Source: an uncultured Alistipes sp. (GTDB lineage: Bacteria > Bacteroidota > Bacteroidia > Bacteroidales > Rikenellaceae). Taken from it: a DNA stretch of 58,279 bases. The position numbers and the translations under genes were made by a program. The DNA lies in NCBI GenBank assembly GCA_944326855.1, contig CALVFO010000015.1:1-58279 (forward strand), given 5' to 3'. This document shows positions 1 to 58,279 of this stretch, in pieces. Numbering within the stretch: the stretch's first letter is position 1; each line of letters begins with the position of its first letter. The notes under the pieces are model-generated. The model did not search any database. It saw only the letters and a program-made list of their open reading frames with translations, and had not been told where the DNA came from.

Positions 1-1031
1 CCGGACAGTGGCGTAAAATCTCGATCAAGGTACTCAATGCCACGCAGGGCGATGTGCAGTTCGAGATGAGTGTGGAGAATTGGGTATATGATCAGAAAAT
101 CGATGTCGATGTGATGCAGTTGTTTGCAGCCGTCGGGGAAGAGACCATTCCGGATGAAGATATTTCGGATCCGAACTCGCCGGTGGTGACCCTCGACGGC
201 TCCGATATCGCACAAGGTTACACCATCAGCCAGGATATGTTCGATGAACAGTTGGGTAAGTGGAAGCAGAATCTTCGTACGGCGATTACGCCGCAAACCG
301 GTTTTGCGGTACGTTCGGCCAAGCTGGTTTTCTCATCGGACAATTCCGATCTGCTGACTGCGTTGACGGAGGCGGGATATGCCGACAATACGGTCTCCAT
401 TTGGCCTCAGAATGCGGGTCTAAGTCCTTACTTGTTGATGCAGGAATCCTCCGCAACCGGAGCGTTGTCTGCCACGGTGACCGATGCCGGGATGACCAGT
501 CTGTTCCGTTACAAAGGGACGCATACCGTGAAGTTTGTGGTTGTCGATACCAAGGGGCGTACTTCGTATACCTCTTTGGCGATTCGGGTGACCGAGGGCG
601 GTTCGGTCGGTTCGGCCCCTGAAATCAAGTGGACCAATAAGGATGGGTCGAAGCCCTATGATTTCAATGTCCGTTATACGATCGGCGGTTCGGAACCGGA
701 AGTGAAAATTTCGGTGACTTCCGCTACCGGCATCGTCGGCTTTACGGTGGAAATCAACAGTGTGACGTTAACGCCGCAAGAATTGGCCGGTTTGGGCTTG
801 TCGACTCAGATGGATCTGGTTAACCCCGGTCCTTATAAAGAGCCTCTGGAAGGCCTGAAGTTCCCCACGGGAGATGCTGTGTCCGGTCAGAAAGCCCTGG
901 AATTCGACATTTCGGACTTTATGCCGATGTTGGAGGTTTTGGGGCCGGGGAACAGCGATTTCAAACTGACGGTGACCGATGCCGGAGGGACGACGAGTAG
1001 AACCATTCAAGTTAATGTGCCGCAAAAATGA
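1..1031 (+). CDS. DUF4493-like surface protein, 5' end missing
   Basis: The reading frame is open from base 3, so the gene begins left of the window; about 342 residues are visible. No signal peptide can be judged. The visible part is rich in beta-strand-like segments and Gly/Thr/Ser turns, as in Bacteroidetes surface proteins with stacked Ig-like modules, and it ends in a strand-like segment (TTSRTIQVNVPQK). Its stop codon overlaps the start of the next gene in an ATGA, so the two are probably translated together. The next gene carries a recognisable DUF4493 N-terminus, and proteins of this kind often sit in pairs; the family call here is inferred from that neighbourhood and from sequence texture. 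No catalytic motif is visible. A structural or adhesive role at the cell surface is the best guess. Confidence 0.6.
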   Translation, partial: GQWRKISIKVLNATQGDVQFEMSVENWVYDQKIDVDVMQLFAAVGEETIPDEDISDPNSPVVTLDGSDIAQGYTISQDMFDEQLGKWKQNLRTAITPQTGFAVRSAKLVFSSDNSDLLTALTEAGYADNTVSIWPQNAGLSPYLLMQESSATGALSATVTDAGMTSLFRYKGTHTVKFVVVDTKGRTSYTSLAIRVTEGGSVGSAPEIKWTNKDGSKPYDFNVRYTIGGSEPEVKISVTSATGIVGFTVEINSVTLTPQELAGLGLSTQMDLVNPGPYKEPLEGLKFPTGDAVSGQKALEFDISDFMPMLEVLGPGNSDFKLTVTDAGGTTSRTIQVNVPQK

Positions 1032-3196
1032 AAACGATGAACATACTTATTTTCTCCCGGCTCCGTTTTATGGGCGTGGTTGTTCTGCTCATGCTGTTGG
1101 GAGGCTGTGCGAAACAGGTGCCGGAAGTTCCGGACGAACCGACCGGAAACCTCCGTTTTCAATTGACCGTAGGAGAAAAGGTTATTCCTCTGAATACCAA
1201 AGCCGATACCGAATACGATCCGCTGGAAGTCAGCACCCTGTGGATCTATCAGGTCGAATCGGACGGGGCCGATGGAACGACTGAACGGTTAATCCGCAAG
1301 TACAAACCGGCTAACTCCGTGCCGAACGATTTGTTCCTGGCGTCGGGTCGTTACAAGGTGGTGGTCGATGCGGGGAATCGCACCGAAGCGACCTATACGG
1401 ATAAAACGTATGCCGGAGAAACTGTATTCGACCTGGATGCTCAGGAAACCAAAGTGGTCCCCATTACGTGTAAGATTACCAACATTGCGGTACGGGTACA
1501 GTTCGATGCGACGGTGGCTCAGAAATTCGATTTGGGCTCACAGGTTTATGTATGTGCTTCGGACGCTTTTTCTTCGGACGATGCAGCGAATAATCGGGTC
1601 CCCACGTTGAAGTACACGAGTGACACGACCGGCTTTTTCCTTCTGCCGGAAGGTGTTTCCAATCTGAGTTGGGGTTTTTCCGGAGAAAGTTCCGATCCGG
1701 AGATCAATCGGTACAATACGAAAACCGGCCTGATCGAGCAGCCCCAGTCCGGGATGCAGTATACGCTCAACTTCAAATACTCGAAAACACCGGACGGTTA
1801 CCTGACCGTGGCGGTCAAGGTTCAGGAATACGAAGAGGTTATCGAAGATCCCTTTGTGTTCAGCCCGGAACCGACCGTGATGGGGAACGGATTCGATATC
1901 GAAAGTGTGAAGGGTTATTATGCCGATCCGATCGATTTCAGTGTCTCTTCGATCAATCCGTTGTCGAGTTTGAAGATGACGGTACAGGGTACGGAAACGG
2001 TGTATGAAATCTTGCGGGACGGGCAGGTGGTGCCCGAAGCTGCGGGGAACGGGATTACGTATGCGTCTACAGATGAGGCGAACGGTTCGTTATCGCTGAC
2101 GCCGGAATTCCTGAATCGCCTTTCGGGGGGAATCCAGTCGCTCGATTTCGAAATTACGGATGCGGCTTTGGGGGCGAGTAAGGTGACGGCTCGTGTTGCC
2201 GTGGCCAAACCGGTAGAAGTTGCCGCTCAGGATCTGTGGTTCGGAACGGCTGATTTGAGTGCGGTGGTGACCAATCCGGCTACGACGGTCGTGTCGGTAA
2301 AATATCGGATACAGGGTGCGGGCGATTGGACGACGTTGGCCGCACAAAAAGCCGAAGATGGATATACCTATACGGCGACTCCCAGCGACTTCAAACCGGG
2401 GAAAACGTATGAATATCAGCTCTTGGAAAACGGAGCAGAAAGCGGAGAAGTGAAGACCGTGACCACGGAAGTTGGGGTACAAATTCCCAATGCCGGATTC
2501 GAAGAGTGGCACCAGGACGGGAATCCGTGGTTCCCCTATGCGGCCGGAGGAACGGAGTTCTGGGGAACCGGAAATCCGGGTTCGACCTCGATCGGGGCAC
2601 GATATAATGTGACGACTCGGGTGGCCGATCCGCGTCCGGGTTCCTCCGGACAATATGCCGCTCGCCTGAAAACGACGGAAGTGGTTATCAAATTGGCGGC
2701 CGGAAATATTTTTGTCGGCGCTTTCGGCGGTGTCTCAGGAACTAACGGTACCGTGAATATGGGGCGTGCTTTTGACTTCAATGCGAAACCCAAAGCCTTG
2801 CGGATATGGTATAAAGGGAATGTGGGAAGCGATGATAAGAGTCGGGTGTTCGTTTGTCTGACCCATATGACCAAACCGGGTTGTACCTACCATGCGGTCA
2901 ATACCGGCGATATCGACAATACGACGTTCTCTCCGGACGAAGAATTCCTGTATACGAACCGGAATAATCCTTCCACCCTGGAAGGGCATATCATCGGTTA
3001 CGGCGATAAGTTGATCGAACAGTCCCAGGGCGAATGGACCATGCTCGATATTCCGATCACCTATCGGGAAAAGTATGCTTCGGAAAAGCCCAATGTGTTG
3101 ATCCTGACGGCTTCGGCCAGCTATATGGGTGACTATTTTGAAGGGAGTACGGATAGCGAACTTTATCTGGATGACATCGAATTTGTGTACGAATAA
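1028..3196 (+). CDS. DUF4493 / Fn3 / PCMD lipoprotein
   Basis: A 722-residue lipoprotein: a hydrophobic signal ends in the lipobox LGGC with Cys27, so it should be anchored in the outer membrane. Residues about 36-300 resemble DUF4493 (a GNLRFQLTV start followed by YKVVVDAGN). Residues about 395-480 look like a fibronectin type III module (YRIQGAGDWTTL, then KTYEYQLLENG). The C-terminal 235 residues, from NAGFEEW near residue 487, match the PCMD 'putative carbohydrate metabolism domain', a lectin-like beta-sandwich; the segment WGTGNPG...VADPRPGSSG recurs in the last gene of this operon. It overlaps the previous gene by 4 bases and lies 9 bases before the next. Sugar binding at the cell surface is an inference from PCMD; no enzyme motif is visible. 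Confidence 0.75.
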   Translation: MKTMNILIFSRLRFMGVVVLLMLLGGCAKQVPEVPDEPTGNLRFQLTVGEKVIPLNTKADTEYDPLEVSTLWIYQVESDGADGTTERLIRKYKPANSVPNDLFLASGRYKVVVDAGNRTEATYTDKTYAGETVFDLDAQETKVVPITCKITNIAVRVQFDATVAQKFDLGSQVYVCASDAFSSDDAANNRVPTLKYTSDTTGFFLLPEGVSNLSWGFSGESSDPEINRYNTKTGLIEQPQSGMQYTLNFKYSKTPDGYLTVAVKVQEYEEVIEDPFVFSPEPTVMGNGFDIESVKGYYADPIDFSVSSINPLSSLKMTVQGTETVYEILRDGQVVPEAAGNGITYASTDEANGSLSLTPEFLNRLSGGIQSLDFEITDAALGASKVTARVAVAKPVEVAAQDLWFGTADLSAVVTNPATTVVSVKYRIQGAGDWTTLAAQKAEDGYTYTATPSDFKPGKTYEYQLLENGAESGEVKTVTTEVGVQIPNAGFEEWHQDGNPWFPYAAGGTEFWGTGNPGSTSIGARYNVTTRVADPRPGSSGQYAARLKTTEVVIKLAAGNIFVGAFGGVSGTNGTVNMGRAFDFNAKPKALRIWYKGNVGSDDKSRVFVCLTHMTKPGCTYHAVNTGDIDNTTFSPDEEFLYTNRNNPSTLEGHIIGYGDKLIEQSQGEWTMLDIPITYREKYASEKPNVLILTASASYMGDYFEGSTDSELYLDDIEFVYE

Positions 3197-3205
3197 ACCC
3201 GTGTT

Positions 3206-4222
3206 ATGACGAAAAAGGTCGTCCTTTTCATCCTGTTGCAGTTGGCAGGGGCGGGGTCTCTCCAAGCCCACGATTTCCGGTCTGAATTCCAGACCGGAAA
3301 TGCTGTGGAGGAGCCGGATACCTCGTTCCGGGAATGGTCGGGCGGAAAGTCGATCGAAACCGGTTTGGATTCCGGCTTTTCAGAATCGGCTCCGGAGGCG
3401 GCCCTTTTTCAGACCGGGGAGACCGGTACGCTCGCCTGGAATCAGCCGTTGGATACGCCTCTGCGATTGGACAGCCCGGACTCTCCGTCCCGCCGGAAAT
3501 ATAAACAAAAACTGCCGGAACTGTCGGCCGATTCGATCCGCACCCGGAAACGACAACGTGGCCTGACCTCCATGTCGAACATGTTCGTGCCGCAAGGTCA
3601 ATGGGTCACCGGAATCAATGCCTCGTTTTCGGCCCATTCCAACGACCATTATACTTTCGTGGTGGTTGAGGGCATCGAATCCGAAGGCTATTCCGTCAAC
3701 GTATCGCCCTTTTTGGGATATGCATTCCGGAACAATATGGTTATCGGGGCCCGGTTCGTGTATTCGCGGACTTTTCAGTCGATTGACAACGGGAGTATCC
3801 AGCTCGGGGACGAGGATACGGGTATCGATCTGAAAATCGATACCTTTTATTCCATCAAACATACCTATCAGGCTTCGTTCGTTTGGCGACAGTATATCCC
3901 GCTTGGAAATAGCAAACGTTTCGCGTTGTTCAACGAAATGCAGTTGGCCATGGGGAGCTCCCAGGCCAAATTCGCCGAAGGAACCCCCGTGCGGGGAACG
4001 TACGAAACCGGACAGCATTTTTCGCTGGGGATCACGCCCGGCCTGGTAGCCTTCGCCACGAACAACATGGCCATCGAACTCAATGTCGGAATCATGGGGA
4101 TCACCTACAGCAAGGTGCGGCAAATCCATAATCAGGTGAGTGTCGGAACCCGGAAATCCAGCATGATGAATTTTAAGGTGAATATTTTTTCCATTGGGAT
4201 AGGGGTTGCATTCTATCTCTAA
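3206..4222 (+). CDS. Outer-membrane beta-barrel protein, first paralogue
   Basis: A 338-residue protein with a cleavable signal peptide (likely cut after SLQA, residue 21) and then about 100 polar, probably disordered residues. From about residue 115 (MSNMFVPQGQWVTGINAS) amphipathic strands alternate with short turns, and the protein ends in FSIGIGVAFYL, with hydrophobic residues at alternate positions as expected for BAM-inserted barrels. It resembles small OmpW/porin-like barrels rather than TonB receptors; there is no plug domain. The next gene has the same layout and closely related strand motifs (INPSVGYFIKDN there, VSPFLGYAFRNN here), so the pair is an ancient duplication. Its place between two PCMD lipoprotein genes suggests a joint outer-membrane assembly. 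The substrate is unknown. Confidence 0.7.
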   Translation: MTKKVVLFILLQLAGAGSLQAHDFRSEFQTGNAVEEPDTSFREWSGGKSIETGLDSGFSESAPEAALFQTGETGTLAWNQPLDTPLRLDSPDSPSRRKYKQKLPELSADSIRTRKRQRGLTSMSNMFVPQGQWVTGINASFSAHSNDHYTFVVVEGIESEGYSVNVSPFLGYAFRNNMVIGARFVYSRTFQSIDNGSIQLGDEDTGIDLKIDTFYSIKHTYQASFVWRQYIPLGNSKRFALFNEMQLAMGSSQAKFAEGTPVRGTYETGQHFSLGITPGLVAFATNNMAIELNVGIMGITYSKVRQIHNQVSVGTRKSSMMNFKVNIFSIGIGVAFYL

Positions 4223-4232
4223 CCGAAGTGAT

Positions 4233-5336
4233 ATGATGAAAAAACGAATATATATTATCTTGTTGATCGTCACGATTTTTTCGGGAAGAGAATCGATTGC
4301 GGCCGTCTCGGGGAGCGGAATGGACTTGTCGGACGGAGAACCCCGGGAAACCCTGTCGGTTTCGGCATCCTCCGCTATCGACACCCTTCCGGATTCAAGG
4401 CTTGAAAGTCCTCAGGCGGATAAGAGCCCGGCCTCTCGGGATTCCCTGGAAAATGTCGTGGAGGAAGTGGAAAAATCGTGGACGGCGGATTCGTCCGACC
4501 GGCCGGAGTCCTCGTGGCGTCTGCTCGATCAACCGCTCTCTGAACGGGCTCTTTCCGAACAGGCTTTTTCCGAACAGGCCCTCTCGGAAAAAGAAAAGAA
4601 ACAGGATACACTCTCGAATACGGGAGCGCCCAAAGCCCGCTTTTTGCCCACACGGCGTCGCATCGACCGGGAGATCAATCGGAATCGCTTTATCTTCAAA
4701 CGGGAAGTGGCGGCCGGTCTGACGGTTTCCTATGGTGTGATATCCAGCGATGAGACCGATTTCATGCTTTTGCTTGATAACCTGAATTTCAAGGGGAGCG
4801 TCTTTACGATCAATCCTTCGGTCGGGTACTTCATCAAAGACAATCTGAGTGTGGGGGTTCGGTTCGGCTATTCGAAAACCCGGGGCGATATCAGCAGCCT
4901 GGCCCTGAATCTGGGCTCCTCGAACGATCTGGACATCTCGCTGTCGGATCTGCATCTGACCAACAATGCCGCTTCGGTCGGGGTATTCATGCGCTCGTAT
5001 GCAGGGATCGATGCCCGGGGTCATTTCGGGTTGTTTGCCGAACTGGAACTTTCCTACAAAAATGGAGAAACGGTATTTTCCTATCTTTCGAATGGGGTAA
5101 CCAAATATACTCGCAGTAACAGTCAGCAGTACAAATTTTCGTTCAATCCGGGTTGTGCCGTCTTTATTTTCCCGAATGTGTGCAGCACCCTTTCGTTCGG
5201 ACTGGGAGGGTTGCAGTATACCAAAATCAAACAAACGGACGACCAGGGAAATGTGATCGGACAACGGGAAGCGGCTAAAATGCGCTTCCGTCTGAATTTG
5301 CTCAATATCCGGATCGGACTCAATATCCTGCTATAA
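4233..5336 (+). CDS. Outer-membrane beta-barrel protein, second paralogue
   Basis: A 367-residue protein. The start is placed at the ATG 11 bases after the previous stop because it gives a compact signal peptide (MMKKRIYIILLIVTIFSG); an in-frame upstream ATG at 4206 would overlap the previous gene and put charged residues ahead of the signal. After the signal comes a long low-complexity linker containing the degenerate repeat LSERALSEQAFSEQALSEK, then KRE-AAGLTVSYGV and a barrel of about 200 residues ending LNIRIGLNILL. It is a paralogue of the preceding barrel and is followed after one base by a PCMD lipoprotein gene. The linker could span the periplasm or reach peptidoglycan; that is a guess. 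Confidence 0.7.
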   Translation: MMKKRIYIILLIVTIFSGRESIAAVSGSGMDLSDGEPRETLSVSASSAIDTLPDSRLESPQADKSPASRDSLENVVEEVEKSWTADSSDRPESSWRLLDQPLSERALSEQAFSEQALSEKEKKQDTLSNTGAPKARFLPTRRRIDREINRNRFIFKREVAAGLTVSYGVISSDETDFMLLLDNLNFKGSVFTINPSVGYFIKDNLSVGVRFGYSKTRGDISSLALNLGSSNDLDISLSDLHLTNNAASVGVFMRSYAGIDARGHFGLFAELELSYKNGETVFSYLSNGVTKYTRSNSQQYKFSFNPGCAVFIFPNVCSTLSFGLGGLQYTKIKQTDDQGNVIGQREAAKMRFRLNLLNIRIGLNILL

Positions 5337-5337
5337 G

Positions 5338-6987
5338 ATGATACACAAAGGTTTCCGCATATTCTTTTATTTGTTTCTTTTGGGTTTGCTCTCGTGCATC
5401 AAGAACGACCTGCCTTATCCGGTCGTGGAGATCAATATCCTGGGGGTGACCGGAGAGGGCTTTACGTGTGAGGCCTCCGATATCGATACCAAAAGCCGGA
5501 CGGTCACCCTGCATCTCGACGAAACGACCGACATCAGCCGGGTGCCGATTTCCCAAATCTCCATTACGGAGGGGGGTAAAGCCTCCATTCCGTTGTCCGG
5601 GGAGTTCGATTTGCGGAGCGACCTCAATATTACCCTTTCGCTGTATCAGGATTATGAATGGACCCTCAAGGCCGATCAGCCCATTGAGCGGATCTTTACG
5701 GTCGAGTCACAGATCGGAGCGGCGGAATTCAATGCCGACCTGCATACGGCAACGGCTTATGTCCCCGAGGGAACCGATTTGAATCATATTAAAATTACGG
5801 CCTTGAAACTGGGCCCCCGGGACATCACTACCATGGAACCGGATCCCTCCACCTTGACTTCGTTCGAAACCTATCGTACGATTACGATCCGGTATCATGA
5901 GTTCGAGGAAGAGTGGTCGCTGTATGTCATTCCGACTGAAATTAAGGTTCAGTTCACGCAGGTCGATGCGTGGACCCGTCTGATCTGGCTCTATGGGGCC
6001 GGCCGAAGCGGGACAGAGTTGGGATTCCGTTATCGCAAGCAGGACGCCGCGGAATGGACAACCGTACCTACGGATCAGATTTCGGTTTCGGGGGGGGCTT
6101 TTTCGACTTGTCTCTCGGGAGTCGAACCGGAACAGACCTATGAAGTGGTGGCTTACTCGGGAACGGACGAATCGGAAATCAAGACGGTGACGACCGGAGC
6201 GGAAACGCCTTTGACCAATGGAGGCTTCGAACAGTGGTGTACCGAAGGGGATATCGTCTATCCCGGACCTTCGGTGGATGAGGCCTATTGGGGAACCGGG
6301 AATCCGGGGGCGGCGATCGCCAAAACGACCCTGACCAACAAGGTAGCCGACCCGCGTCCGGGGAGCAGCGGTATGTATGCGGCTCAGCTCGAATCCAAAT
6401 TGGCCGGGGTAGCCGGTATTGGAAAACTGGCGGCCGGAAACCTCTTCGTGGGACGCTATGTGGGAACGAGGGGTACGAACGGGATTGTCGGTTTCGGACG
6501 CCCGTTCGTTCAGCGGCCGGTAGCTCTGAGAGGATGGATCAAATATACCTGCGGGGAGATTACCGATGTCGGAACCACCCAACCGACGGGGGTGACCATT
6601 TCCAAGGGGGATCCCGATAACGGAATCGTATATGTCGCGTTGGGAACCTGGACCCCCGAGAAGTACGGTTATTGCGAAAAAGAGTCCGGTGACAACAAAG
6701 TTTTGGGAACGACCGAGGTGCCTATCTGTGTCGATACGCGCGACAAAAACACCTTCTTCGATCCGAACAGCGAAGCGGTGATTGCTTATGGACAACTGGT
6801 GCTCGACAAGACGATCGGTGAGTGGCAGCAGTTTACGATTCCTCTCGATTACCGGGCGACGAACCTCGTGCCGACCCACATTGTGGTCGTATGTTCTGCC
6901 TCCCGTTACGGGGACTACTATATTGGAAGCCGTAACAGTAAAATGTGGGTGGACGATTTCGAACTGGTCTACGATAAAGTCGAGTAG
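5338..6987 (+). CDS. Fn3 / PCMD lipoprotein
   Basis: A 549-residue lipoprotein with lipobox LLSC (Cys20). The N-terminal half looks like two related Ig-like modules (EINILGVTGEGFTCEAS and VESQIGAAEFNADLHTA starts), reminiscent of DUF5018-type domains. A fibronectin-like module covers about residues 200-290 (FRYRKQDAAEWTTV, EQTYEVVAYSG). From NGGFEQW near residue 295 to the end it is PCMD, sharing WGTGNPG and VADPRPGSSG with the PCMD protein at 1028-3196 but carrying an extra insertion with PTGVTISKGDPDNG. It is the last gene of the five-gene operon; no strong terminator is seen right after it. Surface carbohydrate binding is inferred from the domain name only. Confidence 0.75.
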   Translation: MIHKGFRIFFYLFLLGLLSCIKNDLPYPVVEINILGVTGEGFTCEASDIDTKSRTVTLHLDETTDISRVPISQISITEGGKASIPLSGEFDLRSDLNITLSLYQDYEWTLKADQPIERIFTVESQIGAAEFNADLHTATAYVPEGTDLNHIKITALKLGPRDITTMEPDPSTLTSFETYRTITIRYHEFEEEWSLYVIPTEIKVQFTQVDAWTRLIWLYGAGRSGTELGFRYRKQDAAEWTTVPTDQISVSGGAFSTCLSGVEPEQTYEVVAYSGTDESEIKTVTTGAETPLTNGGFEQWCTEGDIVYPGPSVDEAYWGTGNPGAAIAKTTLTNKVADPRPGSSGMYAAQLESKLAGVAGIGKLAAGNLFVGRYVGTRGTNGIVGFGRPFVQRPVALRGWIKYTCGEITDVGTTQPTGVTISKGDPDNGIVYVALGTWTPEKYGYCEKESGDNKVLGTTEVPICVDTRDKNTFFDPNSEAVIAYGQLVLDKTIGEWQQFTIPLDYRATNLVPTHIVVVCSASRYGDYYIGSRNSKMWVDDFELVYDKVE

Positions 6988-7382
6988 GAACGATTCCGAA
7001 TCGGATACTTCGAAAGGGTTGCGGCCGGTTTCGGGGGATGATTTGCGGGCAGGATGGCGGGTTGTCACAAAATGGTCTCGGGGCTGTTTGTCGGGGGACC
7101 GTTTGTCGCGGGGGACTGTCTGTTGGGAGGCTGTTTGTTGGGACGGCACCTGCCCGGCACCCGTGCCGGTTATGACGGACATGAGGGCGCCTGCCGGAAA
7201 AGGTCGGATATCGAGGATCCGGATATTAAGGGTCCGAATCTCGAGGGATAAGGATCGGACCGCCGAAAGACACGATTCCCGGTTCGGCTATGAAAAGCGG
7301 ATGTCCCGGATCTCCGCACATCGTTTCTCAAATTTCGATTGAAAAAATCGAGCGATTGCGTTCGATATTCGAAAATAGTTTT
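6988..7382. other. Non-coding spacer after the surface operon
   Basis: No open frame here looks like a protein. The stretch holds a four-unit degenerate tandem repeat (7083-7143) and G-rich sequence with short palindromic words. It ends in an AT-rich promoter-like segment. Confidence 0.5.
7083..7143. repeat. Four-unit degenerate tandem repeat
   Basis: The units are GCTGTTTGTCGGGGGA, CCGTTTGTCGCGGGGGA, CTGTCTGTTGGGAG and GCTGTTTGTTGGGA, head to tail, 14-17 bases each, without spacers. Unit length is not a multiple of three throughout, so it is not a coding repeat. It belongs to a class of spacer repeats seen across this window. Confidence 0.7.
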
Positions 7383-7390
7383 TATATTTG
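7383..7390 (+). promoter_or_regulatory. Bacteroidota -7 promoter box (TATATTTG)
   Basis: TATATTTG fits TAnnTTTG exactly. The best -33 candidate (ATTG at 7355-7358) is 24 bases upstream, longer than usual. No start codon of a credible gene follows for over 400 bases, so the transcript it would make is probably non-coding. Confidence 0.45.
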
Positions 7391-7394
7391 CATG

Positions 7395-7588
7395 CAAGAG
7401 GGGGAGGGAGACCCTGAAGGGGCCGATCAGAAACCTGCTGTTAAAGAAAAAAATCGATGAATCTTTTTTCGGCAAATACTTGGTGGTGGCGCTCGCAACT
7501 TGTTTAAAGGGTGAGTAGCTGACCTGTGCCGAAAATCGCATATATCCGAACAAGGGCTGTCGAACTCACGACAGCCCTTGTTGCTTTC
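7395..7588 (+). ncRNA. Candidate structured small RNA, about 190 nt
   Basis: A promoter-like -7 box lies just upstream, and a 14-bp perfect hairpin (7549-7562 with 7569-7582, 6-base loop) closes the region. The presumed 5' end (7394-7402, GCAAGAGGG) can also pair with the 3' end (7575-7584) with one bulge, in competition with that hairpin. An A/U stem lies in the middle (about 7446-7472). Size and end-to-end pairing recall 6S RNA, but no family motif was recognised and the middle does not fold convincingly by eye. It could equally be a long leader of trpB2. Confidence 0.3.
7549..7582 (+). terminator. 14-bp perfect hairpin
   Basis: AACAAGGGCTGTCG pairs perfectly with CGACAGCCCTTGTT around the loop AACTCA. 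The tail is GCTTTC, so there is no real T-tract. It is either a terminator or the 3' stem of the candidate RNA. Confidence 0.5.
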
Positions 7589-7840
7589 AGCAGCCGTTCT
7601 TTCCGGCCTGTTCTCGCCCCTCCTCCCGGAAAACCGCCAACCAAGGGCCCTGAGTGGCGGACTTTTCGCCCGATCGGTCTCAGCCGCCAGAATCGGTTGA
7701 GAAACCCGCCGAAATCACGATATGGCTTCCGATCGGCAACGAGCGAAAATTTCCGAAGGGTCGGGGTGGGAAATCGGATCGACCAAGTCCCTTCCGCAAT
7801 CGAACTGAAAATGAATGTATAATTTGTAAAACCGAAAACG

Positions 7841-9199
7841 ATGAGCAACAGAATCAAACGCTATTTTCTGCCCGAGGATCAAATTCCGACCCAATGGTAT
7901 AATATTCAGGCCGACATGGTCAATAAGCCCTTGCCGCCTTTGAACCCGGCGACCCGTGAACCGCTTAAACCCGAAGATCTTTATCCGATTTTCGCCAAAG
8001 AGCTGGTCCATCAGGAGCTGAACCAGACCGATGCCTGGATCGACATCCCGGAAGAGGTTCGCGAACTCTATAAAAATTATCGCAGTACGCCGTTGGTGCG
8101 TGCCTATGGGTTGGAAAAGGCTCTGGGAACACCGGCTCACATCTATTTCAAGAACGAAAGTGTCAGCCCGGTGGGATCGCATAAGCTGAACTCGGCGCTG
8201 GCGCAGGCCTACTACTGCAAAAAGGAAGGCATCACCAACATTACGACTGAAACCGGTGCCGGACAGTGGGGAGCCGCACTTTCCTATGCGGCCAAGGCGT
8301 TCGGGTTGGAGTTGGCCGTTTACATGGTGAAAGTCAGCTACGAGCAAAAACCGTATCGCCGTTCGATCATGCAGACTTTCGGGGCTCAGGTGACCGCATC
8401 GCCTTCGATGTCGACCAAAGCCGGTCGTAAGATCCTGACCGATCACCCCAACTATCAGGGATCGCTGGGTACGGCCATTTCGGAAGCCATCGAGCTGGCC
8501 ACGACCGTGCCGAATTGCAAATATACCTTGGGATCGGTGCTTAATCACGTGGCGCTGCACCAGACGGTCATCGGGCTGGAAGCCGAAAAACAGATGGCCC
8601 TGGCGGGAGAATATCCCGATGTGGTGGTAGCCTGCTTTGGCGGAGGATCCAATTTCGGCGGGCTTTGTTTCCCCTTCATGCGTCACACCATCAAAGAAGG
8701 GCGCAAAACCCGTTACGTGGCGGCCGAACCCGCTTCGTGCCCCAAACTGACGCGGGGAAAATTCCTCTATGACTTCGGGGACGAAGCCGGTTATACGCCG
8801 CTGCTTCCGATGTTTACCCTGGGACACAATTTTGCGCCGGCTCACATCCATGCCGGGGGGTTGCGTTATCACGGTGCCGGGGTGATTGTTTCCCAGTTGC
8901 TCAAGGACGGCCTGATGGAAGCGGTCGATATCGACCAGCTGGACAGCTTTGCGGCCGGGTGTCTGTTTGCCCAGACCGAAGGCATTATTCCGGCCCCCGA
9001 ATCTTCGCACGCCATCGCCGCCACGATCCGCGAAGCCAATCGTTGCAAGGAAACCGGCGAAGAAAAGGTGATTTTGTTCAACCTGTCGGGACACGGCCTG
9101 ATCGACATGGCCTCTTACGACAAGTATCTGTCGGGAGACCTCCAGAACTATACGCTTTCCGACGAACAGATTGCCGAAAACCTCAAGGATCTGAAATAG
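7841..9199 (+). CDS. trpB: Tryptophan synthase beta-like protein, TrpB2 type
   Basis: A 452-residue PLP enzyme that would join indole and serine to make tryptophan. The PLP lysine is K115 in GSHKLNSA, the catalytic glutamate sits in TETGAGQWG (E137), and the phosphate-binding loop is GGGSNFGG (267-274). The longer N-terminus and overall length (about 450 against about 400) are typical of the TrpB2 branch, which often lies outside trp operons and does not need TrpA. No trpA or other trp gene is in the window, which fits. The gene stands alone: an imperfect -7 box (TATAATTTG, 7818-7826) lies close to the ATG and a 20-bp hairpin follows the stop. Indole salvage is the likely role. Confidence 0.9.
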   Translation: MSNRIKRYFLPEDQIPTQWYNIQADMVNKPLPPLNPATREPLKPEDLYPIFAKELVHQELNQTDAWIDIPEEVRELYKNYRSTPLVRAYGLEKALGTPAHIYFKNESVSPVGSHKLNSALAQAYYCKKEGITNITTETGAGQWGAALSYAAKAFGLELAVYMVKVSYEQKPYRRSIMQTFGAQVTASPSMSTKAGRKILTDHPNYQGSLGTAISEAIELATTVPNCKYTLGSVLNHVALHQTVIGLEAEKQMALAGEYPDVVVACFGGGSNFGGLCFPFMRHTIKEGRKTRYVAAEPASCPKLTRGKFLYDFGDEAGYTPLLPMFTLGHNFAPAHIHAGGLRYHGAGVIVSQLLKDGLMEAVDIDQLDSFAAGCLFAQTEGIIPAPESSHAIAATIREANRCKETGEEKVILFNLSGHGLIDMASYDKYLSGDLQNYTLSDEQIAENLKDLK

Positions 9200-9213
9200 T
9201 ATTCAGACCCGGA

Positions 9214-9260
9214 TAACAGCCAAGGCCCGCATCCATTTCAGATGCGGGCCTTGGCTGTTA
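9214..9260 (+). terminator. 20-bp perfect hairpin after trpB2
   Basis: Bases 9214-9233 pair perfectly with 9241-9260 around the 7-base loop CATTTCA. The stem is GC-rich in its middle. No T-tract follows (AAGTGAGC), so termination may be partial or factor-assisted. Confidence 0.65.
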
Positions 9261-9262
9261 AA

Positions 9263-9354
9263 GTGAGCCGGGATGTGTGAGTTGGGATGTTGAGTTGAGA
9301 GGTGCGGGTCGGGAAACAGTTGGGGTCGGAACGTTGTTTCGGAGGGTTGGGACG
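9263..9354. repeat. Degenerate tandem repeat, about 14-bp unit
   Basis: About seven loose copies of a G-rich unit, such as GTGTGAGTTGGGAT, GTTGAGTTGAGAG, GTGCGGGTCGGGAAA and CAGTTGGGGTCGGAA, run head to tail right after the trpB2 hairpin. The copies differ by several bases each. Confidence 0.5.
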
Positions 9355-9625
9355 CTTTTATTCGGAACGGTTCATACAAGGGGCGTCGGCAGGTCTGTTT
9401 CGGGTGTTTCGGGCGAAAGTTCGTGTCAGAAAAAATGAACGTTGTCGGCCCGCCTTTTTTCTGTCGGAGTTTGGAAGTGTTTCGGTGAAAAAGGCCCGGA
9501 AACAAAAGGCAGGACCTGTATAAAAGACGGTTCGAACGATGTTTTTTGTGTTTCAGCCGCGGGGAGAACCCTGCGTTGGATCGAAAAAACGTGCTTGGGA
9601 AGTGCCGGTGAAAATCCGGAGCAAG
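9355..9625. other. Non-coding spacer
   Basis: No credible gene and no strong hairpin is seen between the repeat and the promoter of the next operon. The sequence is G- and T-rich on the plus strand. Confidence 0.4.
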
Positions 9626-9658
9626 TTTGGTATAATTCAATAAATTTCTTTAAATTTG
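9626..9658 (+). promoter_or_regulatory. Promoter of the 3-keto-glycoside-type operon
   Basis: TTTG (9626-9629), a 21-base spacer and TAAATTTG (9651-9658) match the -33/-7 consensus exactly. Transcription would start near 9665, leaving a leader of about 115 bases before the ATG at 9782. Confidence 0.65.
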
Positions 9659-9781
9659 TTAGGTTCGGGGTCGGGGAACGGGCCGTTTATTCGTCCGACG
9701 GACTTCCTCCGATAGCCGGGGAGGCGATCTGTCCCGAATGCCGAAAGTTCGACAGTAAACCTAAAACATAAAACCTGAATT

Positions 9782-10648
9782 ATGGACAGAAGAGAATTTT
9801 TGAAGAGATCCCTGCTCGCTTCCGCCGGAGCCTTGGTGGGAGGAAGCCTGCTGGTGGATTCGGTCTCGGCGCGTGAACGGGGAGAAAAAATCGTCGGTCT
9901 GCAACTCTATTCGTTGCGCGATGCGATGAAAAAAAATGTCCCCGCTACCCTGAAAAAAGTTTCGAATATGGGTTATACCATTCTGGAAACGGCCGGGTAT
10001 GGCGATGGAAAACTCTACGGATATACTCCCTCTGAGTTCCGGAAAATGGTCGAAGATTTAGGTATGCAGGTTTCGGGAGCCCATCTCGGGTCCAACTACA
10101 GCCCGGAAACCGAACGGGAGGTGCTCGACTGGTGGCGTGTGGCGCTGGATGCCCAGGCTGAAGCCGGCTGCCGGTATGTCGTACAGGCCTCTTATCCCAT
10201 CGGCGATACGTTGGACGATATCAAACTCTACTGCGATTATTTCAATAAGGTGGGTGAACTGGCCAAAGCCCGCGGTATGCGCTTCGGCTTCCATAACCAC
10301 GCCAAAGAGTTCGAAAAACGGGGCGGTGAAGTGATCTATGACTACATGTTGGCCAATACCGATCCCAATAACGTGATGTTCGAACTGGATGTGTACTGGG
10401 CCGGTAAAGGCGGTGTGGATCCGGTGGCCTACATCGAAAAATACCAGGGACGGATTCCGCTGCTGCATATCAAGGACGAAACGGCCATCGGTGCCAGCGG
10501 AACCATCGATTTCGCTCCGATTTTCGAAGCGGCCTATCAAAACGGCATGGAATCCTATTTCGTGGAAGTGGAACGGTATGATTCTACCCCGGAAAAAGAC
10601 GTGCAGAAAAGCTATGAATTCCTGAACGCCGCTCCGTACGTACGATAA
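9782..10648 (+). CDS. Exported TIM-barrel sugar isomerase/epimerase-like protein
   Basis: A 288-residue protein of the xylose-isomerase-like TIM-barrel family (AP_endonuc_2 fold). It starts with a Tat-type signal (DRREFLKR, then an Ala/Gly-rich hydrophobic stretch ending near residue 30), so it should act in the periplasm. Putative metal ligands are visible in FHNHAKEF (H171, H173), ELDVYW (D203), LHIKDE and EVER. Members next to Gfo/Idh/MocA and DUF1080 genes in Bacteroidetes act on 3-keto-sugars, by isomerisation or beta-elimination of the aglycone. The 30-base gap to the oxidoreductase gene and the shared export signal support a joint pathway. The exact reaction and substrate cannot be read from the sequence. 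Confidence 0.75.
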   Translation: MDRREFLKRSLLASAGALVGGSLLVDSVSARERGEKIVGLQLYSLRDAMKKNVPATLKKVSNMGYTILETAGYGDGKLYGYTPSEFRKMVEDLGMQVSGAHLGSNYSPETEREVLDWWRVALDAQAEAGCRYVVQASYPIGDTLDDIKLYCDYFNKVGELAKARGMRFGFHNHAKEFEKRGGEVIYDYMLANTDPNNVMFELDVYWAGKGGVDPVAYIEKYQGRIPLLHIKDETAIGASGTIDFAPIFEAAYQNGMESYFVEVERYDSTPEKDVQKSYEFLNAAPYVR

Positions 10649-10678
10649 CCTGAATAGAAACCTAAAAAAATCAATAAA

Positions 10679-12163
10679 ATGGCAGATAAAATTAGCCGTC
10701 GCGATTTTCTTCGCACCAGCGCCGTGGGTACGGTCGCTGCCGCCGGGTTGACCGTCGTACCCGGTTCGGTTCTCGGTAAAAAAGTGGGCAAAACGGCCCC
10801 CAGTGATAAACTCAATATCGCCGGCGTAGGAGTCGGCGGACGCGGTGCGGGCGTACTGAAAGGGCTCGAAAGTCAGAATATCGTTGCGCTGTGCGATACC
10901 GACTGGAAATATGCGAAAAAAACCTTCGAACGTTATCCGGGCGCTCGTCGTTTCTGGGACTATCGCGTGATGCTGGATCAGATGAACAAGGATATCGACG
11001 CCGTGGTAGTCGCTACGGCCGACCATACCCACTGTCTGATCGCTTCAGACGCCATGACCCTCGGTAAACACGTCTATGTGGAAAAACCGCTGACCCATAG
11101 CGTGTATGAATCGCGGCTGTTGACCAAACTGGCCAAGAAATACAACGTGGCGACCCAGATGGGGAACCAGGGCTCTTCGGATGTGGGCGTCAGTCAGACC
11201 TGCGACTGGATCTGGAATGGCGAAATCGGGGAAGTGACCCGGGTGGATACGTTCACCGACCGTCCGATCTGGCCTCAGGGATTGATGCGTCCCGATCGGG
11301 TCGATCCCATTCCCAATACCCTGAACTGGGATCTGTTCATCGGTCCGGCCAAAATGCGTCCGTACAACTCCATTTATCAGCCCTGGAACTGGCGTGGCTG
11401 GTGGGACTTCGGTACCGGTGCTTTAGGCGATATGGCTTGCCACATTCTGCATCCGGTGTTCAAGGGCCTGAAGTTGGGGTATCCCTCCAAAGTGCAGGGT
11501 AGTTCGACCGCCCTGTTGACCGATTGCGCGCCTTCGGCCCAAATCGTGAAACTGACCTTCCCCGAACGGGGTTCGATCTACAACGTCAACCTGCCTGAAG
11601 TGGAAGTCAGCTGGTATGACGGCGGTCTGCAACCGCCTCGTCCGGACAATCTCCCGGCCGGAACGAACCTCAATAATGCCGGTGGCGGGGTGATTTTCTA
11701 CGGAACCAAGGATACGCTGGTATGCGGTTGCTATGGGCGTGATCCGTGGTTGGTATCGGGGCGCAAGCCTCAGGTGCCGGCCCGCAATCGCGTGGTGCCC
11801 AACAGCGACCACCAGATGGACTGGGTGCGTGCCTGCAAGGAATCGCCCGAAAATCGCGTGAAAACCGCTTCGGATTTCAGCGAAGCCGGGCCGTTCAACG
11901 AAATGGTCGTGATGGGGGTACTGGCCGTACGTTTGCAGGGGCTGAACAAGATTCTGGAATGGGACGGTGAAAACATGCAGTTCACCAACATCTCTCCGGA
12001 TGAAACCATCAAGATCATGATCGAAGACGGTTTCTCGATCAACGACGGTCATCCGACCTTCAAGAAGACCTATACCGATCCGATCAATGCTCAGCAGTTC
12101 GCACAAGAACTGATCAAGCACACTTATCGCGATGGTTGGAAGCTGGTCGATATGCCCAAGTAA
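10679..12163 (+). CDS. Tat-exported Gfo/Idh/MocA oxidoreductase
   Basis: A 494-residue NAD(P)-dependent oxidoreductase. The N-terminus has a clear Tat motif (SRRDFLRTSA) and hydrophobic stretch, followed by the Rossmann loop GVGVGGRGAGVL (49-60) and the family signature EKP (135-137). The C-terminal part, rich in Trp, Gly and Asp (PWNWRGWWDFGTGALGDMA), is typical of the larger Bacteroidetes members. Tat export of a folded protein implies a tightly held cofactor, as in glucose-fructose oxidoreductase. With the isomerase/lyase-like gene before it and DUF1080 after it, oxidation of a sugar at C3 is the most likely reaction. That is inference from context; GH109-like hydrolysis is an alternative within the same fold. 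Confidence 0.8.
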   Translation: MADKISRRDFLRTSAVGTVAAAGLTVVPGSVLGKKVGKTAPSDKLNIAGVGVGGRGAGVLKGLESQNIVALCDTDWKYAKKTFERYPGARRFWDYRVMLDQMNKDIDAVVVATADHTHCLIASDAMTLGKHVYVEKPLTHSVYESRLLTKLAKKYNVATQMGNQGSSDVGVSQTCDWIWNGEIGEVTRVDTFTDRPIWPQGLMRPDRVDPIPNTLNWDLFIGPAKMRPYNSIYQPWNWRGWWDFGTGALGDMACHILHPVFKGLKLGYPSKVQGSSTALLTDCAPSAQIVKLTFPERGSIYNVNLPEVEVSWYDGGLQPPRPDNLPAGTNLNNAGGGVIFYGTKDTLVCGCYGRDPWLVSGRKPQVPARNRVVPNSDHQMDWVRACKESPENRVKTASDFSEAGPFNEMVVMGVLAVRLQGLNKILEWDGENMQFTNISPDETIKIMIEDGFSINDGHPTFKKTYTDPINAQQFAQELIKHTYRDGWKLVDMPK

Positions 12164-12203
12164 TTCGGAACACAATTTCAAAATCGATAAACGCAAAAAG
12201 AAG

Positions 12204-12992
12204 ATGAAAAAAGTTTGTTATTGGATGGGAGCCGTAGCGGTGGTGGCTTTGATGGCCTCCTGCGGCGGTAATGCCAGCAAAAAAGCCGCTGCTGACAGCA
12301 CGGCGACCAAAACGGTGGAAGAAGAAGGATGGGTGACCATTTTCGACGGTGAAACGTTCAACGGCTGGCGTGGTTACAATAAGGATACCGTACCCGGGGC
12401 TTGGACGATCGAAGACGGTGCCATTAAGATCAATGGCTCGGGAGCCGGAGAAGCCGGGGCCCGCAATGGGGGCGATTTGATCTATGCCGCCGAAAAGCTG
12501 GGGAATTTCGAACTGGAACTCGAATACAAGGTCGATAAAGGTTCCAACAGCGGGATTTTCTACATGATTCAGGAAGTACCCGAAACGCCCAGCTACTATT
12601 CGGCCCCTGAATATCAGGTGTTGGACAATGAAAATCATCCCGATGCCAAACTGGGTGTGAATGGGAACCGCAAATCGGCTTCGTTGTACGATATGATTCC
12701 GGCCGTTCCTCAGAACGCCAAACCGTACGGCGAATGGAATACGGCCAAAATCATGGTGTACAAAGGTACCGTGGTACATTATCAGAATGGCGAACCGGTG
12801 GTGGAATACCATCTGTGGACACCGGAATGGCAGGCGATGCTGGATAAGAGCAAGTTCAGCAAGGATAAGAACGCCAAAGCCTATGAATTGCTGCTTAACT
12901 GCGGTGGCGAAAACAAGGAAGGCTATATCGGTCTTCAGGACCATGGCGATAACGTGTGGTTCCGTAACATTCGGGTGAAAAAGCTCGACTAA
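12204..12992 (+). CDS. DUF1080 lipoprotein (3-keto-disaccharide hydrolase family)
   Basis: A 262-residue lipoprotein; the ATG at 12204 is chosen because it gives a clean lipobox (LMASC, Cys20), whereas the longer frame from 12132 overlaps the previous gene. After an Ala/Thr-rich linker comes the DUF1080 beta-sandwich, with its usual opening (VTIFDGETFNGWRG), a central KVDKGSNSGIFY and an end in GLQDHGDNVWFRNIRVKKL. This family, a concanavalin-like fold, includes hydrolases of 3-keto-glycosides. It closes the three-gene operon and is followed by a 20-bp hairpin. The three products together could oxidise, cleave and process a glycoside entirely in the periplasm. Confidence 0.85.
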   Translation: MKKVCYWMGAVAVVALMASCGGNASKKAAADSTATKTVEEEGWVTIFDGETFNGWRGYNKDTVPGAWTIEDGAIKINGSGAGEAGARNGGDLIYAAEKLGNFELELEYKVDKGSNSGIFYMIQEVPETPSYYSAPEYQVLDNENHPDAKLGVNGNRKSASLYDMIPAVPQNAKPYGEWNTAKIMVYKGTVVHYQNGEPVVEYHLWTPEWQAMLDKSKFSKDKNAKAYELLLNCGGENKEGYIGLQDHGDNVWFRNIRVKKLD

Positions 12993-13015
12993 CCGTTACG
13001 AGGCTCACGGAGCAT

Positions 13016-13058
13016 AAGACAAGGAGGCGTTTCCCTTGGGGAAACGCCTCCTTGTCTT
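13016..13058 (+). terminator. 20-bp perfect hairpin after the DUF1080 gene
   Basis: Bases 13016-13035 pair perfectly with 13039-13058 around a 3-base loop. Only one T follows before TGCTGGGGG, so it lacks a T-tract. It lies 23 bases after the stop codon. Confidence 0.7.
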
Positions 13059-13459
13059 TGCTGGGGGATCGGTCTGATTATAAATCTTTTTGTAATATTT
13101 GCTTGACTTTTAGAAATTATGTATATTGCCGAAAAGACAATTTTTGTTCGGTCCTTGAGCGATTTTTGTTGTTTTTCAGAAAGATATCGGACCGGAAATG
13201 GGTGGTAGTCAACTTCGTGGAGTTGAGTCGGAGCATGTATGTCGGAGCAGGAAACCGGCTCAGATTTCGAGGCGTCGAAGAGCTGACAGGTGTTGTGAAA
13301 ACGGTTTTTCTGCGGATACCTTCCTCGGAAATGCTTCCGAAATGAACGTATGCACCGATTCGCTGAAAACAAGAACCCGCTATCCGTTCGAATTATGGGA
13401 AAAGGGCAACCCCCGGAGGTTGTTTTAATATAGATTAGGGTTGTTAAAAATTATGCTTT
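13059..13459. other. Spacer with a possible promoter
   Basis: About 400 bases without a credible gene. TTTG (13098-13101), a 20-base gap and TATATTGC (13122-13129, two mismatches to TAnnTTTG) could be a promoter with a long leader of over 300 bases. A small inverted repeat CAACC/GGTTG lies near 13409-13425. Confidence 0.35.
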
Positions 13460-14300
13460 ATGAAAAGGGGAATAGGGTACGCTCTTATGGGGAGTGTTTT
13501 GTGGCTGGGGCTCGGAATCGGTTTCAGCTCCTGCAACAAGGATCAGGTGGAAAATCCGGAAACCAAGCATGAAGAACAACAAGAAGGACTTTGGGATGGC
13601 GGACGTATCTCCGGTCTGTATGACCACTATATCCTGACGTATTCACAAACGGCCACTTCGGCCGATGGGAAATGACCTCCAGTTGGTGTTGGAGGTCTCT
13701 AATGACGATCTGGAAGTGCACCCGTTTTATGGTCAGTCGGGCTTCACGGCGAAAGATACGCTTGCTGCCTTGAAATACGATTCGCTGGTGAAGGCTCATA
13801 AGGATTATTATGGAAAATTGACCGATTTGGAAGATTTGATGATGAGGGCGCTGTTTCGGCGTATCGAAGGGCTGCATATCACCTCGGATCAGGATTACGA
13901 CGAACAGCATCCGGCCGGCACCCGGCTCGACGACCTGATGACGATCGAATTCGCTTCGGCCGACGAATATTTTGCCTGCGGGTTCGATGACGAGGCGATT
14001 CCGGTTTGGGGCGAGACCACCAAACGACTTCTTTCGGGGTATGCTGCACAAATGGGAAAAGGTTTTATGCAGTCTCTGGAGGAATTTAACCGGACGGAAC
14101 GGCGATTGGTATCCTCGTTCTTTATCCTTCGTTTCGATCGGGCTCCTCAGCAGGAAGGCCCGTATCGTTTTACGGTTCACTTCTCGAATGAAGACGGAAT
14201 CCAATGGGAGAAAACGACGGATCCGATCCAACTGCCTTACCGGAATGAGAATTCAGACTGGAATCAAGCCACCGAGCCGCTACAGTTTCCTTATCCATGA
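13460..14300 (+). pseudogene. Lipoprotein gene split by a one-base frameshift
   Basis: The first frame starts MKRGIGYALMGSV, has lipobox FSSC (Cys25) and stops at TGA after 71 codons. The next frame, shifted by +1, overlaps it at GATGGGAAATGACC and continues without a stop for about 208 more residues. Removing one base from the GGG or AAA run would join them into one lipoprotein of about 280 residues. The second part is acidic, with LEVSNDDLEVHPFYG and a conserved-looking HFSNEDGIQWEKTTD end; no family is recognised. It could be a real pseudogene, a phase-variable gene, a recoding site or a sequencing error in a short homopolymer. It stands alone, with a 13-bp hairpin behind it. Confidence 0.65.
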
Positions 14301-14324
14301 ATGCAGACCGGTTTCGGTCTGGAT

Positions 14325-14357
14325 GACAATGCCCGCGTATCCGTCGCGGGCATTGTC
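14325..14357 (+). terminator. 13-bp perfect hairpin
   Basis: GACAATGCCCGCG pairs with CGCGGGCATTGTC around TATCCGT. The tail GTTTGGG has a short T run. It follows the split lipoprotein gene by 24 bases; a smaller hairpin (AGACC/GGTCT) precedes it. Confidence 0.6.
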
Positions 14358-14671
14358 GTTTGGGAGGACGACGGATCCTGTGTCGGGAAAGTCCGATCGG
14401 GAATGTGTTGTCGAGCGGGGCCGGAGACAGAGACAAAACGAGGTTCGGAGAGCCGCCGGATAACCTTGGGAAGGAGGCGTTGGGGAACGGGTCGGGAAAA
14501 GACGGCATGACGCTTCGGATCAGGAGCCGAACGATCGTTGGAAAGGAGATTTAGGGGTATTTCTAAAAAAGTTCCGGGAAACGATTCGTTTCAGTATCTC
14601 TTTCTGTCCGGCAGAAGACAATTGTGGCCCGGGAGTTTGAAAATCGGCCTAAAAAAAAGGAACTCGAGGTG
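14358..14671. other. Non-coding spacer
   Basis: No credible gene is seen. The first 200 bases are G-rich with loose repetition of GGA/CGG words. The last part turns A/T-rich towards the promoter of the PL8 cluster. Confidence 0.4.
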
Positions 14672-14700
14672 TAAAAACGGGATTCCGAAGCGTAAAAACA
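14672..14700 (+). promoter_or_regulatory. Direct repeat GTAAAAAC, possible activator site
   Basis: GTAAAAAC occurs at 14672-14679 and 14693-14700, 21 bases apart centre to centre (two helical turns). The second copy sits where the -33 box of the promoter at 14721 should be, and no TTTG is present there. This layout suits an activator that replaces the -33 contact. Which regulator binds is unknown. Confidence 0.4.
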
Positions 14701-14720
14701 CTTTTTTTTCGGAAAAAATG

Positions 14721-14728
14721 TATTTTTG
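14721..14728 (+). promoter_or_regulatory. -7 box of the PL8 cluster (TATTTTTG)
   Basis: TATTTTTG fits TAnnTTTG. Transcription would start near 14735, about 30 bases before the ATG at 14764. The -33 box is poor, which suggests regulated expression. Confidence 0.55.
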
Positions 14729-14763
14729 TGAAACTCTACAAAACCTACTTATAACCTGAACTC

Positions 14764-17139
14764 ATGACTTCTGCCTTTTCTGCTCTGCGCGGTGGCGTGT
14801 TGGCCTTTTGCGCAGTTGCCTCTTTGCTGGTCTCTTGTGGCGGGACCGGAAAACAACTCTCCTTCGATGATATGCGGTTGCGTTACCGCGAAACGCTGGT
14901 GGGGCGCTCCCCGTTGGATCTTTCGGACAGCGTGGTGGCCGGACGTATCGCCCGCATCGATCAAACCGCCGAAACTTGTTGGAAATCACTTGATAAATCC
15001 GCCGATCGGACCTGGTTGTGGGAAGATTGCAACCGCGAAGGCATCTCGACCAATACGCTGATTCCGTACAGCCGATTGTTGTCGATGACCCTGGCCTGGG
15101 CCACCGAAGGATCGCGCTACGAAGGAAACGATACCCTCAAACGCGACATTATCGCAGGGCTGGATTGGATGTATGAAAATCGTTACAACCCGTCGATTCC
15201 GTTGTATGACAACTGGTGGATGTTCGTGATCGGGACTCCGCTGAATATCGATAAAATGATGGTGCTGCTCTACGATGAGTTGACCGATCAACAAAAGGCC
15301 AACTACATCGGTGCCATGAACTATTATGCTCCCGATGTCACCTACGAAGGGGCTGCTACCGGAGCCAATAAGATCTGGCAGTGTAACAGCATGGCGCTGC
15401 GCGGGATTCTGGCCCACGATCCGGATATGATCCGCATGGCGGTGGACGGTTTGCAGACCGAATTCAAAATCGTCCGGACGCATGACGGTTTTTATGAAGA
15501 CGGTTCGTTCGTGCAGCATCAGTGGCATCCCTATACGGGCGGTTATGGCCGTTCGTTGTTGGGACAGTTGACGGAGATGGTGAATCTGGTGCAGGGAAGC
15601 TCCTGGGAGGTTCCTGAAGAACAGGTCAATATGTTGTATGGATGGGTGCACAATGCCTATGAACCGTTGATGTTCCGAGGGGCGATGATGGATATGGTGC
15701 GCGGACGGGAGGTGTCGCGTCCGGGAGCCGGTGACCGCGGAACCGGACACAGTATTTTGGTGTCGATGTTCATGCTTTCCCAGAGTGCTCCCGAACCGGA
15801 ACGAAGCCGCCTGCAAAGCGCCGTGAAACAACAGGCCCTGGAGGATACGTATCGCGATCTGATTATGGATATTCCGCTCTATCTGGTGGCCGATTACCGG
15901 GCCATGATGGCCGATGAAAACATCCGGCCGGCGGAACCCGTCACCCTGCATAAACAGTTCTCGGCCATGGATCGCGTGGTGCACAAGACCCCCGGGTTTG
16001 CCTTGGGGTTGGCCATGTCTTCGGCCCGGATCGAGAACTACGAAACGATCAACGACGAAAACCTCAAGGGTTGGTATACGGCCGACGGGATGACCTACCT
16101 GTTCGATGGGGACCTGCGGCAATACAGCGAAAATTTCTGGCCGACGGTCGATCCCTATCGGCTGGCCGGAACGACCGTGGATACCCGGCCTCGGGAGGCC
16201 AAAACCTTGCCGTTGGCTCCGGGGTTGTTGTATGCCGACGGCTATAAAAGTCCGCAACGTTGGGTGGGCGGAGCCTCGATAGACGCTCTGTACGGGGCTG
16301 TCGGGATGTGGCTCGATGCTTATGAAAGTACGTTGGAAGCCAAGAAAAGCTGGTTTATGGCCGGGAATGAAATCGTTTGCCTGGGAGCCGGGATCAACAG
16401 CACCGACAATCGCACGATTGAGACCACGGTGGAAAACCGGAAATTGAATGCCGATGCCCGATACACGATGACGCTGGACGGGAAACCGGTGCTGACCCAA
16501 AATGGACGTTTGAGTGCTCCGCAGGCCCGTTGGGTACATTTCGCCGGGACGACCGAAGGAACAGCCGTAGGGTACTACTTCCCGAAACCGACTGCCGTGA
16601 ACCTGTTGCGGGAGGATCGTACCGGAAACTGGATCGATATCAATTACGCTGCCTTGAATATGCCCGATGTGACGAAAGGGTATTTTACCCTGTGGATGGA
16701 TCACGGAAAGAATCCTCGGGAAGCGACCTATGCCTATGTGCTGTTGCCCGGATTGTCGGCCGAACAGACCGCCCGCTATGCGGAACAACCGACGGTTTCC
16801 GTGCTGGCCAACGAAGCACGGGTACAGGCGGTGCGTCATGATGCCTGTGGCGTAACGGGCATCAATTTCTGGGAAGCGGGGTCCTTACCGGCTGTCGGGC
16901 TGAGTGTCGATGCTCCCTGCTCGGTGGTGATCCGGGAGGCCGACGGACAGCTGACGATCGGGGTGAGCGATCCTACCCAGGTGAATGAAACGGGCGTCGA
17001 AGTGACGCTGGATCGTACGGTGGGACAGCTCGTGCAGGAAAATCCCGATGTGAAAGTGTTGTCGACCTCGCCGCTCCGATTGCGGATCCACACGGCTGGA
17101 AAATTGGGCCGTACGGCTCAGGTGGCGTTTGCTCTGTAG
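14764..17139 (+). CDS. Polysaccharide lyase family 8 lipoprotein, copy 1
   Basis: A 791-residue lipoprotein (LVSC, Cys25) with the PL8 layout: an N-terminal alpha/alpha toroid, then beta-sandwich domains. Likely catalytic residues are Asn202 (GANKIWQ), His252 and Tyr261 (QHQWHPYTGGYG; the nine-residue His-Tyr spacing matches known PL8 lyases) and Arg315/Arg319 (VRGREVSR). The aromatic patch DNWW (149-152) fits a sugar-binding cleft. PL8 enzymes cut hyaluronan, chondroitin sulfates or xanthan by beta-elimination, leaving a 4,5-unsaturated uronate; kduI and kduD nearby favour a glycosaminoglycan. It is the first of three tandem paralogues. Length is normal for the family. The exact substrate cannot be told from sequence. 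Confidence 0.9.
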   Translation: MTSAFSALRGGVLAFCAVASLLVSCGGTGKQLSFDDMRLRYRETLVGRSPLDLSDSVVAGRIARIDQTAETCWKSLDKSADRTWLWEDCNREGISTNTLIPYSRLLSMTLAWATEGSRYEGNDTLKRDIIAGLDWMYENRYNPSIPLYDNWWMFVIGTPLNIDKMMVLLYDELTDQQKANYIGAMNYYAPDVTYEGAATGANKIWQCNSMALRGILAHDPDMIRMAVDGLQTEFKIVRTHDGFYEDGSFVQHQWHPYTGGYGRSLLGQLTEMVNLVQGSSWEVPEEQVNMLYGWVHNAYEPLMFRGAMMDMVRGREVSRPGAGDRGTGHSILVSMFMLSQSAPEPERSRLQSAVKQQALEDTYRDLIMDIPLYLVADYRAMMADENIRPAEPVTLHKQFSAMDRVVHKTPGFALGLAMSSARIENYETINDENLKGWYTADGMTYLFDGDLRQYSENFWPTVDPYRLAGTTVDTRPREAKTLPLAPGLLYADGYKSPQRWVGGASIDALYGAVGMWLDAYESTLEAKKSWFMAGNEIVCLGAGINSTDNRTIETTVENRKLNADARYTMTLDGKPVLTQNGRLSAPQARWVHFAGTTEGTAVGYYFPKPTAVNLLREDRTGNWIDINYAALNMPDVTKGYFTLWMDHGKNPREATYAYVLLPGLSAEQTARYAEQPTVSVLANEARVQAVRHDACGVTGINFWEAGSLPAVGLSVDAPCSVVIREADGQLTIGVSDPTQVNETGVEVTLDRTVGQLVQENPDVKVLSTSPLRLRIHTAGKLGRTAQVAFAL

Positions 17140-17319
17140 AAGCCGGAAAACCGGTATCGATTCCGACGGGGAGCGTTGGATCGAGATCCACGTACAGTCG
17201 GGATGCAGGACCATCGGAATGTCTTTGAAAACGTGCCTGCAGAAGACCGGCGGGGATGCAGGGCGTCCTTCGGGAAAGAAAACGCGAGGAAATAACAAAC
17301 CGTCATATAAGTTGTACCT

Positions 17320-19692
17320 ATGAATGGATACTTTGCGATACTGAAACGTTCGTGCTGGTTGCTGTTGCTGCTGGGCAGCCTGTTGAGTGGATGTTCCCGT
17401 AAAAACCTTTCGTTCGACGATCTGCGTTTGCGTTATCGCCGGACCTTGCTGCCGGCCAAGGTGGATCGTTCGGACAGCCTGATCGCAGCCCGTACCGCTG
17501 CGGCCGATCAGGCGGTGGAAACCTATTGGAACGAAATGAACCGAACGCCCGGGCGGGATTATCTGTGGACCGATTCGCGGGATCGTTTTGCCGAAGCCCA
17601 GTCGCTGACTATGGATTATGGGCGTCTGGAAGCCATGGCGCGTGCCTGCTATACCCCCGGATCGCGTTATGAAGGGAACGACTCCCTGTTGAGGGATGTG
17701 ATTGCCGGGCTGGACTGGATGTTCCAGAACCGTTACAATCCCGATACCCCCATGTATCACAACTGGTGGGAATGGGTGATCGGGGTGCCGATGACGCTGA
17801 ACAATATTTTGGTCGTGCTGTACGACGATCTGACTCCTCAACAACGGGCCAATTATCTTTCGGCCATGGACTATTATGCCCCGAACGTAACTTTCGAAGG
17901 CGCTTCGACCGGGGCCAACAAAATCTGGCAATGCGGAAATATGGCCCTGCGAGGGATCATCGCTCAACGACCCGAACAAGTGCAGATGGCCATCGACGGC
18001 TTGTCGACCGAGTTCGTCTATGTGACGACCAAGGACGGTTTCTATCGGGACGGCTCTTTTGTCCAGCATCAGTGGCATCCCTATAATGGAGGTTATGGCG
18101 CTTCGATGCTTTCGCACATGGCCAGTGTGATCCCTCTGGTGCACGGATCGCCGTGGGAGGTGCCTCAGGAGTATCAGCAGATGCTGTTCGAATGGGTCAG
18201 AAATGGATATGAACCCCTCTTGTACCGGGGAGCCATGATGGATATGGTACGCGGGCGCGAAATCTCCCGGAAGGGATACGGCGACCGGGCATCGGGACAC
18301 AGTGTGCTGGTTTCGATGCTCAAACTGTCGGATGTGGCGCCCGATGACGAAAAGGCTCGTTTGCGTTCGGTGATCAAGGCCCATATGTTGGCCGATACCT
18401 GCCGCGATTTGCTGTTGGATATGCCTACGTATCTGGTGGGCGAGGCTCGGGCGCTGCGTGAAGACAAACGAGTGGTGCCTGCCGAACCGGGTACCCTCAA
18501 TAAGGTGTTCGGGGCCATGGATCGGGCCGTGCATATTCGTCCGGGGTTTGCCTTGGGCCTGGCCATGTCTTCGGAGCGGATCGAGAACTACGAGACGATC
18601 AACGGCGAAAACCTCAAGGCCTGGTACATTGGCGATGGAATGACCTATCTGTATGACGGAGATTTGCGGCAGTTCGGGGAAGATTTCTGGCCGACGGTCA
18701 ATGCGTATCGTATGCCCGGAACCACGGTGGATACCCGCGAACGAAAGGCCGAAACACTGCCTTTTGCGCCGGGATTGCTGTATGCCGACGGGTATAAGAG
18801 TCCCGAAAGTTGGGTGGGGGGATCCTCCCTGTTCGGGGAATTCGGCATGGTGGGAATGGCCCTCAAGGCGTTCGAAAGCACACTGACGGCTAAAAAATCG
18901 TGGTTTATGGTCGATGATGAGATCGTTTGCCTCGGAGCCGGTATCGACAGCCGCGACAACCGTACGATCGAAACCATCGTCGAAAACCGAAAACTCAACG
19001 ATGCGATGCGGTATCGGTTCGAGTTGGAAGGGGTGCCCGTATTAACTCAAAATGAAAGCCGTCAGGTGGAAAATCCCGGTTGGGTGCATTTCGAGGGTTC
19101 GGATGAGGGAACCTCCGTGGGCTATTATTTTCTGGAACCTGCTCGGGTGAATCTTCTGCGTGAAACCCGGACGGGATCGTGGTATGAAATCAGTCAGCCT
19201 TATGGCGATAAAACGCCTATCGTCAAAGACTATTTCACGATGTGGATCGATCATGGAAAGAATCCTCGGGGCGCTACCTATGCGTATGTGTTGTTGCCGG
19301 GCAGTAACCTCGAACAAACAATGCTCTATGCCCGGAATCCGAATGTCAGCGTGCTGGCCAATACTCCGCAGGTCCAGGCCGTACGTCATCGCACCGAAGG
19401 GGTGACGGGACTGAATTTCTGGGAGGCGGGGACCCTGCCCCAGGCGGGCGTGAGTGTGAGCGCTCCCGCTTCGGTGATCTTGCGGGAAACGGAGGATGAA
19501 TTGTGGATCGCCCTGAGCGACCCGACCCATCAACAAACCGGACCGATCACCCTGGAAGTGGCCCGAGAAGCTGAATCGGTGATGGTCGATGACCCTCGGG
19601 TGAAGGTTCTCTCGTTGGTTCCGGTCGTGAAGCTGGAGGTGGATGTCGTCGGAACGTTGGGTGAAACCCTGGAGGTGAAACTGAAAAAGTAG
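17320..19692 (+). CDS. Polysaccharide lyase family 8 lipoprotein, copy 2
   Basis: A 790-residue paralogue of the flanking PL8 genes, with lipobox LSGC (Cys25). Catalytic residues are conserved: Asn200 (GANKIWQ), His250 and Tyr259 (QHQWHPYNGGYG), and Arg313/Arg317 (VRGREISR). The hydrophobic platform HNWWEW lies at 148-152. It starts 180 bases after copy 1, without a recognisable promoter or terminator between, so it is probably co-transcribed. The C-terminal third (NFWEAGTLPQAGVSV, then the LSLVPVVKLEV strands) corresponds part for part to the other copies. Differences among copies lie mostly in the toroid loops near the cleft, so different sulfation or chain preferences are plausible but not shown. 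Confidence 0.9.
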   Translation: MNGYFAILKRSCWLLLLLGSLLSGCSRKNLSFDDLRLRYRRTLLPAKVDRSDSLIAARTAAADQAVETYWNEMNRTPGRDYLWTDSRDRFAEAQSLTMDYGRLEAMARACYTPGSRYEGNDSLLRDVIAGLDWMFQNRYNPDTPMYHNWWEWVIGVPMTLNNILVVLYDDLTPQQRANYLSAMDYYAPNVTFEGASTGANKIWQCGNMALRGIIAQRPEQVQMAIDGLSTEFVYVTTKDGFYRDGSFVQHQWHPYNGGYGASMLSHMASVIPLVHGSPWEVPQEYQQMLFEWVRNGYEPLLYRGAMMDMVRGREISRKGYGDRASGHSVLVSMLKLSDVAPDDEKARLRSVIKAHMLADTCRDLLLDMPTYLVGEARALREDKRVVPAEPGTLNKVFGAMDRAVHIRPGFALGLAMSSERIENYETINGENLKAWYIGDGMTYLYDGDLRQFGEDFWPTVNAYRMPGTTVDTRERKAETLPFAPGLLYADGYKSPESWVGGSSLFGEFGMVGMALKAFESTLTAKKSWFMVDDEIVCLGAGIDSRDNRTIETIVENRKLNDAMRYRFELEGVPVLTQNESRQVENPGWVHFEGSDEGTSVGYYFLEPARVNLLRETRTGSWYEISQPYGDKTPIVKDYFTMWIDHGKNPRGATYAYVLLPGSNLEQTMLYARNPNVSVLANTPQVQAVRHRTEGVTGLNFWEAGTLPQAGVSVSAPASVILRETEDELWIALSDPTHQQTGPITLEVAREAESVMVDDPRVKVLSLVPVVKLEVDVVGTLGETLEVKLKK

Positions 19693-19908
19693 CAGGAAAC
19701 GACTGCTGAAGCCGGGAATCCGGCTCCCTAATTTCTGGGATCCTCCGCTCCCCGGTTCTCTGGTTCTTTGGATCTTCGGCTCCCTGACTCCCCGGCTCGA
19801 ACGGTGATGAAGATTTTTCGGAAATCGGGGAGAACATTGCGGTATCCGCTTATGGGCAGGAACCTTTGTGCGGATCTTCTGGCGATACGTTGAAAGGCGG
19901 ACAGGGGC
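19693..19908. other. Spacer with C/T-rich short repeats
   Basis: From 19721 to 19799 the sequence is a loose run of 8-9 base words such as CGGCTCCCT, CTCCCCGGT, TCTCTGGT and TCTTCGGCT. The rest shows nothing recognisable. No promoter matching the Bacteroidota consensus was found. Confidence 0.45.
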
Positions 19909-20061
19909 GTGTCGGGCAGGGGGTGTTGAATCGGAAAGAGTGGGATCGGGAACTGTCTGACTGGGGGAGTGTTGGATCGAGGCGTGTCTGACGGGGAAAG
20001 TGTCTGACAAAGGAAATGTCGGATCGAGGAATGTGGGATCGAGGCGTGTCGGATTGAGAAA
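19909..20061. repeat. Ten-unit degenerate tandem repeat
   Basis: Ten head-to-tail units of 14-17 bases fill this spacer, among them GTGTCGGGCAGGGG, GTGTTGAATCGGAAA, TGTCTGACTGGGGGA, GTGTTGGATCGAGGC, GTGTCTGACGGGGAAA and TGTCGGATCGAGGAA. A rough consensus is GTGTCkGAyCGrGGAA. Units vary in length and sequence, so this is an old or fast-drifting minisatellite. No flanking inverted repeats or spacers of CRISPR type are present. Confidence 0.75.
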
Positions 20062-20133
20062 TGGAAGGCAGAAATGTTTTCTTCTGGCTGTGCAAAGAAT
20101 CGAATAATACCTGAAAAATAAGACCCTAAAAGA

Positions 20134-22527
20134 ATGAACAAAACCATGACAATCAAACAAATTCGAGGTCTTCGGCTGGCTTTGGTCGCCGGAGCCGCTT
20201 TGTTGTTCTGTGTGGGCTGCGGACCGAAAAAACTTTCGTACGATGAGCTCCGGGAACGTTATTTCAATGAATTGACCGGCCAGAAAGCCAATCTGAACGA
20301 CTCCGTCGTAATCAAACGTCTTCAATCCATGGACGCCGGCGTCAAACAGAGCTGGGAAAGCATGAATAAGGCCGAGGGACGGGAATACCTGTGGAACGAC
20401 CGGGATGCGCAGGATGACAGCATCTCACCGTTCCGTCCGGCTTCGATCACGACCTCCATCGGGCGACTCAGCGGTATGGCTGTTGCCTGGGCGACTCCCG
20501 GATCGGCCTACTACCACAACGATAGCCTGAAAACCGACGTGATCGAAGGCATGGAGTGGATGTATGCCAACAAGTGGAGCCCGAAATATCCCCTCTATGG
20601 GAACTGGTGGGACTGGATCATCGGGATGCCGTATTCGGTCAACAACATGCTGGTGGCCATGTACGACGAATTTACGCCGGAACAACGCTCCAAATACATC
20701 GAAGCCCTGGACTTTTACGCCCCGAACGTGACGTATGAAGGCGCTTCGACCGGTGCCAACAAAATCTGGCAGTGCTACTCGATGGCTCTGCGCGGTATTT
20801 TGGCGCACGATCCGGCCAAAATCGAAATGGGAATCCAGGGAATCGATACCGAATTCAAATATGTGGATACGCATGACGGTTTTTATCGGGACGGTTCGTT
20901 CCTGCAACACCAGTGGCATCCCTATACGGGTGGTTATGGCGCCGGGATGTTGGCCGATATGGTGCGTGTCATCCAATTGGTGGACGGCTCGCAATGGGCG
21001 GTCGACCCCTCGCATGTGCAGATGATCGGCGAATGGGTGGAAAACTCCTATCTGCCGTTGATTTATCAGGGCGCCATGATGGATCTGGTACGTGGCCGGG
21101 AAATAGCCCGTCAGGCCGCTTCGGACCGCTCGACGGGACACCGGGTCCTGATGAGCGCGTATAATGTGGCCAAACTTTCGCCTCAGGAGGTGCAGGATCG
21201 GATCCTCTCCCGGGTGAAATACGAAATCCTCTCCGATCATTATCGCGATTTCGTGACCAACGACGTGCCGACCTGGCAGTTGGACGAAGTACGGGCCTTC
21301 CTGGCCGATGATCGCATTCCGGCTCAGGCTCCGGCCCCCTATCTGAAACAGTTCCCGATGATGGATCGGGTGATGTATGTCCGTCCGGGGTTTGCCTGGG
21401 CACTGGCCATGTCTTCGAGCCGCATCGAAAACTATGAGTCGATCGATACTGAAAATATGATGGCCTGGCATACGGGCGACGGGATGACCTACCTCTATAA
21501 TGGAGATCAGACGCAGTATACCGATCAGTTCTGGTCGACGGTGGATTGGTACCGCCTGCCGGGAACGACCGTGGATCAGAAACGTCACGAAGTGAAATCC
21601 CTGCCTTTCGGGAAAGGGGTCCTCTATGCCGACGGCTATAAGAGTCCGCACAGTTGGGTCGGCGGTTCGTCGATCGAAGGGCTGTACGGCATCTCGGGGA
21701 TGTGGTTCCAGGATGAGAAGAGCACCCTGCAGGCCAAGAAAAGTTGGTTCGTGGCCGGAGATCAGCTCGTATGTCTGGGTGCCGGCGTGACCAGCCGCGA
21801 CAACCTGCCCGTGGAAACGATCGTGGATAACCGCAAACTCTCCGGAACCTCGGCTACGGTGGTATGTGCCGACGGAAAGGCCTTGGATAAGAACGGAACG
21901 TTGACCCTGACCGATCCGAGTTGGGTGCAGTTCCAGACCACGACTCCGGGTACGGCCATGGGTTATTACTTCCCGCAGGGAGAAACCGTGCAGGTGCTGC
22001 GCGAAAGTCGTACCAGCTCTTGGCGAGCCTTTACGAAATATGGCGATCCGACGCCCGTAACCCGGGATTATTTCACCCTGTGGGTGGATCACGGTAAAAA
22101 CCCCCAGGGCGATACGTATGCTTATGTCGTATTGCCGGGCCTTTCGGCCGAACAAACTCGGGCCTATGCTGAAAATCCGAACGTGAAGGTGCTGTCGAAT
22201 ACGCCTTCGGTACAGGCGGTTCAGGCGGAATCGGAAGGCGTGACGGGTCTCAATTTCTGGGAGGCAGGGACGTTGGCTGAAGCCGGGGTCAGCGTCGACG
22301 CTCCGGCTTCGGTGACGCTGCGTGAGGATGATTCGAATCTGATCGTGGGGTTGAGCGATCCTACCATGCAGCACGAGGGAGAAATCACCCTGCAAATCGA
22401 TAAAACGGTGAAAGGGGCTTTGGGCGAAAATCCGAACGTGAAGGTGCTTTCGCTCTCTCCGCTGAAACTTCAGGTGAATGTGACGGGCGGTATGGGCGCA
22501 ACGTTCGCCGTGGCGTTTGAAAAATAG
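20134..22527 (+). CDS. Polysaccharide lyase family 8 lipoprotein, copy 3
   Basis: A 797-residue third PL8 paralogue with lipobox CVGC (Cys29). Conserved residues are Asn209 (GANKIWQ), His259 and Tyr268 (QHQWHPYTGGYG) and the VRGREIAR arginines. It differs from the other two by an insertion near residues 90-105 (DAQDDSISPFRPAS) and by more divergent toroid helices. The 441-base spacer before it is filled with degenerate repeats; whether transcription from copy 1 reaches it is unclear. A small GC hairpin follows the stop. It should cut uronate-containing polysaccharide in the periplasm or at the surface. No SusC/SusD pair or GH88 hydrolase is in the window, so partner genes must lie elsewhere. 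Confidence 0.9.
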   Translation: MNKTMTIKQIRGLRLALVAGAALLFCVGCGPKKLSYDELRERYFNELTGQKANLNDSVVIKRLQSMDAGVKQSWESMNKAEGREYLWNDRDAQDDSISPFRPASITTSIGRLSGMAVAWATPGSAYYHNDSLKTDVIEGMEWMYANKWSPKYPLYGNWWDWIIGMPYSVNNMLVAMYDEFTPEQRSKYIEALDFYAPNVTYEGASTGANKIWQCYSMALRGILAHDPAKIEMGIQGIDTEFKYVDTHDGFYRDGSFLQHQWHPYTGGYGAGMLADMVRVIQLVDGSQWAVDPSHVQMIGEWVENSYLPLIYQGAMMDLVRGREIARQAASDRSTGHRVLMSAYNVAKLSPQEVQDRILSRVKYEILSDHYRDFVTNDVPTWQLDEVRAFLADDRIPAQAPAPYLKQFPMMDRVMYVRPGFAWALAMSSSRIENYESIDTENMMAWHTGDGMTYLYNGDQTQYTDQFWSTVDWYRLPGTTVDQKRHEVKSLPFGKGVLYADGYKSPHSWVGGSSIEGLYGISGMWFQDEKSTLQAKKSWFVAGDQLVCLGAGVTSRDNLPVETIVDNRKLSGTSATVVCADGKALDKNGTLTLTDPSWVQFQTTTPGTAMGYYFPQGETVQVLRESRTSSWRAFTKYGDPTPVTRDYFTLWVDHGKNPQGDTYAYVVLPGLSAEQTRAYAENPNVKVLSNTPSVQAVQAESEGVTGLNFWEAGTLAEAGVSVDAPASVTLREDDSNLIVGLSDPTMQHEGEITLQIDKTVKGALGENPNVKVLSLSPLKLQVNVTGGMGATFAVAFEK

Positions 22528-22538
22528 GTTGAAATACG

Positions 22539-22568
22539 GGGGGCGGGATCAGGGTTGGTTCCGCCCCC
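22539..22568 (+). terminator. Small GC-rich hairpin after PL8 copy 3
   Basis: GGGGGCGG (22539-22546) pairs with CCGCCCCC (22561-22568) around a 14-base loop. No T-tract follows. It begins 12 bases after the stop. Confidence 0.4.
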
Positions 22569-22685
22569 GGTCTGTGTTAGGATGTCAAATGACCTCCGAT
22601 ATCCGGCCTCTCCGGGCATTCGAACCGAACGGGCTGCGGTCTGAGGGTTGAGGCGAACCTTCGAAGGGATATCTCGATGCTTCGA

Positions 22686-22717
22686 TTTGCAAGGGATCGT
22701 GAAATTGTGTATCTTTG
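22686..22717 (+). promoter_or_regulatory. Promoter of the cupin-kduI-kduD-DUF4861 genes
   Basis: TTTG (22686-22689), a 20-base spacer and TATCTTTG (22710-22717) match both boxes. The start would be near 22724, giving a leader of about 65 bases before the ATG at 22788. This shows the downstream genes can be expressed apart from the lyases. Confidence 0.7.
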
Positions 22718-22787
22718 GGAGTCGTAGCCGCAATCGGCAGACGAAACGGAAACGGAGAAAAAAGAAACCCAATAAAACACTTATACC

Positions 22788-23300
22788 ATGAAAAAAATCA
22801 ATCTGAAACAAGCCGCCTTGGCGACGATCGCTTTGGCAGGGGTAGCCTGCTGCGGTAACCAGAACGCACAAAACACGGCCGCTGCAGACAGCACGGCGAC
22901 GAAAGATTCCGTCAGCTATGCCGTGTATGATCCCAACCAACCTATCAATTTGAAAGATATGCCTATTTTCTGGGAAAACGAAAAAGCCGAAGTTACTCAG
23001 GTTAACCCCTCGACAACCCGTAAATTGAATTACCTGAACGATCTGATGGTCTGCATCGTAGATATCAAAGGCCCGCAGGCCGAACCCGATCCCATGCACT
23101 CGCATGTGGCTGAACAGATGAGCTACATCGCTGAAGGGGAAGCCATCGTCATCATCGGCGACCAAAGCAAAAAACTCAAAGCCGGCGATATCTTTGCCGT
23201 GCCCTCGAATGTACCCCATACGGTACAGGCTTTGGGCCCCCGTTTGTTGCTGATCGACAGCTTCAACCCCATCCGCGAAGACTTTTTGACCAAAAAGTAG
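22788..23300 (+). CDS. KdgF-like cupin lipoprotein
   Basis: A 170-residue protein with a lipoprotein signal (GVAC, Cys21), a short Ala/Thr linker and a single cupin domain. Cupin motif 1 is HSHVAEQMSYIAEGE and motif 2 is GDIFAVPSNVPH, giving likely metal ligands of two His and a Gln from the first and one His from the second. The HSHxxEQ pattern resembles KdgF, the cupin that opens the ring of 4,5-unsaturated uronates to 5-keto-4-deoxyuronate, the KduI substrate. It lies directly before kduI and kduD, which supports that role. KdgF is usually cytoplasmic, so the lipid anchor is unusual and would place ring opening in the periplasm. A plain sugar-binding cupin remains possible. Confidence 0.75.
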   Translation: MKKINLKQAALATIALAGVACCGNQNAQNTAAADSTATKDSVSYAVYDPNQPINLKDMPIFWENEKAEVTQVNPSTTRKLNYLNDLMVCIVDIKGPQAEPDPMHSHVAEQMSYIAEGEAIVIIGDQSKKLKAGDIFAVPSNVPHTVQALGPRLLLIDSFNPIREDFLTKK

Positions 23301-23475
23301 TCTCTTTGAAAACTTTTGCGGAATATCGTGGAACGGTTGACCTCGAAACGGCAATCTTGTCCCGGTCTCTGTGAAAGGCATTTTTCTGGACGAAAGAAAG
23401 ATCTATGAATTCGTTCCCGCAGCGACTTTCCGTTCGGAAAAGCCGCTGCGGTGAATGTTTAAAAGAAATATGGCT

Positions 23476-24318
23476 ATGAAAACCAATTTTTCGTTGCGGT
23501 ACGCTACCAATCCGACCGATGCCAAAACCTATGACACGGCCCGGTTACGTCAGGAATTCCTGGTGGAAAATCTGATGAGCGCCGACGAGATCCATGTAAC
23601 CTATTCGATGTACGATCGTCTGATCGTGGGCGGTGTCATGCCGGTGGCTGAAAAACTCAAACTCGAACCGGTGGATATTTTGCGGGCCGAATATTTCACG
23701 CAACGTCGTGAAATCGGGATCATCAACGTCGGCGGAACCGGTACGGTGACGGTCGAAGGAACCCGGTATGAACTGGCCTTCAAAGAAGCTCTCTACATCG
23801 GTCGGGGTAATAAGGAGGTGATCTTTGAAAGTAAAGATGCTTCGCAACCCGCTAAATTCTATTTCAACTCGGCTCCAGCTCACACGGCCTATCCGACCGT
23901 GAAGGTGACCCGCGAAAATGCCGTGATCCTGGAACTGGGCTCGCTCGAAGAGAGCAACCATCGGGTGATCAACCGAATGATCGTGCAGGAAGTGGTACCT
24001 ACCTGCCAGCTGCAGATGGGGATGACCGAACTCAAACCGGGCAGTGTGTGGAACACCATGCCTCCTCACACCCACGATCGTCGAATGGAAGCCTACTTCT
24101 ATTTCGATCTGCCCGAAGATCAGGCCGTTTGCCACTTTATGGGAACGATGGACGAAACCCGCCATATCTGGATGAAAAAGGATCAGGCGGTGATCTCTCC
24201 TTCGTGGTCGATCCATTCGGCCTGCGCAACGATGAACTATACGTTCATCTGGGGCATGGCCGGTGAAAACCTCGACTACGGCGATATGGACGGCGCCGGC
24301 GTGACCGACCTGAAATAG
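23476..24318 (+). CDS. kduI: 5-keto-4-deoxyuronate isomerase
   Basis: A 280-residue cytoplasmic enzyme converting 5-keto-4-deoxyuronate to 3-deoxy-D-glycero-2,5-hexodiulosonate. The zinc site is intact: His198, His200 and Glu205 in PPHTHDRRMEAYFYF, and His247 in SWSIHSACATMNYTFIWGM; positions are offset by two from E. coli KduI. The start at 23476 is preferred because it gives family length (E. coli 278) and MKTNFSLRYATNPTDAKTYDT-type alignment; in-frame ATGs at 23455 and 23470 are alternatives. It lies between the cupin gene and kduD. Its substrate would come from unsaturated disaccharides made by PL8 lyases after cleavage by an unsaturated glucuronyl hydrolase encoded elsewhere. Confidence 0.93.
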   Translation: MKTNFSLRYATNPTDAKTYDTARLRQEFLVENLMSADEIHVTYSMYDRLIVGGVMPVAEKLKLEPVDILRAEYFTQRREIGIINVGGTGTVTVEGTRYELAFKEALYIGRGNKEVIFESKDASQPAKFYFNSAPAHTAYPTVKVTRENAVILELGSLEESNHRVINRMIVQEVVPTCQLQMGMTELKPGSVWNTMPPHTHDRRMEAYFYFDLPEDQAVCHFMGTMDETRHIWMKKDQAVISPSWSIHSACATMNYTFIWGMAGENLDYGDMDGAGVTDLK

Positions 24319-24463
24319 TCCTTCCGGCCGAAAACCGATCGGGTTTCGGAGACGGCATCCTGTCGTTGCGAACGGCAAGCCTGCCACAGAAGATCGGGCC
24401 GCCATGACCCTGTCCTCCCGCCAGAGAAAAACAGCATCGTATTAACGTTTAAAAATAAAAGAC

Positions 24464-25270
24464 ATGAAAAACGCACTTGAAATGTTCAGCCTCGAAGGCA
24501 AAGTCGCTCTGGTAACCGGAGCTTCCTATGGGATCGGTTTCGCTTTGGCCACCGCATTTGCCAGAGCCGGTGCCAAAATCGTTTTCAACGATATCAAACA
24601 GGAACTGGTCGACAAAGGGCTGGCCTCGTACAAAGAACTGGGTATCGAAGCCAAAGGTTATTTGTGCGACGTGACCGATGAAGCTCAGGTTAATGCCATG
24701 GTTGCCGATATCGAAAAAACCATCGGTACGATCGATATTCTGGTCAACAACGCCGGGATTATCAAACGTATTCCGATGCACGAAATGAATGTCGCTGACT
24801 TCCGTCAGGTGGTGGATATCGACCTGAACGCTCCGTTCATCGTTTCGAAAGCCGTACTGCCTTCCATGATGAAAAAACGTTCCGGGAAAATCATCAACAT
24901 CTGCTCGATGATGAGCGAACTGGGTCGTGAAACCGTATCGGCTTATGCCGCAGCCAAAGGGGGCCTGAAAATGCTGACCCGCAACATCGCTTCCGAATAC
25001 GGGGAATACAACATCCAGTGCAACGGTATCGGCCCGGGTTACATCGCTACCCCGCAAACGGCTCCGCTGCGTGAACGTCAGGCCGACGGTTCTCGCCATC
25101 CGTTCGATTCGTTCATCATCGCCAAAACGCCGGCTGCCCGTTGGGGTACGCCTGAAGACCTGATGGGCCCCGCTCTGTTCCTGGCCAGCTCCGCTTCGGA
25201 TTTCGTGAACGGTCACGTGCTGTATGTGGATGGCGGTATCCTGGCTTATATCGGTAAACAACCTAAATAA
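24464..25270 (+). CDS. kduD: 2-deoxy-D-gluconate 3-dehydrogenase / DKII reductase (SDR)
   Basis: A 268-residue short-chain dehydrogenase. The NAD(P) loop is TGASYGIG (18-25), the structural NNAG is at 95-98, and the catalytic triad is Ser148, Tyr161 and Lys165 (SAYAAAKGG). KduD reduces 3-deoxy-D-glycero-2,5-hexodiulosonate to 2-keto-3-deoxygluconate, directly after KduI; the gene order matches. Related gluconate 5-dehydrogenases look similar, so the name rests partly on the kduI neighbour. It starts 145 bases after kduI and ends 23 bases before the DUF4861 gene. The KDG kinase and aldolase that would finish the pathway are not in the window. Confidence 0.88.
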   Translation: MKNALEMFSLEGKVALVTGASYGIGFALATAFARAGAKIVFNDIKQELVDKGLASYKELGIEAKGYLCDVTDEAQVNAMVADIEKTIGTIDILVNNAGIIKRIPMHEMNVADFRQVVDIDLNAPFIVSKAVLPSMMKKRSGKIINICSMMSELGRETVSAYAAAKGGLKMLTRNIASEYGEYNIQCNGIGPGYIATPQTAPLRERQADGSRHPFDSFIIAKTPAARWGTPEDLMGPALFLASSASDFVNGHVLYVDGGILAYIGKQPK

Positions 25271-25293
25271 GACTAATTTTTTCCGTAAAAGTC

Positions 25294-26418
25294 ATGAAAA
25301 ATTTGCTGATTGCTCTGGTGGCCGTATGCCTGGCCGCATGTGCCGGAGCGCCCAAAGCAACCGTGACGGTGAACAATCCGGCTAACTTCCAGCAGACGAG
25401 TCAGACGGTGGAAGTGGCTTGGGATACTCTCGTTGCCAAAGTCGCCGAATTGACCCCCGAAAATGTGGTGGTAACCGATCTGCAAGGAACTCAAGTTCCG
25501 TCGCAGGTGATTTTCGAAGGCGGAGAAACTCCTCGTTCGCTGATCTTCCAGGTTACGCTCGCCGGCGGTGAAAGCGCTGATTTCAGTGTTATGGTCGGTA
25601 CCCGCAAGGCCTACAAAGCCGAAACGTTCGGACGTTTCGTACCCGAACGCCTGGACGATTATGCCTGGGAAAACAATGTCGTGGCCTATCGTATTTATGG
25701 CCCGGCTCTGGAAAAGGATATGGTGACCAACGGGATCGACTTCTGGTCGAAGAGTACTCCCGAACTGGTGATCGATGCCTGGTACGAAAAAGACCTGAGC
25801 GGAAAGGGTAGTTATCACCTCGATACGGGGGAAGGAAACGATTGCTACAATGTCGGCACAACGTTGGGTATGGGGGCTTCGTCTCCCGTATGGGACGGTA
25901 AATTGTGCTACAGCCGCAACTTCGCCTCCTGGAAAACCCTCGATAACGGACCCGTACGTACGTCGGTTCAGTTGACGTATGCTCCCTTTGCGGTGGGCGA
26001 CCTTCAGGTGAGTCTGGTCAAAACGATCTCGTTGGATGCCAACACGCGGTTCAATAAGATCGTAGACCTGTACAGCGGCGATTTCGATACGATTTCAGTG
26101 GCTGCCGGAGTTATCATGCACGACAGTACCGAAGTGAAAACGGGTGCTGATTGGAGTGCGTTGTATGAACCGGCTTCCGATTCCCGTTCCGGGAAGGACG
26201 GCTATATCGGAGGTGCCGTGGTTCTGCCGGGTTCGTCGCCTCTGGAAATCGACCATTCCATGACGCGGGTCGTTACGGTGAAGGCTGGTCAGCCGATGGT
26301 TTATTATGCCGGGGCCGGAACCAGCAAACGCGATATGACCGATGCGGCAAAATGGTTCGATTATGTGGGCCAGACGGCTGCATCCCTGGCGGCACCTTTA
26401 CAGGTGACGGTCAAATAG
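25294..26418 (+). CDS. DUF4861 lipoprotein
   Basis: A 374-residue lipoprotein (LAAC, Cys16) matching DUF4861: an N-terminal Ig-like strand region (VNNPANFQQTSQTVEV), the core ERLDDYAWENNVVAYRIYGP, the conserved DCYNVGTTLGMG and a C-terminal DMTDAAKWFDYV. DUF4861 proteins recur in Bacteroidetes loci for pectin, alginate and other uronate polymers; their activity is not established to my knowledge. Here it ends the kdu operon and is followed by a 12-bp hairpin with T residues. Being outside the cytoplasm with PL8 lyases, it may bind or cleave uronate oligosaccharides, standing in for the GH88 step missing from this window. That last point is a guess. Confidence 0.85.
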   Translation: MKNLLIALVAVCLAACAGAPKATVTVNNPANFQQTSQTVEVAWDTLVAKVAELTPENVVVTDLQGTQVPSQVIFEGGETPRSLIFQVTLAGGESADFSVMVGTRKAYKAETFGRFVPERLDDYAWENNVVAYRIYGPALEKDMVTNGIDFWSKSTPELVIDAWYEKDLSGKGSYHLDTGEGNDCYNVGTTLGMGASSPVWDGKLCYSRNFASWKTLDNGPVRTSVQLTYAPFAVGDLQVSLVKTISLDANTRFNKIVDLYSGDFDTISVAAGVIMHDSTEVKTGADWSALYEPASDSRSGKDGYIGGAVVLPGSSPLEIDHSMTRVVTVKAGQPMVYYAGAGTSKRDMTDAAKWFDYVGQTAASLAAPLQVTVK

Positions 26419-26439
26419 GGATTGCCTCCCGATGTTCTG

Positions 26440-26467
26440 AAAGAGCCGCACGGAAGTGCGGCTCTTT
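26440..26467 (+). terminator. Terminator of the kdu operon
   Basis: AAAGAGCCGCAC pairs with GTGCGGCTCTTT around the tetraloop GGAA, followed by one further T. It lies 22 bases after the DUF4861 stop. This is a standard intrinsic terminator shape. Confidence 0.8.
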
Positions 26468-26697
26468 TCGATTTCAGGGAATTTCCGGCTCTAACAGTGT
26501 TATAGGTGACAGCTGCTCCCCGCGTAAAAAAGTGACATAGAGAAGATAAAAAATGGCTGGGGTGTATTGTAAATACGGTAGGATATTCAGCGAAGGATAC
26601 GGGCAGAATCCGAACATTCCGGTTGCCGATGATAGACCTCCTCGTACAGTCGCTGTTCCGGACTTGGGCTTCGGAATCAGTCGCGGGTCCTATCAAA
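26468..26697. other. Spacer between convergent operons
   Basis: No credible gene is seen between the kdu terminator and the terminator of the opposing operon. The sequence has no clear repeat. Confidence 0.4.
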
Positions 26698-26735
26698 AAG
26701 GACTTCCCCGAACGAGTAACCGTGGAGAAGTCCTT
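26698..26735 (-). terminator. Terminator of the minus-strand export operon
   Basis: AAGGACTTC (26698-26706) pairs with GAAGTCCTT (26727-26735). Read on the minus strand it is followed by a run of T, so it should stop transcripts coming from the right. It lies about 80 bases past the last stop codon. Confidence 0.6.
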
Positions 26736-26816
26736 GGTATGGATAATTGGAGCGGAAGATCGTTTCCCGGAATGTGTGATTCGGGTTAACCCTTCAAGAA
26801 AAATTATAATCGATCA

Positions 26817-27500
26817 TTATTGTGCTTTCCCTTTGCGTTTGTGCGGGTCGTTGATCATGATACCGATCGACAGACCAATCTTATTGGGCAGCCATTCGGC
26901 AGAGCCGTTCCAGGGGTCGGGATGTTCGGGTTGTTCGCTGCGGTGAGGGGTCATGATGATCTCTCCCCGATTATAAACATGCCCCCCTTCGACAAGCCCG
27001 TCTACCAAAGCATAACCATTGTAATGGGAATTCATATAGGCAAACCCGAAAAAGGCATCTAAAATCCATTTTTCCTTGAATCGCCATTCGTAGCCGCCGA
27101 CAACCCCGCCCATAAAACCATAGCCTTTCGAAGAGTTGGGTTTGAGCCCCAGTTTCCCATTGGAAAAAGTGGGCTTCGTCATATTGAAAGCCATCATGCC
27201 GAAATTGGCTCCGATATACCAACCTCCGTTATGCTGCTTGAAATAGTAACGATATTCGTTCAAAAAGATTCCGAAAAGCATCGGTTTATTCACTCCGTTA
27301 TGCTTGACGGCATTCCAGGGCGATATGACCAATTCGGTCTGGAACGTCGAGTGGGGTGAAAGCGTAAACTCGACGGCCGGATTGATGATGCCGGCCAAAG
27401 CGTACAGTCCGTTCAATTTGACATAGCTTTGCGCAGAGGATTCGCCCGGCAGGATCGAGAATCCGACCGCAACCAGACCGAGAAGCCATTTCTTTCTCAT
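26817..27500 (-). CDS. DUF3575-like outer-membrane protein
   Basis: A 227-residue protein with a signal peptide (cut near ESSAQS, residue 23) and short amphipathic strands typical of a small barrel. The pattern NGLYALAGIINPAVEFTLS followed by TELVISPWN and an EWRFKEKWILDAFFGFAY segment matches DUF3575, a Bacteroidetes outer-membrane family often next to fimbrial or polysaccharide genes. The C-terminus is polar and Lys-rich (PHKRKGKAQ), not the usual terminal aromatic strand. It is the last gene of the operon, 21 bases after the SLBB export gene, which links it to surface polysaccharide. Its function is unknown. Confidence 0.65.
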   Translation of the reverse strand: MRKKWLLGLVAVGFSILPGESSAQSYVKLNGLYALAGIINPAVEFTLSPHSTFQTELVISPWNAVKHNGVNKPMLFGIFLNEYRYYFKQHNGGWYIGANFGMMAFNMTKPTFSNGKLGLKPNSSKGYGFMGGVVGGYEWRFKEKWILDAFFGFAYMNSHYNGYALVDGLVEGGHVYNRGEIIMTPHRSEQPEHPDPWNGSAEWLPNKIGLSIGIMINDPHKRKGKAQ

Positions 27501-27521
27501 AGGAATGGATACGTGAAGTCG

Positions 27522-30068
27522 TTATCTGGATAAATTGATGATCGAAGCGACCATGGCTGCTAACGAGGCTGTGGATGACATCATTCCCATCACAGAAGCC
27601 AGTCCATTCTGATTCCTCTTTTGTTTCATGGGAACGACGACTTCGCACCCAGGCTCTATTTTGGGATACTTTTTGTAGAAGAATCCGGGGCGGGTGGCCG
27701 CTACCTTCCCGTTCATGTAAATGACGAACGGTCGCCGACGGGCTTGATCGGTATATCCTCCGGCCTGTGAGATGTAATCCTTCAGTTTGCTCCGTTCGAA
27801 CGTGACGGTATTGGGGTAGAGTACGCTGCCGGAAATTTTTACGGTGCTGTTGTATTTGGGAATAAAGATCTGGTCGCCATCTCGCAGAATAATATCGTCG
27901 CTACAGCCTGGATTTTTCAGCGCCTGCTCGACATCTACCCCTACCGGATAAATGGAATCCAGGCTGTTGGCTAACGAGGCCGTGGACAGTGAATCGCTTC
28001 CTTGGTTGTTGGCGGCCACTTTCAGGATGGTTTCCACCTGAACCCGTTCATTTTCGGTCATGAGACGACGTATGCTGGCTCCACGGACATAGGCTTCCGG
28101 AGTGAGCCCTCCGGCTTTATAGATAACATCCGAAAGGCGTTCTCCGGCCGTAGCCAAGACATATTCTCCGGTGTACAGAACTTCGCCGGATAAGGTGACG
28201 CTTTGTTGTTCCCGGTAACCCGGAGAGCGACGGATATAAACTTCATCGAAAGGCATCAGTACGAATCGATGGGCTTCGGGCGCAATCGCTAAATCGCCCG
28301 TGATGGTAAAAGTATAGATGTCGGCCGTACGATTGGTATAAGCGGTGGATGTGGGATCCTTGATGCGCCGGGCAACTTCGATGTTGGCGTAAGAGGCCGA
28401 CTCTTTTAATCCGCCACTGCGAATGATTGCGTCTTCCACGGTCATCCCCTCCCGATATTCCAACGTATCGGGACGGTTGACTTCACCCCGAACTACAATA
28501 CGGTAATCTTCCCTCAATTCCAAAATATTGGGAATATAGACCGAATCTTCTTTTTGCAGGGTGATATCTTCTTGTCCCGTAGCGGCCGCCCGTACGTCGA
28601 ACGGAATGATTTCATACGTAAAATCGGGTTTACGTCGCGTAATTTGACCTCGAGAGGCGAATTCGTCGCCCCGCAGCCCTTCCGCTTTGGCAATCAATTG
28701 GGACAGGGTAGAAATTTTGTCGGAGAGTTGATAATCGCCCGGACGCCATACGGCCCCGGTAATGGTCAGTCGATTGGCATATTCTGAGATGATTCGGTCT
28801 ACCACAACGCTGTCCCCGTCGTACATGACGAACGCATCGAAATCGGCTTGGTCGACCGTCTGGATGCTGTATTGACGTCCTGTTTTGCGTAAGACGTTTA
28901 GGTTGTTGCTGTAAGCGTCCCCCATAAAGCCCCCCGCATAATCGATGGCTTGTTTGAGGGTCTCACCCTTCTTGAGTTCGTATACGCGCTCCCGTTTGAT
29001 TTTGCCGGTCATCGTGACATGGTTCTCATAGGGCGATACGATAATCATATCGTTGTCTTCCAGTCGGATGTTTGTATCGTAACGGCCGTAAACCAAATAA
29101 TCGTATACGTCCAGATCCGAGATGAGTTGACTGTTTCGGTAGATTTTGATGGAACGCAGAGAACCGATGCGGTTTACCCCTCCAGCTGCATAAATGGCAT
29201 TGAATGCCGTCGCTAATGAAGGCAGGGTGTATGTGCCCGGGACCATGACTTCGCCGGCGATATTAACCTTGATGCTGCGAATCTGCCCTAAACTGACATT
29301 GACCTGAGCCCCTTCCATAATCTGGGCGATTCGACTGGCCATGCGTTGGTTCGCTTCCTCCATGGTCAATCCCGTTAAACTGACGGGACCTATGCCTTGG
29401 ATGGTGACCGTGCCTTCAGGGGTGATCTTTTGCTTGACATACATCTCCGAAGAGCCCCACACTTCTACGATGATTTCGTCTTCCGGTCCCAAAATATAAT
29501 TCGGGGGGGTGGGCATGTTGTAATTCGGCGCAAATGTTAGGTTCTTGGAGGAAAACACTTCCCGCCCGAACACCATCGGCAGGGCCCGTTTGATATATTT
29601 GCCGTCTTTGATGACGATTTCATATTCGACTGGCAGCGGTTTTTCATACGGTAATTGCTCTACATCTAAAAATTCACCTATATCTTGGGTGAGGTTGGCA
29701 GATCCCGGTTGTGTAGAGCGGACGTCTTTGAGTTGACCTTCCTGATCGATTTTATTGGAGATCAGTTTTTCCAGTTGAGAAGGGTTGATCTGATCCAATT
29801 CCTGTGGAGTTAGATTCCATCGTTTGGTCGTATCCAATCCCAATTGGTTAAAATTGGACTGCGTTCCAGGAGTGCGTAAAGACTGCTGACTTTGTTGAGC
29901 CTGTTGGGTATTCTTCAACGCTTCGATTTCGGACGGAGAAAGACCCATCGATTGGGCCTTTTGGAGCATGGAAGGATCGATCTGTTGAGCAGAGGCCGGA
30001 TTCCATGCAAAACCGGATCCTAAGACAAAAAAACAGAAGGCGGGGAAAACCCGTTTCAGCAATGTCAT
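27522..30068 (-). CDS. Wza-like polysaccharide export protein with six SLBB domains
   Basis: An 848-residue secreted protein. The signal peptide ends ASA-QQ near residue 27 and has no lipobox, unlike E. coli Wza. A Gln-rich 150-residue stretch precedes the Poly_export domain (NYILGPEDEIIVEVWG, about 190-280). Six SLBB repeats follow, each opening like VxxxGxVxxPGxY (at IAGEVMVPGTY, MTGKIKRERVY, ITGAVWRPGDY, VRGEVNRPDTL, LSGEVLYTGEY and ISGSVLYPNTV). A hydrophobic segment (MSSTASLAAMVASII) near the C-terminus could be the membrane-spanning helix. Its start overlaps the stop of the transferase gene by four bases (ATGA). It should form the outer-membrane exit channel for a polysaccharide. No Wzc-type co-polymerase or kinase gene is adjacent, and more SLBB copies are present than in classical Wza. 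Confidence 0.88.
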   Translation of the reverse strand: MTLLKRVFPAFCFFVLGSGFAWNPASAQQIDPSMLQKAQSMGLSPSEIEALKNTQQAQQSQQSLRTPGTQSNFNQLGLDTTKRWNLTPQELDQINPSQLEKLISNKIDQEGQLKDVRSTQPGSANLTQDIGEFLDVEQLPYEKPLPVEYEIVIKDGKYIKRALPMVFGREVFSSKNLTFAPNYNMPTPPNYILGPEDEIIVEVWGSSEMYVKQKITPEGTVTIQGIGPVSLTGLTMEEANQRMASRIAQIMEGAQVNVSLGQIRSIKVNIAGEVMVPGTYTLPSLATAFNAIYAAGGVNRIGSLRSIKIYRNSQLISDLDVYDYLVYGRYDTNIRLEDNDMIIVSPYENHVTMTGKIKRERVYELKKGETLKQAIDYAGGFMGDAYSNNLNVLRKTGRQYSIQTVDQADFDAFVMYDGDSVVVDRIISEYANRLTITGAVWRPGDYQLSDKISTLSQLIAKAEGLRGDEFASRGQITRRKPDFTYEIIPFDVRAAATGQEDITLQKEDSVYIPNILELREDYRIVVRGEVNRPDTLEYREGMTVEDAIIRSGGLKESASYANIEVARRIKDPTSTAYTNRTADIYTFTITGDLAIAPEAHRFVLMPFDEVYIRRSPGYREQQSVTLSGEVLYTGEYVLATAGERLSDVIYKAGGLTPEAYVRGASIRRLMTENERVQVETILKVAANNQGSDSLSTASLANSLDSIYPVGVDVEQALKNPGCSDDIILRDGDQIFIPKYNSTVKISGSVLYPNTVTFERSKLKDYISQAGGYTDQARRRPFVIYMNGKVAATRPGFFYKKYPKIEPGCEVVVPMKQKRNQNGLASVMGMMSSTASLAAMVASIINLSR

Positions 30069-31177
30069 ACCTGTTTGTGAGTTAATTTTTTCTGGTGACG
30101 ATCCGTCAACCGATTCAAAATAAAAATCAATAAAAGGCCTAAAAGAAGGTCTAATCCGAACAATACGTTGATGTTGATGTCTTTCAGACCCAGATTCAGA
30201 AAAATGAAACAGGCCTGAATCAGAATAATGATCATCGTACTTTGGAGATGGGTCAATCCCAAAGCCAGCATTTTATGGTGAATGTGGCGACGATCAGGAT
30301 AAAACGGAGAGAGTCCTAAAGACATCCGTACGAAAAATACGCGTAACGTATCGAAAACCGGAATGAATACGATGCCCAAGAATACAGCGGGAGCGGCTTG
30401 TATCTGATAATAGCCCGATTCGATGTTCAGTGCGAAAAATTTTAGTCCTAAAAAAGCGATCAGATAGCCCAGCATCAGGGATCCGGTGTCTCCCATGAAG
30501 ATTTTCAAGCGGTTGCCCATTACATTGAAAAAGAAAAAAACGGAGATGACACCGGCCATGGCCATGGCCATCATGGCGTATATATAGATGTCATGAGCCC
30601 AAAACCAAATCCCGAACGTAAACAGGGCCAACAGAGATAGTCCGGAGCAGAGCCCGTCGATGCCGTCGATCAGGTTGTAGGCGTTGGTCAACAGCAGAAT
30701 GACCAAAATGGACAGGATACTTCCGATGATGGGATGAATATGGTGCAATCCGAAAAGTCCGCACATATCCGTAATTCCTACGCCGGCATAAATCAACAGT
30801 ACGGCGGCGATGAATTGAGCCAGCAACTTGCTGCGGTAGGAAAGTCCGGAAAGGTCATCGGCCAAGCCAATGAAAAAGAGGATGGTAGCCCCTGCCAATA
30901 AAAACAACAACTCCTTGAAGGCTTCCAACTCGAAGAGAGGCGATATGTCTAATCCGTAAAAATAACGCAGACCGACGGTCAGCGAAAAGGCGAACATGAA
31001 TGAGGGCAAAAAACTGACTCCGCCCAATCGGGGAATGGAGCCCGTATGTGATTTACGGTCAGAAAGGGCATCGAAGAGCTTTTTTTTCTTGGAGATAACG
31101 ACAATACGCGGAATGGTCAGCCATCCTATACAAGCAGACAATACGAATGCACCGATCACAAATAAGCTCAAGTTCAT
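30065..31177 (-). CDS. WecA/MraY-family undecaprenyl-phosphate sugar-1-phosphate transferase
   Basis: A 370-residue integral membrane protein with about ten hydrophobic segments. Family motifs are present: GLADDLSGL (Asp pair), NLIDGIDGL, GDTGSLMLGY and the cytoplasmic HIHH near residue 325. It would transfer a HexNAc-1-phosphate from UDP-sugar to undecaprenyl phosphate and so start a lipid-linked glycan. The start is set at the ATG at 31177 because a -7 box overlaps the longer frame that begins at 31201. The gene heads the export operon and overlaps the SLBB gene by four bases. The PRLGG near the N-terminus and the C-terminal loop fit WecA more than MraY. Confidence 0.88.
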   Translation of the reverse strand: MNLSLFVIGAFVLSACIGWLTIPRIVVISKKKKLFDALSDRKSHTGSIPRLGGVSFLPSFMFAFSLTVGLRYFYGLDISPLFELEAFKELLFLLAGATILFFIGLADDLSGLSYRSKLLAQFIAAVLLIYAGVGITDMCGLFGLHHIHPIIGSILSILVILLLTNAYNLIDGIDGLCSGLSLLALFTFGIWFWAHDIYIYAMMAMAMAGVISVFFFFNVMGNRLKIFMGDTGSLMLGYLIAFLGLKFFALNIESGYYQIQAAPAVFLGIVFIPVFDTLRVFFVRMSLGLSPFYPDRRHIHHKMLALGLTHLQSTMIIILIQACFIFLNLGLKDININVLFGLDLLLGLLLIFILNRLTDRHQKKLTHKQV

Positions 31178-31198
31178 GATGTGGGTGATAGTTTCACA

Positions 31199-31206
31199 CA
31201 AAGATA
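31199..31206 (-). promoter_or_regulatory. -7 box of the export operon (TATCTTTG on minus)
   Basis: On the minus strand bases 31206-31199 read TATCTTTG. An imperfect -33 (TTGG) lies about 18 bases upstream. The start would fall near 31192, leaving a leader of roughly 15 bases and excluding any start codon at 31201. Confidence 0.6.
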
Positions 31207-31377
31207 GTGAAAAAAACGATTATCCAAGAATTTGCAGAGGGGATTTGCCCGAATATGAGCAAATAGGACTCATTGAGTTGGAGTGATGATTGGGGAAAGG
31301 CCCCCGGGTTCTGTTTGGTCCGAAACGGTGTGGGTGGGGGAATTTCGTGAAAGAACTCATAATTTCAGAAGAATTTT

Positions 31378-31385
31378 TACCTTTG
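31378..31385 (+). promoter_or_regulatory. -7 box before the DUF4924 gene (TACCTTTG)
   Basis: TACCTTTG fits the consensus and lies 27 bases before the ATG at 31413. No good TTTG is seen 20 bases upstream. It is divergent from the export operon promoter. Confidence 0.55.
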
Positions 31386-31412
31386 TAATTTCTACGTCGA
31401 AATGATCTTTTC

Positions 31413-31967
31413 ATGTATACCGCACAAAGTTTACGTAAAGAGAATATTGCCGAATATATTCTGTATTTATGGCAGTTGGAGGATCTTTTGAGGGCGATGC
31501 AATTCAGCCCCGAAGCGATCTATGCCAAATTGGTCCAACCCCGCGGACTGGATCCTGAACAGATGCAGGAGGTGTTTTTGTGGTATATGGAGCTGGTGAA
31601 CCTCTTGCGTGAGGAGGGGAAAGAGTCCGTCGGTCATCTCGATCATACGTTGCACCTGATTCAGGATCTGAATGATCTGCACCTGAAACTGCTGGAATTG
31701 CCCGTCGGGGAAAAGTACCGTCGTTTGTATGCCGCGGTAGCTCCCGAAATACCCGTCTTGAAAAGTAAACTTAAAAATCCGAATATCAGCGATGTGGAGC
31801 TGTTTTTCCGGGCTCTTTATTCCGTTGTGCTGTTGCGGATCAAGGGTGAAAAGAACCAGGATGCCTATATCAGCGACGTGTTGGGGTTGATCTCGCCCGT
31901 TGTCGCGGAATTGGCCGGGATGTATCGGCAAATCGAACGGGGCGAAGTCGACCTGTTCAAAAAATAA
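31413..31967 (+). CDS. DUF4924 family protein
   Basis: A 184-residue, mostly helical cytoplasmic protein. The start TAQSLRKENIAEYILYLWQ and the motif QDLNDLHLKLLELPVGEKY match DUF4924, a family confined to Bacteroidetes and of unknown function. There is no signal peptide, membrane segment or catalytic motif. It ends 14 bases before the WbqC-like gene, so the two are probably co-expressed; the pair may be a conserved Bacteroidales neighbourhood, which I state from memory rather than from data here. A helical scaffold or regulatory subunit is a reasonable guess, no more. Confidence 0.85.
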   Translation: MYTAQSLRKENIAEYILYLWQLEDLLRAMQFSPEAIYAKLVQPRGLDPEQMQEVFLWYMELVNLLREEGKESVGHLDHTLHLIQDLNDLHLKLLELPVGEKYRRLYAAVAPEIPVLKSKLKNPNISDVELFFRALYSVVLLRIKGEKNQDAYISDVLGLISPVVAELAGMYRQIERGEVDLFKK

Positions 31968-31981
31968 CCGACGCCAACAAG

Positions 31982-32623
31982 ATGCTCTCTTCGTCCGAAA
32001 CGTTGCTTGCTACGGCTTATTTGGGGAATCAGCACTATTACGCCCGTTTGTTGGGCGGGAATTGTCGTATCGATTTGTATGAACATTATCTCAAACAGAG
32101 TTATCGGAATCGCTGCGATATTCTTTCCGGGAACGGCGTGATGAGCCTGGTTGTGCCGGTACATAACCGGGCCAGTGTCAAAACGCCGGTACGCGATATT
32201 CGTATCGATAACTCGAAACGTTGGCAGCATCGTCATTGGCAGGCGTTGGTGTCGGCCTATCGCAATTCCCCTTATTTCTTCCACTACGAGGAACGTTTTG
32301 CTCCGTTTTATGAGCGCTCCTACACCTATCTGGTCGACTTGAATCTGGCCTTGCAGGAGCTGTTGCTCCATTTGCTTGGCTATACCGGGACGGTGCCTTT
32401 GACCGATCGTTATGAGGAGGAGGTCGATCCTCGCAATGACTGGCGCGTCGGCATCTCTCCCAAAAAACGGCTGGAACGTCCCGATCCGGCTTTTACTCCG
32501 CCGGCGTATTATCAGGTTTTCAGCGAACGTTTCGAGTTTGTACCCGATTTGTCGGTGGTTGACCTGCTCTTTTGCGAAGGACCGGCCAGTGCGGATTGGC
32601 TGCGCCGGGCTTATCGCCCGTAG
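31982..32623 (+). CDS. WbqC-like family protein
   Basis: A 213-residue soluble protein with the WbqC signature: LLATAYLGNQHYYARLL, then YLKQSYRNRCDIL, NGVMSLVVPV and KRWQHRHWQALVSAYRNSPYF. WbqC-like proteins are named after an O-antigen locus gene and are thought to act in amino-sugar or glycan synthesis, but their chemistry is not settled. It follows DUF4924 by 14 bases in the same operon. The nearby export operon on the other strand makes a surface-glycan link attractive, though the two are transcribed apart. The protein ends DWLRRAYRP, near normal family length. Confidence 0.85.
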   Translation: MLSSSETLLATAYLGNQHYYARLLGGNCRIDLYEHYLKQSYRNRCDILSGNGVMSLVVPVHNRASVKTPVRDIRIDNSKRWQHRHWQALVSAYRNSPYFFHYEERFAPFYERSYTYLVDLNLALQELLLHLLGYTGTVPLTDRYEEEVDPRNDWRVGISPKKRLERPDPAFTPPAYYQVFSERFEFVPDLSVVDLLFCEGPASADWLRRAYRP

Positions 32624-32849
32624 TGCCGTTTGACGACTTCTGAACAGGGAAAGAATTGGTATGTATTGCCGCGAAGTGCCCAAACGGTGCATGTGCAGGA
32701 ACGGGTGTGAGGATTCGTGTGATCACTGAGCGCGGGAAATTACGGATCTGTGTCGCTCGGTTGTCTGTGGAAATGACGGGGCGGAATGATTCTGGAGCGA
32801 TGCTCGGAGTTTCCGAAGGGTCGGTATGTGCGGGAGAAACGGCTGGAAA
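32624..32849. other. Non-coding spacer
   Basis: Nothing recognisable before the promoter of the next gene; no hairpin of note and no credible gene. Confidence 0.4.
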
Positions 32850-32881
32850 TTTGTTCGGCTCGGTGGAAATTCGTATCTTTG
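32850..32881 (+). promoter_or_regulatory. Promoter of the winged-helix gene
   Basis: TTTG (32850-32853), 20 bases, then TATCTTTG (32874-32881). Both boxes are perfect. The start near 32888 leaves a leader of about 40 bases and shows that a longer frame starting at 32786 cannot be the translated one. Confidence 0.75.
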
Positions 32882-32926
32882 ACCATTCACGAGCGGAGAT
32901 CGTACTCCGCTGAAAAAGATGATGCA

Positions 32927-33097
32927 ATGGAAGAAAAAATTTTGAAAGCACTCGAAGAAAAAGGCGCTATGCGTCCGGGTGAAATCGCCGCCGCTGTCGG
33001 TGTTGAAAAGGCCGAAGTGGATAAAGTCATTAAAAAACTGGCTAAAGAAGAGAAGATCTTCTCGCCGAAACGTTGCTACTACGATCTGAAGAAATAG
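32927..33097 (+). CDS. 56-residue winged-helix protein
   Basis: A very small protein, MEEKILKALEEKG at the start and KRCYYDLKK at the end. The order helix (ILKALEEKG), helix-turn-helix (MRPGEIAAAVGVEKAEVDKVIKKLAKE) and beta-wing (EKIFSPKRCYYDL) is a minimal winged-helix domain as in MarR/ArsR-type regulators. The ATG at 32927 is chosen because it begins the fold and follows a perfect promoter by the right distance. It lies six bases before the EEP lipoprotein gene. It could be a DNA-binding regulator of its own operon or a small nucleoid factor. It has one Cys (C50) in the wing. Confidence 0.85.
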   Translation: MEEKILKALEEKGAMRPGEIAAAVGVEKAEVDKVIKKLAKEEKIFSPKRCYYDLKK

Positions 33098-33103
33098 CGG
33101 CTT

Positions 33104-33988
33104 ATGCGTTACGGAGTTTGGTGCGTAGCCCTCTTGTTGATGGGGGCTTTGTCGTCGTGTCGGCAAACAGGGGCAGAGAACGGAACCAAAACGCAGGAGG
33201 AACCGACCCTGGTTGTGGGCAGTTACAATATTTGGTGCGGCATTGAAGAAAATGCCCCTTTCCCTTGGAGCCAGCGACGAGAACGAATCAAAGAACTGAT
33301 CCGTTTCCATGAATACGATCTGTTGGGCATGCAGGAAGTGCGGCCCGAACAGTTGGCATTCTTCCGTACGATGGAAGAGTACGACCTGCTGGGAACCGGA
33401 CGCGAAGGCCCCGGTCAGGGCGAACACATGACGATCCTCTATCGCAAGGATCGTTTCCAGTTGCTCGACAGTGCCACGTTCTGGTTGTCGGAAACGCCCG
33501 ATACCGTCTCTCTGGGTTGGGATGCAGCCTGTAACCGTATCTGTACGTGGGCAAAATTCCGGGACCGGAACAGCGGTCGGGAATTCTTCTTTTTCAACAC
33601 CCATCTCGATCACATGGGTCCTACCGCACAACTCGAAGGGGCTCGGTTGTTGATGCGTAAAATCGCTGAAATTGCCGGGAAGGATTCTTTACCCGTATTG
33701 TGTACCGGAGACTTTAATTCGCGTCCCGAAAGCCAGCCGATTGCTGTGATGACCCAAGCGTTGCAGAGCGCCAAATCCGTGAGCCAGACTCCGCCGTATG
33801 GTGTGGGTGCCACTTTTCGTGGCCTGGAGGTGGGACCGGCCTTCGATACGTTGAATGTGGGTGAGATCGACTATCTGTTTGTTAACAAGGGAGTTCAGGT
33901 CCTCAAATTCGGGGTGCTGTCCGATTCGGACGGCCATTTCTATCCGTCGGATCATTTGCCGCTGTGGGCTCGCGTCCGTCTGCAATAA
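33104..33988 (+). CDS. Endonuclease/exonuclease/phosphatase-family lipoprotein
   Basis: A 294-residue lipoprotein (LSSC, Cys19) with a complete EEP fold. Active-site motifs are SYNIW (Asn42), MQEVRPEQ (Glu78), FNTHLDH (His167, Asp169), GDFNSRPES (Asp203, Asn205), IDYLFVN (Asp256) and SDHLPLWA (Asp283, His284). Such secreted members in Bacteroidetes cleave phosphodiesters or sugar and lipid phosphates; the substrate is not evident. It sits six bases after a winged-helix gene and 37 bases before a cyclophilin gene. The lipid anchor places it at the periplasmic face or outside, so a role in nutrient phosphate or DNA/lipid breakdown is likelier than DNA repair. Confidence 0.88.
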
Positions 33989-34025
33989 AGCGCGTATTAA
34001 TTATTTTTCAAATTTTACGTTACAC

Positions 34026-34475
34026 ATGACAAAAGGAATCATTCATACCGAAAAAGGGGATATGAAGGTCGAGTTTTACGATCAGGAAGCCCCCGGAACC
34101 GTTGCCAATTTTGTGAAACTGGCTAAAAGCGGGTTTTATGACGGGCTTTCGTTTCACCGGGTGATCCCCGATTTCGTGATTCAGGGCGGTTGCCCGCTCG
34201 GTACCGGAGCCGGAGGCCCCGGCTATACGATCAAATGCGAAACCTCCGGAGGAAAACAATACCATGACCGGGGGGTTCTCTCGATGGCGCATCGGGGTAA
34301 GGATACCGGCGGATCGCAGTTTTTCATCTGCCACAACCGAACCAATACGGCCCACCTCGACGGGGTGCACACCTGTTTCGGGAAAGTGGTCGAAGGGTTG
34401 GAGGTGATCGATCAGATCCGTCAGGGCGACCTGATTACCGGAATCGAAATTTTTGAAGACCAACCAGAAGCATAA
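34026..34475 (+). CDS. Cyclophilin-type peptidyl-prolyl isomerase
   Basis: A 149-residue single-domain cyclophilin that speeds proline cis-trans change during folding. The start at 34026 is used because the domain begins directly ([20 protein letters not shown]). Typical motifs follow: [13 protein letters not shown] (active-site Arg), [16 protein letters not shown] and [15 protein letters not shown]. There is no signal peptide, so it acts in the cytoplasm. It lies between the EEP lipoprotein gene and DUF3127, three bases before the latter, and shares their direction. The usual tryptophan of the cyclosporin site is a His (HLDGVH), as in many bacterial forms. Confidence 0.93.
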
Positions 34476-34478
34476 CCC

Positions 34479-34859
34479 ATGGAATTTGAAGGAACTGTCG
34501 TAGCCGTATTGCCGGTGGTTAAAGGAACCAGCGCGCGCGGCGAATGGATCAAACAGGAAGTCGTTTTTGAACAGGCGGGCGATTTCGGTCGGAAAGTCTG
34601 TGTGGGATTCTGGGGCGATCGGGCTCAGGATGCCGGAACCCTGAAACCCGGCGAAAAAGTATCGATTGCCGCCAACGTGGAGTCGCGGGAATATAACGGC
34701 CGATGGTATACCGAAGTCCGGGCCTGGCGTATGAACCGGGTGAATCCTCAGCCGGCAGCCTCGGTTCCTCCCGCCGATGCTTTCCCTCCGCTGGAAAGTT
34801 TTTCTCCCGAAGAAGGTGCCTCTGCGAATGCTTCCGAGGTGGATGATCTGCCGTTTTAA
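34479..34859 (+). CDS. DUF3127 protein with an SSB-like acidic tail
   Basis: A 126-residue protein. Residues 1-85 match DUF3127 (MEFEGTVVAVLPVVKGTSA, then KQEVVFE, WGDRAQD, VESREYNGRWYTEVRAW), which looks like an OB fold. A Pro/Ala/Glu-rich linker follows and the protein ends VDDLPF. That end resembles the DDDIPF tip by which single-stranded DNA binding proteins recruit partners. The family has no assigned role; a DNA- or RNA-binding role with partner recruitment is inferred from this layout. It is the last gene of its operon, followed by a strong terminator. Confidence 0.85.
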   Translation: MEFEGTVVAVLPVVKGTSARGEWIKQEVVFEQAGDFGRKVCVGFWGDRAQDAGTLKPGEKVSIAANVESREYNGRWYTEVRAWRMNRVNPQPAASVPPADAFPPLESFSPEEGASANASEVDDLPF

Positions 34860-34895
34860 GGAGGAAGAGAAGTTCGTATATCCTGAATAATGAGC

Positions 34896-34932
34896 AAAAA
34901 AGAACAGGTCGATTTTCGACCTGTTCTTTTTT
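34896..34932 (+). terminator. Strong bidirectional terminator
   Basis: Seventeen bases (34896-34912) pair perfectly with 34916-34932 around a 3-base loop. It begins with six A and ends with six T, so it can work on both strands. It lies between the DUF3127 gene and gdhA, which point at each other. Confidence 0.9.
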
Positions 34933-35207
34933 GGGTGCCTGACAAATGGAACGCAATACCGTGTCGGACGCGAGCCGAAACTCCTTGCTTGTCTTGGAAA
35001 ACTCGTTGCCTTGCCAATATGCCTTTGTGCCGTGTTTTGCGGTTCGTATCCGGCTTTGAAAAGGATCTTCCGAGAGATCGTATGTCGGGTAAGAGTCTCC
35101 TCTGCCCCGGGAGGCGCGTCCATCCAGCCGGAGATCACGTTCTCCTTTCGCTCTTCATTTCGGTATCACCGCGGTAACGTCCCGCATTCGTGCAGTACGC
35201 TATGTAT
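34933..35207. other. Non-coding spacer
   Basis: Nothing recognisable between the terminator and the gdhA stop codon; no repeat and no credible gene. Confidence 0.4.
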
Positions 35208-36545
35208 TTATAGAATCCCTTGTTCCACCATGCTGCGGGCGACTTTCATGAAACCGGCGATGTTGGCGCCTTTCATGTAGTTGATGTAGCCGTCCGGTTC
35301 GGTGCCGTAATGCACGCAGGATTCGTGGATGGAGGACATGATCTCATGCAGACGACGATCGACTTCTTCGCGGCTCCAGTTGAGTTTCATGGCGTTTTGG
35401 GTCATTTCCAGCCCTGAAGTGGCAACTCCGCCCGCATTGACCGCCTTGCCGGGCCCGTATGGAATGCGGGCTTCGATGAAACGGTCGATCGCTTCCGGCG
35501 TGCAACCCATGTTGGAAACTTCTCCGACGTAACGTACTCCGTTGGCAATCAGACGGGCTGCATCGTCATCGTTCAGTTCGTTTTGGGTGGCGCAGGGTAA
35601 GGCCACATCCACCTTCACCTCCCATGGACGGGCTTCGGGGATGAATGTCGATCCCGGGAAGCGGTCAGCATAGGGCGCCACCACATCGTTGTTGCTGGCG
35701 CGCAATTCCAGCATGTAGTCGATCTTCTCGGCATCCAGCCCGGCCGGATCGTAAATATAACCGTCGGGACCCGACAGGGTCACTACTTTTGCCCCCACTT
35801 CGGTCGCCTTGAGTGCCGCTCCCCAGGCTACGTTGCCGAAGCCCGAAATCGACACCTGTTTGCCGGCGAGTGTGTCGCCGCGCTGACGCATCATCTGTTC
35901 CACAAAATAAACCGCACCGAAACCGGTCGCTTCGGGACGGATCAGCGACCCCCCGAAAGTCATCCCCTTGCCGGTCAACACCCCGGTGTTTTCCCGGGCC
36001 AGCTTGCGATACATGCCGTACAGGTAACCGACTTCGCGCGCTCCGACGCCGATATCCCCGGCCGGAACGTCGGTCTCGGGACCGATATAGCGCCACAGTT
36101 CCGTCATAAAGGCCTGACAGAACCGCATGACCTCCCCGTCCGATTTGCCTTTGGGGTTGAAGTCGGAGCCCCCTTTGGCGCCCCCCATCGGCAGGGTCGT
36201 GAGTGCGTTCTTGAAAATCTGCTCGAAGCCCAGAAATTTGAGAATGCTGAGATTGACACTGGGATGGAATCGCAGACCGCCTTTATAGGGACCGATGGCG
36301 TTGTTGAACTGAACCCGGTACCCCAGATTGATCTGTACCCGGCCCCGGTCGTCGACCCAGGGAACTTTGAACGTGAAAATACGGTCGGGTTCCACCAGTC
36401 GCTCGGCAATCTTCAACGCCTCGAATTCGGGGTGTTCGTTATAAACCGTTTCGACGGAGATCAATACTTCGCGTACCGCCTGCAGGTATTCGCTCTGGCC
36501 GGGATGTTTGCTTTCCAAAGTGGCCATCAGTTCGTTTACTTTCAT
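35208..36545 (-). CDS. gdhA: NADP-specific glutamate dehydrogenase
   Basis: A 445-residue enzyme that makes glutamate from 2-oxoglutarate and ammonia. The catalytic lysine is K124 in PMGGAKGGSDFNPKG; the substrate region GPYKGGLRFHPSVN and the nucleotide loop SGFGNVAWGAA are intact. Length and the motif SNMGCTPEAIDRF fit the hexameric, NADP-linked type used for ammonia assimilation in gut Bacteroidetes. The gene stands alone on the minus strand, between a bidirectional terminator and the divergent ricT operon. No clear -7 box was found in the 200 bases upstream. Confidence 0.96.
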   Translation of the reverse strand: MKVNELMATLESKHPGQSEYLQAVREVLISVETVYNEHPEFEALKIAERLVEPDRIFTFKVPWVDDRGRVQINLGYRVQFNNAIGPYKGGLRFHPSVNLSILKFLGFEQIFKNALTTLPMGGAKGGSDFNPKGKSDGEVMRFCQAFMTELWRYIGPETDVPAGDIGVGAREVGYLYGMYRKLARENTGVLTGKGMTFGGSLIRPEATGFGAVYFVEQMMRQRGDTLAGKQVSISGFGNVAWGAALKATEVGAKVVTLSGPDGYIYDPAGLDAEKIDYMLELRASNNDVVAPYADRFPGSTFIPEARPWEVKVDVALPCATQNELNDDDAARLIANGVRYVGEVSNMGCTPEAIDRFIEARIPYGPGKAVNAGGVATSGLEMTQNAMKLNWSREEVDRRLHEIMSSIHESCVHYGTEPDGYINYMKGANIAGFMKVARSMVEQGIL

Positions 36546-36717
36546 CGCCTGATCGTTTTAAGGTTACATTTCGATGCCGAAATTGCTCGGCTGCTTTCGA
36601 ATTTAATGATTTTTCTCCGATTTTCTTCGATTTTTCTCGTGTTTCTGCATTTTTTTTAGGGGAATATCCGCAGATGATGCCGGACGCCCCCTTCGTTTAG
36701 AATCTCAAAAAAATCAT

Positions 36718-36725
36718 TACCTTTG
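36718..36725 (+). promoter_or_regulatory. -7 box of the ricT operon (TACCTTTG)
   Basis: TACCTTTG fits the consensus; a weak -33 (TTTA at 36696-36699) lies 18 bases upstream. The start would be near 36732, about 45 bases before the ATG at 36778. Confidence 0.55.
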
Positions 36726-36777
36726 TACAAATTGTTCGTTCCGGCCCTCGGCCGACTCCCTATATCATACCTGAATC

Positions 36778-38412
36778 ATGCAAGAAAAGGAATCTCCAGA
36801 TAAAACCGCCGGCACGTGCGCCTGTACTCACGACGTGGGCCGGGGATGCACCTTCGTCGGAAGCGGCGAGCAGATCCACGCAACGGCTTGCCCCGGATGC
36901 TACAAACTCGGGTCAACCGACTGGATGGAAAATATGCCCGAAATGTTTCCGGACGATATCGTCGAGGTGCGTTTTAAAAATACCCGTAAAAGTTACTATC
37001 GGAATGTCAACAACCTGCCTCTGAAACGAGGCGATATCGTGGCGGTAGAGGCCTCCCCGGGACACGATATCGGGATCGTCTCCCTGACGGGCGACCTGGT
37101 GGCCCGTCAAATGAAACGGGTGGGCTTCAATCCGCAGAACGGCGAGTTCAAGAAAATCTATCGCAAAGCCAAACCGTACGACATCGAAAAATGGCAGGAA
37201 GCCATCGCCCTCGAACATTCGACCATGATCCGTTCCAGACAGATTGCGGCCGAACTGGGCCTGAATATGAAAATCGGCGATGTGGAATATCAGGGCGATA
37301 AGATCAAGGCGATCTTCTATTATATCGCCGACGAACGGGTCGACTTCCGGGAACTGATCAAAATATTCGCCGCCCAGTTCCGGATCCGTATCGAGATGAA
37401 ACAGATCGGAGCCCGCCAGGAGGCCGGACGAATCGGCGGGTTGGGTTCCTGCGGCCGGGAGTTGTGCTGCGCTTCCTGGATTTCGAGCTTCGTGTCGGTG
37501 ACCACCAACTCGGCCCGCCATCAGGAAATTTCGCTCAATCCCCAAAAGCTGGCCGGACAGTGCGGAAAACTGAAATGTTGTCTGATCTATGAACTGGATA
37601 CCTATCTCGATGCCCGGAAGGATTTTCCCCGGATTCGGGAACCGTTGCACGCCCAGGACGGAGACTATTTCCTGGCCAAGACCGATATCCTCAGCCGTAC
37701 GATGTGGTTCAGCAGCGATCCTGCATCCATGTCCGGTTTGCGAGCCTTGAGCGTGGATCGGGTCAAGGAGATCATTCGGCTCAATCAGAAGGGCGTGAAG
37801 GTCGAACAACTCGAAGATGCGGCGACGCTGAACCTGCCCGAAGAACCGACCTTCGCCGATGTCGTGGGGGAAGAAAGCCTGACCCGTTTCGATCAGCAAA
37901 CCTCTTCGTCTCGGCGTAAACGCGGAGGACGAAATCGGAACAGGACGGACAACAAAGACGCCAAACGGTCTCGTGAGGCTGAATCCGTCGATGCTAAAGA
38001 GGTTAAACCGAACGATAACGGTGGAGAACGTCAAAACGGCAACCGCGACCGAAATCGGAACCGTCCCTCTCGCGCCGGGGGAGACATGGCTCGCAAGGAG
38101 AGTCGGGAGTCTCGGAATGGCGAACGGAAAGACGATCGTACGAACCTGTCGGGGCGGGATAAAACCGGAGGCGATGTTTCGCCGGAAAAAGCGGCTGAAA
38201 ACGGACGGGAGAATGACGCTCCTCGGGGCGAAAATCTCAGAAACGGTTCGCGTCGTTCCCGTAATCGGGGACGTGGGGGCAATCGCTCCTCCGGAGAAGG
38301 CCGTACGGAGGGAGAACGTTCCCAAAAACAGCCGGGAAAACGCAGGGAGACCCCGACAGAACGTACTCCGCGTGAAAACGCTTCCGAACAACGCACGCCT
38401 AAAACCGAATAA
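36778..38412 (+). CDS. ricT: RicT/PSP1-domain protein with a long basic tail
   Basis: A 544-residue protein. The PSP1/RicT core covers about residues 60-330, with the cysteine motifs CGRELCCASW and CGKLKCCLIYE that in the B. subtilis Ric complex help hold iron-sulfur clusters. An extra N-terminal Cys cluster (CACTHDVGRGC...CPGCYKL) is present, as in Bacteroidetes homologues. From about residue 378 the chain is a disordered Arg/Asn/Gly/Glu-rich tail (RRKRGGRNRNR, GNRDRNRNRPSRAGG), likely to bind RNA. RicT acts in RNA processing in Firmicutes; its partners RicA and RicF are not seen here. It is followed after 20 bases by gldH, an order I regard as common in this phylum. Confidence 0.88.
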   Translation: MQEKESPDKTAGTCACTHDVGRGCTFVGSGEQIHATACPGCYKLGSTDWMENMPEMFPDDIVEVRFKNTRKSYYRNVNNLPLKRGDIVAVEASPGHDIGIVSLTGDLVARQMKRVGFNPQNGEFKKIYRKAKPYDIEKWQEAIALEHSTMIRSRQIAAELGLNMKIGDVEYQGDKIKAIFYYIADERVDFRELIKIFAAQFRIRIEMKQIGARQEAGRIGGLGSCGRELCCASWISSFVSVTTNSARHQEISLNPQKLAGQCGKLKCCLIYELDTYLDARKDFPRIREPLHAQDGDYFLAKTDILSRTMWFSSDPASMSGLRALSVDRVKEIIRLNQKGVKVEQLEDAATLNLPEEPTFADVVGEESLTRFDQQTSSSRRKRGGRNRNRTDNKDAKRSREAESVDAKEVKPNDNGGERQNGNRDRNRNRPSRAGGDMARKESRESRNGERKDDRTNLSGRDKTGGDVSPEKAAENGRENDAPRGENLRNGSRRSRNRGRGGNRSSGEGRTEGERSQKQPGKRRETPTERTPRENASEQRTPKTE

Positions 38413-38432
38413 TTCAGCGATTACATCCGATC

Positions 38433-38975
38433 ATGCGTTTGAGGTATCGTTGCTTGTGGCTGCTTGTCGGGTTCTCGTGGGGAGGCTTTTCCTGCCTGAG
38501 CCCCCACGGAATACGTATGGCCGATACCAATCCGGAGGCCTGGACGCCCTCTCAGGCGGTGACGGTCTCGTACGAAAATACGGATACCGTTTCGGTACGC
38601 GATCTGTATGCCGTGGTGCGCTTTTGTCATAACTTCGATTACGATAAATTGGCCCTGACCATAACCACGGTTACCCCCGACGGGTACCGATGGCGTGATA
38701 CGCTCAGCATGAATGTGTATGGTCGACTGCCTCAAATAGGAATGTACGGCGAATTGGAACAAGCGTACCGACGGAATGTCGTCTTGCAACAGCCGGGACG
38801 CTATTTGTTCATATTGGCTCCGGCCATGCCCGATACGTTGACGCGCGGGGTGGCTGCAGTAGGTATTCGGCTGGACGCTGCGGGCGCGGGAATCGATACC
38901 GACGCTGCGGACGTCTCCTCCGACGAAAGTACCCGATCCCCGCATGCGGCCGATTCATCCCGATTAACCCCGTAA
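38433..38975 (+). CDS. gldH: GldH-like gliding-motility lipoprotein
   Basis: A 180-residue lipoprotein with Cys21 in GGFSC. The pattern NTDTVSVRDLYAVVRFCHNFDYD, then DTLSMNVYG and a C-terminal GVAAVGIRLD matches GldH, a lipoprotein of the Bacteroidetes gliding and type IX secretion gene set that also persists in non-gliding gut species. The last 35 residues are Asp/Ser-rich and not part of the family core. It lies between ricT and trmB with gaps of 20 and 16 bases. In non-gliding hosts its job is unclear; no other gld or T9SS gene is in the window. Confidence 0.75.
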   Translation: MRLRYRCLWLLVGFSWGGFSCLSPHGIRMADTNPEAWTPSQAVTVSYENTDTVSVRDLYAVVRFCHNFDYDKLALTITTVTPDGYRWRDTLSMNVYGRLPQIGMYGELEQAYRRNVVLQQPGRYLFILAPAMPDTLTRGVAAVGIRLDAAGAGIDTDAADVSSDESTRSPHAADSSRLTP

Positions 38976-38991
38976 ATCCAGTATCCATCCG

Positions 38992-39750
38992 ATGGGAAGA
39001 GGAAAAGATAAATTGAGACGTTTTGCCGAGAACGCGACGTTCCGCTGCATGGTGCAACCCGAGTTCGAGGAAATTTTTCATAAAGATTATCGCCTGAAAG
39101 GGCATTGGAAAAGCGAATTTTTCGGAAACGACCATCCATTGGTGTTGGAGTTGGGTTGCGGACGGGGAGAATATACCGTGTCGCTGGCCGAACAACATCC
39201 CGAGAAAAATTTTATCGGGATCGATATCAAGGGTGCGCGCATGTGGCGCGGGGCGAAAACCGCTACCGAAAATGCCATGGAGAATGTGGCCTTCCTGCGT
39301 ACGCGGATCGAGTTTATCGATTCGTTTTTCGGGCCCGGGGAGGTGGATGAGATCTGGATTACGTTTCCCGATCCCCAGTTGCACAAAAGCCGGGTGAAAA
39401 AACGACTGACCGCTCCGCCGTTTCTGGAGTTGTATGCCGGGTTTCTCCGTCCGGAAGGGGTGATCCACCTAAAGACCGATTGTCGTTACCTGCACGACTA
39501 TACCCGGGCCGTGATCGAAAGAAACCGTCTGCCGATCGAGGCCGACAACGTCGATATTTACGGAACGGGGTTTGCCGATGAGAAACTCTCCATCAAAACC
39601 ACCTACGAGAAAAAATTCCTGGCACAGGGAATCCCCATCACGTATTTGCGGTGGCGGTTGGATGGTCGCAGCGGGTTCGACTGGATCGAGTACGAGGTGC
39701 CCATTCCTGAACGGAATCCGCTCTTTTCGGGCAGTGAATCTGAGAGTTGA
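38992..39750 (+). CDS. trmB: tRNA (guanine-N7-)-methyltransferase
   Basis: A 252-residue SAM-dependent enzyme making m7G46 in the variable loop of tRNA. The SAM loop is LELGCGRGEYT (about residues 51-61), the acidic GIDIKGARMWRG follows, and the substrate motif FPDPQLHKSRVKKRLT is present, as is the C-terminal Y.TKYE-like segment (TTYEKKFLAQG). It begins 16 bases after gldH and ends its operon. Beyond its stop lies a 545-base spacer with degenerate repeats rather than a terminator of its own. Confidence 0.94.
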   Translation: MGRGKDKLRRFAENATFRCMVQPEFEEIFHKDYRLKGHWKSEFFGNDHPLVLELGCGRGEYTVSLAEQHPEKNFIGIDIKGARMWRGAKTATENAMENVAFLRTRIEFIDSFFGPGEVDEIWITFPDPQLHKSRVKKRLTAPPFLELYAGFLRPEGVIHLKTDCRYLHDYTRAVIERNRLPIEADNVDIYGTGFADEKLSIKTTYEKKFLAQGIPITYLRWRLDGRSGFDWIEYEVPIPERNPLFSGSESES

Positions 39751-39995
39751 GCTTTCCCTTGGGTGTATGAACGAAAGACGATCAGCGCGGTGGGTTAGGG
39801 CGACTGACCTATGGATCGGGAAACCTGTTGAGGGGAAATCTTGGATAAAGGGGTTGACTGCTGGAGCGTGGAATACGGAGCGGGGAATGTACGGAGGAAG
39901 CTCTTGTCTGGGGATGAAACGGGAACCGATCGTAGACATGACGGCTTGAAAAGGTGAGGCTTGTTTCGTTTCCGGGGGTGGATTTTAGAGGAAAT
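39751..39995. other. Non-coding spacer
   Basis: No credible gene is seen. The sequence is G-rich, with loose repetition of GGAAxC and GGGG words leading into the repeat array. Confidence 0.4.
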
Positions 39996-40131
39996 CCTTG
40001 AAACCGGAACCAGCATCGGAACCTGAACAGACCCAAATAGAACAGGGTGCAGCACCGGTCCCGAACAACTCCGGACCCGAGAATTCGGACCCGAATCCGA
40101 ACCGTTTCAGAGCAGGAACCGGAAACCGAAA
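39996..40131. repeat. Degenerate tandem repeat, about 11-12 bp unit, about 12 copies
   Basis: Units such as CCTTGAAACCGG, AACCAGCATCGG, AACCTGAACAG, CACCGGTCCCG, AACAACTCCGG, ACCCGAGAATTCGG, ACCCGAATCCG and AACCGTTTCAG run head to tail. Copies differ strongly. The strand carrying purine-C words is opposite in character to the G/T-rich repeats elsewhere. Confidence 0.65.
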
Positions 40132-40235
40132 GGCTCCCCCGAGAGAGGGCGACCTCATGATGGAAGAGTGATGGGGAAAATAGAGACGGCTCTACCCGAT
40201 TCGCTAAAACTTAAAAAATACATTCGGAAAAAATC

Positions 40236-40273
40236 CTAAAAAAGCCGGTCCTTTCGTGGACCGGCTTTTTTAG
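40236..40273 (-). terminator. Terminator of pgk
   Basis: Bases 40236-40251 pair perfectly with 40258-40273 around a 6-base loop. Runs of A on the left and T on the right let it work for either strand. It lies 22 bases past the pgk stop codon. Confidence 0.85.
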
Positions 40274-40295
40274 TTTGGGGCGAATTGCCCGGGAA

Positions 40296-41555
40296 TTATT
40301 TGCGGATGGCGGCTACGCCCGGCAATTCGATGCCTTCCATGTATTCGAGCAGGGCACCCCCACCGGTGGATACATAGCTGACCTTGTCGGCCAGACCGAA
40401 TTTGTTGATGCAGGCGACGGTGTCACCCCCGCCGATGAGCGAGTAGGCACCCTTGGCCGTGGCGGCTACCACCGAATCGGCAATGGCACGCGACCCTTTG
40501 TCGAAGGTATCCATTTCGAATACGCCGACCGGACCGTTCCACAGAATGGTCTTCGATTCAGCGATCACCTTGTCGAAGGCTTCGATGGATTTGGGTCCTA
40601 CGTCCAGCCCTTCCCAGGCGTCGGGAATGGCATCGGCCGGGCATACCTGGGTGTTGGCGTCGTTGCTGAAAGCGTCGGCGGCTACGGCGTCTTCGGCCAG
40701 TACCAGATTAACGCCCAGTTCTTTGGCCTGTTTGAGAATGTTGAGTGCGGTGTCGAACTGATCGGGTTCGCAGATGCTCTGACCTACCTTGCCGCCCAGA
40801 GCAGCCTTGAACGTGTAGGTCATCCCGCCACCCAGAATCAGGTTGTCAACCCGTTTCATCAGGTTTTCGATGACGCTGATCTTGGTCGATACCTTCGAAC
40901 CGCCCAGAATGGCCGTAAACGGTTTGGCCGGATTCTGCAGCACTTTGTCGATGGCTTTCAATTCCCCGGCGAGCAGGTACCCGAACATCTTGTCATTGGG
41001 GAAATATTCGGCGATCAGCGCCGTCGAAGCATGTGCCCGGTGTGCCGTCCCGAAGGCGTCGTTTACGTAGCAGTCGGCATACGAAGCCAGTTTCTTGGTG
41101 AACTCTTTCTGGCTGGCTTTTACGGCTTTCTTGGCGGCAGCCTTTTCTTCGTCGGTAGCGTCTTCGGCCAACCCACGGGGTTTGCCTTCTTCTTCAGCGT
41201 AGAAACGCAGGTTTTCCAGCAACAGAACCTGACCCGGTTTCAGCGCAGCGGCTTTGCTGGCGGCATCGGCACCCATGCAGTCGTCAGCGAAATCAACCTT
41301 CACACCCAGACGTTTTTCAACCGTCGGGATGATGTGACGCAGCGAGAATTTATCTTCAGGACCTTTCTTGGGACGGCCCAGATGGGACATCAGAATCACG
41401 GAACCCCCTTCGTCGAGGACTTTCTTGATCGTCGGAATGGCGGCCCGGATACGGGTATCGTCCGTTACTTCCCCTTTGTCGTTCAGGGGCACGTTGAAAT
41501 CCACGCGGATGATCGCGCGTTTGCCTTTGAAATCGTAGCTGTCGATAGTTGCCAT
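40296..41555 (-). CDS. pgk: Phosphoglycerate kinase
   Basis: A 419-residue glycolytic enzyme moving phosphate from 1,3-bisphosphoglycerate to ADP. The start at 41555 gives the expected N-terminus with [10 protein letters not shown]. Other motifs are LMSHLGRPK (substrate His and Arg), [18 protein letters not shown] (hinge), WNGPVGVFE and [13 protein letters not shown] (nucleotide loop). A frame extending 60 codons upstream exists but has no family match. A 20-residue insertion relative to short bacterial forms ([20 protein letters not shown]) is usual in Bacteroidetes. The gene is monocistronic. Confidence 0.97.
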
Positions 41556-41732
41556 GGCATTTACTGTTTTTATGATTTGTGTAGCTGATAGAAATGACAC
41601 GATAAACGTCCGAATCCAAAGCCGATCGCCTGTCGAGGCGTCATGCGTTTTGCGGCGGGAAATCCGCGTCCGACCCGATCGGAACTCCGGAAACCGGATC
41701 GACATCTGTCTCCGGCTGTCGGACTGTGGGTA

Positions 41733-41740
41733 CAAAATTA
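41733..41740 (-). promoter_or_regulatory. -7 box for pgk (TAATTTTG on minus)
   Basis: On the minus strand bases 41740-41733 read TAATTTTG. No matching -33 was found. It implies a leader of about 170 bases before the pgk ATG. Confidence 0.45.
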
Positions 41741-41832
41741 TAAAATTATTTTAATAAATAGGCCATCCCGAGGGTTCTCCCCTTTTTTTACCGAATAAAC
41801 CGATGGGTAGAGCGGCGGATGACGAAAATAAC

Positions 41833-41840
41833 TATTTTTG
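41833..41840 (+). promoter_or_regulatory. -7 box (TATTTTTG) before the membrane zinc-ribbon gene
   Basis: TATTTTTG lies 22 bases before the ATG at 41863. No clear -33 TTTG. Confidence 0.5.
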
Positions 41841-41862
41841 TTGAGGTATCTGTAATCCGACG

Positions 41863-43170
41863 ATGATCATGAAACGATACGAAAGACTGCACGGAATCTG
41901 GATGGGGGTGATATTATGTTTGTTGGGGGTGACTCTTCGGGCCGCACCCTCCACGGAATCCTATCCCTATAACGCGACCGGAGAACTGCTCTGGAAAACC
42001 GATAGCATGACCTTGACTTATCGCCTGGAGTTGCATGGACATCGCCCGGCGGAAGGGGATATCGTGGGACAGATGCAAGTGTTCGGAGAACGGAATCCCC
42101 GGCAACCTTTGGCCGATTTCTCCATCAAACGCCTTTCCGATCCGGATATGGGCAAGGACGAGATGCAGGTCGCTTTTATGATCCCGGGCCCTCCGGGCGA
42201 AGCGGCCTCGTTTTTCCGTCGGGCCCGACTGGTGTATGATCAGGCGAATGGCATGTTTCGTTTCTATCCGGTTTACCGCTCGACCCCCAAACCGCTGGAT
42301 GCCTACCTGGAATTTCCGGTGGATATGTTTAGCCTGAAGGCCAATTTGCGTCCCGTTTCGGACGAGGACCTCGCCGGACTGCAGGCCGCTGCCGATTCGG
42401 CCGTCGCAGCCTCGACCCCTCAAGTCGAACCTCGCGATACCGCCGGTTTCGGAGCCTATCTGGGGGACGGAACCTGGCACGGTAACCTGCGGGCCCGGGA
42501 CAAAATGTATAAATCAGCCGGCTTCCAGACTTTCTGGTGGGTGCTGGTCGTGATCTGGGTGGCTTTCCTGGCCTGGATGCTGCCCAAAGCCTGGAAAGCC
42601 CGACGGGTGCTCTTCTTGCTGCTGGCGGCCTTCTGTTGCCTGATGGTCAATTTCGACGGGATCTATCCTTTCTGGGTCGTGATGCCGGGGTTCATGATCG
42701 CCTATCCGAAACTTTATTCCCGGGTATATTCTTACTCTTTCCTGAAGGTAGTACGGTTGTTTACCTGGTGCGGTCTGGGGATGTTGGTGATCCTGTGGGT
42801 CGTCTTTTATCACCTGTGGGGGTGGAACTCGATCCGGGAACTGGTCTATTGGGTCGTTGCCGGGGCGTTGGCTTGGGTCGCTCTGGTCAGCCATCTCCGA
42901 CGAAGTTGCTGCCGACAGTGCGGAGCCTATGGCCGTCACCGCAAACTCTCCGAAAAACTGGTGAAACGGGAAGTGATACGCAGCCGAATCCATGACGATA
43001 CCTATGACCATACCGAAGTGCGCTCGGATGAAATTATCGATTGGTACAAACGCAAATATGGCGTTCGGATCGAGATCGTCGAAACGTTCGACGTCTTCTA
43101 TGAGTGTCGTTCCTGCGGTCAGATCTTCAAAAACCAGATCGACCGGTTCAAAAGTAAGGAAAAGTGGTAA
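41863..43170 (+). CDS. Membrane protein with a C-terminal zinc ribbon
   Basis: A 435-residue protein of no family I recognise. A signal peptide (residues 1-27, cut after LRAA) leads to about 185 exported residues with beta-rich texture, including PYNATGELLWKTDSMTLTY. Four hydrophobic helices follow between about 224 and 345 (FWWVLVVIWVAFLAWML, VLFLLLAAFCCLMV, WCGLGMLVILWVVFY, LVYWVVAGALAWVAL). The C-terminal part is cytoplasmic by the positive-inside rule and carries two Cys pairs, CRQCG and CRSCG, 70 residues apart, a likely zinc ribbon around a helical insert. This looks like a sensor or assembly factor linking periplasm and cytoplasm. It is monocistronic. The next ATG (41869) is an equally good start. 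Confidence 0.75.
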   Translation: MIMKRYERLHGIWMGVILCLLGVTLRAAPSTESYPYNATGELLWKTDSMTLTYRLELHGHRPAEGDIVGQMQVFGERNPRQPLADFSIKRLSDPDMGKDEMQVAFMIPGPPGEAASFFRRARLVYDQANGMFRFYPVYRSTPKPLDAYLEFPVDMFSLKANLRPVSDEDLAGLQAAADSAVAASTPQVEPRDTAGFGAYLGDGTWHGNLRARDKMYKSAGFQTFWWVLVVIWVAFLAWMLPKAWKARRVLFLLLAAFCCLMVNFDGIYPFWVVMPGFMIAYPKLYSRVYSYSFLKVVRLFTWCGLGMLVILWVVFYHLWGWNSIRELVYWVVAGALAWVALVSHLRRSCCRQCGAYGRHRKLSEKLVKREVIRSRIHDDTYDHTEVRSDEIIDWYKRKYGVRIEIVETFDVFYECRSCGQIFKNQIDRFKSKEKW

Positions 43171-43494
43171 TTTCCCGGGGGTGAACCGGGGAAAACCCCT
43201 GTGTGACCCCGTTCAGAAAAACGGCCCGGAATTTCGTCCCTTTCGGGAAAATGAGCCTCGGCTGACGAATTGGTAGAGAAAGATGCGATTTTTGCCTGAA
43301 AAAAGGGCGATGATGTGCGAAAAAGAGTACCTTTGTAGCAAATTGTAAGTTTCGGAGGGCGGATTGCGATAATCCGTTACCGGAAGTCCTTCGGGACAGC
43401 CGACTTTCCCAAGAATCGATCGGACGGTTTGGGGTCGGAAAACGGTGCGCTCCGGAACCAACCAGCAGACAATAACGGTTAAATCATAATCACT
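43171..43494. other. Spacer with kbl promoter
   Basis: A nested weak hairpin (GGGG/CCCC arms around 43176-43211) follows the previous stop. A -7 box lies at 43328-43335. The remaining 150 bases before kbl form a long leader in which nothing further is recognised. Confidence 0.45.
43328..43335 (+). promoter_or_regulatory. -7 box of kbl (TACCTTTG)
   Basis: TACCTTTG fits the consensus. A -33 at the right distance is not evident. The leader to the ATG at 43495 would be about 150 bases. Confidence 0.5.
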
Positions 43495-44685
<1,191 letters not shown>

Positions 44686-44869
44686 TCGACGATCCGTTGG
44701 ACGAACTTCGGGCGGAACGGTTTTCCCCCGGAGATCGCTCTTATATCGCTTGTAAGACCCTGTGCCGGACCTCTGCTCGAGGCCCGGCGCGGCGGCCTTG
44801 ACGAAACCGCTCCCGAAGACCTCGAAACCGGGAGGCCATAGCTAAGTGTTTCATTTAAAACAATGAACT

Positions 44870-45340
44870 ATGACAAAAATTACGTTGGACGCCATCGATC
44901 GCAAGATCCTTTCATTCCTGGTCAAAAATGCCCGGACGCCTTATCTGGAAATCGCTCGCGAGTGCGGAATCTCGGGAGCTGCCATCCATCAGCGGGTGAA
45001 AAAACTCGAAGATAACGGGGTGATCCTCGGCTCACGCCTGGAAGTGAATCCCAAAGTGCTGGGATACGATGTCTGCGCCATTATCGGAATCAGGGTGGAC
45101 GACCCGGCCATGAACTTCCAGACGGTCGAAGGGCTCAAAAGTATTCCGGAAGTCGTGGAGTGTCATTTCATCACCGGAAAGTACAACATCCTCATCAAAC
45201 TCTATTGTACCGATAACGAACACCTGATGCATACGATCTTCGATCATATCCTTCAGGTTCCCGGCATCTCTCAGACCGAAACGTTCATTTCGTTGTCGGA
45301 TTCGTTCTGCCGCCAGGTGGACGTGAAAAACGATCTGTAA
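44870..45340 (+). CDS. Lrp/AsnC-family transcriptional regulator
   Basis: A 156-residue regulator: N-terminal helix-turn-helix (LDAIDRKILSFLVKNARTP, then ISGAAIHQRVKKLEDNGVI) and C-terminal RAM ligand-binding domain (VCAIIGIRV, VECHFITGKYNILIKLYC). Lrp-type proteins sense amino acids, here plausibly glycine, threonine or leucine given the kbl gene upstream. The spacer before it holds a GC-rich imperfect hairpin (GCCGG..CCTC/GAGG.CCGGC) that may separate it partly from kbl. queD follows 21 bases after its stop. Confidence 0.93.
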   Translation: MTKITLDAIDRKILSFLVKNARTPYLEIARECGISGAAIHQRVKKLEDNGVILGSRLEVNPKVLGYDVCAIIGIRVDDPAMNFQTVEGLKSIPEVVECHFITGKYNILIKLYCTDNEHLMHTIFDHILQVPGISQTETFISLSDSFCRQVDVKNDL

Positions 45341-45361
45341 ACCCGATAATTCGAAACGATC

Positions 45362-45811
45362 ATGGCTCGGATCCGTTTGACCAAAGAGTTTTCGTTCGAA
45401 ATGGCCCATCTGCTGGAAGGCTATGACGGCTTGTGCCGGGAGATACACGGCCATTCGTACCGCCTGTTCGTGACGGTGGCGGGTGAGCCGGAAAGCGATC
45501 CCCGCTCCCCCAAATACGGTATGGTGATGGACTTCGGGGACCTGAAAAGAATCGTCAACGAAGCGATCGTCCATCGTTACGATCATACGTTGGTGATGCG
45601 GGCCAGCGAACGAAGTACCCTGCTGCGGAAGGCCCTGAAAGACCATTTCGACCGGATCGTGGAAACAGCCTATCAGCCTACCTGTGAAAACATGGTGGCG
45701 GATTTCGCCCGGGTGATCGCCGAACGTTTGCCCGAAGGCGTTTCGTTGGTCAGCATCAAGTTGCACGAAACGGCCACCTCGTTCGCCGAGTGGTATGCCG
45801 TGGACAATTGA
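45362..45811 (+). CDS. queD: 6-carboxytetrahydropterin synthase family
   Basis: A 149-residue enzyme turning 7,8-dihydroneopterin triphosphate into 6-carboxytetrahydropterin for queuosine. Zinc ligands are His16 (EMAHLLEGY) and the HGH in CREIHGHSY, with the catalytic Cys just before it; the substrate motif PTCENM and the C-terminal LHETATSFAEW are present. It is in one run with the Lrp gene. No other queuosine gene (queC, queE, queF) is in the window. Related PTPS enzymes look similar, but the CxxxHGH pattern is the QueD type. Confidence 0.92.
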   Translation: MARIRLTKEFSFEMAHLLEGYDGLCREIHGHSYRLFVTVAGEPESDPRSPKYGMVMDFGDLKRIVNEAIVHRYDHTLVMRASERSTLLRKALKDHFDRIVETAYQPTCENMVADFARVIAERLPEGVSLVSIKLHETATSFAEWYAVDN

Positions 45812-46149
45812 ACCCTCCGCATAAACAGCGCGAATCGGGAGAGCCTCTGGGGGAGTCCGTGTCCGGGAATCGTCCGGGAATCGTCCGTTAACCGATTCTG
45901 AGGTGGAGAGATTCCCTGTCCGTACCGCGAAATGCCGGATGAGAGGGAATCCCGCTCGGACAGGAGGTATAGACCCGATTTCAAAAATTCTTCCGAAAGA
46001 AGCCGTACGGAGACGGCTTCGGATGGGGTAGGTAATCCGGCCTTGAGGCGTTGCCTGAGGACCGGTTTCTTCGTATAACCAGGCGGGATGGTTTGTCCGC
46101 TGTTCCGGATGTCGAACCGAATGGACCGTATCGCCCCGAAATTGACCGT
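45812..46149. other. Spacer before polA
   Basis: It contains the direct repeat GTCCGGGAATC (twice, around 45861-45882) and related GAATC/TCCG words. No consensus promoter and no strong hairpin were found. A frame running from 46051 into polA lacks any family match before 46150. Confidence 0.4.
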
Positions 46150-49100
46150 ATGGAAAAACTCTTTCTGATCGATGCCTATGCGCTGATCTTCCGCTCCTAT
46201 TACGCTTTCATCAACCGTCCGATGCGCAACGCCGAAGGCCTCAATACCTCGGCGGTGTTCGGCTTCGTGAAGTTTCTCAACGAGCTGATCCGACGGGAAC
46301 AGCCCCACTATCTGGGGGTGGCTTTCGATCCGAAAGGCGGTAACTTCCGGCATGATCTCTATCCGGCTTATAAGGCCAATCGGGAGGCGACTCCGGAAGA
46401 TATCGTGGCGTCGGTTCCTTATATCAAGGAGGTGTTGGAGGCGATGCGTATTCCGGTGATCGAGATTCCGGGTTACGAGGCCGATGATGTGATCGGAACC
46501 CTGTCGCGAAAAGCCTCCGAAGCAGGATACGAAGTTTTTATGGTGACGCCGGACAAGGATTTCGGACAACTGATTCGCCCTACGGTCCATATCTACAAGC
46601 AGCGAAAAGGCAGCGAAGGGATTGAAGTGATCGGATGTGAGCAGTTGCACGAACATTACGGCATTGACGATCCCCGGCAGGTGATCGATATCCTAGCCTT
46701 GTGGGGCGATGCGGCGGACAATATTCCCGGAGTGCCGGGTATCGGAGAGAAAAGCGCCACCAAACTGGTGTGTGCGTTCGGGTCGGTGGAAAACCTGTTG
46801 GAAAACCTCGATCAACTCAAAGGAAAACAGCGCGAAAATATCGAACGTTCAGCCGATCAGATCCGTTTGGCCAAACAGTTGGCCACCATCGAACTGAATG
46901 TGCCGGTGGAGTTTGTGCCCGAGCAGTTGCAGCTGGAGACGCCCGATCTGGATCGCTTGGCCGCCGTGTATCGGGAACTGGGCTTTCGGTCGATGTTGGC
47001 GGAGCTGCAGGGGGGAAACCGTTTTGCGGTTTCGGGGAAAGAGGCCCCGAAGCGAGAAGCGGACAGCCGGCAGCTCTCAGCCGGGAGGACCGGATCGGGT
47101 CCCGCAGCCGCAACTTCGGGTATGTCGCTTCCGGAGGGCCGGCCTGCTGTTGCCGGAGTGACAGGGAAAAGGGTCAACGATCTGTTCAGTGCCGCAGCCC
47201 CCGCAGAGGAGGGGAATCGTTCGGTGTCGGATCGGCATGGACTCGGCTCGGGAGGACCGGCTTCGGGAATGACTCCGGCCTCTGATCGGGGCGGGGCGGG
47301 AACACCGGTGCAAGGAGACCTGTTTGCCGGCACATCGTCGGCATCTCCCGTTGTTGTTTCGCCGCGTCCGAATATCTTCGCTTCCGGCCGTGCGGACGAT
47401 GCAGAAAACACCCCGGACGGAGCGGAAAATTCAGCCTATGCAACGATCGATACGGTGGAGCATGTTTATCATACGGTGTCCGATCCGGAGAGCCTGTCGG
47501 CTTTGGTCGGTCGACTGAGCCGGGTGGAGGCTTTCTGTTTCGATACCGAAACCACGGGCTTCGATGTTTTCGGAGATCGGCTGGTGGGAATCTCCCTGTC
47601 CGTCGAACCGCATGAAGCCTGGTATGTGGTCTGTACCCCGGAGAATACGGCCTCCGTTCTGGATGCGTTGCGCCCGCTGTTCGAAAACGAACGGATCGCC
47701 AAAATCGGTCAGAACCTCAAGTTCGACATGATGGTCCTGAAGGCCGCCGGAGTGGACGTACGAGGCATGTTATACGACACGATGATCATCCATTATCTGC
47801 TCGATCCCGAGTCGCGGCACGGAATGGATTATCTGGCCCGCACCTACCTGCATTACTCGCCCGTTCCGATCGAATCGCTGATCGGGAAGGGGGCCCGTCA
47901 ACTGACGATGGATCGGGTGGCCGTCGAGGTGGTGTCGGCCTATTCCTGTGAAGATGCCGACGTGACTCTGCAACTGAAACTCCGTTTGTGGCCGATGTTG
48001 GTGGAGGCCGGACTGGAAGAGTTGTATCGTCGGATCGAAGAGCCGCTGATCGGGGTGTTGGCGGAAATCGAAATGACCGGCGTGAAAATCGATTTGGAAA
48101 CTCTGGCGGCTTCGGGACGCGAACTGAACGCCCAGCTGGCCGGGTTGGAAGACCGGATCCGGGAGTTGGTCGGCGATCCGTCCCTCAATGTCAATTCGGC
48201 CAAACAGTTGGGCGAGGCACTTTTCGGGCGCCTGAGGATCGACCCCAAACCGAAAATGACCAAAACCAAACAGTATCGTACGGACGAAGAATATCTGCAG
48301 ATGTTGTCGGATCGTCATCCGGTCATCGATCTGATTCTTGAATACCGGGGTTTGCGCAAATTGTTGTCGACCTATGTGGAGGCCTTGCCTTTGCTGGTGA
48401 ACCCGCGGACGGGACGCATCCATACTTCATTCAACCAGGCTGTGACGGCGACCGGACGTCTCAGTTCGACCAATCCCAATCTGCAAAATATTCCGGTACG
48501 CGAACAGCGGGGGCGCGAAATTCGGAAGGCATTCGTGCCGACGGATCGGGATCATCTGCTTCTGTCGGCCGACTATTCTCAGGTGGAATTGCGTCTGATG
48601 GCTCATCTGAGCGGAGATCAGGCCATGATCGAGGCGTTCGCTCATGGCGAAGATATTCATGCCGCTACGGCGGCCCGGGTATTCGGGGTTCCGTTGGATG
48701 AGGTGACGGCCGATCAGCGCCGTAAGGCCAAAACCGCCAATTTCGGGATTATTTACGGAATTTCGGCCTTCGGTCTGGCACAACGCCTGCATATCCCCCG
48801 CACCGAAGCCAAAGAGATCATCGACGGCTATTTCGCCTCCTATCCCGATGTCAAACGCTATATGGACGAAGTGGTGGCAAAGGCTCGGGAAGAAGGGTAT
48901 GTGACCACACTGTTCGGACGGAAACGGATGTTGCCCGATATTCGCTCGGGAAATGCCGTGGTGCGCGGGCTTTCGGAACGCAATGCCATCAATGCCCCCA
49001 TTCAGGGCGGAGCGGCCGATATTATGAAATTGGCCATGATCGCCGTTCATCGCGAGTTGAAGGAACGGGGATTGCAGTCGAAGGTGATTTTGCAGGTGCA

Positions 49101-49245
49101 CGACGAACTGGTGGTGGACATGTTGCGCAGTGAAGAGGCTCAGGTTCGGGAACTGGTCGTACGTTGCATGGAGGAGGCCGCCCATCTGAAAGTGAAACTG
49201 ATTGCCGATTGCGGCGTGGGCGAAAATTGGGTCGAGGCCCATTAA
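46150..49245 (+). CDS. polA: DNA polymerase I
   Basis: A 1031-residue polymerase for gap filling and primer removal. The start MEKLFLIDAYALIFRSYYAF is the canonical beginning of the 5' nuclease domain. The 3'-5' exonuclease is intact: FDTETTG (Asp465, Glu467), GQNLKFD and YSCEDADVT. Polymerase motif A is DYSQVELRL (Asp808), the O helix starts RRKAKTANFGIIYG (from 857) and motif C is HDELV (Asp985). The chain is about 100 residues longer than common forms because of a Gly/Ala/Ser/Pro-rich linker at roughly 290-440 between the two nuclease domains. It stands alone. Confidence 0.96.
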   Translation: MEKLFLIDAYALIFRSYYAFINRPMRNAEGLNTSAVFGFVKFLNELIRREQPHYLGVAFDPKGGNFRHDLYPAYKANREATPEDIVASVPYIKEVLEAMRIPVIEIPGYEADDVIGTLSRKASEAGYEVFMVTPDKDFGQLIRPTVHIYKQRKGSEGIEVIGCEQLHEHYGIDDPRQVIDILALWGDAADNIPGVPGIGEKSATKLVCAFGSVENLLENLDQLKGKQRENIERSADQIRLAKQLATIELNVPVEFVPEQLQLETPDLDRLAAVYRELGFRSMLAELQGGNRFAVSGKEAPKREADSRQLSAGRTGSGPAAATSGMSLPEGRPAVAGVTGKRVNDLFSAAAPAEEGNRSVSDRHGLGSGGPASGMTPASDRGGAGTPVQGDLFAGTSSASPVVVSPRPNIFASGRADDAENTPDGAENSAYATIDTVEHVYHTVSDPESLSALVGRLSRVEAFCFDTETTGFDVFGDRLVGISLSVEPHEAWYVVCTPENTASVLDALRPLFENERIAKIGQNLKFDMMVLKAAGVDVRGMLYDTMIIHYLLDPESRHGMDYLARTYLHYSPVPIESLIGKGARQLTMDRVAVEVVSAYSCEDADVTLQLKLRLWPMLVEAGLEELYRRIEEPLIGVLAEIEMTGVKIDLETLAASGRELNAQLAGLEDRIRELVGDPSLNVNSAKQLGEALFGRLRIDPKPKMTKTKQYRTDEEYLQMLSDRHPVIDLILEYRGLRKLLSTYVEALPLLVNPRTGRIHTSFNQAVTATGRLSSTNPNLQNIPVREQRGREIRKAFVPTDRDHLLLSADYSQVELRLMAHLSGDQAMIEAFAHGEDIHAATAARVFGVPLDEVTADQRRKAKTANFGIIYGISAFGLAQRLHIPRTEAKEIIDGYFASYPDVKRYMDEVVAKAREEGYVTTLFGRKRMLPDIRSGNAVVRGLSERNAINAPIQGGAADIMKLAMIAVHRELKERGLQSKVILQVHDELVVDMLRSEEAQVRELVVRCMEEAAHLKVKLIADCGVGENWVEAH

Positions 49246-49285
49246 TGCTTTCTCCGGATCTCTGCGCCTTGGGGACGGGAAATTG

Positions 49286-49446
49286 TGCGGGAATACTCAG
49301 GGGGCATCCTGAGCGGAACTGCTGAGAGGAAAGGTGAACAGGGACGCTGAGCGGAGGTGTTGAGCGGGAATGCCCAGTGGGCATGTTAAGTGGCATTGCT
49401 GAAAGGGGAGGCGAACAGAAATGCTGAGCGGAGTGCTTGAGTGAGA
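49286..49446. repeat. Degenerate tandem repeat with core GCTGAGCGGA
   Basis: Copies of GCTGAGCGGA or near matches lie at 49308, 49321, 49346, 49359, 49398 and 49423, within units of about 13-15 bases. Some units are lost or diverged between them. The array starts about 40 bases past the polA stop. Confidence 0.65.
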
Positions 49447-49470
49447 ATGGAAAAGGTGAGCGTGAGGGTG

Positions 49471-49505
49471 AAGATGGGGATGAGAATGAGGATGAGGATG
49501 AGAAT
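49471..49505. repeat. Hexamer repeat GATGAG/AATGAG
   Basis: About six copies of GATGGG, GATGAG, AATGAG, GATGAG, GATGAG and AATG follow the previous array directly. Hexamer period is clear. Confidence 0.75.
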
Positions 49506-49547
49506 GTCGGGCGGAAGCGATAGTTTCAGCGAACGATCACAGATAGA

Positions 49548-49587
49548 ACAGGCAGAATGGAAAAGATAGAATAACCGTTCTGCCTGT
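49548..49587 (-). terminator. Hairpin past folA
   Basis: ACAGGCAGAA pairs with TTCTGCCTGT around a 20-base loop. No T-tract on either strand is clear. It lies about 90 bases beyond the folA stop. Confidence 0.4.
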
Positions 49588-49676
49588 ATTGTTATCCGTC
49601 CGATCTGGGGCCGTTCTTCTCTCGGGGATTCCTTGGCTTGCCGGGACGGCTTCCCCCGCGGTTGGTCGGAACCCGA

Positions 49677-50162
49677 CTATTTCTTGCGTTCGTATACCAG
49701 GAACGAAAACGGATGGGGAAAGTTTTTGCCGTGGGGATGTATCTCTTCTTCGATGACTTCCCATTGGGAACGATCCCAGCTCGGGAAACGGGTGTCGCCT
49801 TCGAAATCGGCGTCGATTTCGGTGAGATACAACCGATCCGCGATCGGCAACGCCTGGGCATAAATCTCTGCCCCTCCGATAATGAAGGTTTCTCGATCGG
49901 GATTGAACAGAGCCAAGGCATCGGCAAGCGAATGAACCACCATGGCACAAGATGCCTTGTAGCTCGGGTTGCGGCTGATGACGATGTTGATGCGCGCAGG
50001 TAAGGGCCGACCCAAGGATTCGAAGGTCTTGCGCCCCATGATGACGGGATGTGCGGTCGTAAGCGCCTTGAAGCGGAGCAAATCTTCGGGAATATACCAA
50101 ATCAGGCGATTGTCTTGTCCGATAACGCCGTTGCGTGCAACAGCTGCGATAATGGAGATCAT
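49677..50162 (-). CDS. folA: Dihydrofolate reductase
   Basis: A 161-residue enzyme reducing dihydrofolate to tetrahydrofolate with NADPH. The start ISIIAAVARNGVIGQDNRL is canonical, the substrate acid is the Asp of YIPEDLLRFK, and MGRKTFESLGRPLP and FIIGGAEIY bind NADPH. The usual WHLPEDL is WYIPEDL here, a conservative change near the folate site. It lies 112 bases after thyA on the same strand; ThyA makes the dihydrofolate it recycles, so the pairing is functional. Confidence 0.96.
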   Translation of the reverse strand: MISIIAAVARNGVIGQDNRLIWYIPEDLLRFKALTTAHPVIMGRKTFESLGRPLPARINIVISRNPSYKASCAMVVHSLADALALFNPDRETFIIGGAEIYAQALPIADRLYLTEIDADFEGDTRFPSWDRSQWEVIEEEIHPHGKNFPHPFSFLVYERKK

Positions 50163-50274
50163 GGCAAAAGGGCTGGTTCTACGATAAGGTTAATCAGTTA
50201 GGGGGAGATGTTGTCTGCAGCGAATCAGGACCGCACGGAATCGGAAGATGCCGGAGATGTCCTTTTCAGAGGGT

Positions 50275-51069
50275 CTATACGGCGATCGGCGCTTTGATGC
50301 TCGGATAGGGATCGTAACCTTCCAACGTGAAATCCTCGTACCGGAAATCGAAAATGGATTTGACGTCGGGATTCAGCTTCATGGTCGGTAACGGTCGTGG
50401 GGTGCGGGACAGTTGCAGGGCCACCTGTTCGGTGTGGTTGAGGTAGATGTGGGCATCCCCCAGGGTGTGGACAAAATCTCCCGGTTCGAGACCCGTCACC
50501 TGGGCCATCATCAGGGTCAATAACGCATAGGAGGCAATGTTGAACGGAACCCCCAGAAAAACATCGGCGCTGCGTTGATACAGTTGACAGGACAACTTCC
50601 CGTCGGCTACGTAAAATTGAAACAGTGCATGACAGGGAGGCAAGGCCATTTGATCGATTTCGGCGACGTTCCAGGCGCTGACGATGTGGCGACGCGAATC
50701 GGGATTGTGGCGGATCGAATCCACAACCTGGGCGATCTGATCGATGTGGCGACCGTCTGGGGTAGGCCAACTGCGCCATTGGTATCCGTACACATGTCCC
50801 AGATCTCCGTTCTCATCGGCCCATTCGTCCCAAATGGTCACTCCGTTTTCATGCAGGTAACGCAGGTTGGTATCTCCGCGAAGAAACCATAACAGTTCGT
50901 GGATGATCGAACGCAGGTGCAGCTTTTTGGTCGTCAGAACTGGGAAACCCTGCGAGAGGTCGAAACGCATCTGGTAACCGAACGTACTGATCGTACCGGT
51001 GCCGGTGCGATCGCTTTTTCGGATGCCGTTCCGGGTGATGTGGCGGAGCAGGTCGAGGTAGGTCTGCAT
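50275..51069 (-). CDS. thyA: Thymidylate synthase
   Basis: A 264-residue enzyme, the same length as E. coli ThyA, making dTMP from dUMP and methylene-tetrahydrofolate. The nucleophile is Cys146 in [29 protein letters not shown] (phosphate arginines), [17 protein letters not shown] and HIYLNH are all present. It lies between lpxH (13 bases upstream) and folA on the same strand, so thymidylate and folate recycling are expressed with a lipid A gene. Confidence 0.97.
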
Positions 51070-51082
51070 ATCGGAATTCGTT

Positions 51083-51814
51083 TTACGAATAGGGTTTCAA
51101 CTGGAATCCGTCCGGAGTCAACACGCCATATACGGGGGATTCGATCCATTCCCCCAGAAATACAATGGCGCTGTTCGCATCGAGCGGGTAGTATTCGGCA
51201 CAATGAATGTGACCGCAAACGAACAGATCGATCGGTTGGCGGTGCAGCATCTCTCTGGCAAAACCCACGATGGGCTCCTTTTCGCCACGAAACGTGTGGG
51301 CGATAGGACGTGAGGTGCGATTCGAGTGACTCCATCCCTGTCCGAAACTCATCGACAGGTCGGGATGGATCAGATAATAGAGTCCTTGTATCCACCGGCT
51401 GCGGAAAATGCGGCTCAACCATCGTTGGGAACAGGGCCGTTGCCCCAAAACATCGCCATGGCCGATCAGAACCCGACGTCCGTACAGTTCGAAAATTTCA
51501 TAAGGCCCGGCATGGAGCGTTATTCCGCATTCGTCGTGCAGGTAGCGGAATGCCCACATGTCGTGATTCCCGGCAAACAGGTGGACGGGAATGCCTCGGT
51601 CGCTTAGCTCCGACAACTTGCCCAGCAGGCGGGTGAATCCTTTCGGAACCACATGCCGGTATTCGTACCAGAAGTCGAAAATGTCGCCTACCAGAAAGAT
51701 CGCATCGGCATCGGGGGCAATCTCATCCAACCACCGAACGAAAAGTCGTTCGCGTTCCGCGGGGTCGTTACCGACCGACAGACCCAGATGGACGTCCGAG
51801 GCGAAATAGTACAT
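51083..51814 (-). CDS. lpxH: UDP-2,3-diacylglucosamine diphosphatase, LpxH-type
   Basis: A 243-residue calcineurin-like phosphoesterase. Metal motifs are SDVHLG (Asp7, His9), GDIFDFW, AGNHDMW, GHGD and CGHIHCAEY. The segment [15 protein letters not shown] and the length suit LpxH, which removes UMP from UDP-2,3-diacylglucosamine in lipid A synthesis. The product would be lipid X, acting at the inner face of the inner membrane. Its start is only three bases from the stop of the TlpA-like gene. Other phosphoesterases of this superfamily are possible, but the pattern is close to LpxH. Confidence 0.85.
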
Positions 51815-51817
51815 GCG

Positions 51818-52978
51818 TTAACGAATCAGATCGGCGATTTTGGCTTTTAAGGCCGCGCCAAAATAGTTGCGGCCTACGATGTTGCCTTCCTGGTCGATGA
51901 GTACATTGTACGGGGTACCCTGTACCTGGTAAGCGAGAGCCGAAGCCCCGGCAAATCCTTGGGGCTCGAGAACGCTGACCCATGGAAGACGCTGCTGAAG
52001 AACGGTATTGATCCAATCGGCTTTGTTATCGCCTACGGCGACTTGATAAATTTCAAAACCTTTCGGAGCATATTGTTCGTACAACTCTTTGTATTCGGCG
52101 TTCAGCACTCCGCTGCGGGTGTCGTTCATGCTCCAGAAATCGATCAGAATGACTTTCCCGTTCAGCGACGAAAGTAATTGTTGCTTGTCGTACATATCCC
52201 GCAGATCGATTTCGGGATAGTTGTGTGTCTGTTCCGATGCCAGGTCGTTGATGCGTTGAGCCAATTCCCGGCTTTGCTGCTGGGCTTCCACATCCCGTAC
52301 CAGGACGGCTACGTGGCCCGATTCGGGATAACGGCTCGACAATGAGTCGGCAACAAGCTGATAATACGTGAAGTCGCTGTTGGCATTGAACAGGGGTTCA
52401 TCGTTGGGCAGGCGTTGGTACAGTGCGTACAAGGCAGCCAGCGAGGTGGCGTTCTTGACAATGAAGGCAATCTGTTCCCGTTTGAATTGAACGTAGGCCT
52501 GGGTGTATTCTTTGAGTAATTCCTTCCGTCGTTCTTCGTACTGCGGGGCCGGACGGGTCTGTGCGTACAATTCCGACAAGGAGTCCATGCTGCCGATGCC
52601 GGTTTGATATAAGGTCGTGAATTCTTTGAGTAATTTGCTGTCGTCGGAACCTTCAACGGTGTAGTTGCGGGCCAGATCTCCCAACGAGTTTACCGTAATA
52701 CGTTCGCCCGGAGAAACCAGCAACGGAATGGTGAAGCCGGGGCGGATCAGGTTGTAAAACGTGGGGGTGGTGGCGGGCAGATCGACTGTAAAATGAAAAT
52801 CGCCTTTGTCGCTGGTGATGAACGTGTCGACGATCCGACGATCCCGGGTGGAGATTTCTTCCAGTAACAGGGTGTCGTTGCTCAGTCCGGTGAGCGTGCC
52901 GGCGATATGTGCCCGTTTCTTAGGTCCGCAGCCGACCATTAAAACGGTGGCTATTAATAGAATAAGGGTGTTTCTCAT
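51818..52978 (-). CDS. TlpA-like thioredoxin-fold lipoprotein lacking CxxC
   Basis: A 386-residue lipoprotein (MVGC, Cys17). Residues about 20-110 match DUF4369 (IAGTLTGLSNDTLLLEE, then VDTFITSDKGDFHF). A helical stretch leads to a TlpA/ResA thioredoxin fold from about 240 (LNGKVILIDFWS). Where a redox CxxC should stand the sequence is FWSMNDTRSGVLNAEY, and Cys17 is the only cysteine of the protein. The cis-proline loop is kept (VQGTPYNVLID). So it keeps the fold but cannot do disulfide exchange; a binding or scaffold role is likelier. It heads the operon with lpxH, thyA and folA. Confidence 0.85.
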   Translation of the reverse strand: MRNTLILLIATVLMVGCGPKKRAHIAGTLTGLSNDTLLLEEISTRDRRIVDTFITSDKGDFHFTVDLPATTPTFYNLIRPGFTIPLLVSPGERITVNSLGDLARNYTVEGSDDSKLLKEFTTLYQTGIGSMDSLSELYAQTRPAPQYEERRKELLKEYTQAYVQFKREQIAFIVKNATSLAALYALYQRLPNDEPLFNANSDFTYYQLVADSLSSRYPESGHVAVLVRDVEAQQQSRELAQRINDLASEQTHNYPEIDLRDMYDKQQLLSSLNGKVILIDFWSMNDTRSGVLNAEYKELYEQYAPKGFEIYQVAVGDNKADWINTVLQQRLPWVSVLEPQGFAGASALAYQVQGTPYNVLIDQEGNIVGRNYFGAALKAKIADLIR

Positions 52979-53004
52979 GCTGATTTTTGAGTTTCTTCAA
53001 CGAA

Positions 53005-53012
53005 CAAAAATA
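53005..53012 (-). promoter_or_regulatory. -7 box before the TlpA-like gene (TATTTTTG on minus)
   Basis: On the minus strand bases 53012-53005 read TATTTTTG, 27 bases before the ATG at 52978. The -33 box is not evident. Confidence 0.5.
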
Positions 53013-53224
53013 CAACAAATTTTCAATATTACAGTATCGCGGCGAGAGAATAATACAGATCGATAATCGGTTGGGTGAATGTTCTTTTGTCTTCATGGAT
53101 GCACTCCGGACGGATCGTCTTCTCCAGGGGGGGCGAGAAGAAGCGTATTCGTGTCGGTCCGTCGGGGAAAAAACCGCTCGTAAGACGGAGAAAGAATCCG
53201 ATTGGATCGGATGAGCGTATAAAA

Positions 53225-53262
53225 TCGACGGACCGGACGCCTCGAGGCATCCGGTCCGTCGA
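53225..53262 (-). terminator. Terminator of the glycogen operon
   Basis: TCGACGGACCGGA (53225-53237) pairs perfectly with TCCGGTCCGTCGA (53250-53262); the 12-base loop is itself nearly palindromic (GCCTCGAGGC). On the minus strand it is followed by TTTTATAC. It lies 19 bases past the GH57 stop. Confidence 0.75.
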
Positions 53263-53280
53263 ACCGGTCATAGCTTTCCC

Positions 53281-54519
53281 CTACGCGGGAACGGATTCCT
53301 GTTGGAGGTTGCCCTCTTTTTCTTGCAGGGCCAGTTGTTTGTCAACCTCCATCTTGAAGTCGCTCAATACGTTCATGTAGTTGATAAACGCATCGTAAGG
53401 CGAATCGTACGGGTTGAAGTAGCTGTGGACGTCGCCATCCGAGAACCATTTGGTGGCCATGTAATAGAAATGGTCGGAAATCTGCATGAAGCGCCATACG
53501 TGGTTCATGTCGGGTGAGTTGAGTTTCAGAATCTTGTCCCGCATTTCGTATAACGAACGGAACGCTTCGTTCTGAAGTTCGTTTCCCAGCCAGGCCGTTA
53601 CGTCTCGTTCTTCGTCGGCCCATGACGTAGCATAGGGAACGTGCAGCACCGACACCGGCTGCAACTTGGCAGCGACTTCGTGCGGCGTGGCGAAACTCAG
53701 ATCGCCTCCGGCCAAAATAGCTCCCGGAAGATATTTCATGAATTCGAAGATGCCGGTATCGGCTTTTTGATGTTCTCCGAATGTTTCGTAGTCCATAAAA
53801 AGGTTGATCACTTCTCCCGGCATGTCGGGATCGCGCAACCATCCGACGTATTTGTCGACCGTCAGAGGCCATTGCGACCAGCTGCGATCCGAGAAGCGGA
53901 AGGCAATGTCGTCGCTGAGTTTGAAGTTGCGCAGCAACAATTTGAGTTTCTGGTTGATGGCGTTGGCGTAAACGTAATTGGGACTCTTCCATCCCAGCAG
54001 GTGTTTGGCGCCTTCGGCCAGCATGGTGGTGAAGCCCATCTCGGCGACTTGTGCCCCGATCGCATCCGAATAGATCAATTCGGTATTCCGGAATGTCTTG
54101 GGTTTGATCCCGAACTCCTGCTTGATGGTCTGACTGTGTTGGCGAACCTGTTCGGCGAACTCATCCTGATTGGCCAGGGATGCCAGCGAGTGAGCGTACG
54201 TTTCGCCTAAAAATTCGACACATCCGGTGGCGGCCAGGGCCCGAAAACTGTCGAGCACTTCGGGGGCGTAGGCCCGGAACTGTTCGATGGCGATGCCCGA
54301 CATCGAGAAACTGACCTTGAATTTCCCGTCGAACTGTCGGATGAGCTGCAGCAGCAGGTCGTTCATCGGCAGGTAGCATCCCCGTGCGACCTTGTGCAGA
54401 ATCGCGCGGTTTGTCTGGTCGTCGAGGTAGTAGTGGTCTTTACCCATATTGAAAAATCGGTACTTTTTTAACCGTAAAGGCTGGTGTACCTGAAAGTATA
54501 GGCAAATGATCTTTTTCAT
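53281..54519 (-). CDS. Glycoside hydrolase family 57 alpha-amylase-like enzyme
   Basis: A 412-residue cytoplasmic enzyme acting on alpha-glucan. GH57 motif 1 is YFQVHQPLRLK; the nucleophile is Glu147 in FRNTELIYSD and the acid/base Asp243 in FMDYETFGEHQ. The ATG at 54519 matches the family start; another lies two codons upstream at 54525. It is the third gene of the minus-strand glycogen operon, 173 bases after the glycosyltransferase. The trio debranching enzyme, GT4 and GH57 is a widespread Bacteroidetes arrangement for glycogen. The last 25 residues are polar and outside the fold. Confidence 0.93.
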   Translation of the reverse strand: MKKIICLYFQVHQPLRLKKYRFFNMGKDHYYLDDQTNRAILHKVARGCYLPMNDLLLQLIRQFDGKFKVSFSMSGIAIEQFRAYAPEVLDSFRALAATGCVEFLGETYAHSLASLANQDEFAEQVRQHSQTIKQEFGIKPKTFRNTELIYSDAIGAQVAEMGFTTMLAEGAKHLLGWKSPNYVYANAINQKLKLLLRNFKLSDDIAFRFSDRSWSQWPLTVDKYVGWLRDPDMPGEVINLFMDYETFGEHQKADTGIFEFMKYLPGAILAGGDLSFATPHEVAAKLQPVSVLHVPYATSWADEERDVTAWLGNELQNEAFRSLYEMRDKILKLNSPDMNHVWRFMQISDHFYYMATKWFSDGDVHSYFNPYDSPYDAFINYMNVLSDFKMEVDKQLALQEKEGNLQQESVPA

Positions 54520-54692
54520 ATGCATCGGTCTTTAACGGCCCGGCGGGAAATTGGGGTCAATGTCTTGCGTCCGGGCGGGTGGGTAAATACGGTTTATAAA
54601 TGTTCTCCATGACCTCGAGGGTCGGAGAGGGGTTCAGCAATATGGGTAGAACCGATTGGTGCGCCTCCGGAAGGCTTCGTCGCGGGTTCGGG
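54520..54692. other. Short spacer inside the glycogen operon
   Basis: No promoter consensus or strong hairpin is seen in these 173 bases. Confidence 0.35.
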
Positions 54693-55979
54693 TTACAGTA
54701 CCGAACGGTAAACGTTGGCAATCTCGGCAGCGGCGTCTTCCCACTTGAGGTTAGTCACTTCTTTCAGGCCTCGTTGGGAGGAAAGTTTAGCCAGTACCGG
54801 GTAGGAAATCAGTCCGTAGATGGCATCGGCTAACGCATCTACGTCCCAATAGTCGACCTTGATGGCATAGTCGAGCACCTCGGCCACCCCCGATTGTTTG
54901 GAGATGATCACCGGCACATTCGATTTCATGGCTTCCAGCGGAGAAATCCCGAATGGTTCCGAAACCGACGGCATGACGTAAACATCGCTCAGGGCAAACA
55001 TCTTGCGTACATCGTCCCCACGCAGAAAACCCGTGAAATGGAACCGGTCGGCAATACCCAGTTTGGCGACCCGACGGATGATGTGGTTCATCATGTCGCC
55101 GCTGCCTGCCATCACGAAACGGACGTTCTTCACGCGTTTGAGTACCTTGGCCGCCGCTTCGACGAAATAATCGGGCCCTTTCTGGTAGGTGATGCGTCCC
55201 AGGAACGTGACGATCTTGTCCGGTACGTTGCGTTCTTCCTCGCGGGCATCGTCCGACGCAAAACGAACGGCATTATGCACCGTGACGACTTTCTGGGGAG
55301 CGATCCCGTATTTCTCGATGACGATGTTGCGGGTGAGGTTGCTCACGGCGATTACCCGGTCGGCAGCCTGCATCCCGGTACGTTCGATGTTGTAAACTTT
55401 CTGGTTGATGTTTTCACCGCTGCGGTCGAATTCGGTGGCGTGCATGTGCACCACCAACGGTTTTCCCGACACCCGTTTGGCGGCGATGCCGGCGTAATAG
55501 GTCAGCCAGTCATGGGCGTGGATGACGTCGAATTCGCCAGCCATGTCGCGTGCTACCTGAGCCGCTACCATGGCATAACGGGCCACTTCTTCCATCAGGT
55601 TGGCGCCATATTTGCCGGAGAAGGTATAGCGTTCCTTCCACAAGTCTCCCTGGGTATCGAACCGACCGCTTTCGCGTTGCTGGCGGGTGTAACTTTCGAA
55701 TTCCTCAGGCCCGATATAGGGCACCATATTGGAATTGATGTGGATAAATGTCAGCTTTTCCCACAGTTCGGAGTCTCCGACATGCCCGTACGTCGTCTCT
55801 ACATCGCTGGCATTGACAATGCGGGCGAAACTCTGATCTTCATCGCCGTAAGCCTTCGGCATGACGAAAATCACCGAAACATCGTTCTTGGCCAACCCGC
55901 GCGTCATGCCGTAACAGGCCGTGCCCAATCCTCCTGCAATGTGGGGCGGGAATTCCCATCCGAACATCAATACTCTCAT
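54693..55979 (-). CDS. GT4-family glycosyltransferase, probable glycogen synthase
   Basis: A 428-residue GT-B enzyme. The N-terminal domain opens MFGWEFPPHIAGGLG, the loop that binds the glucosyl donor in glycogen synthases; HAHDW and HMHATEFDR follow. In the C-terminal domain GRITYQKGPD and the EX7E pair Glu341/Glu349 (SEPFGISPLEAM) hold the nucleotide sugar. It begins three bases after the debranching enzyme gene, so expression is coupled. In Bacteroidetes this GT4 stands in for GT5 GlgA; donor preference (UDP- or ADP-glucose) is not readable here. Confidence 0.92.
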   Translation of the reverse strand: MRVLMFGWEFPPHIAGGLGTACYGMTRGLAKNDVSVIFVMPKAYGDEDQSFARIVNASDVETTYGHVGDSELWEKLTFIHINSNMVPYIGPEEFESYTRQQRESGRFDTQGDLWKERYTFSGKYGANLMEEVARYAMVAAQVARDMAGEFDVIHAHDWLTYYAGIAAKRVSGKPLVVHMHATEFDRSGENINQKVYNIERTGMQAADRVIAVSNLTRNIVIEKYGIAPQKVVTVHNAVRFASDDAREEERNVPDKIVTFLGRITYQKGPDYFVEAAAKVLKRVKNVRFVMAGSGDMMNHIIRRVAKLGIADRFHFTGFLRGDDVRKMFALSDVYVMPSVSEPFGISPLEAMKSNVPVIISKQSGVAEVLDYAIKVDYWDVDALADAIYGLISYPVLAKLSSQRGLKEVTNLKWEDAAAEIANVYRSVL

Positions 55980-55982
55980 TGC

Positions 55983-58058
55983 TTATTTCGTTTTTTGCGT
56001 TTTTTTCGGTTTGGCGGATTTCTTCGTCGTTGCGGCGCTTTTCCGTCGGGTTCCGGAGGCTGATTTCTTGACGGAAGCGCTCTTCTGGCCGCTTGTCGGG
56101 GCCGTGGCTGCGGTTGCAGAGGCGGCTTTGGCGGCTTCGTAAGCGTCGATCATCTCCTGAATCCGCAGAATGGCCCCTACGCTCCATGCCTGGGAGATGG
56201 CGCCTCGGGGGTTGTGGGGAGGATCGCCATCGTAAATTTCGGAGATCGAGGCCAGCCCGTATTCGCTGATATCTTCATGGAAGAAGGAGATAATCTCCTG
56301 CGCATCGGGTAAGAAGCTGGCTCCGGCGATGTCGAAACAGGCTTTTACATAGTGCTCCAACAACCAGGGCCAAACCGTCCCCTGATGGTAGGCCCGGTCG
56401 CGGGTGGGCTGATCGCCTTCACAACGTCCTTTATACAGCGGATTGCGGGGCGAGAGCGTACGTAATCCTTTCGGAGTCAATAGGTGTCGGCGAACTGTGC
56501 TGATTACAAATAATTTCTGTGTGTCGCTCAGCATGGTGTAAGGCAGGCTGCAGGCGATGATCTGATTGGGACGGATAAAATGGTTCTGTCCCTGATCGTC
56601 CACGTAATCGGCCAGAAACTCTTCGGCTTCGTACCAGAAGGTTTTGAGGAACGACGCTTTGATGCGCTCCGGAATGGAACGCCATTCATCGACAAACGCC
56701 TGGTCGCCGGCCTGCTCGGCCAACGCCAGCGTATAACAAACGGCATTGTACCACAGGGCGTTGATTTCGACCTGATAGCCGTCTCGTCCGGTGACAGGAT
56801 GACCGTCCACCACGGCATCCATCCAGGTCATGGCCAGATGAGGATGCGAGGCCCATACCAACAGGTTGTCGTGTACGCGGATATGTTCTCCGATTCCCCG
56901 TCGGAAAGCGTTCAGAATGTCTTTCATGGCATGGCCGTACTTCTGCCAGATCGCCTGGGCGCCAATGTGTGCTTCGAGGGCCTGAAGCGTCCAGAAAAAC
57001 CACAACGGAGAATCCACCGAGTTGTAGGCCGTGCCCATGTTGGGGAACAATCCGTCGTGCATTTCTCGAATCATGGTATCGATCACCTCTTGACAGGTGT
57101 CGACTTTGCCCTGGGTGAGGGTAATGCCGGGCAGGGCGATGAACGTATCGCGACCCCAGCGCCCGAACCACGGGTATCCGGCGACGACTTCCGTTTTGTC
57201 GCCTTGTCGGGCGATGAACTGCCGGGCCGAGTGGCGCAGGCAGGACAAAAAGTCGATCTTGTTGCTGCGGTGGCTCAATTCTTCGTCGAAGACGTTGGCC
57301 AGGGTGTTCGGGTCGACCTGTTCGGTCGAGCCGGAAAAGATGATGCTCTGTCCGGTAGCGATCCGGCACTCGAAGTAGCCCGGTGTGAGCAGATCTTCGT
57401 GACCGGGATAACCGCGGCGGATCTCTTCGGCATATTCGAAATCGTAGTACCAGTCGGGAGCGGCCACGAATTCGGACGGGGCGTTCATCTGCATGTGCAG
57501 GTACGGGAAGCCGTCATAAAGACGATTTTTGACCCCGCCCGGAATCGGATAACTTCGGCCGTCGGCATACATATTGGCTTTACCGACCGTATGGCTGTTG
57601 CGGAACGCCAGGAAAGGCCGTAAACGCAACCAGGTGTCGCTTCGGGCTTCCAGCAGGGTATAACGGATCAGCAGTTGAGTCCGTTCGTGGATCCACAGCA
57701 GCTCTTTTTTGAGGACTACGCCGCCCACCCGATAAATCAGGGTCGGGGTTGGGGTGTAGAGAAAATCGGTGATGTATTTGTGTCCCCGGGGTTCATATAC
57801 GCCGGGATAGCGGTGAATCGCCAAGTTGAAGGACTGAGCATGCTGAACGACCGTTTCGTCCACTGACGAGAGCAGCACATAATTGTTCGCGTCATCTTCG
57901 CGGATCGGACATACCATCAGTCCGTGGTATTTGCGGGTATTGCAGCAGACCATGGTGGTGCTCATGTACCCGCCGGCCCGGTTGGTACTCAGCATTTCGC
58001 GTTGCAGGGAGTACTCCAGGTTACTCAGTTCGTTTTTGTCAAAATGAATGACGGCCAT
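55983..58058 (-). CDS. Glycogen debranching enzyme with a histone-H1-like tail
   Basis: A 691-residue enzyme removing branches from glycogen. The N-terminal GDE_N domain starts near LSNLEYSLQREMLSTNRAGG; the C-terminal (alpha/alpha)6 catalytic domain includes WFGRWGRDTFIALPG, MTWMDAVVDG and RDRAYHQGTVWPW. The ATG at 58058 is chosen; the frame upstream would need a TTG. From about residue 640 the chain is Ala/Lys/Ser/Thr-rich (SASVKKSASGTRRKS, KKSAKPKKTQKTK), like a histone H1 tail, and outside the family fold. It heads the operon with GT4 and GH57. The tail could bind acidic polymers or RNA, or it may simply be disordered. Confidence 0.93.
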   Translation of the reverse strand: MAVIHFDKNELSNLEYSLQREMLSTNRAGGYMSTTMVCCNTRKYHGLMVCPIREDDANNYVLLSSVDETVVQHAQSFNLAIHRYPGVYEPRGHKYITDFLYTPTPTLIYRVGGVVLKKELLWIHERTQLLIRYTLLEARSDTWLRLRPFLAFRNSHTVGKANMYADGRSYPIPGGVKNRLYDGFPYLHMQMNAPSEFVAAPDWYYDFEYAEEIRRGYPGHEDLLTPGYFECRIATGQSIIFSGSTEQVDPNTLANVFDEELSHRSNKIDFLSCLRHSARQFIARQGDKTEVVAGYPWFGRWGRDTFIALPGITLTQGKVDTCQEVIDTMIREMHDGLFPNMGTAYNSVDSPLWFFWTLQALEAHIGAQAIWQKYGHAMKDILNAFRRGIGEHIRVHDNLLVWASHPHLAMTWMDAVVDGHPVTGRDGYQVEINALWYNAVCYTLALAEQAGDQAFVDEWRSIPERIKASFLKTFWYEAEEFLADYVDDQGQNHFIRPNQIIACSLPYTMLSDTQKLFVISTVRRHLLTPKGLRTLSPRNPLYKGRCEGDQPTRDRAYHQGTVWPWLLEHYVKACFDIAGASFLPDAQEIISFFHEDISEYGLASISEIYDGDPPHNPRGAISQAWSVGAILRIQEMIDAYEAAKAASATAATAPTSGQKSASVKKSASGTRRKSAATTKKSAKPKKTQKTK

Positions 58059-58279
58059 AAGAATCAATATTATATACTACCCGTAAATTTAAAAATTTTT
58101 TGTGGGGATTTCAAATAAAAATTATGGGTTTAATTTCGAACCGGCATGGGGAATGCTTGGTTGATTAATCGTTTGTGAATCATGGCTTTATTGGGTTTTC
58201 TGGCGGTTTTTGGGGGAAAGAGGGCCTGATTCTGGGAGACCCAAGAGGTTTATAGGGGTGGGAGCGAGATTGTATATGT
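58059..58279. other. Upstream region of the glycogen operon to the window edge
   Basis: It holds the glycogen promoter (58084-58115) and A/T-rich DNA. No gene start is seen before the window ends. Confidence 0.45.
58084..58115 (-). promoter_or_regulatory. Promoter of the glycogen operon
   Basis: On the minus strand TTTG (58115-58112), a 20-base spacer and TAAATTTA (58091-58084) match the consensus except for the last base. The start lies about 20 bases before the ATG at 58058. Confidence 0.6.

What the first reader, a model, noticed from the sequence alone, without database searches (positions are those of the whole stretch)
7083..49505. Many spacers carry unrelated short tandem repeats, a genome-wide spacer habit
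Arrays at 7083-7143, 9263-9354, 19721-19799, 19909-20061, 39996-40131, 49286-49446 and 49471-49505 each use a different unit (6-17 bp), yet all sit just after a gene or operon end and before the next promoter. No coding region shows the same. This suggests a process that repeatedly generates repeats in spacers, such as replication slippage or repair at terminator hairpins, rather than spread of one element.
Basis: partly seen in the sequence, partly recalled or inferred. Interest (0 to 1): 0.7.

Follow-up and report, generated by a model that had tools for sequence, protein, structure and literature searches.

The report
Decayed tandem repeats in gene spacers
The stretches of DNA between genes in this gut bacterium often contain short sequences copied head to tail, a different one in each place; they are most likely harmless copying slips that build up where little is written, and many relatives have them too.

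Summary
Six of the seven named intervals beat 1000 shuffles; 19721-19799 does not. In a 444-kb sample of this genome, spacers carry about 25 bp of array per kb, against about 1 after shuffling and 2.4 in genes. The nearest relative, G001, has 38; five other congeners have 0-7. The window is the richest part sampled: 62 bp/kb against 18 in the rest.

The trait is patchy across Bacteroidota, not special to this genome: 80 polA loci pool to 39 bp/kb against 1.4-2.7 shuffled.

Units are nearly all private to their spacer, neighbouring copies are the most alike, and arrays avoid the stretch before start codons. Array bases rarely align with the sister species. Genes also carry arrays, mostly in multiples of three.

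Best reading: small tandem duplications and slippage in unconstrained DNA, decaying by point mutation. Terminator hairpins show no link (2 of 44 arrays nearby, 4.2 expected). The repair genes looked for give no explanation. Why the load differs between close species stays open.

The parts
7082..7143 (.). degenerate array, 15 bp x 4.0, in spacer 6988-7840
   Evidence: TRF score 57; 1 of 1000 shuffles
   Evidence: TRF score 49
9270..9297 (.). array, 13 bp x 2.1, in spacer 9200-9781
   Evidence: TRF score 49; 1 of 1000 shuffles of the interval
19754..19775 (.). weak array, 8 bp x 2.8, the core of the claimed 19721-19799; not above chance
   Evidence: TRF score 30; 66 of 1000 shuffles
19898..19926 (.). 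array, 15 bp x 2.0, in spacer 19693-20133
   Evidence: TRF score 42
20015..20063 (.). array, 15 bp x 3.3, same spacer
   Evidence: TRF score 63; 1 of 1000 shuffles of 19909-20061
36608..36638 (.). array, 10 bp x 2.9, in a divergent spacer (counter-example to the placement rule)
   Evidence: TRF score 48
40055..40095 (.). array, 14 bp x 2.7, in convergent spacer 39751-40295
   Evidence: TRF score 45; 6 of 1000 shuffles
45861..45887 (.). perfect array, 11 bp x 2.5, in spacer 45812-46149
   Evidence: TRF score 54, 100% match
49283..49449 (.). higher-order array, 77 bp x 2.2, in convergent spacer 49246-49676
   Evidence: TRF score 185; 0 of 1000 shuffles; for 49283-49506 no other match in the genome below E = 3
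49469..49506 (.). array, 18 bp x 2.1 (6-bp sub-unit), same spacer
   Evidence: TRF score 62; 1 of 1000 shuffles
4542..4579 (.). coding array, 15 bp x 2.5, inside gene 4320-5336 (my gene call)
   Evidence: TRF score 62
47227..47268 (.). coding array, 15 bp x 2.7, in the linker of polA (46150-49245)
   Evidence: TRF score 45

Best explanation
The arrays are degenerate minisatellites made on the spot. A small tandem duplication or polymerase slippage copies a few to a few tens of bases of spacer DNA. The copies expand by further slippage, sometimes to a higher-order unit of 77-95 bp, and then decay by point mutation. They persist where sequence carries little function, mainly the stretch after a gene end, and selection removes them from promoters, leaders and reading frames unless the unit is a multiple of three. 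Shown: units nearly all private, likeness of neighbouring copies, depletion before starts, the multiple-of-three excess in genes, poor alignment with the sister species. Inferred: the enzymatic step, and whether the higher load in this species pair is a mutational bias or weaker selection.
For: Excess over shuffles, 26.8 against 1.0 bp/kb. Adjacent copies score 0.67 in likeness, non-adjacent 0.43, over 11 arrays of 3.7 or more copies; one reads as three copies of one variant followed by three of a second. 22 of 23 G000 arrays have no off-site match in the sample. Density falls to 6 bp/kb in the fifth of tandem spacers before the start codon. Array bases align with G001 in 5% (G000) and 7% (G001) of cases, other spacer bases in 23-24% and 23%, 42 pairs. 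TRF rows with periods divisible by three: 44 of 50 in genes, 23 of 57 in spacers, p = 3e-7. Where only one sister has an array its spacer is the longer in 11 of 14 pairs. The same spacer holds unrelated arrays in both species in 2 of 45 pairs.
Against: One of the 14 pairs (4223-4319) is a gene-start error of my caller, leaving 10 of 13, p = 0.09. Within array-bearing spacers arrays are not significantly less alignable than a shifted position (P = 0.36 and 0.16). Coding array density is not raised in G000 and G001 (2.4, 3.6 bp/kb) relative to five congeners (2.2-5.5), which a plain genome-wide rise in slippage would predict. Non-adjacent copies can look less alike through phase drift, as copies were cut at a fixed period. 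At the polA loci the profile along tandem spacers is flatter (27, 51, 53, 44, 31 bp/kb). Arrays lean to G over C on the sense strand (19 of 27, p = 0.05), which is unexplained. No within-species variation could be looked at.
Confidence: 0.72

Rival explanations
1. Function: the arrays are kept as regulatory or termination elements (for example protein or Rho binding sites in 3' UTRs).
For: Placement after gene ends; lean to G over C on the sense strand, 19 of 27.
Against: Units differ from spacer to spacer and the array parts are hardly kept between sister species; congeners mostly lack arrays.
Confidence: 0.08
2. Repair or slippage at terminator hairpins makes the arrays.
For: By eye, the array at 9270-9297 starts 11 bp after an inverted repeat at 9215-9259.
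Against: 2 of 44 arrays lie within 60 bp of a terminator-like hairpin, null 4.2; 9 of 36 array-bearing spacers have such a hairpin against 82 of 238 spacers with a gene 3' end. The hairpin scan is crude and misses some stems.
Confidence: 0.06
3. Weaker purifying selection alone: G000 and G001 keep duplications that congeners purge, at the same rate of origin.
For: Coding array density is the same in the pair and in congeners; mismatch-repair and exonuclease genes looked for are present in both.
Against: No sign that spacers of the pair are longer as a class: 53.3 kb in 209 and 29.9 kb in 91 against, for example, 28.9 kb in 81 in G008. Selection strength was not measured.
Confidence: 0.25
4. 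Decayed copies of dispersed mobile elements.
For: Similar repeats occur inside a MITE of another Bacteroidales species (PMC4596501, search listing).
Against: Private units, 22 of 23 without off-site match; 49283-49506 has no second place in the genome below E = 3.
Confidence: 0.03
5. Artefact of short-read metagenome assembly.
For: The window is from a 55-contig draft genome; the three single-contig congeners G004, G006, G008 have low density.
Against: Draft congeners G002 and G005 (20 and 40 contigs) have the lowest densities of the seven compared, and arrays of G000 and G001 sit in collinear contigs.
Confidence: 0.03

Closest known systems
Bacterial minisatellites / VNTR loci formed by slipped-strand mispairing (general class, recalled)
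   Same: Head-to-tail units, private to a locus, mostly in noncoding DNA, neighbouring copies most alike
   Different: Mostly degenerate here; copy-number variation not testable; found in about a tenth of sampled spacers rather than at a few loci
Tandem repeats of archaeal Borg elements (PMC9879509; abstract, outline and found passages seen)
   Same: Scattered in spacers and genes, independently formed, fast evolving; units in genes divisible by three (all there; 44 of 50 rows here) and a minority in spacers (14-38% there; 23 of 57 rows here)
   Different: Borg units are perfect and A-rich; these are mostly imperfect (36 of 42 arrays below 95% match) and lie on a bacterial chromosome
Minisatellite inside a Porphyromonas gingivalis MITE (PMC4596501; search listing and start of abstract seen)
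   Same: Tandem repeats in a Bacteroidales genome
   Different: There the repeat sits in a transposable element; here units are nearly all private

Membership tests
Minisatellite / slippage-type tandem repeat | head-to-tail copies beyond chance | tested here: met
   6 of 7 claimed intervals; sample-wide excess over shuffles
Minisatellite / slippage-type tandem repeat | unit private to its locus | tested here: met
   22 of 23 G000 arrays without off-site match at E <= 0.01 in the 444-kb sample
Minisatellite / slippage-type tandem repeat | neighbouring copies more alike than distant ones | tested here: met
   0.67 against 0.43 over 11 arrays, with the phase-drift caveat
Minisatellite / slippage-type tandem repeat | copy number varies between strains | not testable with these tools
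   one genome per species is held
Borg-type tandem repeats | perfect units | tested here: not met
   36 of 42 arrays below 95% match
Borg-type tandem repeats | A-enriched units | not tested
   compositions listed vary; no statistic run
Dispersed repeat element (REP, MITE) | one sequence family in many spacers | tested here: not met
   private units
Terminator-linked repeat | closeness to terminator hairpins | tested here: not met
   2 of 44 near, null 4.2

The most novel reading that the evidence does not exclude
Some Bacteroidales lineages have a mutational process that grows spacers by local tandem duplication, acting outside genes and turned up or down between close species although the repair genes checked here are present in both, so that much of the unconstrained spacer DNA in such genomes descends from decayed tandem arrays.
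Probability: 0.15. Interest if true: 0.55.

Novelty: new member of a known kind. Interest (0 to 1): 0.33.

Why it matters
It would show that the origin of spacer DNA in gut Bacteroidales is partly a copying process whose outcome differs several-fold between close species. That bears on reading spacer conservation, on telling regulatory elements from debris, and on choosing strain markers. The contrast between G000/G001 and five congeners is a ready system in which to look for the cause.

Tried and rejected
Loss of mismatch repair: rejected, MutS and MutL are present in G000 and G001. Y-family polymerase, XseA, RecJ, SbcD: no difference that tracks array density among near-complete congeners. 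G000, G001, G004 and G008 have one Y-family match, G002, G005 and G006 two; XseA and RecJ are present in all seven; no SbcD match passes the cut-off in any of 9. Other repair genes were not looked for.

Spread of one element: rejected. Terminator link: not supported. Replication strand: 27 of 43, p = 0.13.

Spacers made wholly of fainter repeats: 7-mer recurrence outside TRF arrays is about twice the block-shuffled value in G000 and G001, but also in low-density G004 and G008, so it is no mark of this pair.

Rfam: five hits in the window at E <= 0.5, all below their families' gathering scores.

Papers: six searches; no listed row is on tandem repeats of Alistipes or Bacteroidales spacers as a class. 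Searches listed 15 of 87 and 15 of 129 papers, and only an open-licence library was searched.

Limits: gene calls are mine (hexamer script) and miss some short genes, for example, by eye, an rpsO-like gene in the C54 spacer 11469-12408. Samples are stretches, not whole genomes; densities from 20-60 kb are rough. The window was picked because it looked rich, and is. The 80 polA loci are the best 80 of 349 matches and include the locus of G001 (L032). Dropped before counts: spacers under 60 or over 1200 bp (and later), pairs whose shorter spacer is under 60 and longer under 100 bp (45 of 72 kept), pairs outside 60-1200 bp (42 of 72 kept).

Full report
The window. It is a whole contig (G000:C15) of a 2.48-Mb genome in 55 contigs; relatives found through its polA are titled Rikenellaceae, Alistipes and Tidjanibacter. 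The nearest genome held is G001; its contig C3 of 393465 bases has the length and polA position of the record CALVCS010000003.1, titled uncultured Alistipes sp. E01__bin127. 40 of my 43 gene calls in the window have a reciprocal best hit along about 68 kb of that contig, in the same order. Over the samples compared, 88 reciprocal best hits have a median protein identity of 90%.

The arrays. TRF finds 29 rows in the window at score 30 or more. Genes carry arrays too, at 4542-4579 and twice in polA, once in its linker (47227-47268). Density in genes is about ten times lower (2.4 against 25 bp/kb).

More than chance, and more than in congeners. In 444 kb of G000 (the window plus 386 kb) the spacers hold 26.8 bp of array per kb, shuffled copies 1.0 +- 0.9. 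With spacers of 60-1200 bp the values are 25.2 (G000, 19 of 209 spacers) and 37.8 (G001, 17 of 91), against 0.0, 3.1, 7.1, 6.6 and 5.0 in G002, G005, G006, G004 and G008. Pooled, 36 of 300 spacers against 15 of 353 (p = 4e-4); at score 50 or more, 27 against 3 (p = 5e-7). The window is richer (62 bp/kb, 7 of 27 spacers) than the rest of the sample (18 bp/kb, 12 of 182), as expected for a region picked by eye.

Not special to this genome. At 80 polA loci of Bacteroidota, 92 of 577 spacers carry arrays, 39 bp/kb, against 6-13 spacers and 1.4-2.7 bp/kb in five shuffles. This set includes the G001 locus. Small samples of other genomes range from 0 (G010, G015, G024, G031; G039) to 31 (G027), 49 (G018) and 79 (G017, only 4 spacers). 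The trait is widespread and patchy.

Placement. In tandem spacers of G000 and G001 the density from stop to start is 59, 80, 61, 29 and 6 bp/kb per fifth; divergent spacers have 11, tandem 39, convergent 31. The polA loci show convergent 64, tandem 40, divergent 27, but a flatter profile along tandem spacers (27, 51, 53, 44, 31). So arrays keep away from the promoter and leader side in this pair, less clearly elsewhere. An example is the spacer 6988-7840: its arrays lie at 7082-7246, while a block at 7455-7582 is kept at 90% identity in G001. That block holds a leader peptide reading MNLFSANTWWWRSQLV, matches the Bacteroidete trp leader family weakly (21.6 bits, cut-off 49), and stands in front of a TrpB-like gene.

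How they arise. Units are nearly all private: of 23 G000 arrays one has an off-site match in the sample, inside a gene. Neighbouring copies are more alike than distant ones (0.67 against 0.43). The longest array, 49283-49449, repeats a 77-bp unit that by eye holds shorter repeats. Periods in genes are multiples of three in 44 of 50 TRF rows, in spacers in 23 of 57. Between the sister species array bases hardly align (5% and 7%, other spacer bases 23-24% and 23%), though within the same spacer the difference from a shifted position is not significant (P = 0.36, 0.16). The array bearer is usually the longer spacer (10 of 13 after dropping one gene-start error; p = 0.09). This fits duplication and slippage in place, with decay, in DNA that is free to change. 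The polA linker, by eye rich in Ser, Gly and Ala and different in the two species, looks like an in-frame version of the same process.

What it is not. Closeness to terminator hairpins is below expectation (2 of 44, null 4.2), with one stem at 9215-9259 missed by the scan. Strand of replication shows no clear link (27 of 43). Arrays lean to G over C on the sense strand (19 of 27, p = 0.05). MutS, MutL, XseA and RecJ are present in both species. Coding arrays are not more common in the rich pair than in congeners, which speaks against a simple global rise in slippage and leaves room for weaker selection on spacers as the cause.

Known kind. The arrays behave as degenerate minisatellites. The closest genome-wide case seen here is that of Borg elements (PMC9879509; abstract, outline and passages), which differ by perfect and A-rich units. 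Six literature searches listed nothing on Bacteroidales spacers as a class.

Noticed in passing
7457-7507, with hairpin 7549-7582: A 16-residue leader peptide with three Trp codons in a row and a terminator-like hairpin in front of a TrpB-like gene: a probable tryptophan attenuator. The block is 90% identical in G001; loci of G014, G016 and G006 show a TGGTGGTGG run before a similar hairpin. The Rfam score is below the cut-off.
   Followed up: partly
46150-49245: DNA polymerase I with a long linker between its 5'-3' and 3'-5' exonuclease domains; in 4 of 5 congeners of at least 95% completeness other than G001 (G002, G004, G005, G008, not G006) the match breaks at this linker.
   Followed up: partly
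14764-22527: Three genes of similar length in a row; the second and third are polysaccharide lyase family 8 by Pfam (the first was not scanned), and G001 has three homologues in a row there.
   Followed up: no
9215-9259: Long inverted repeat just after the TrpB-like gene, without a long T run (read by eye).
   Followed up: no
L037, L080, L074, L077, L087: polA neighbourhoods of other records titled Alistipes, Rikenellaceae or Tidjanibacter with 101-196 bp of array per kb of spacer, richer than this genome (1.4-3.5 kb of spacer each).
   Followed up: no
genus of the window, 9 genomes: No SbcD match over the family cut-off in any of 9 genomes.
   Followed up: no
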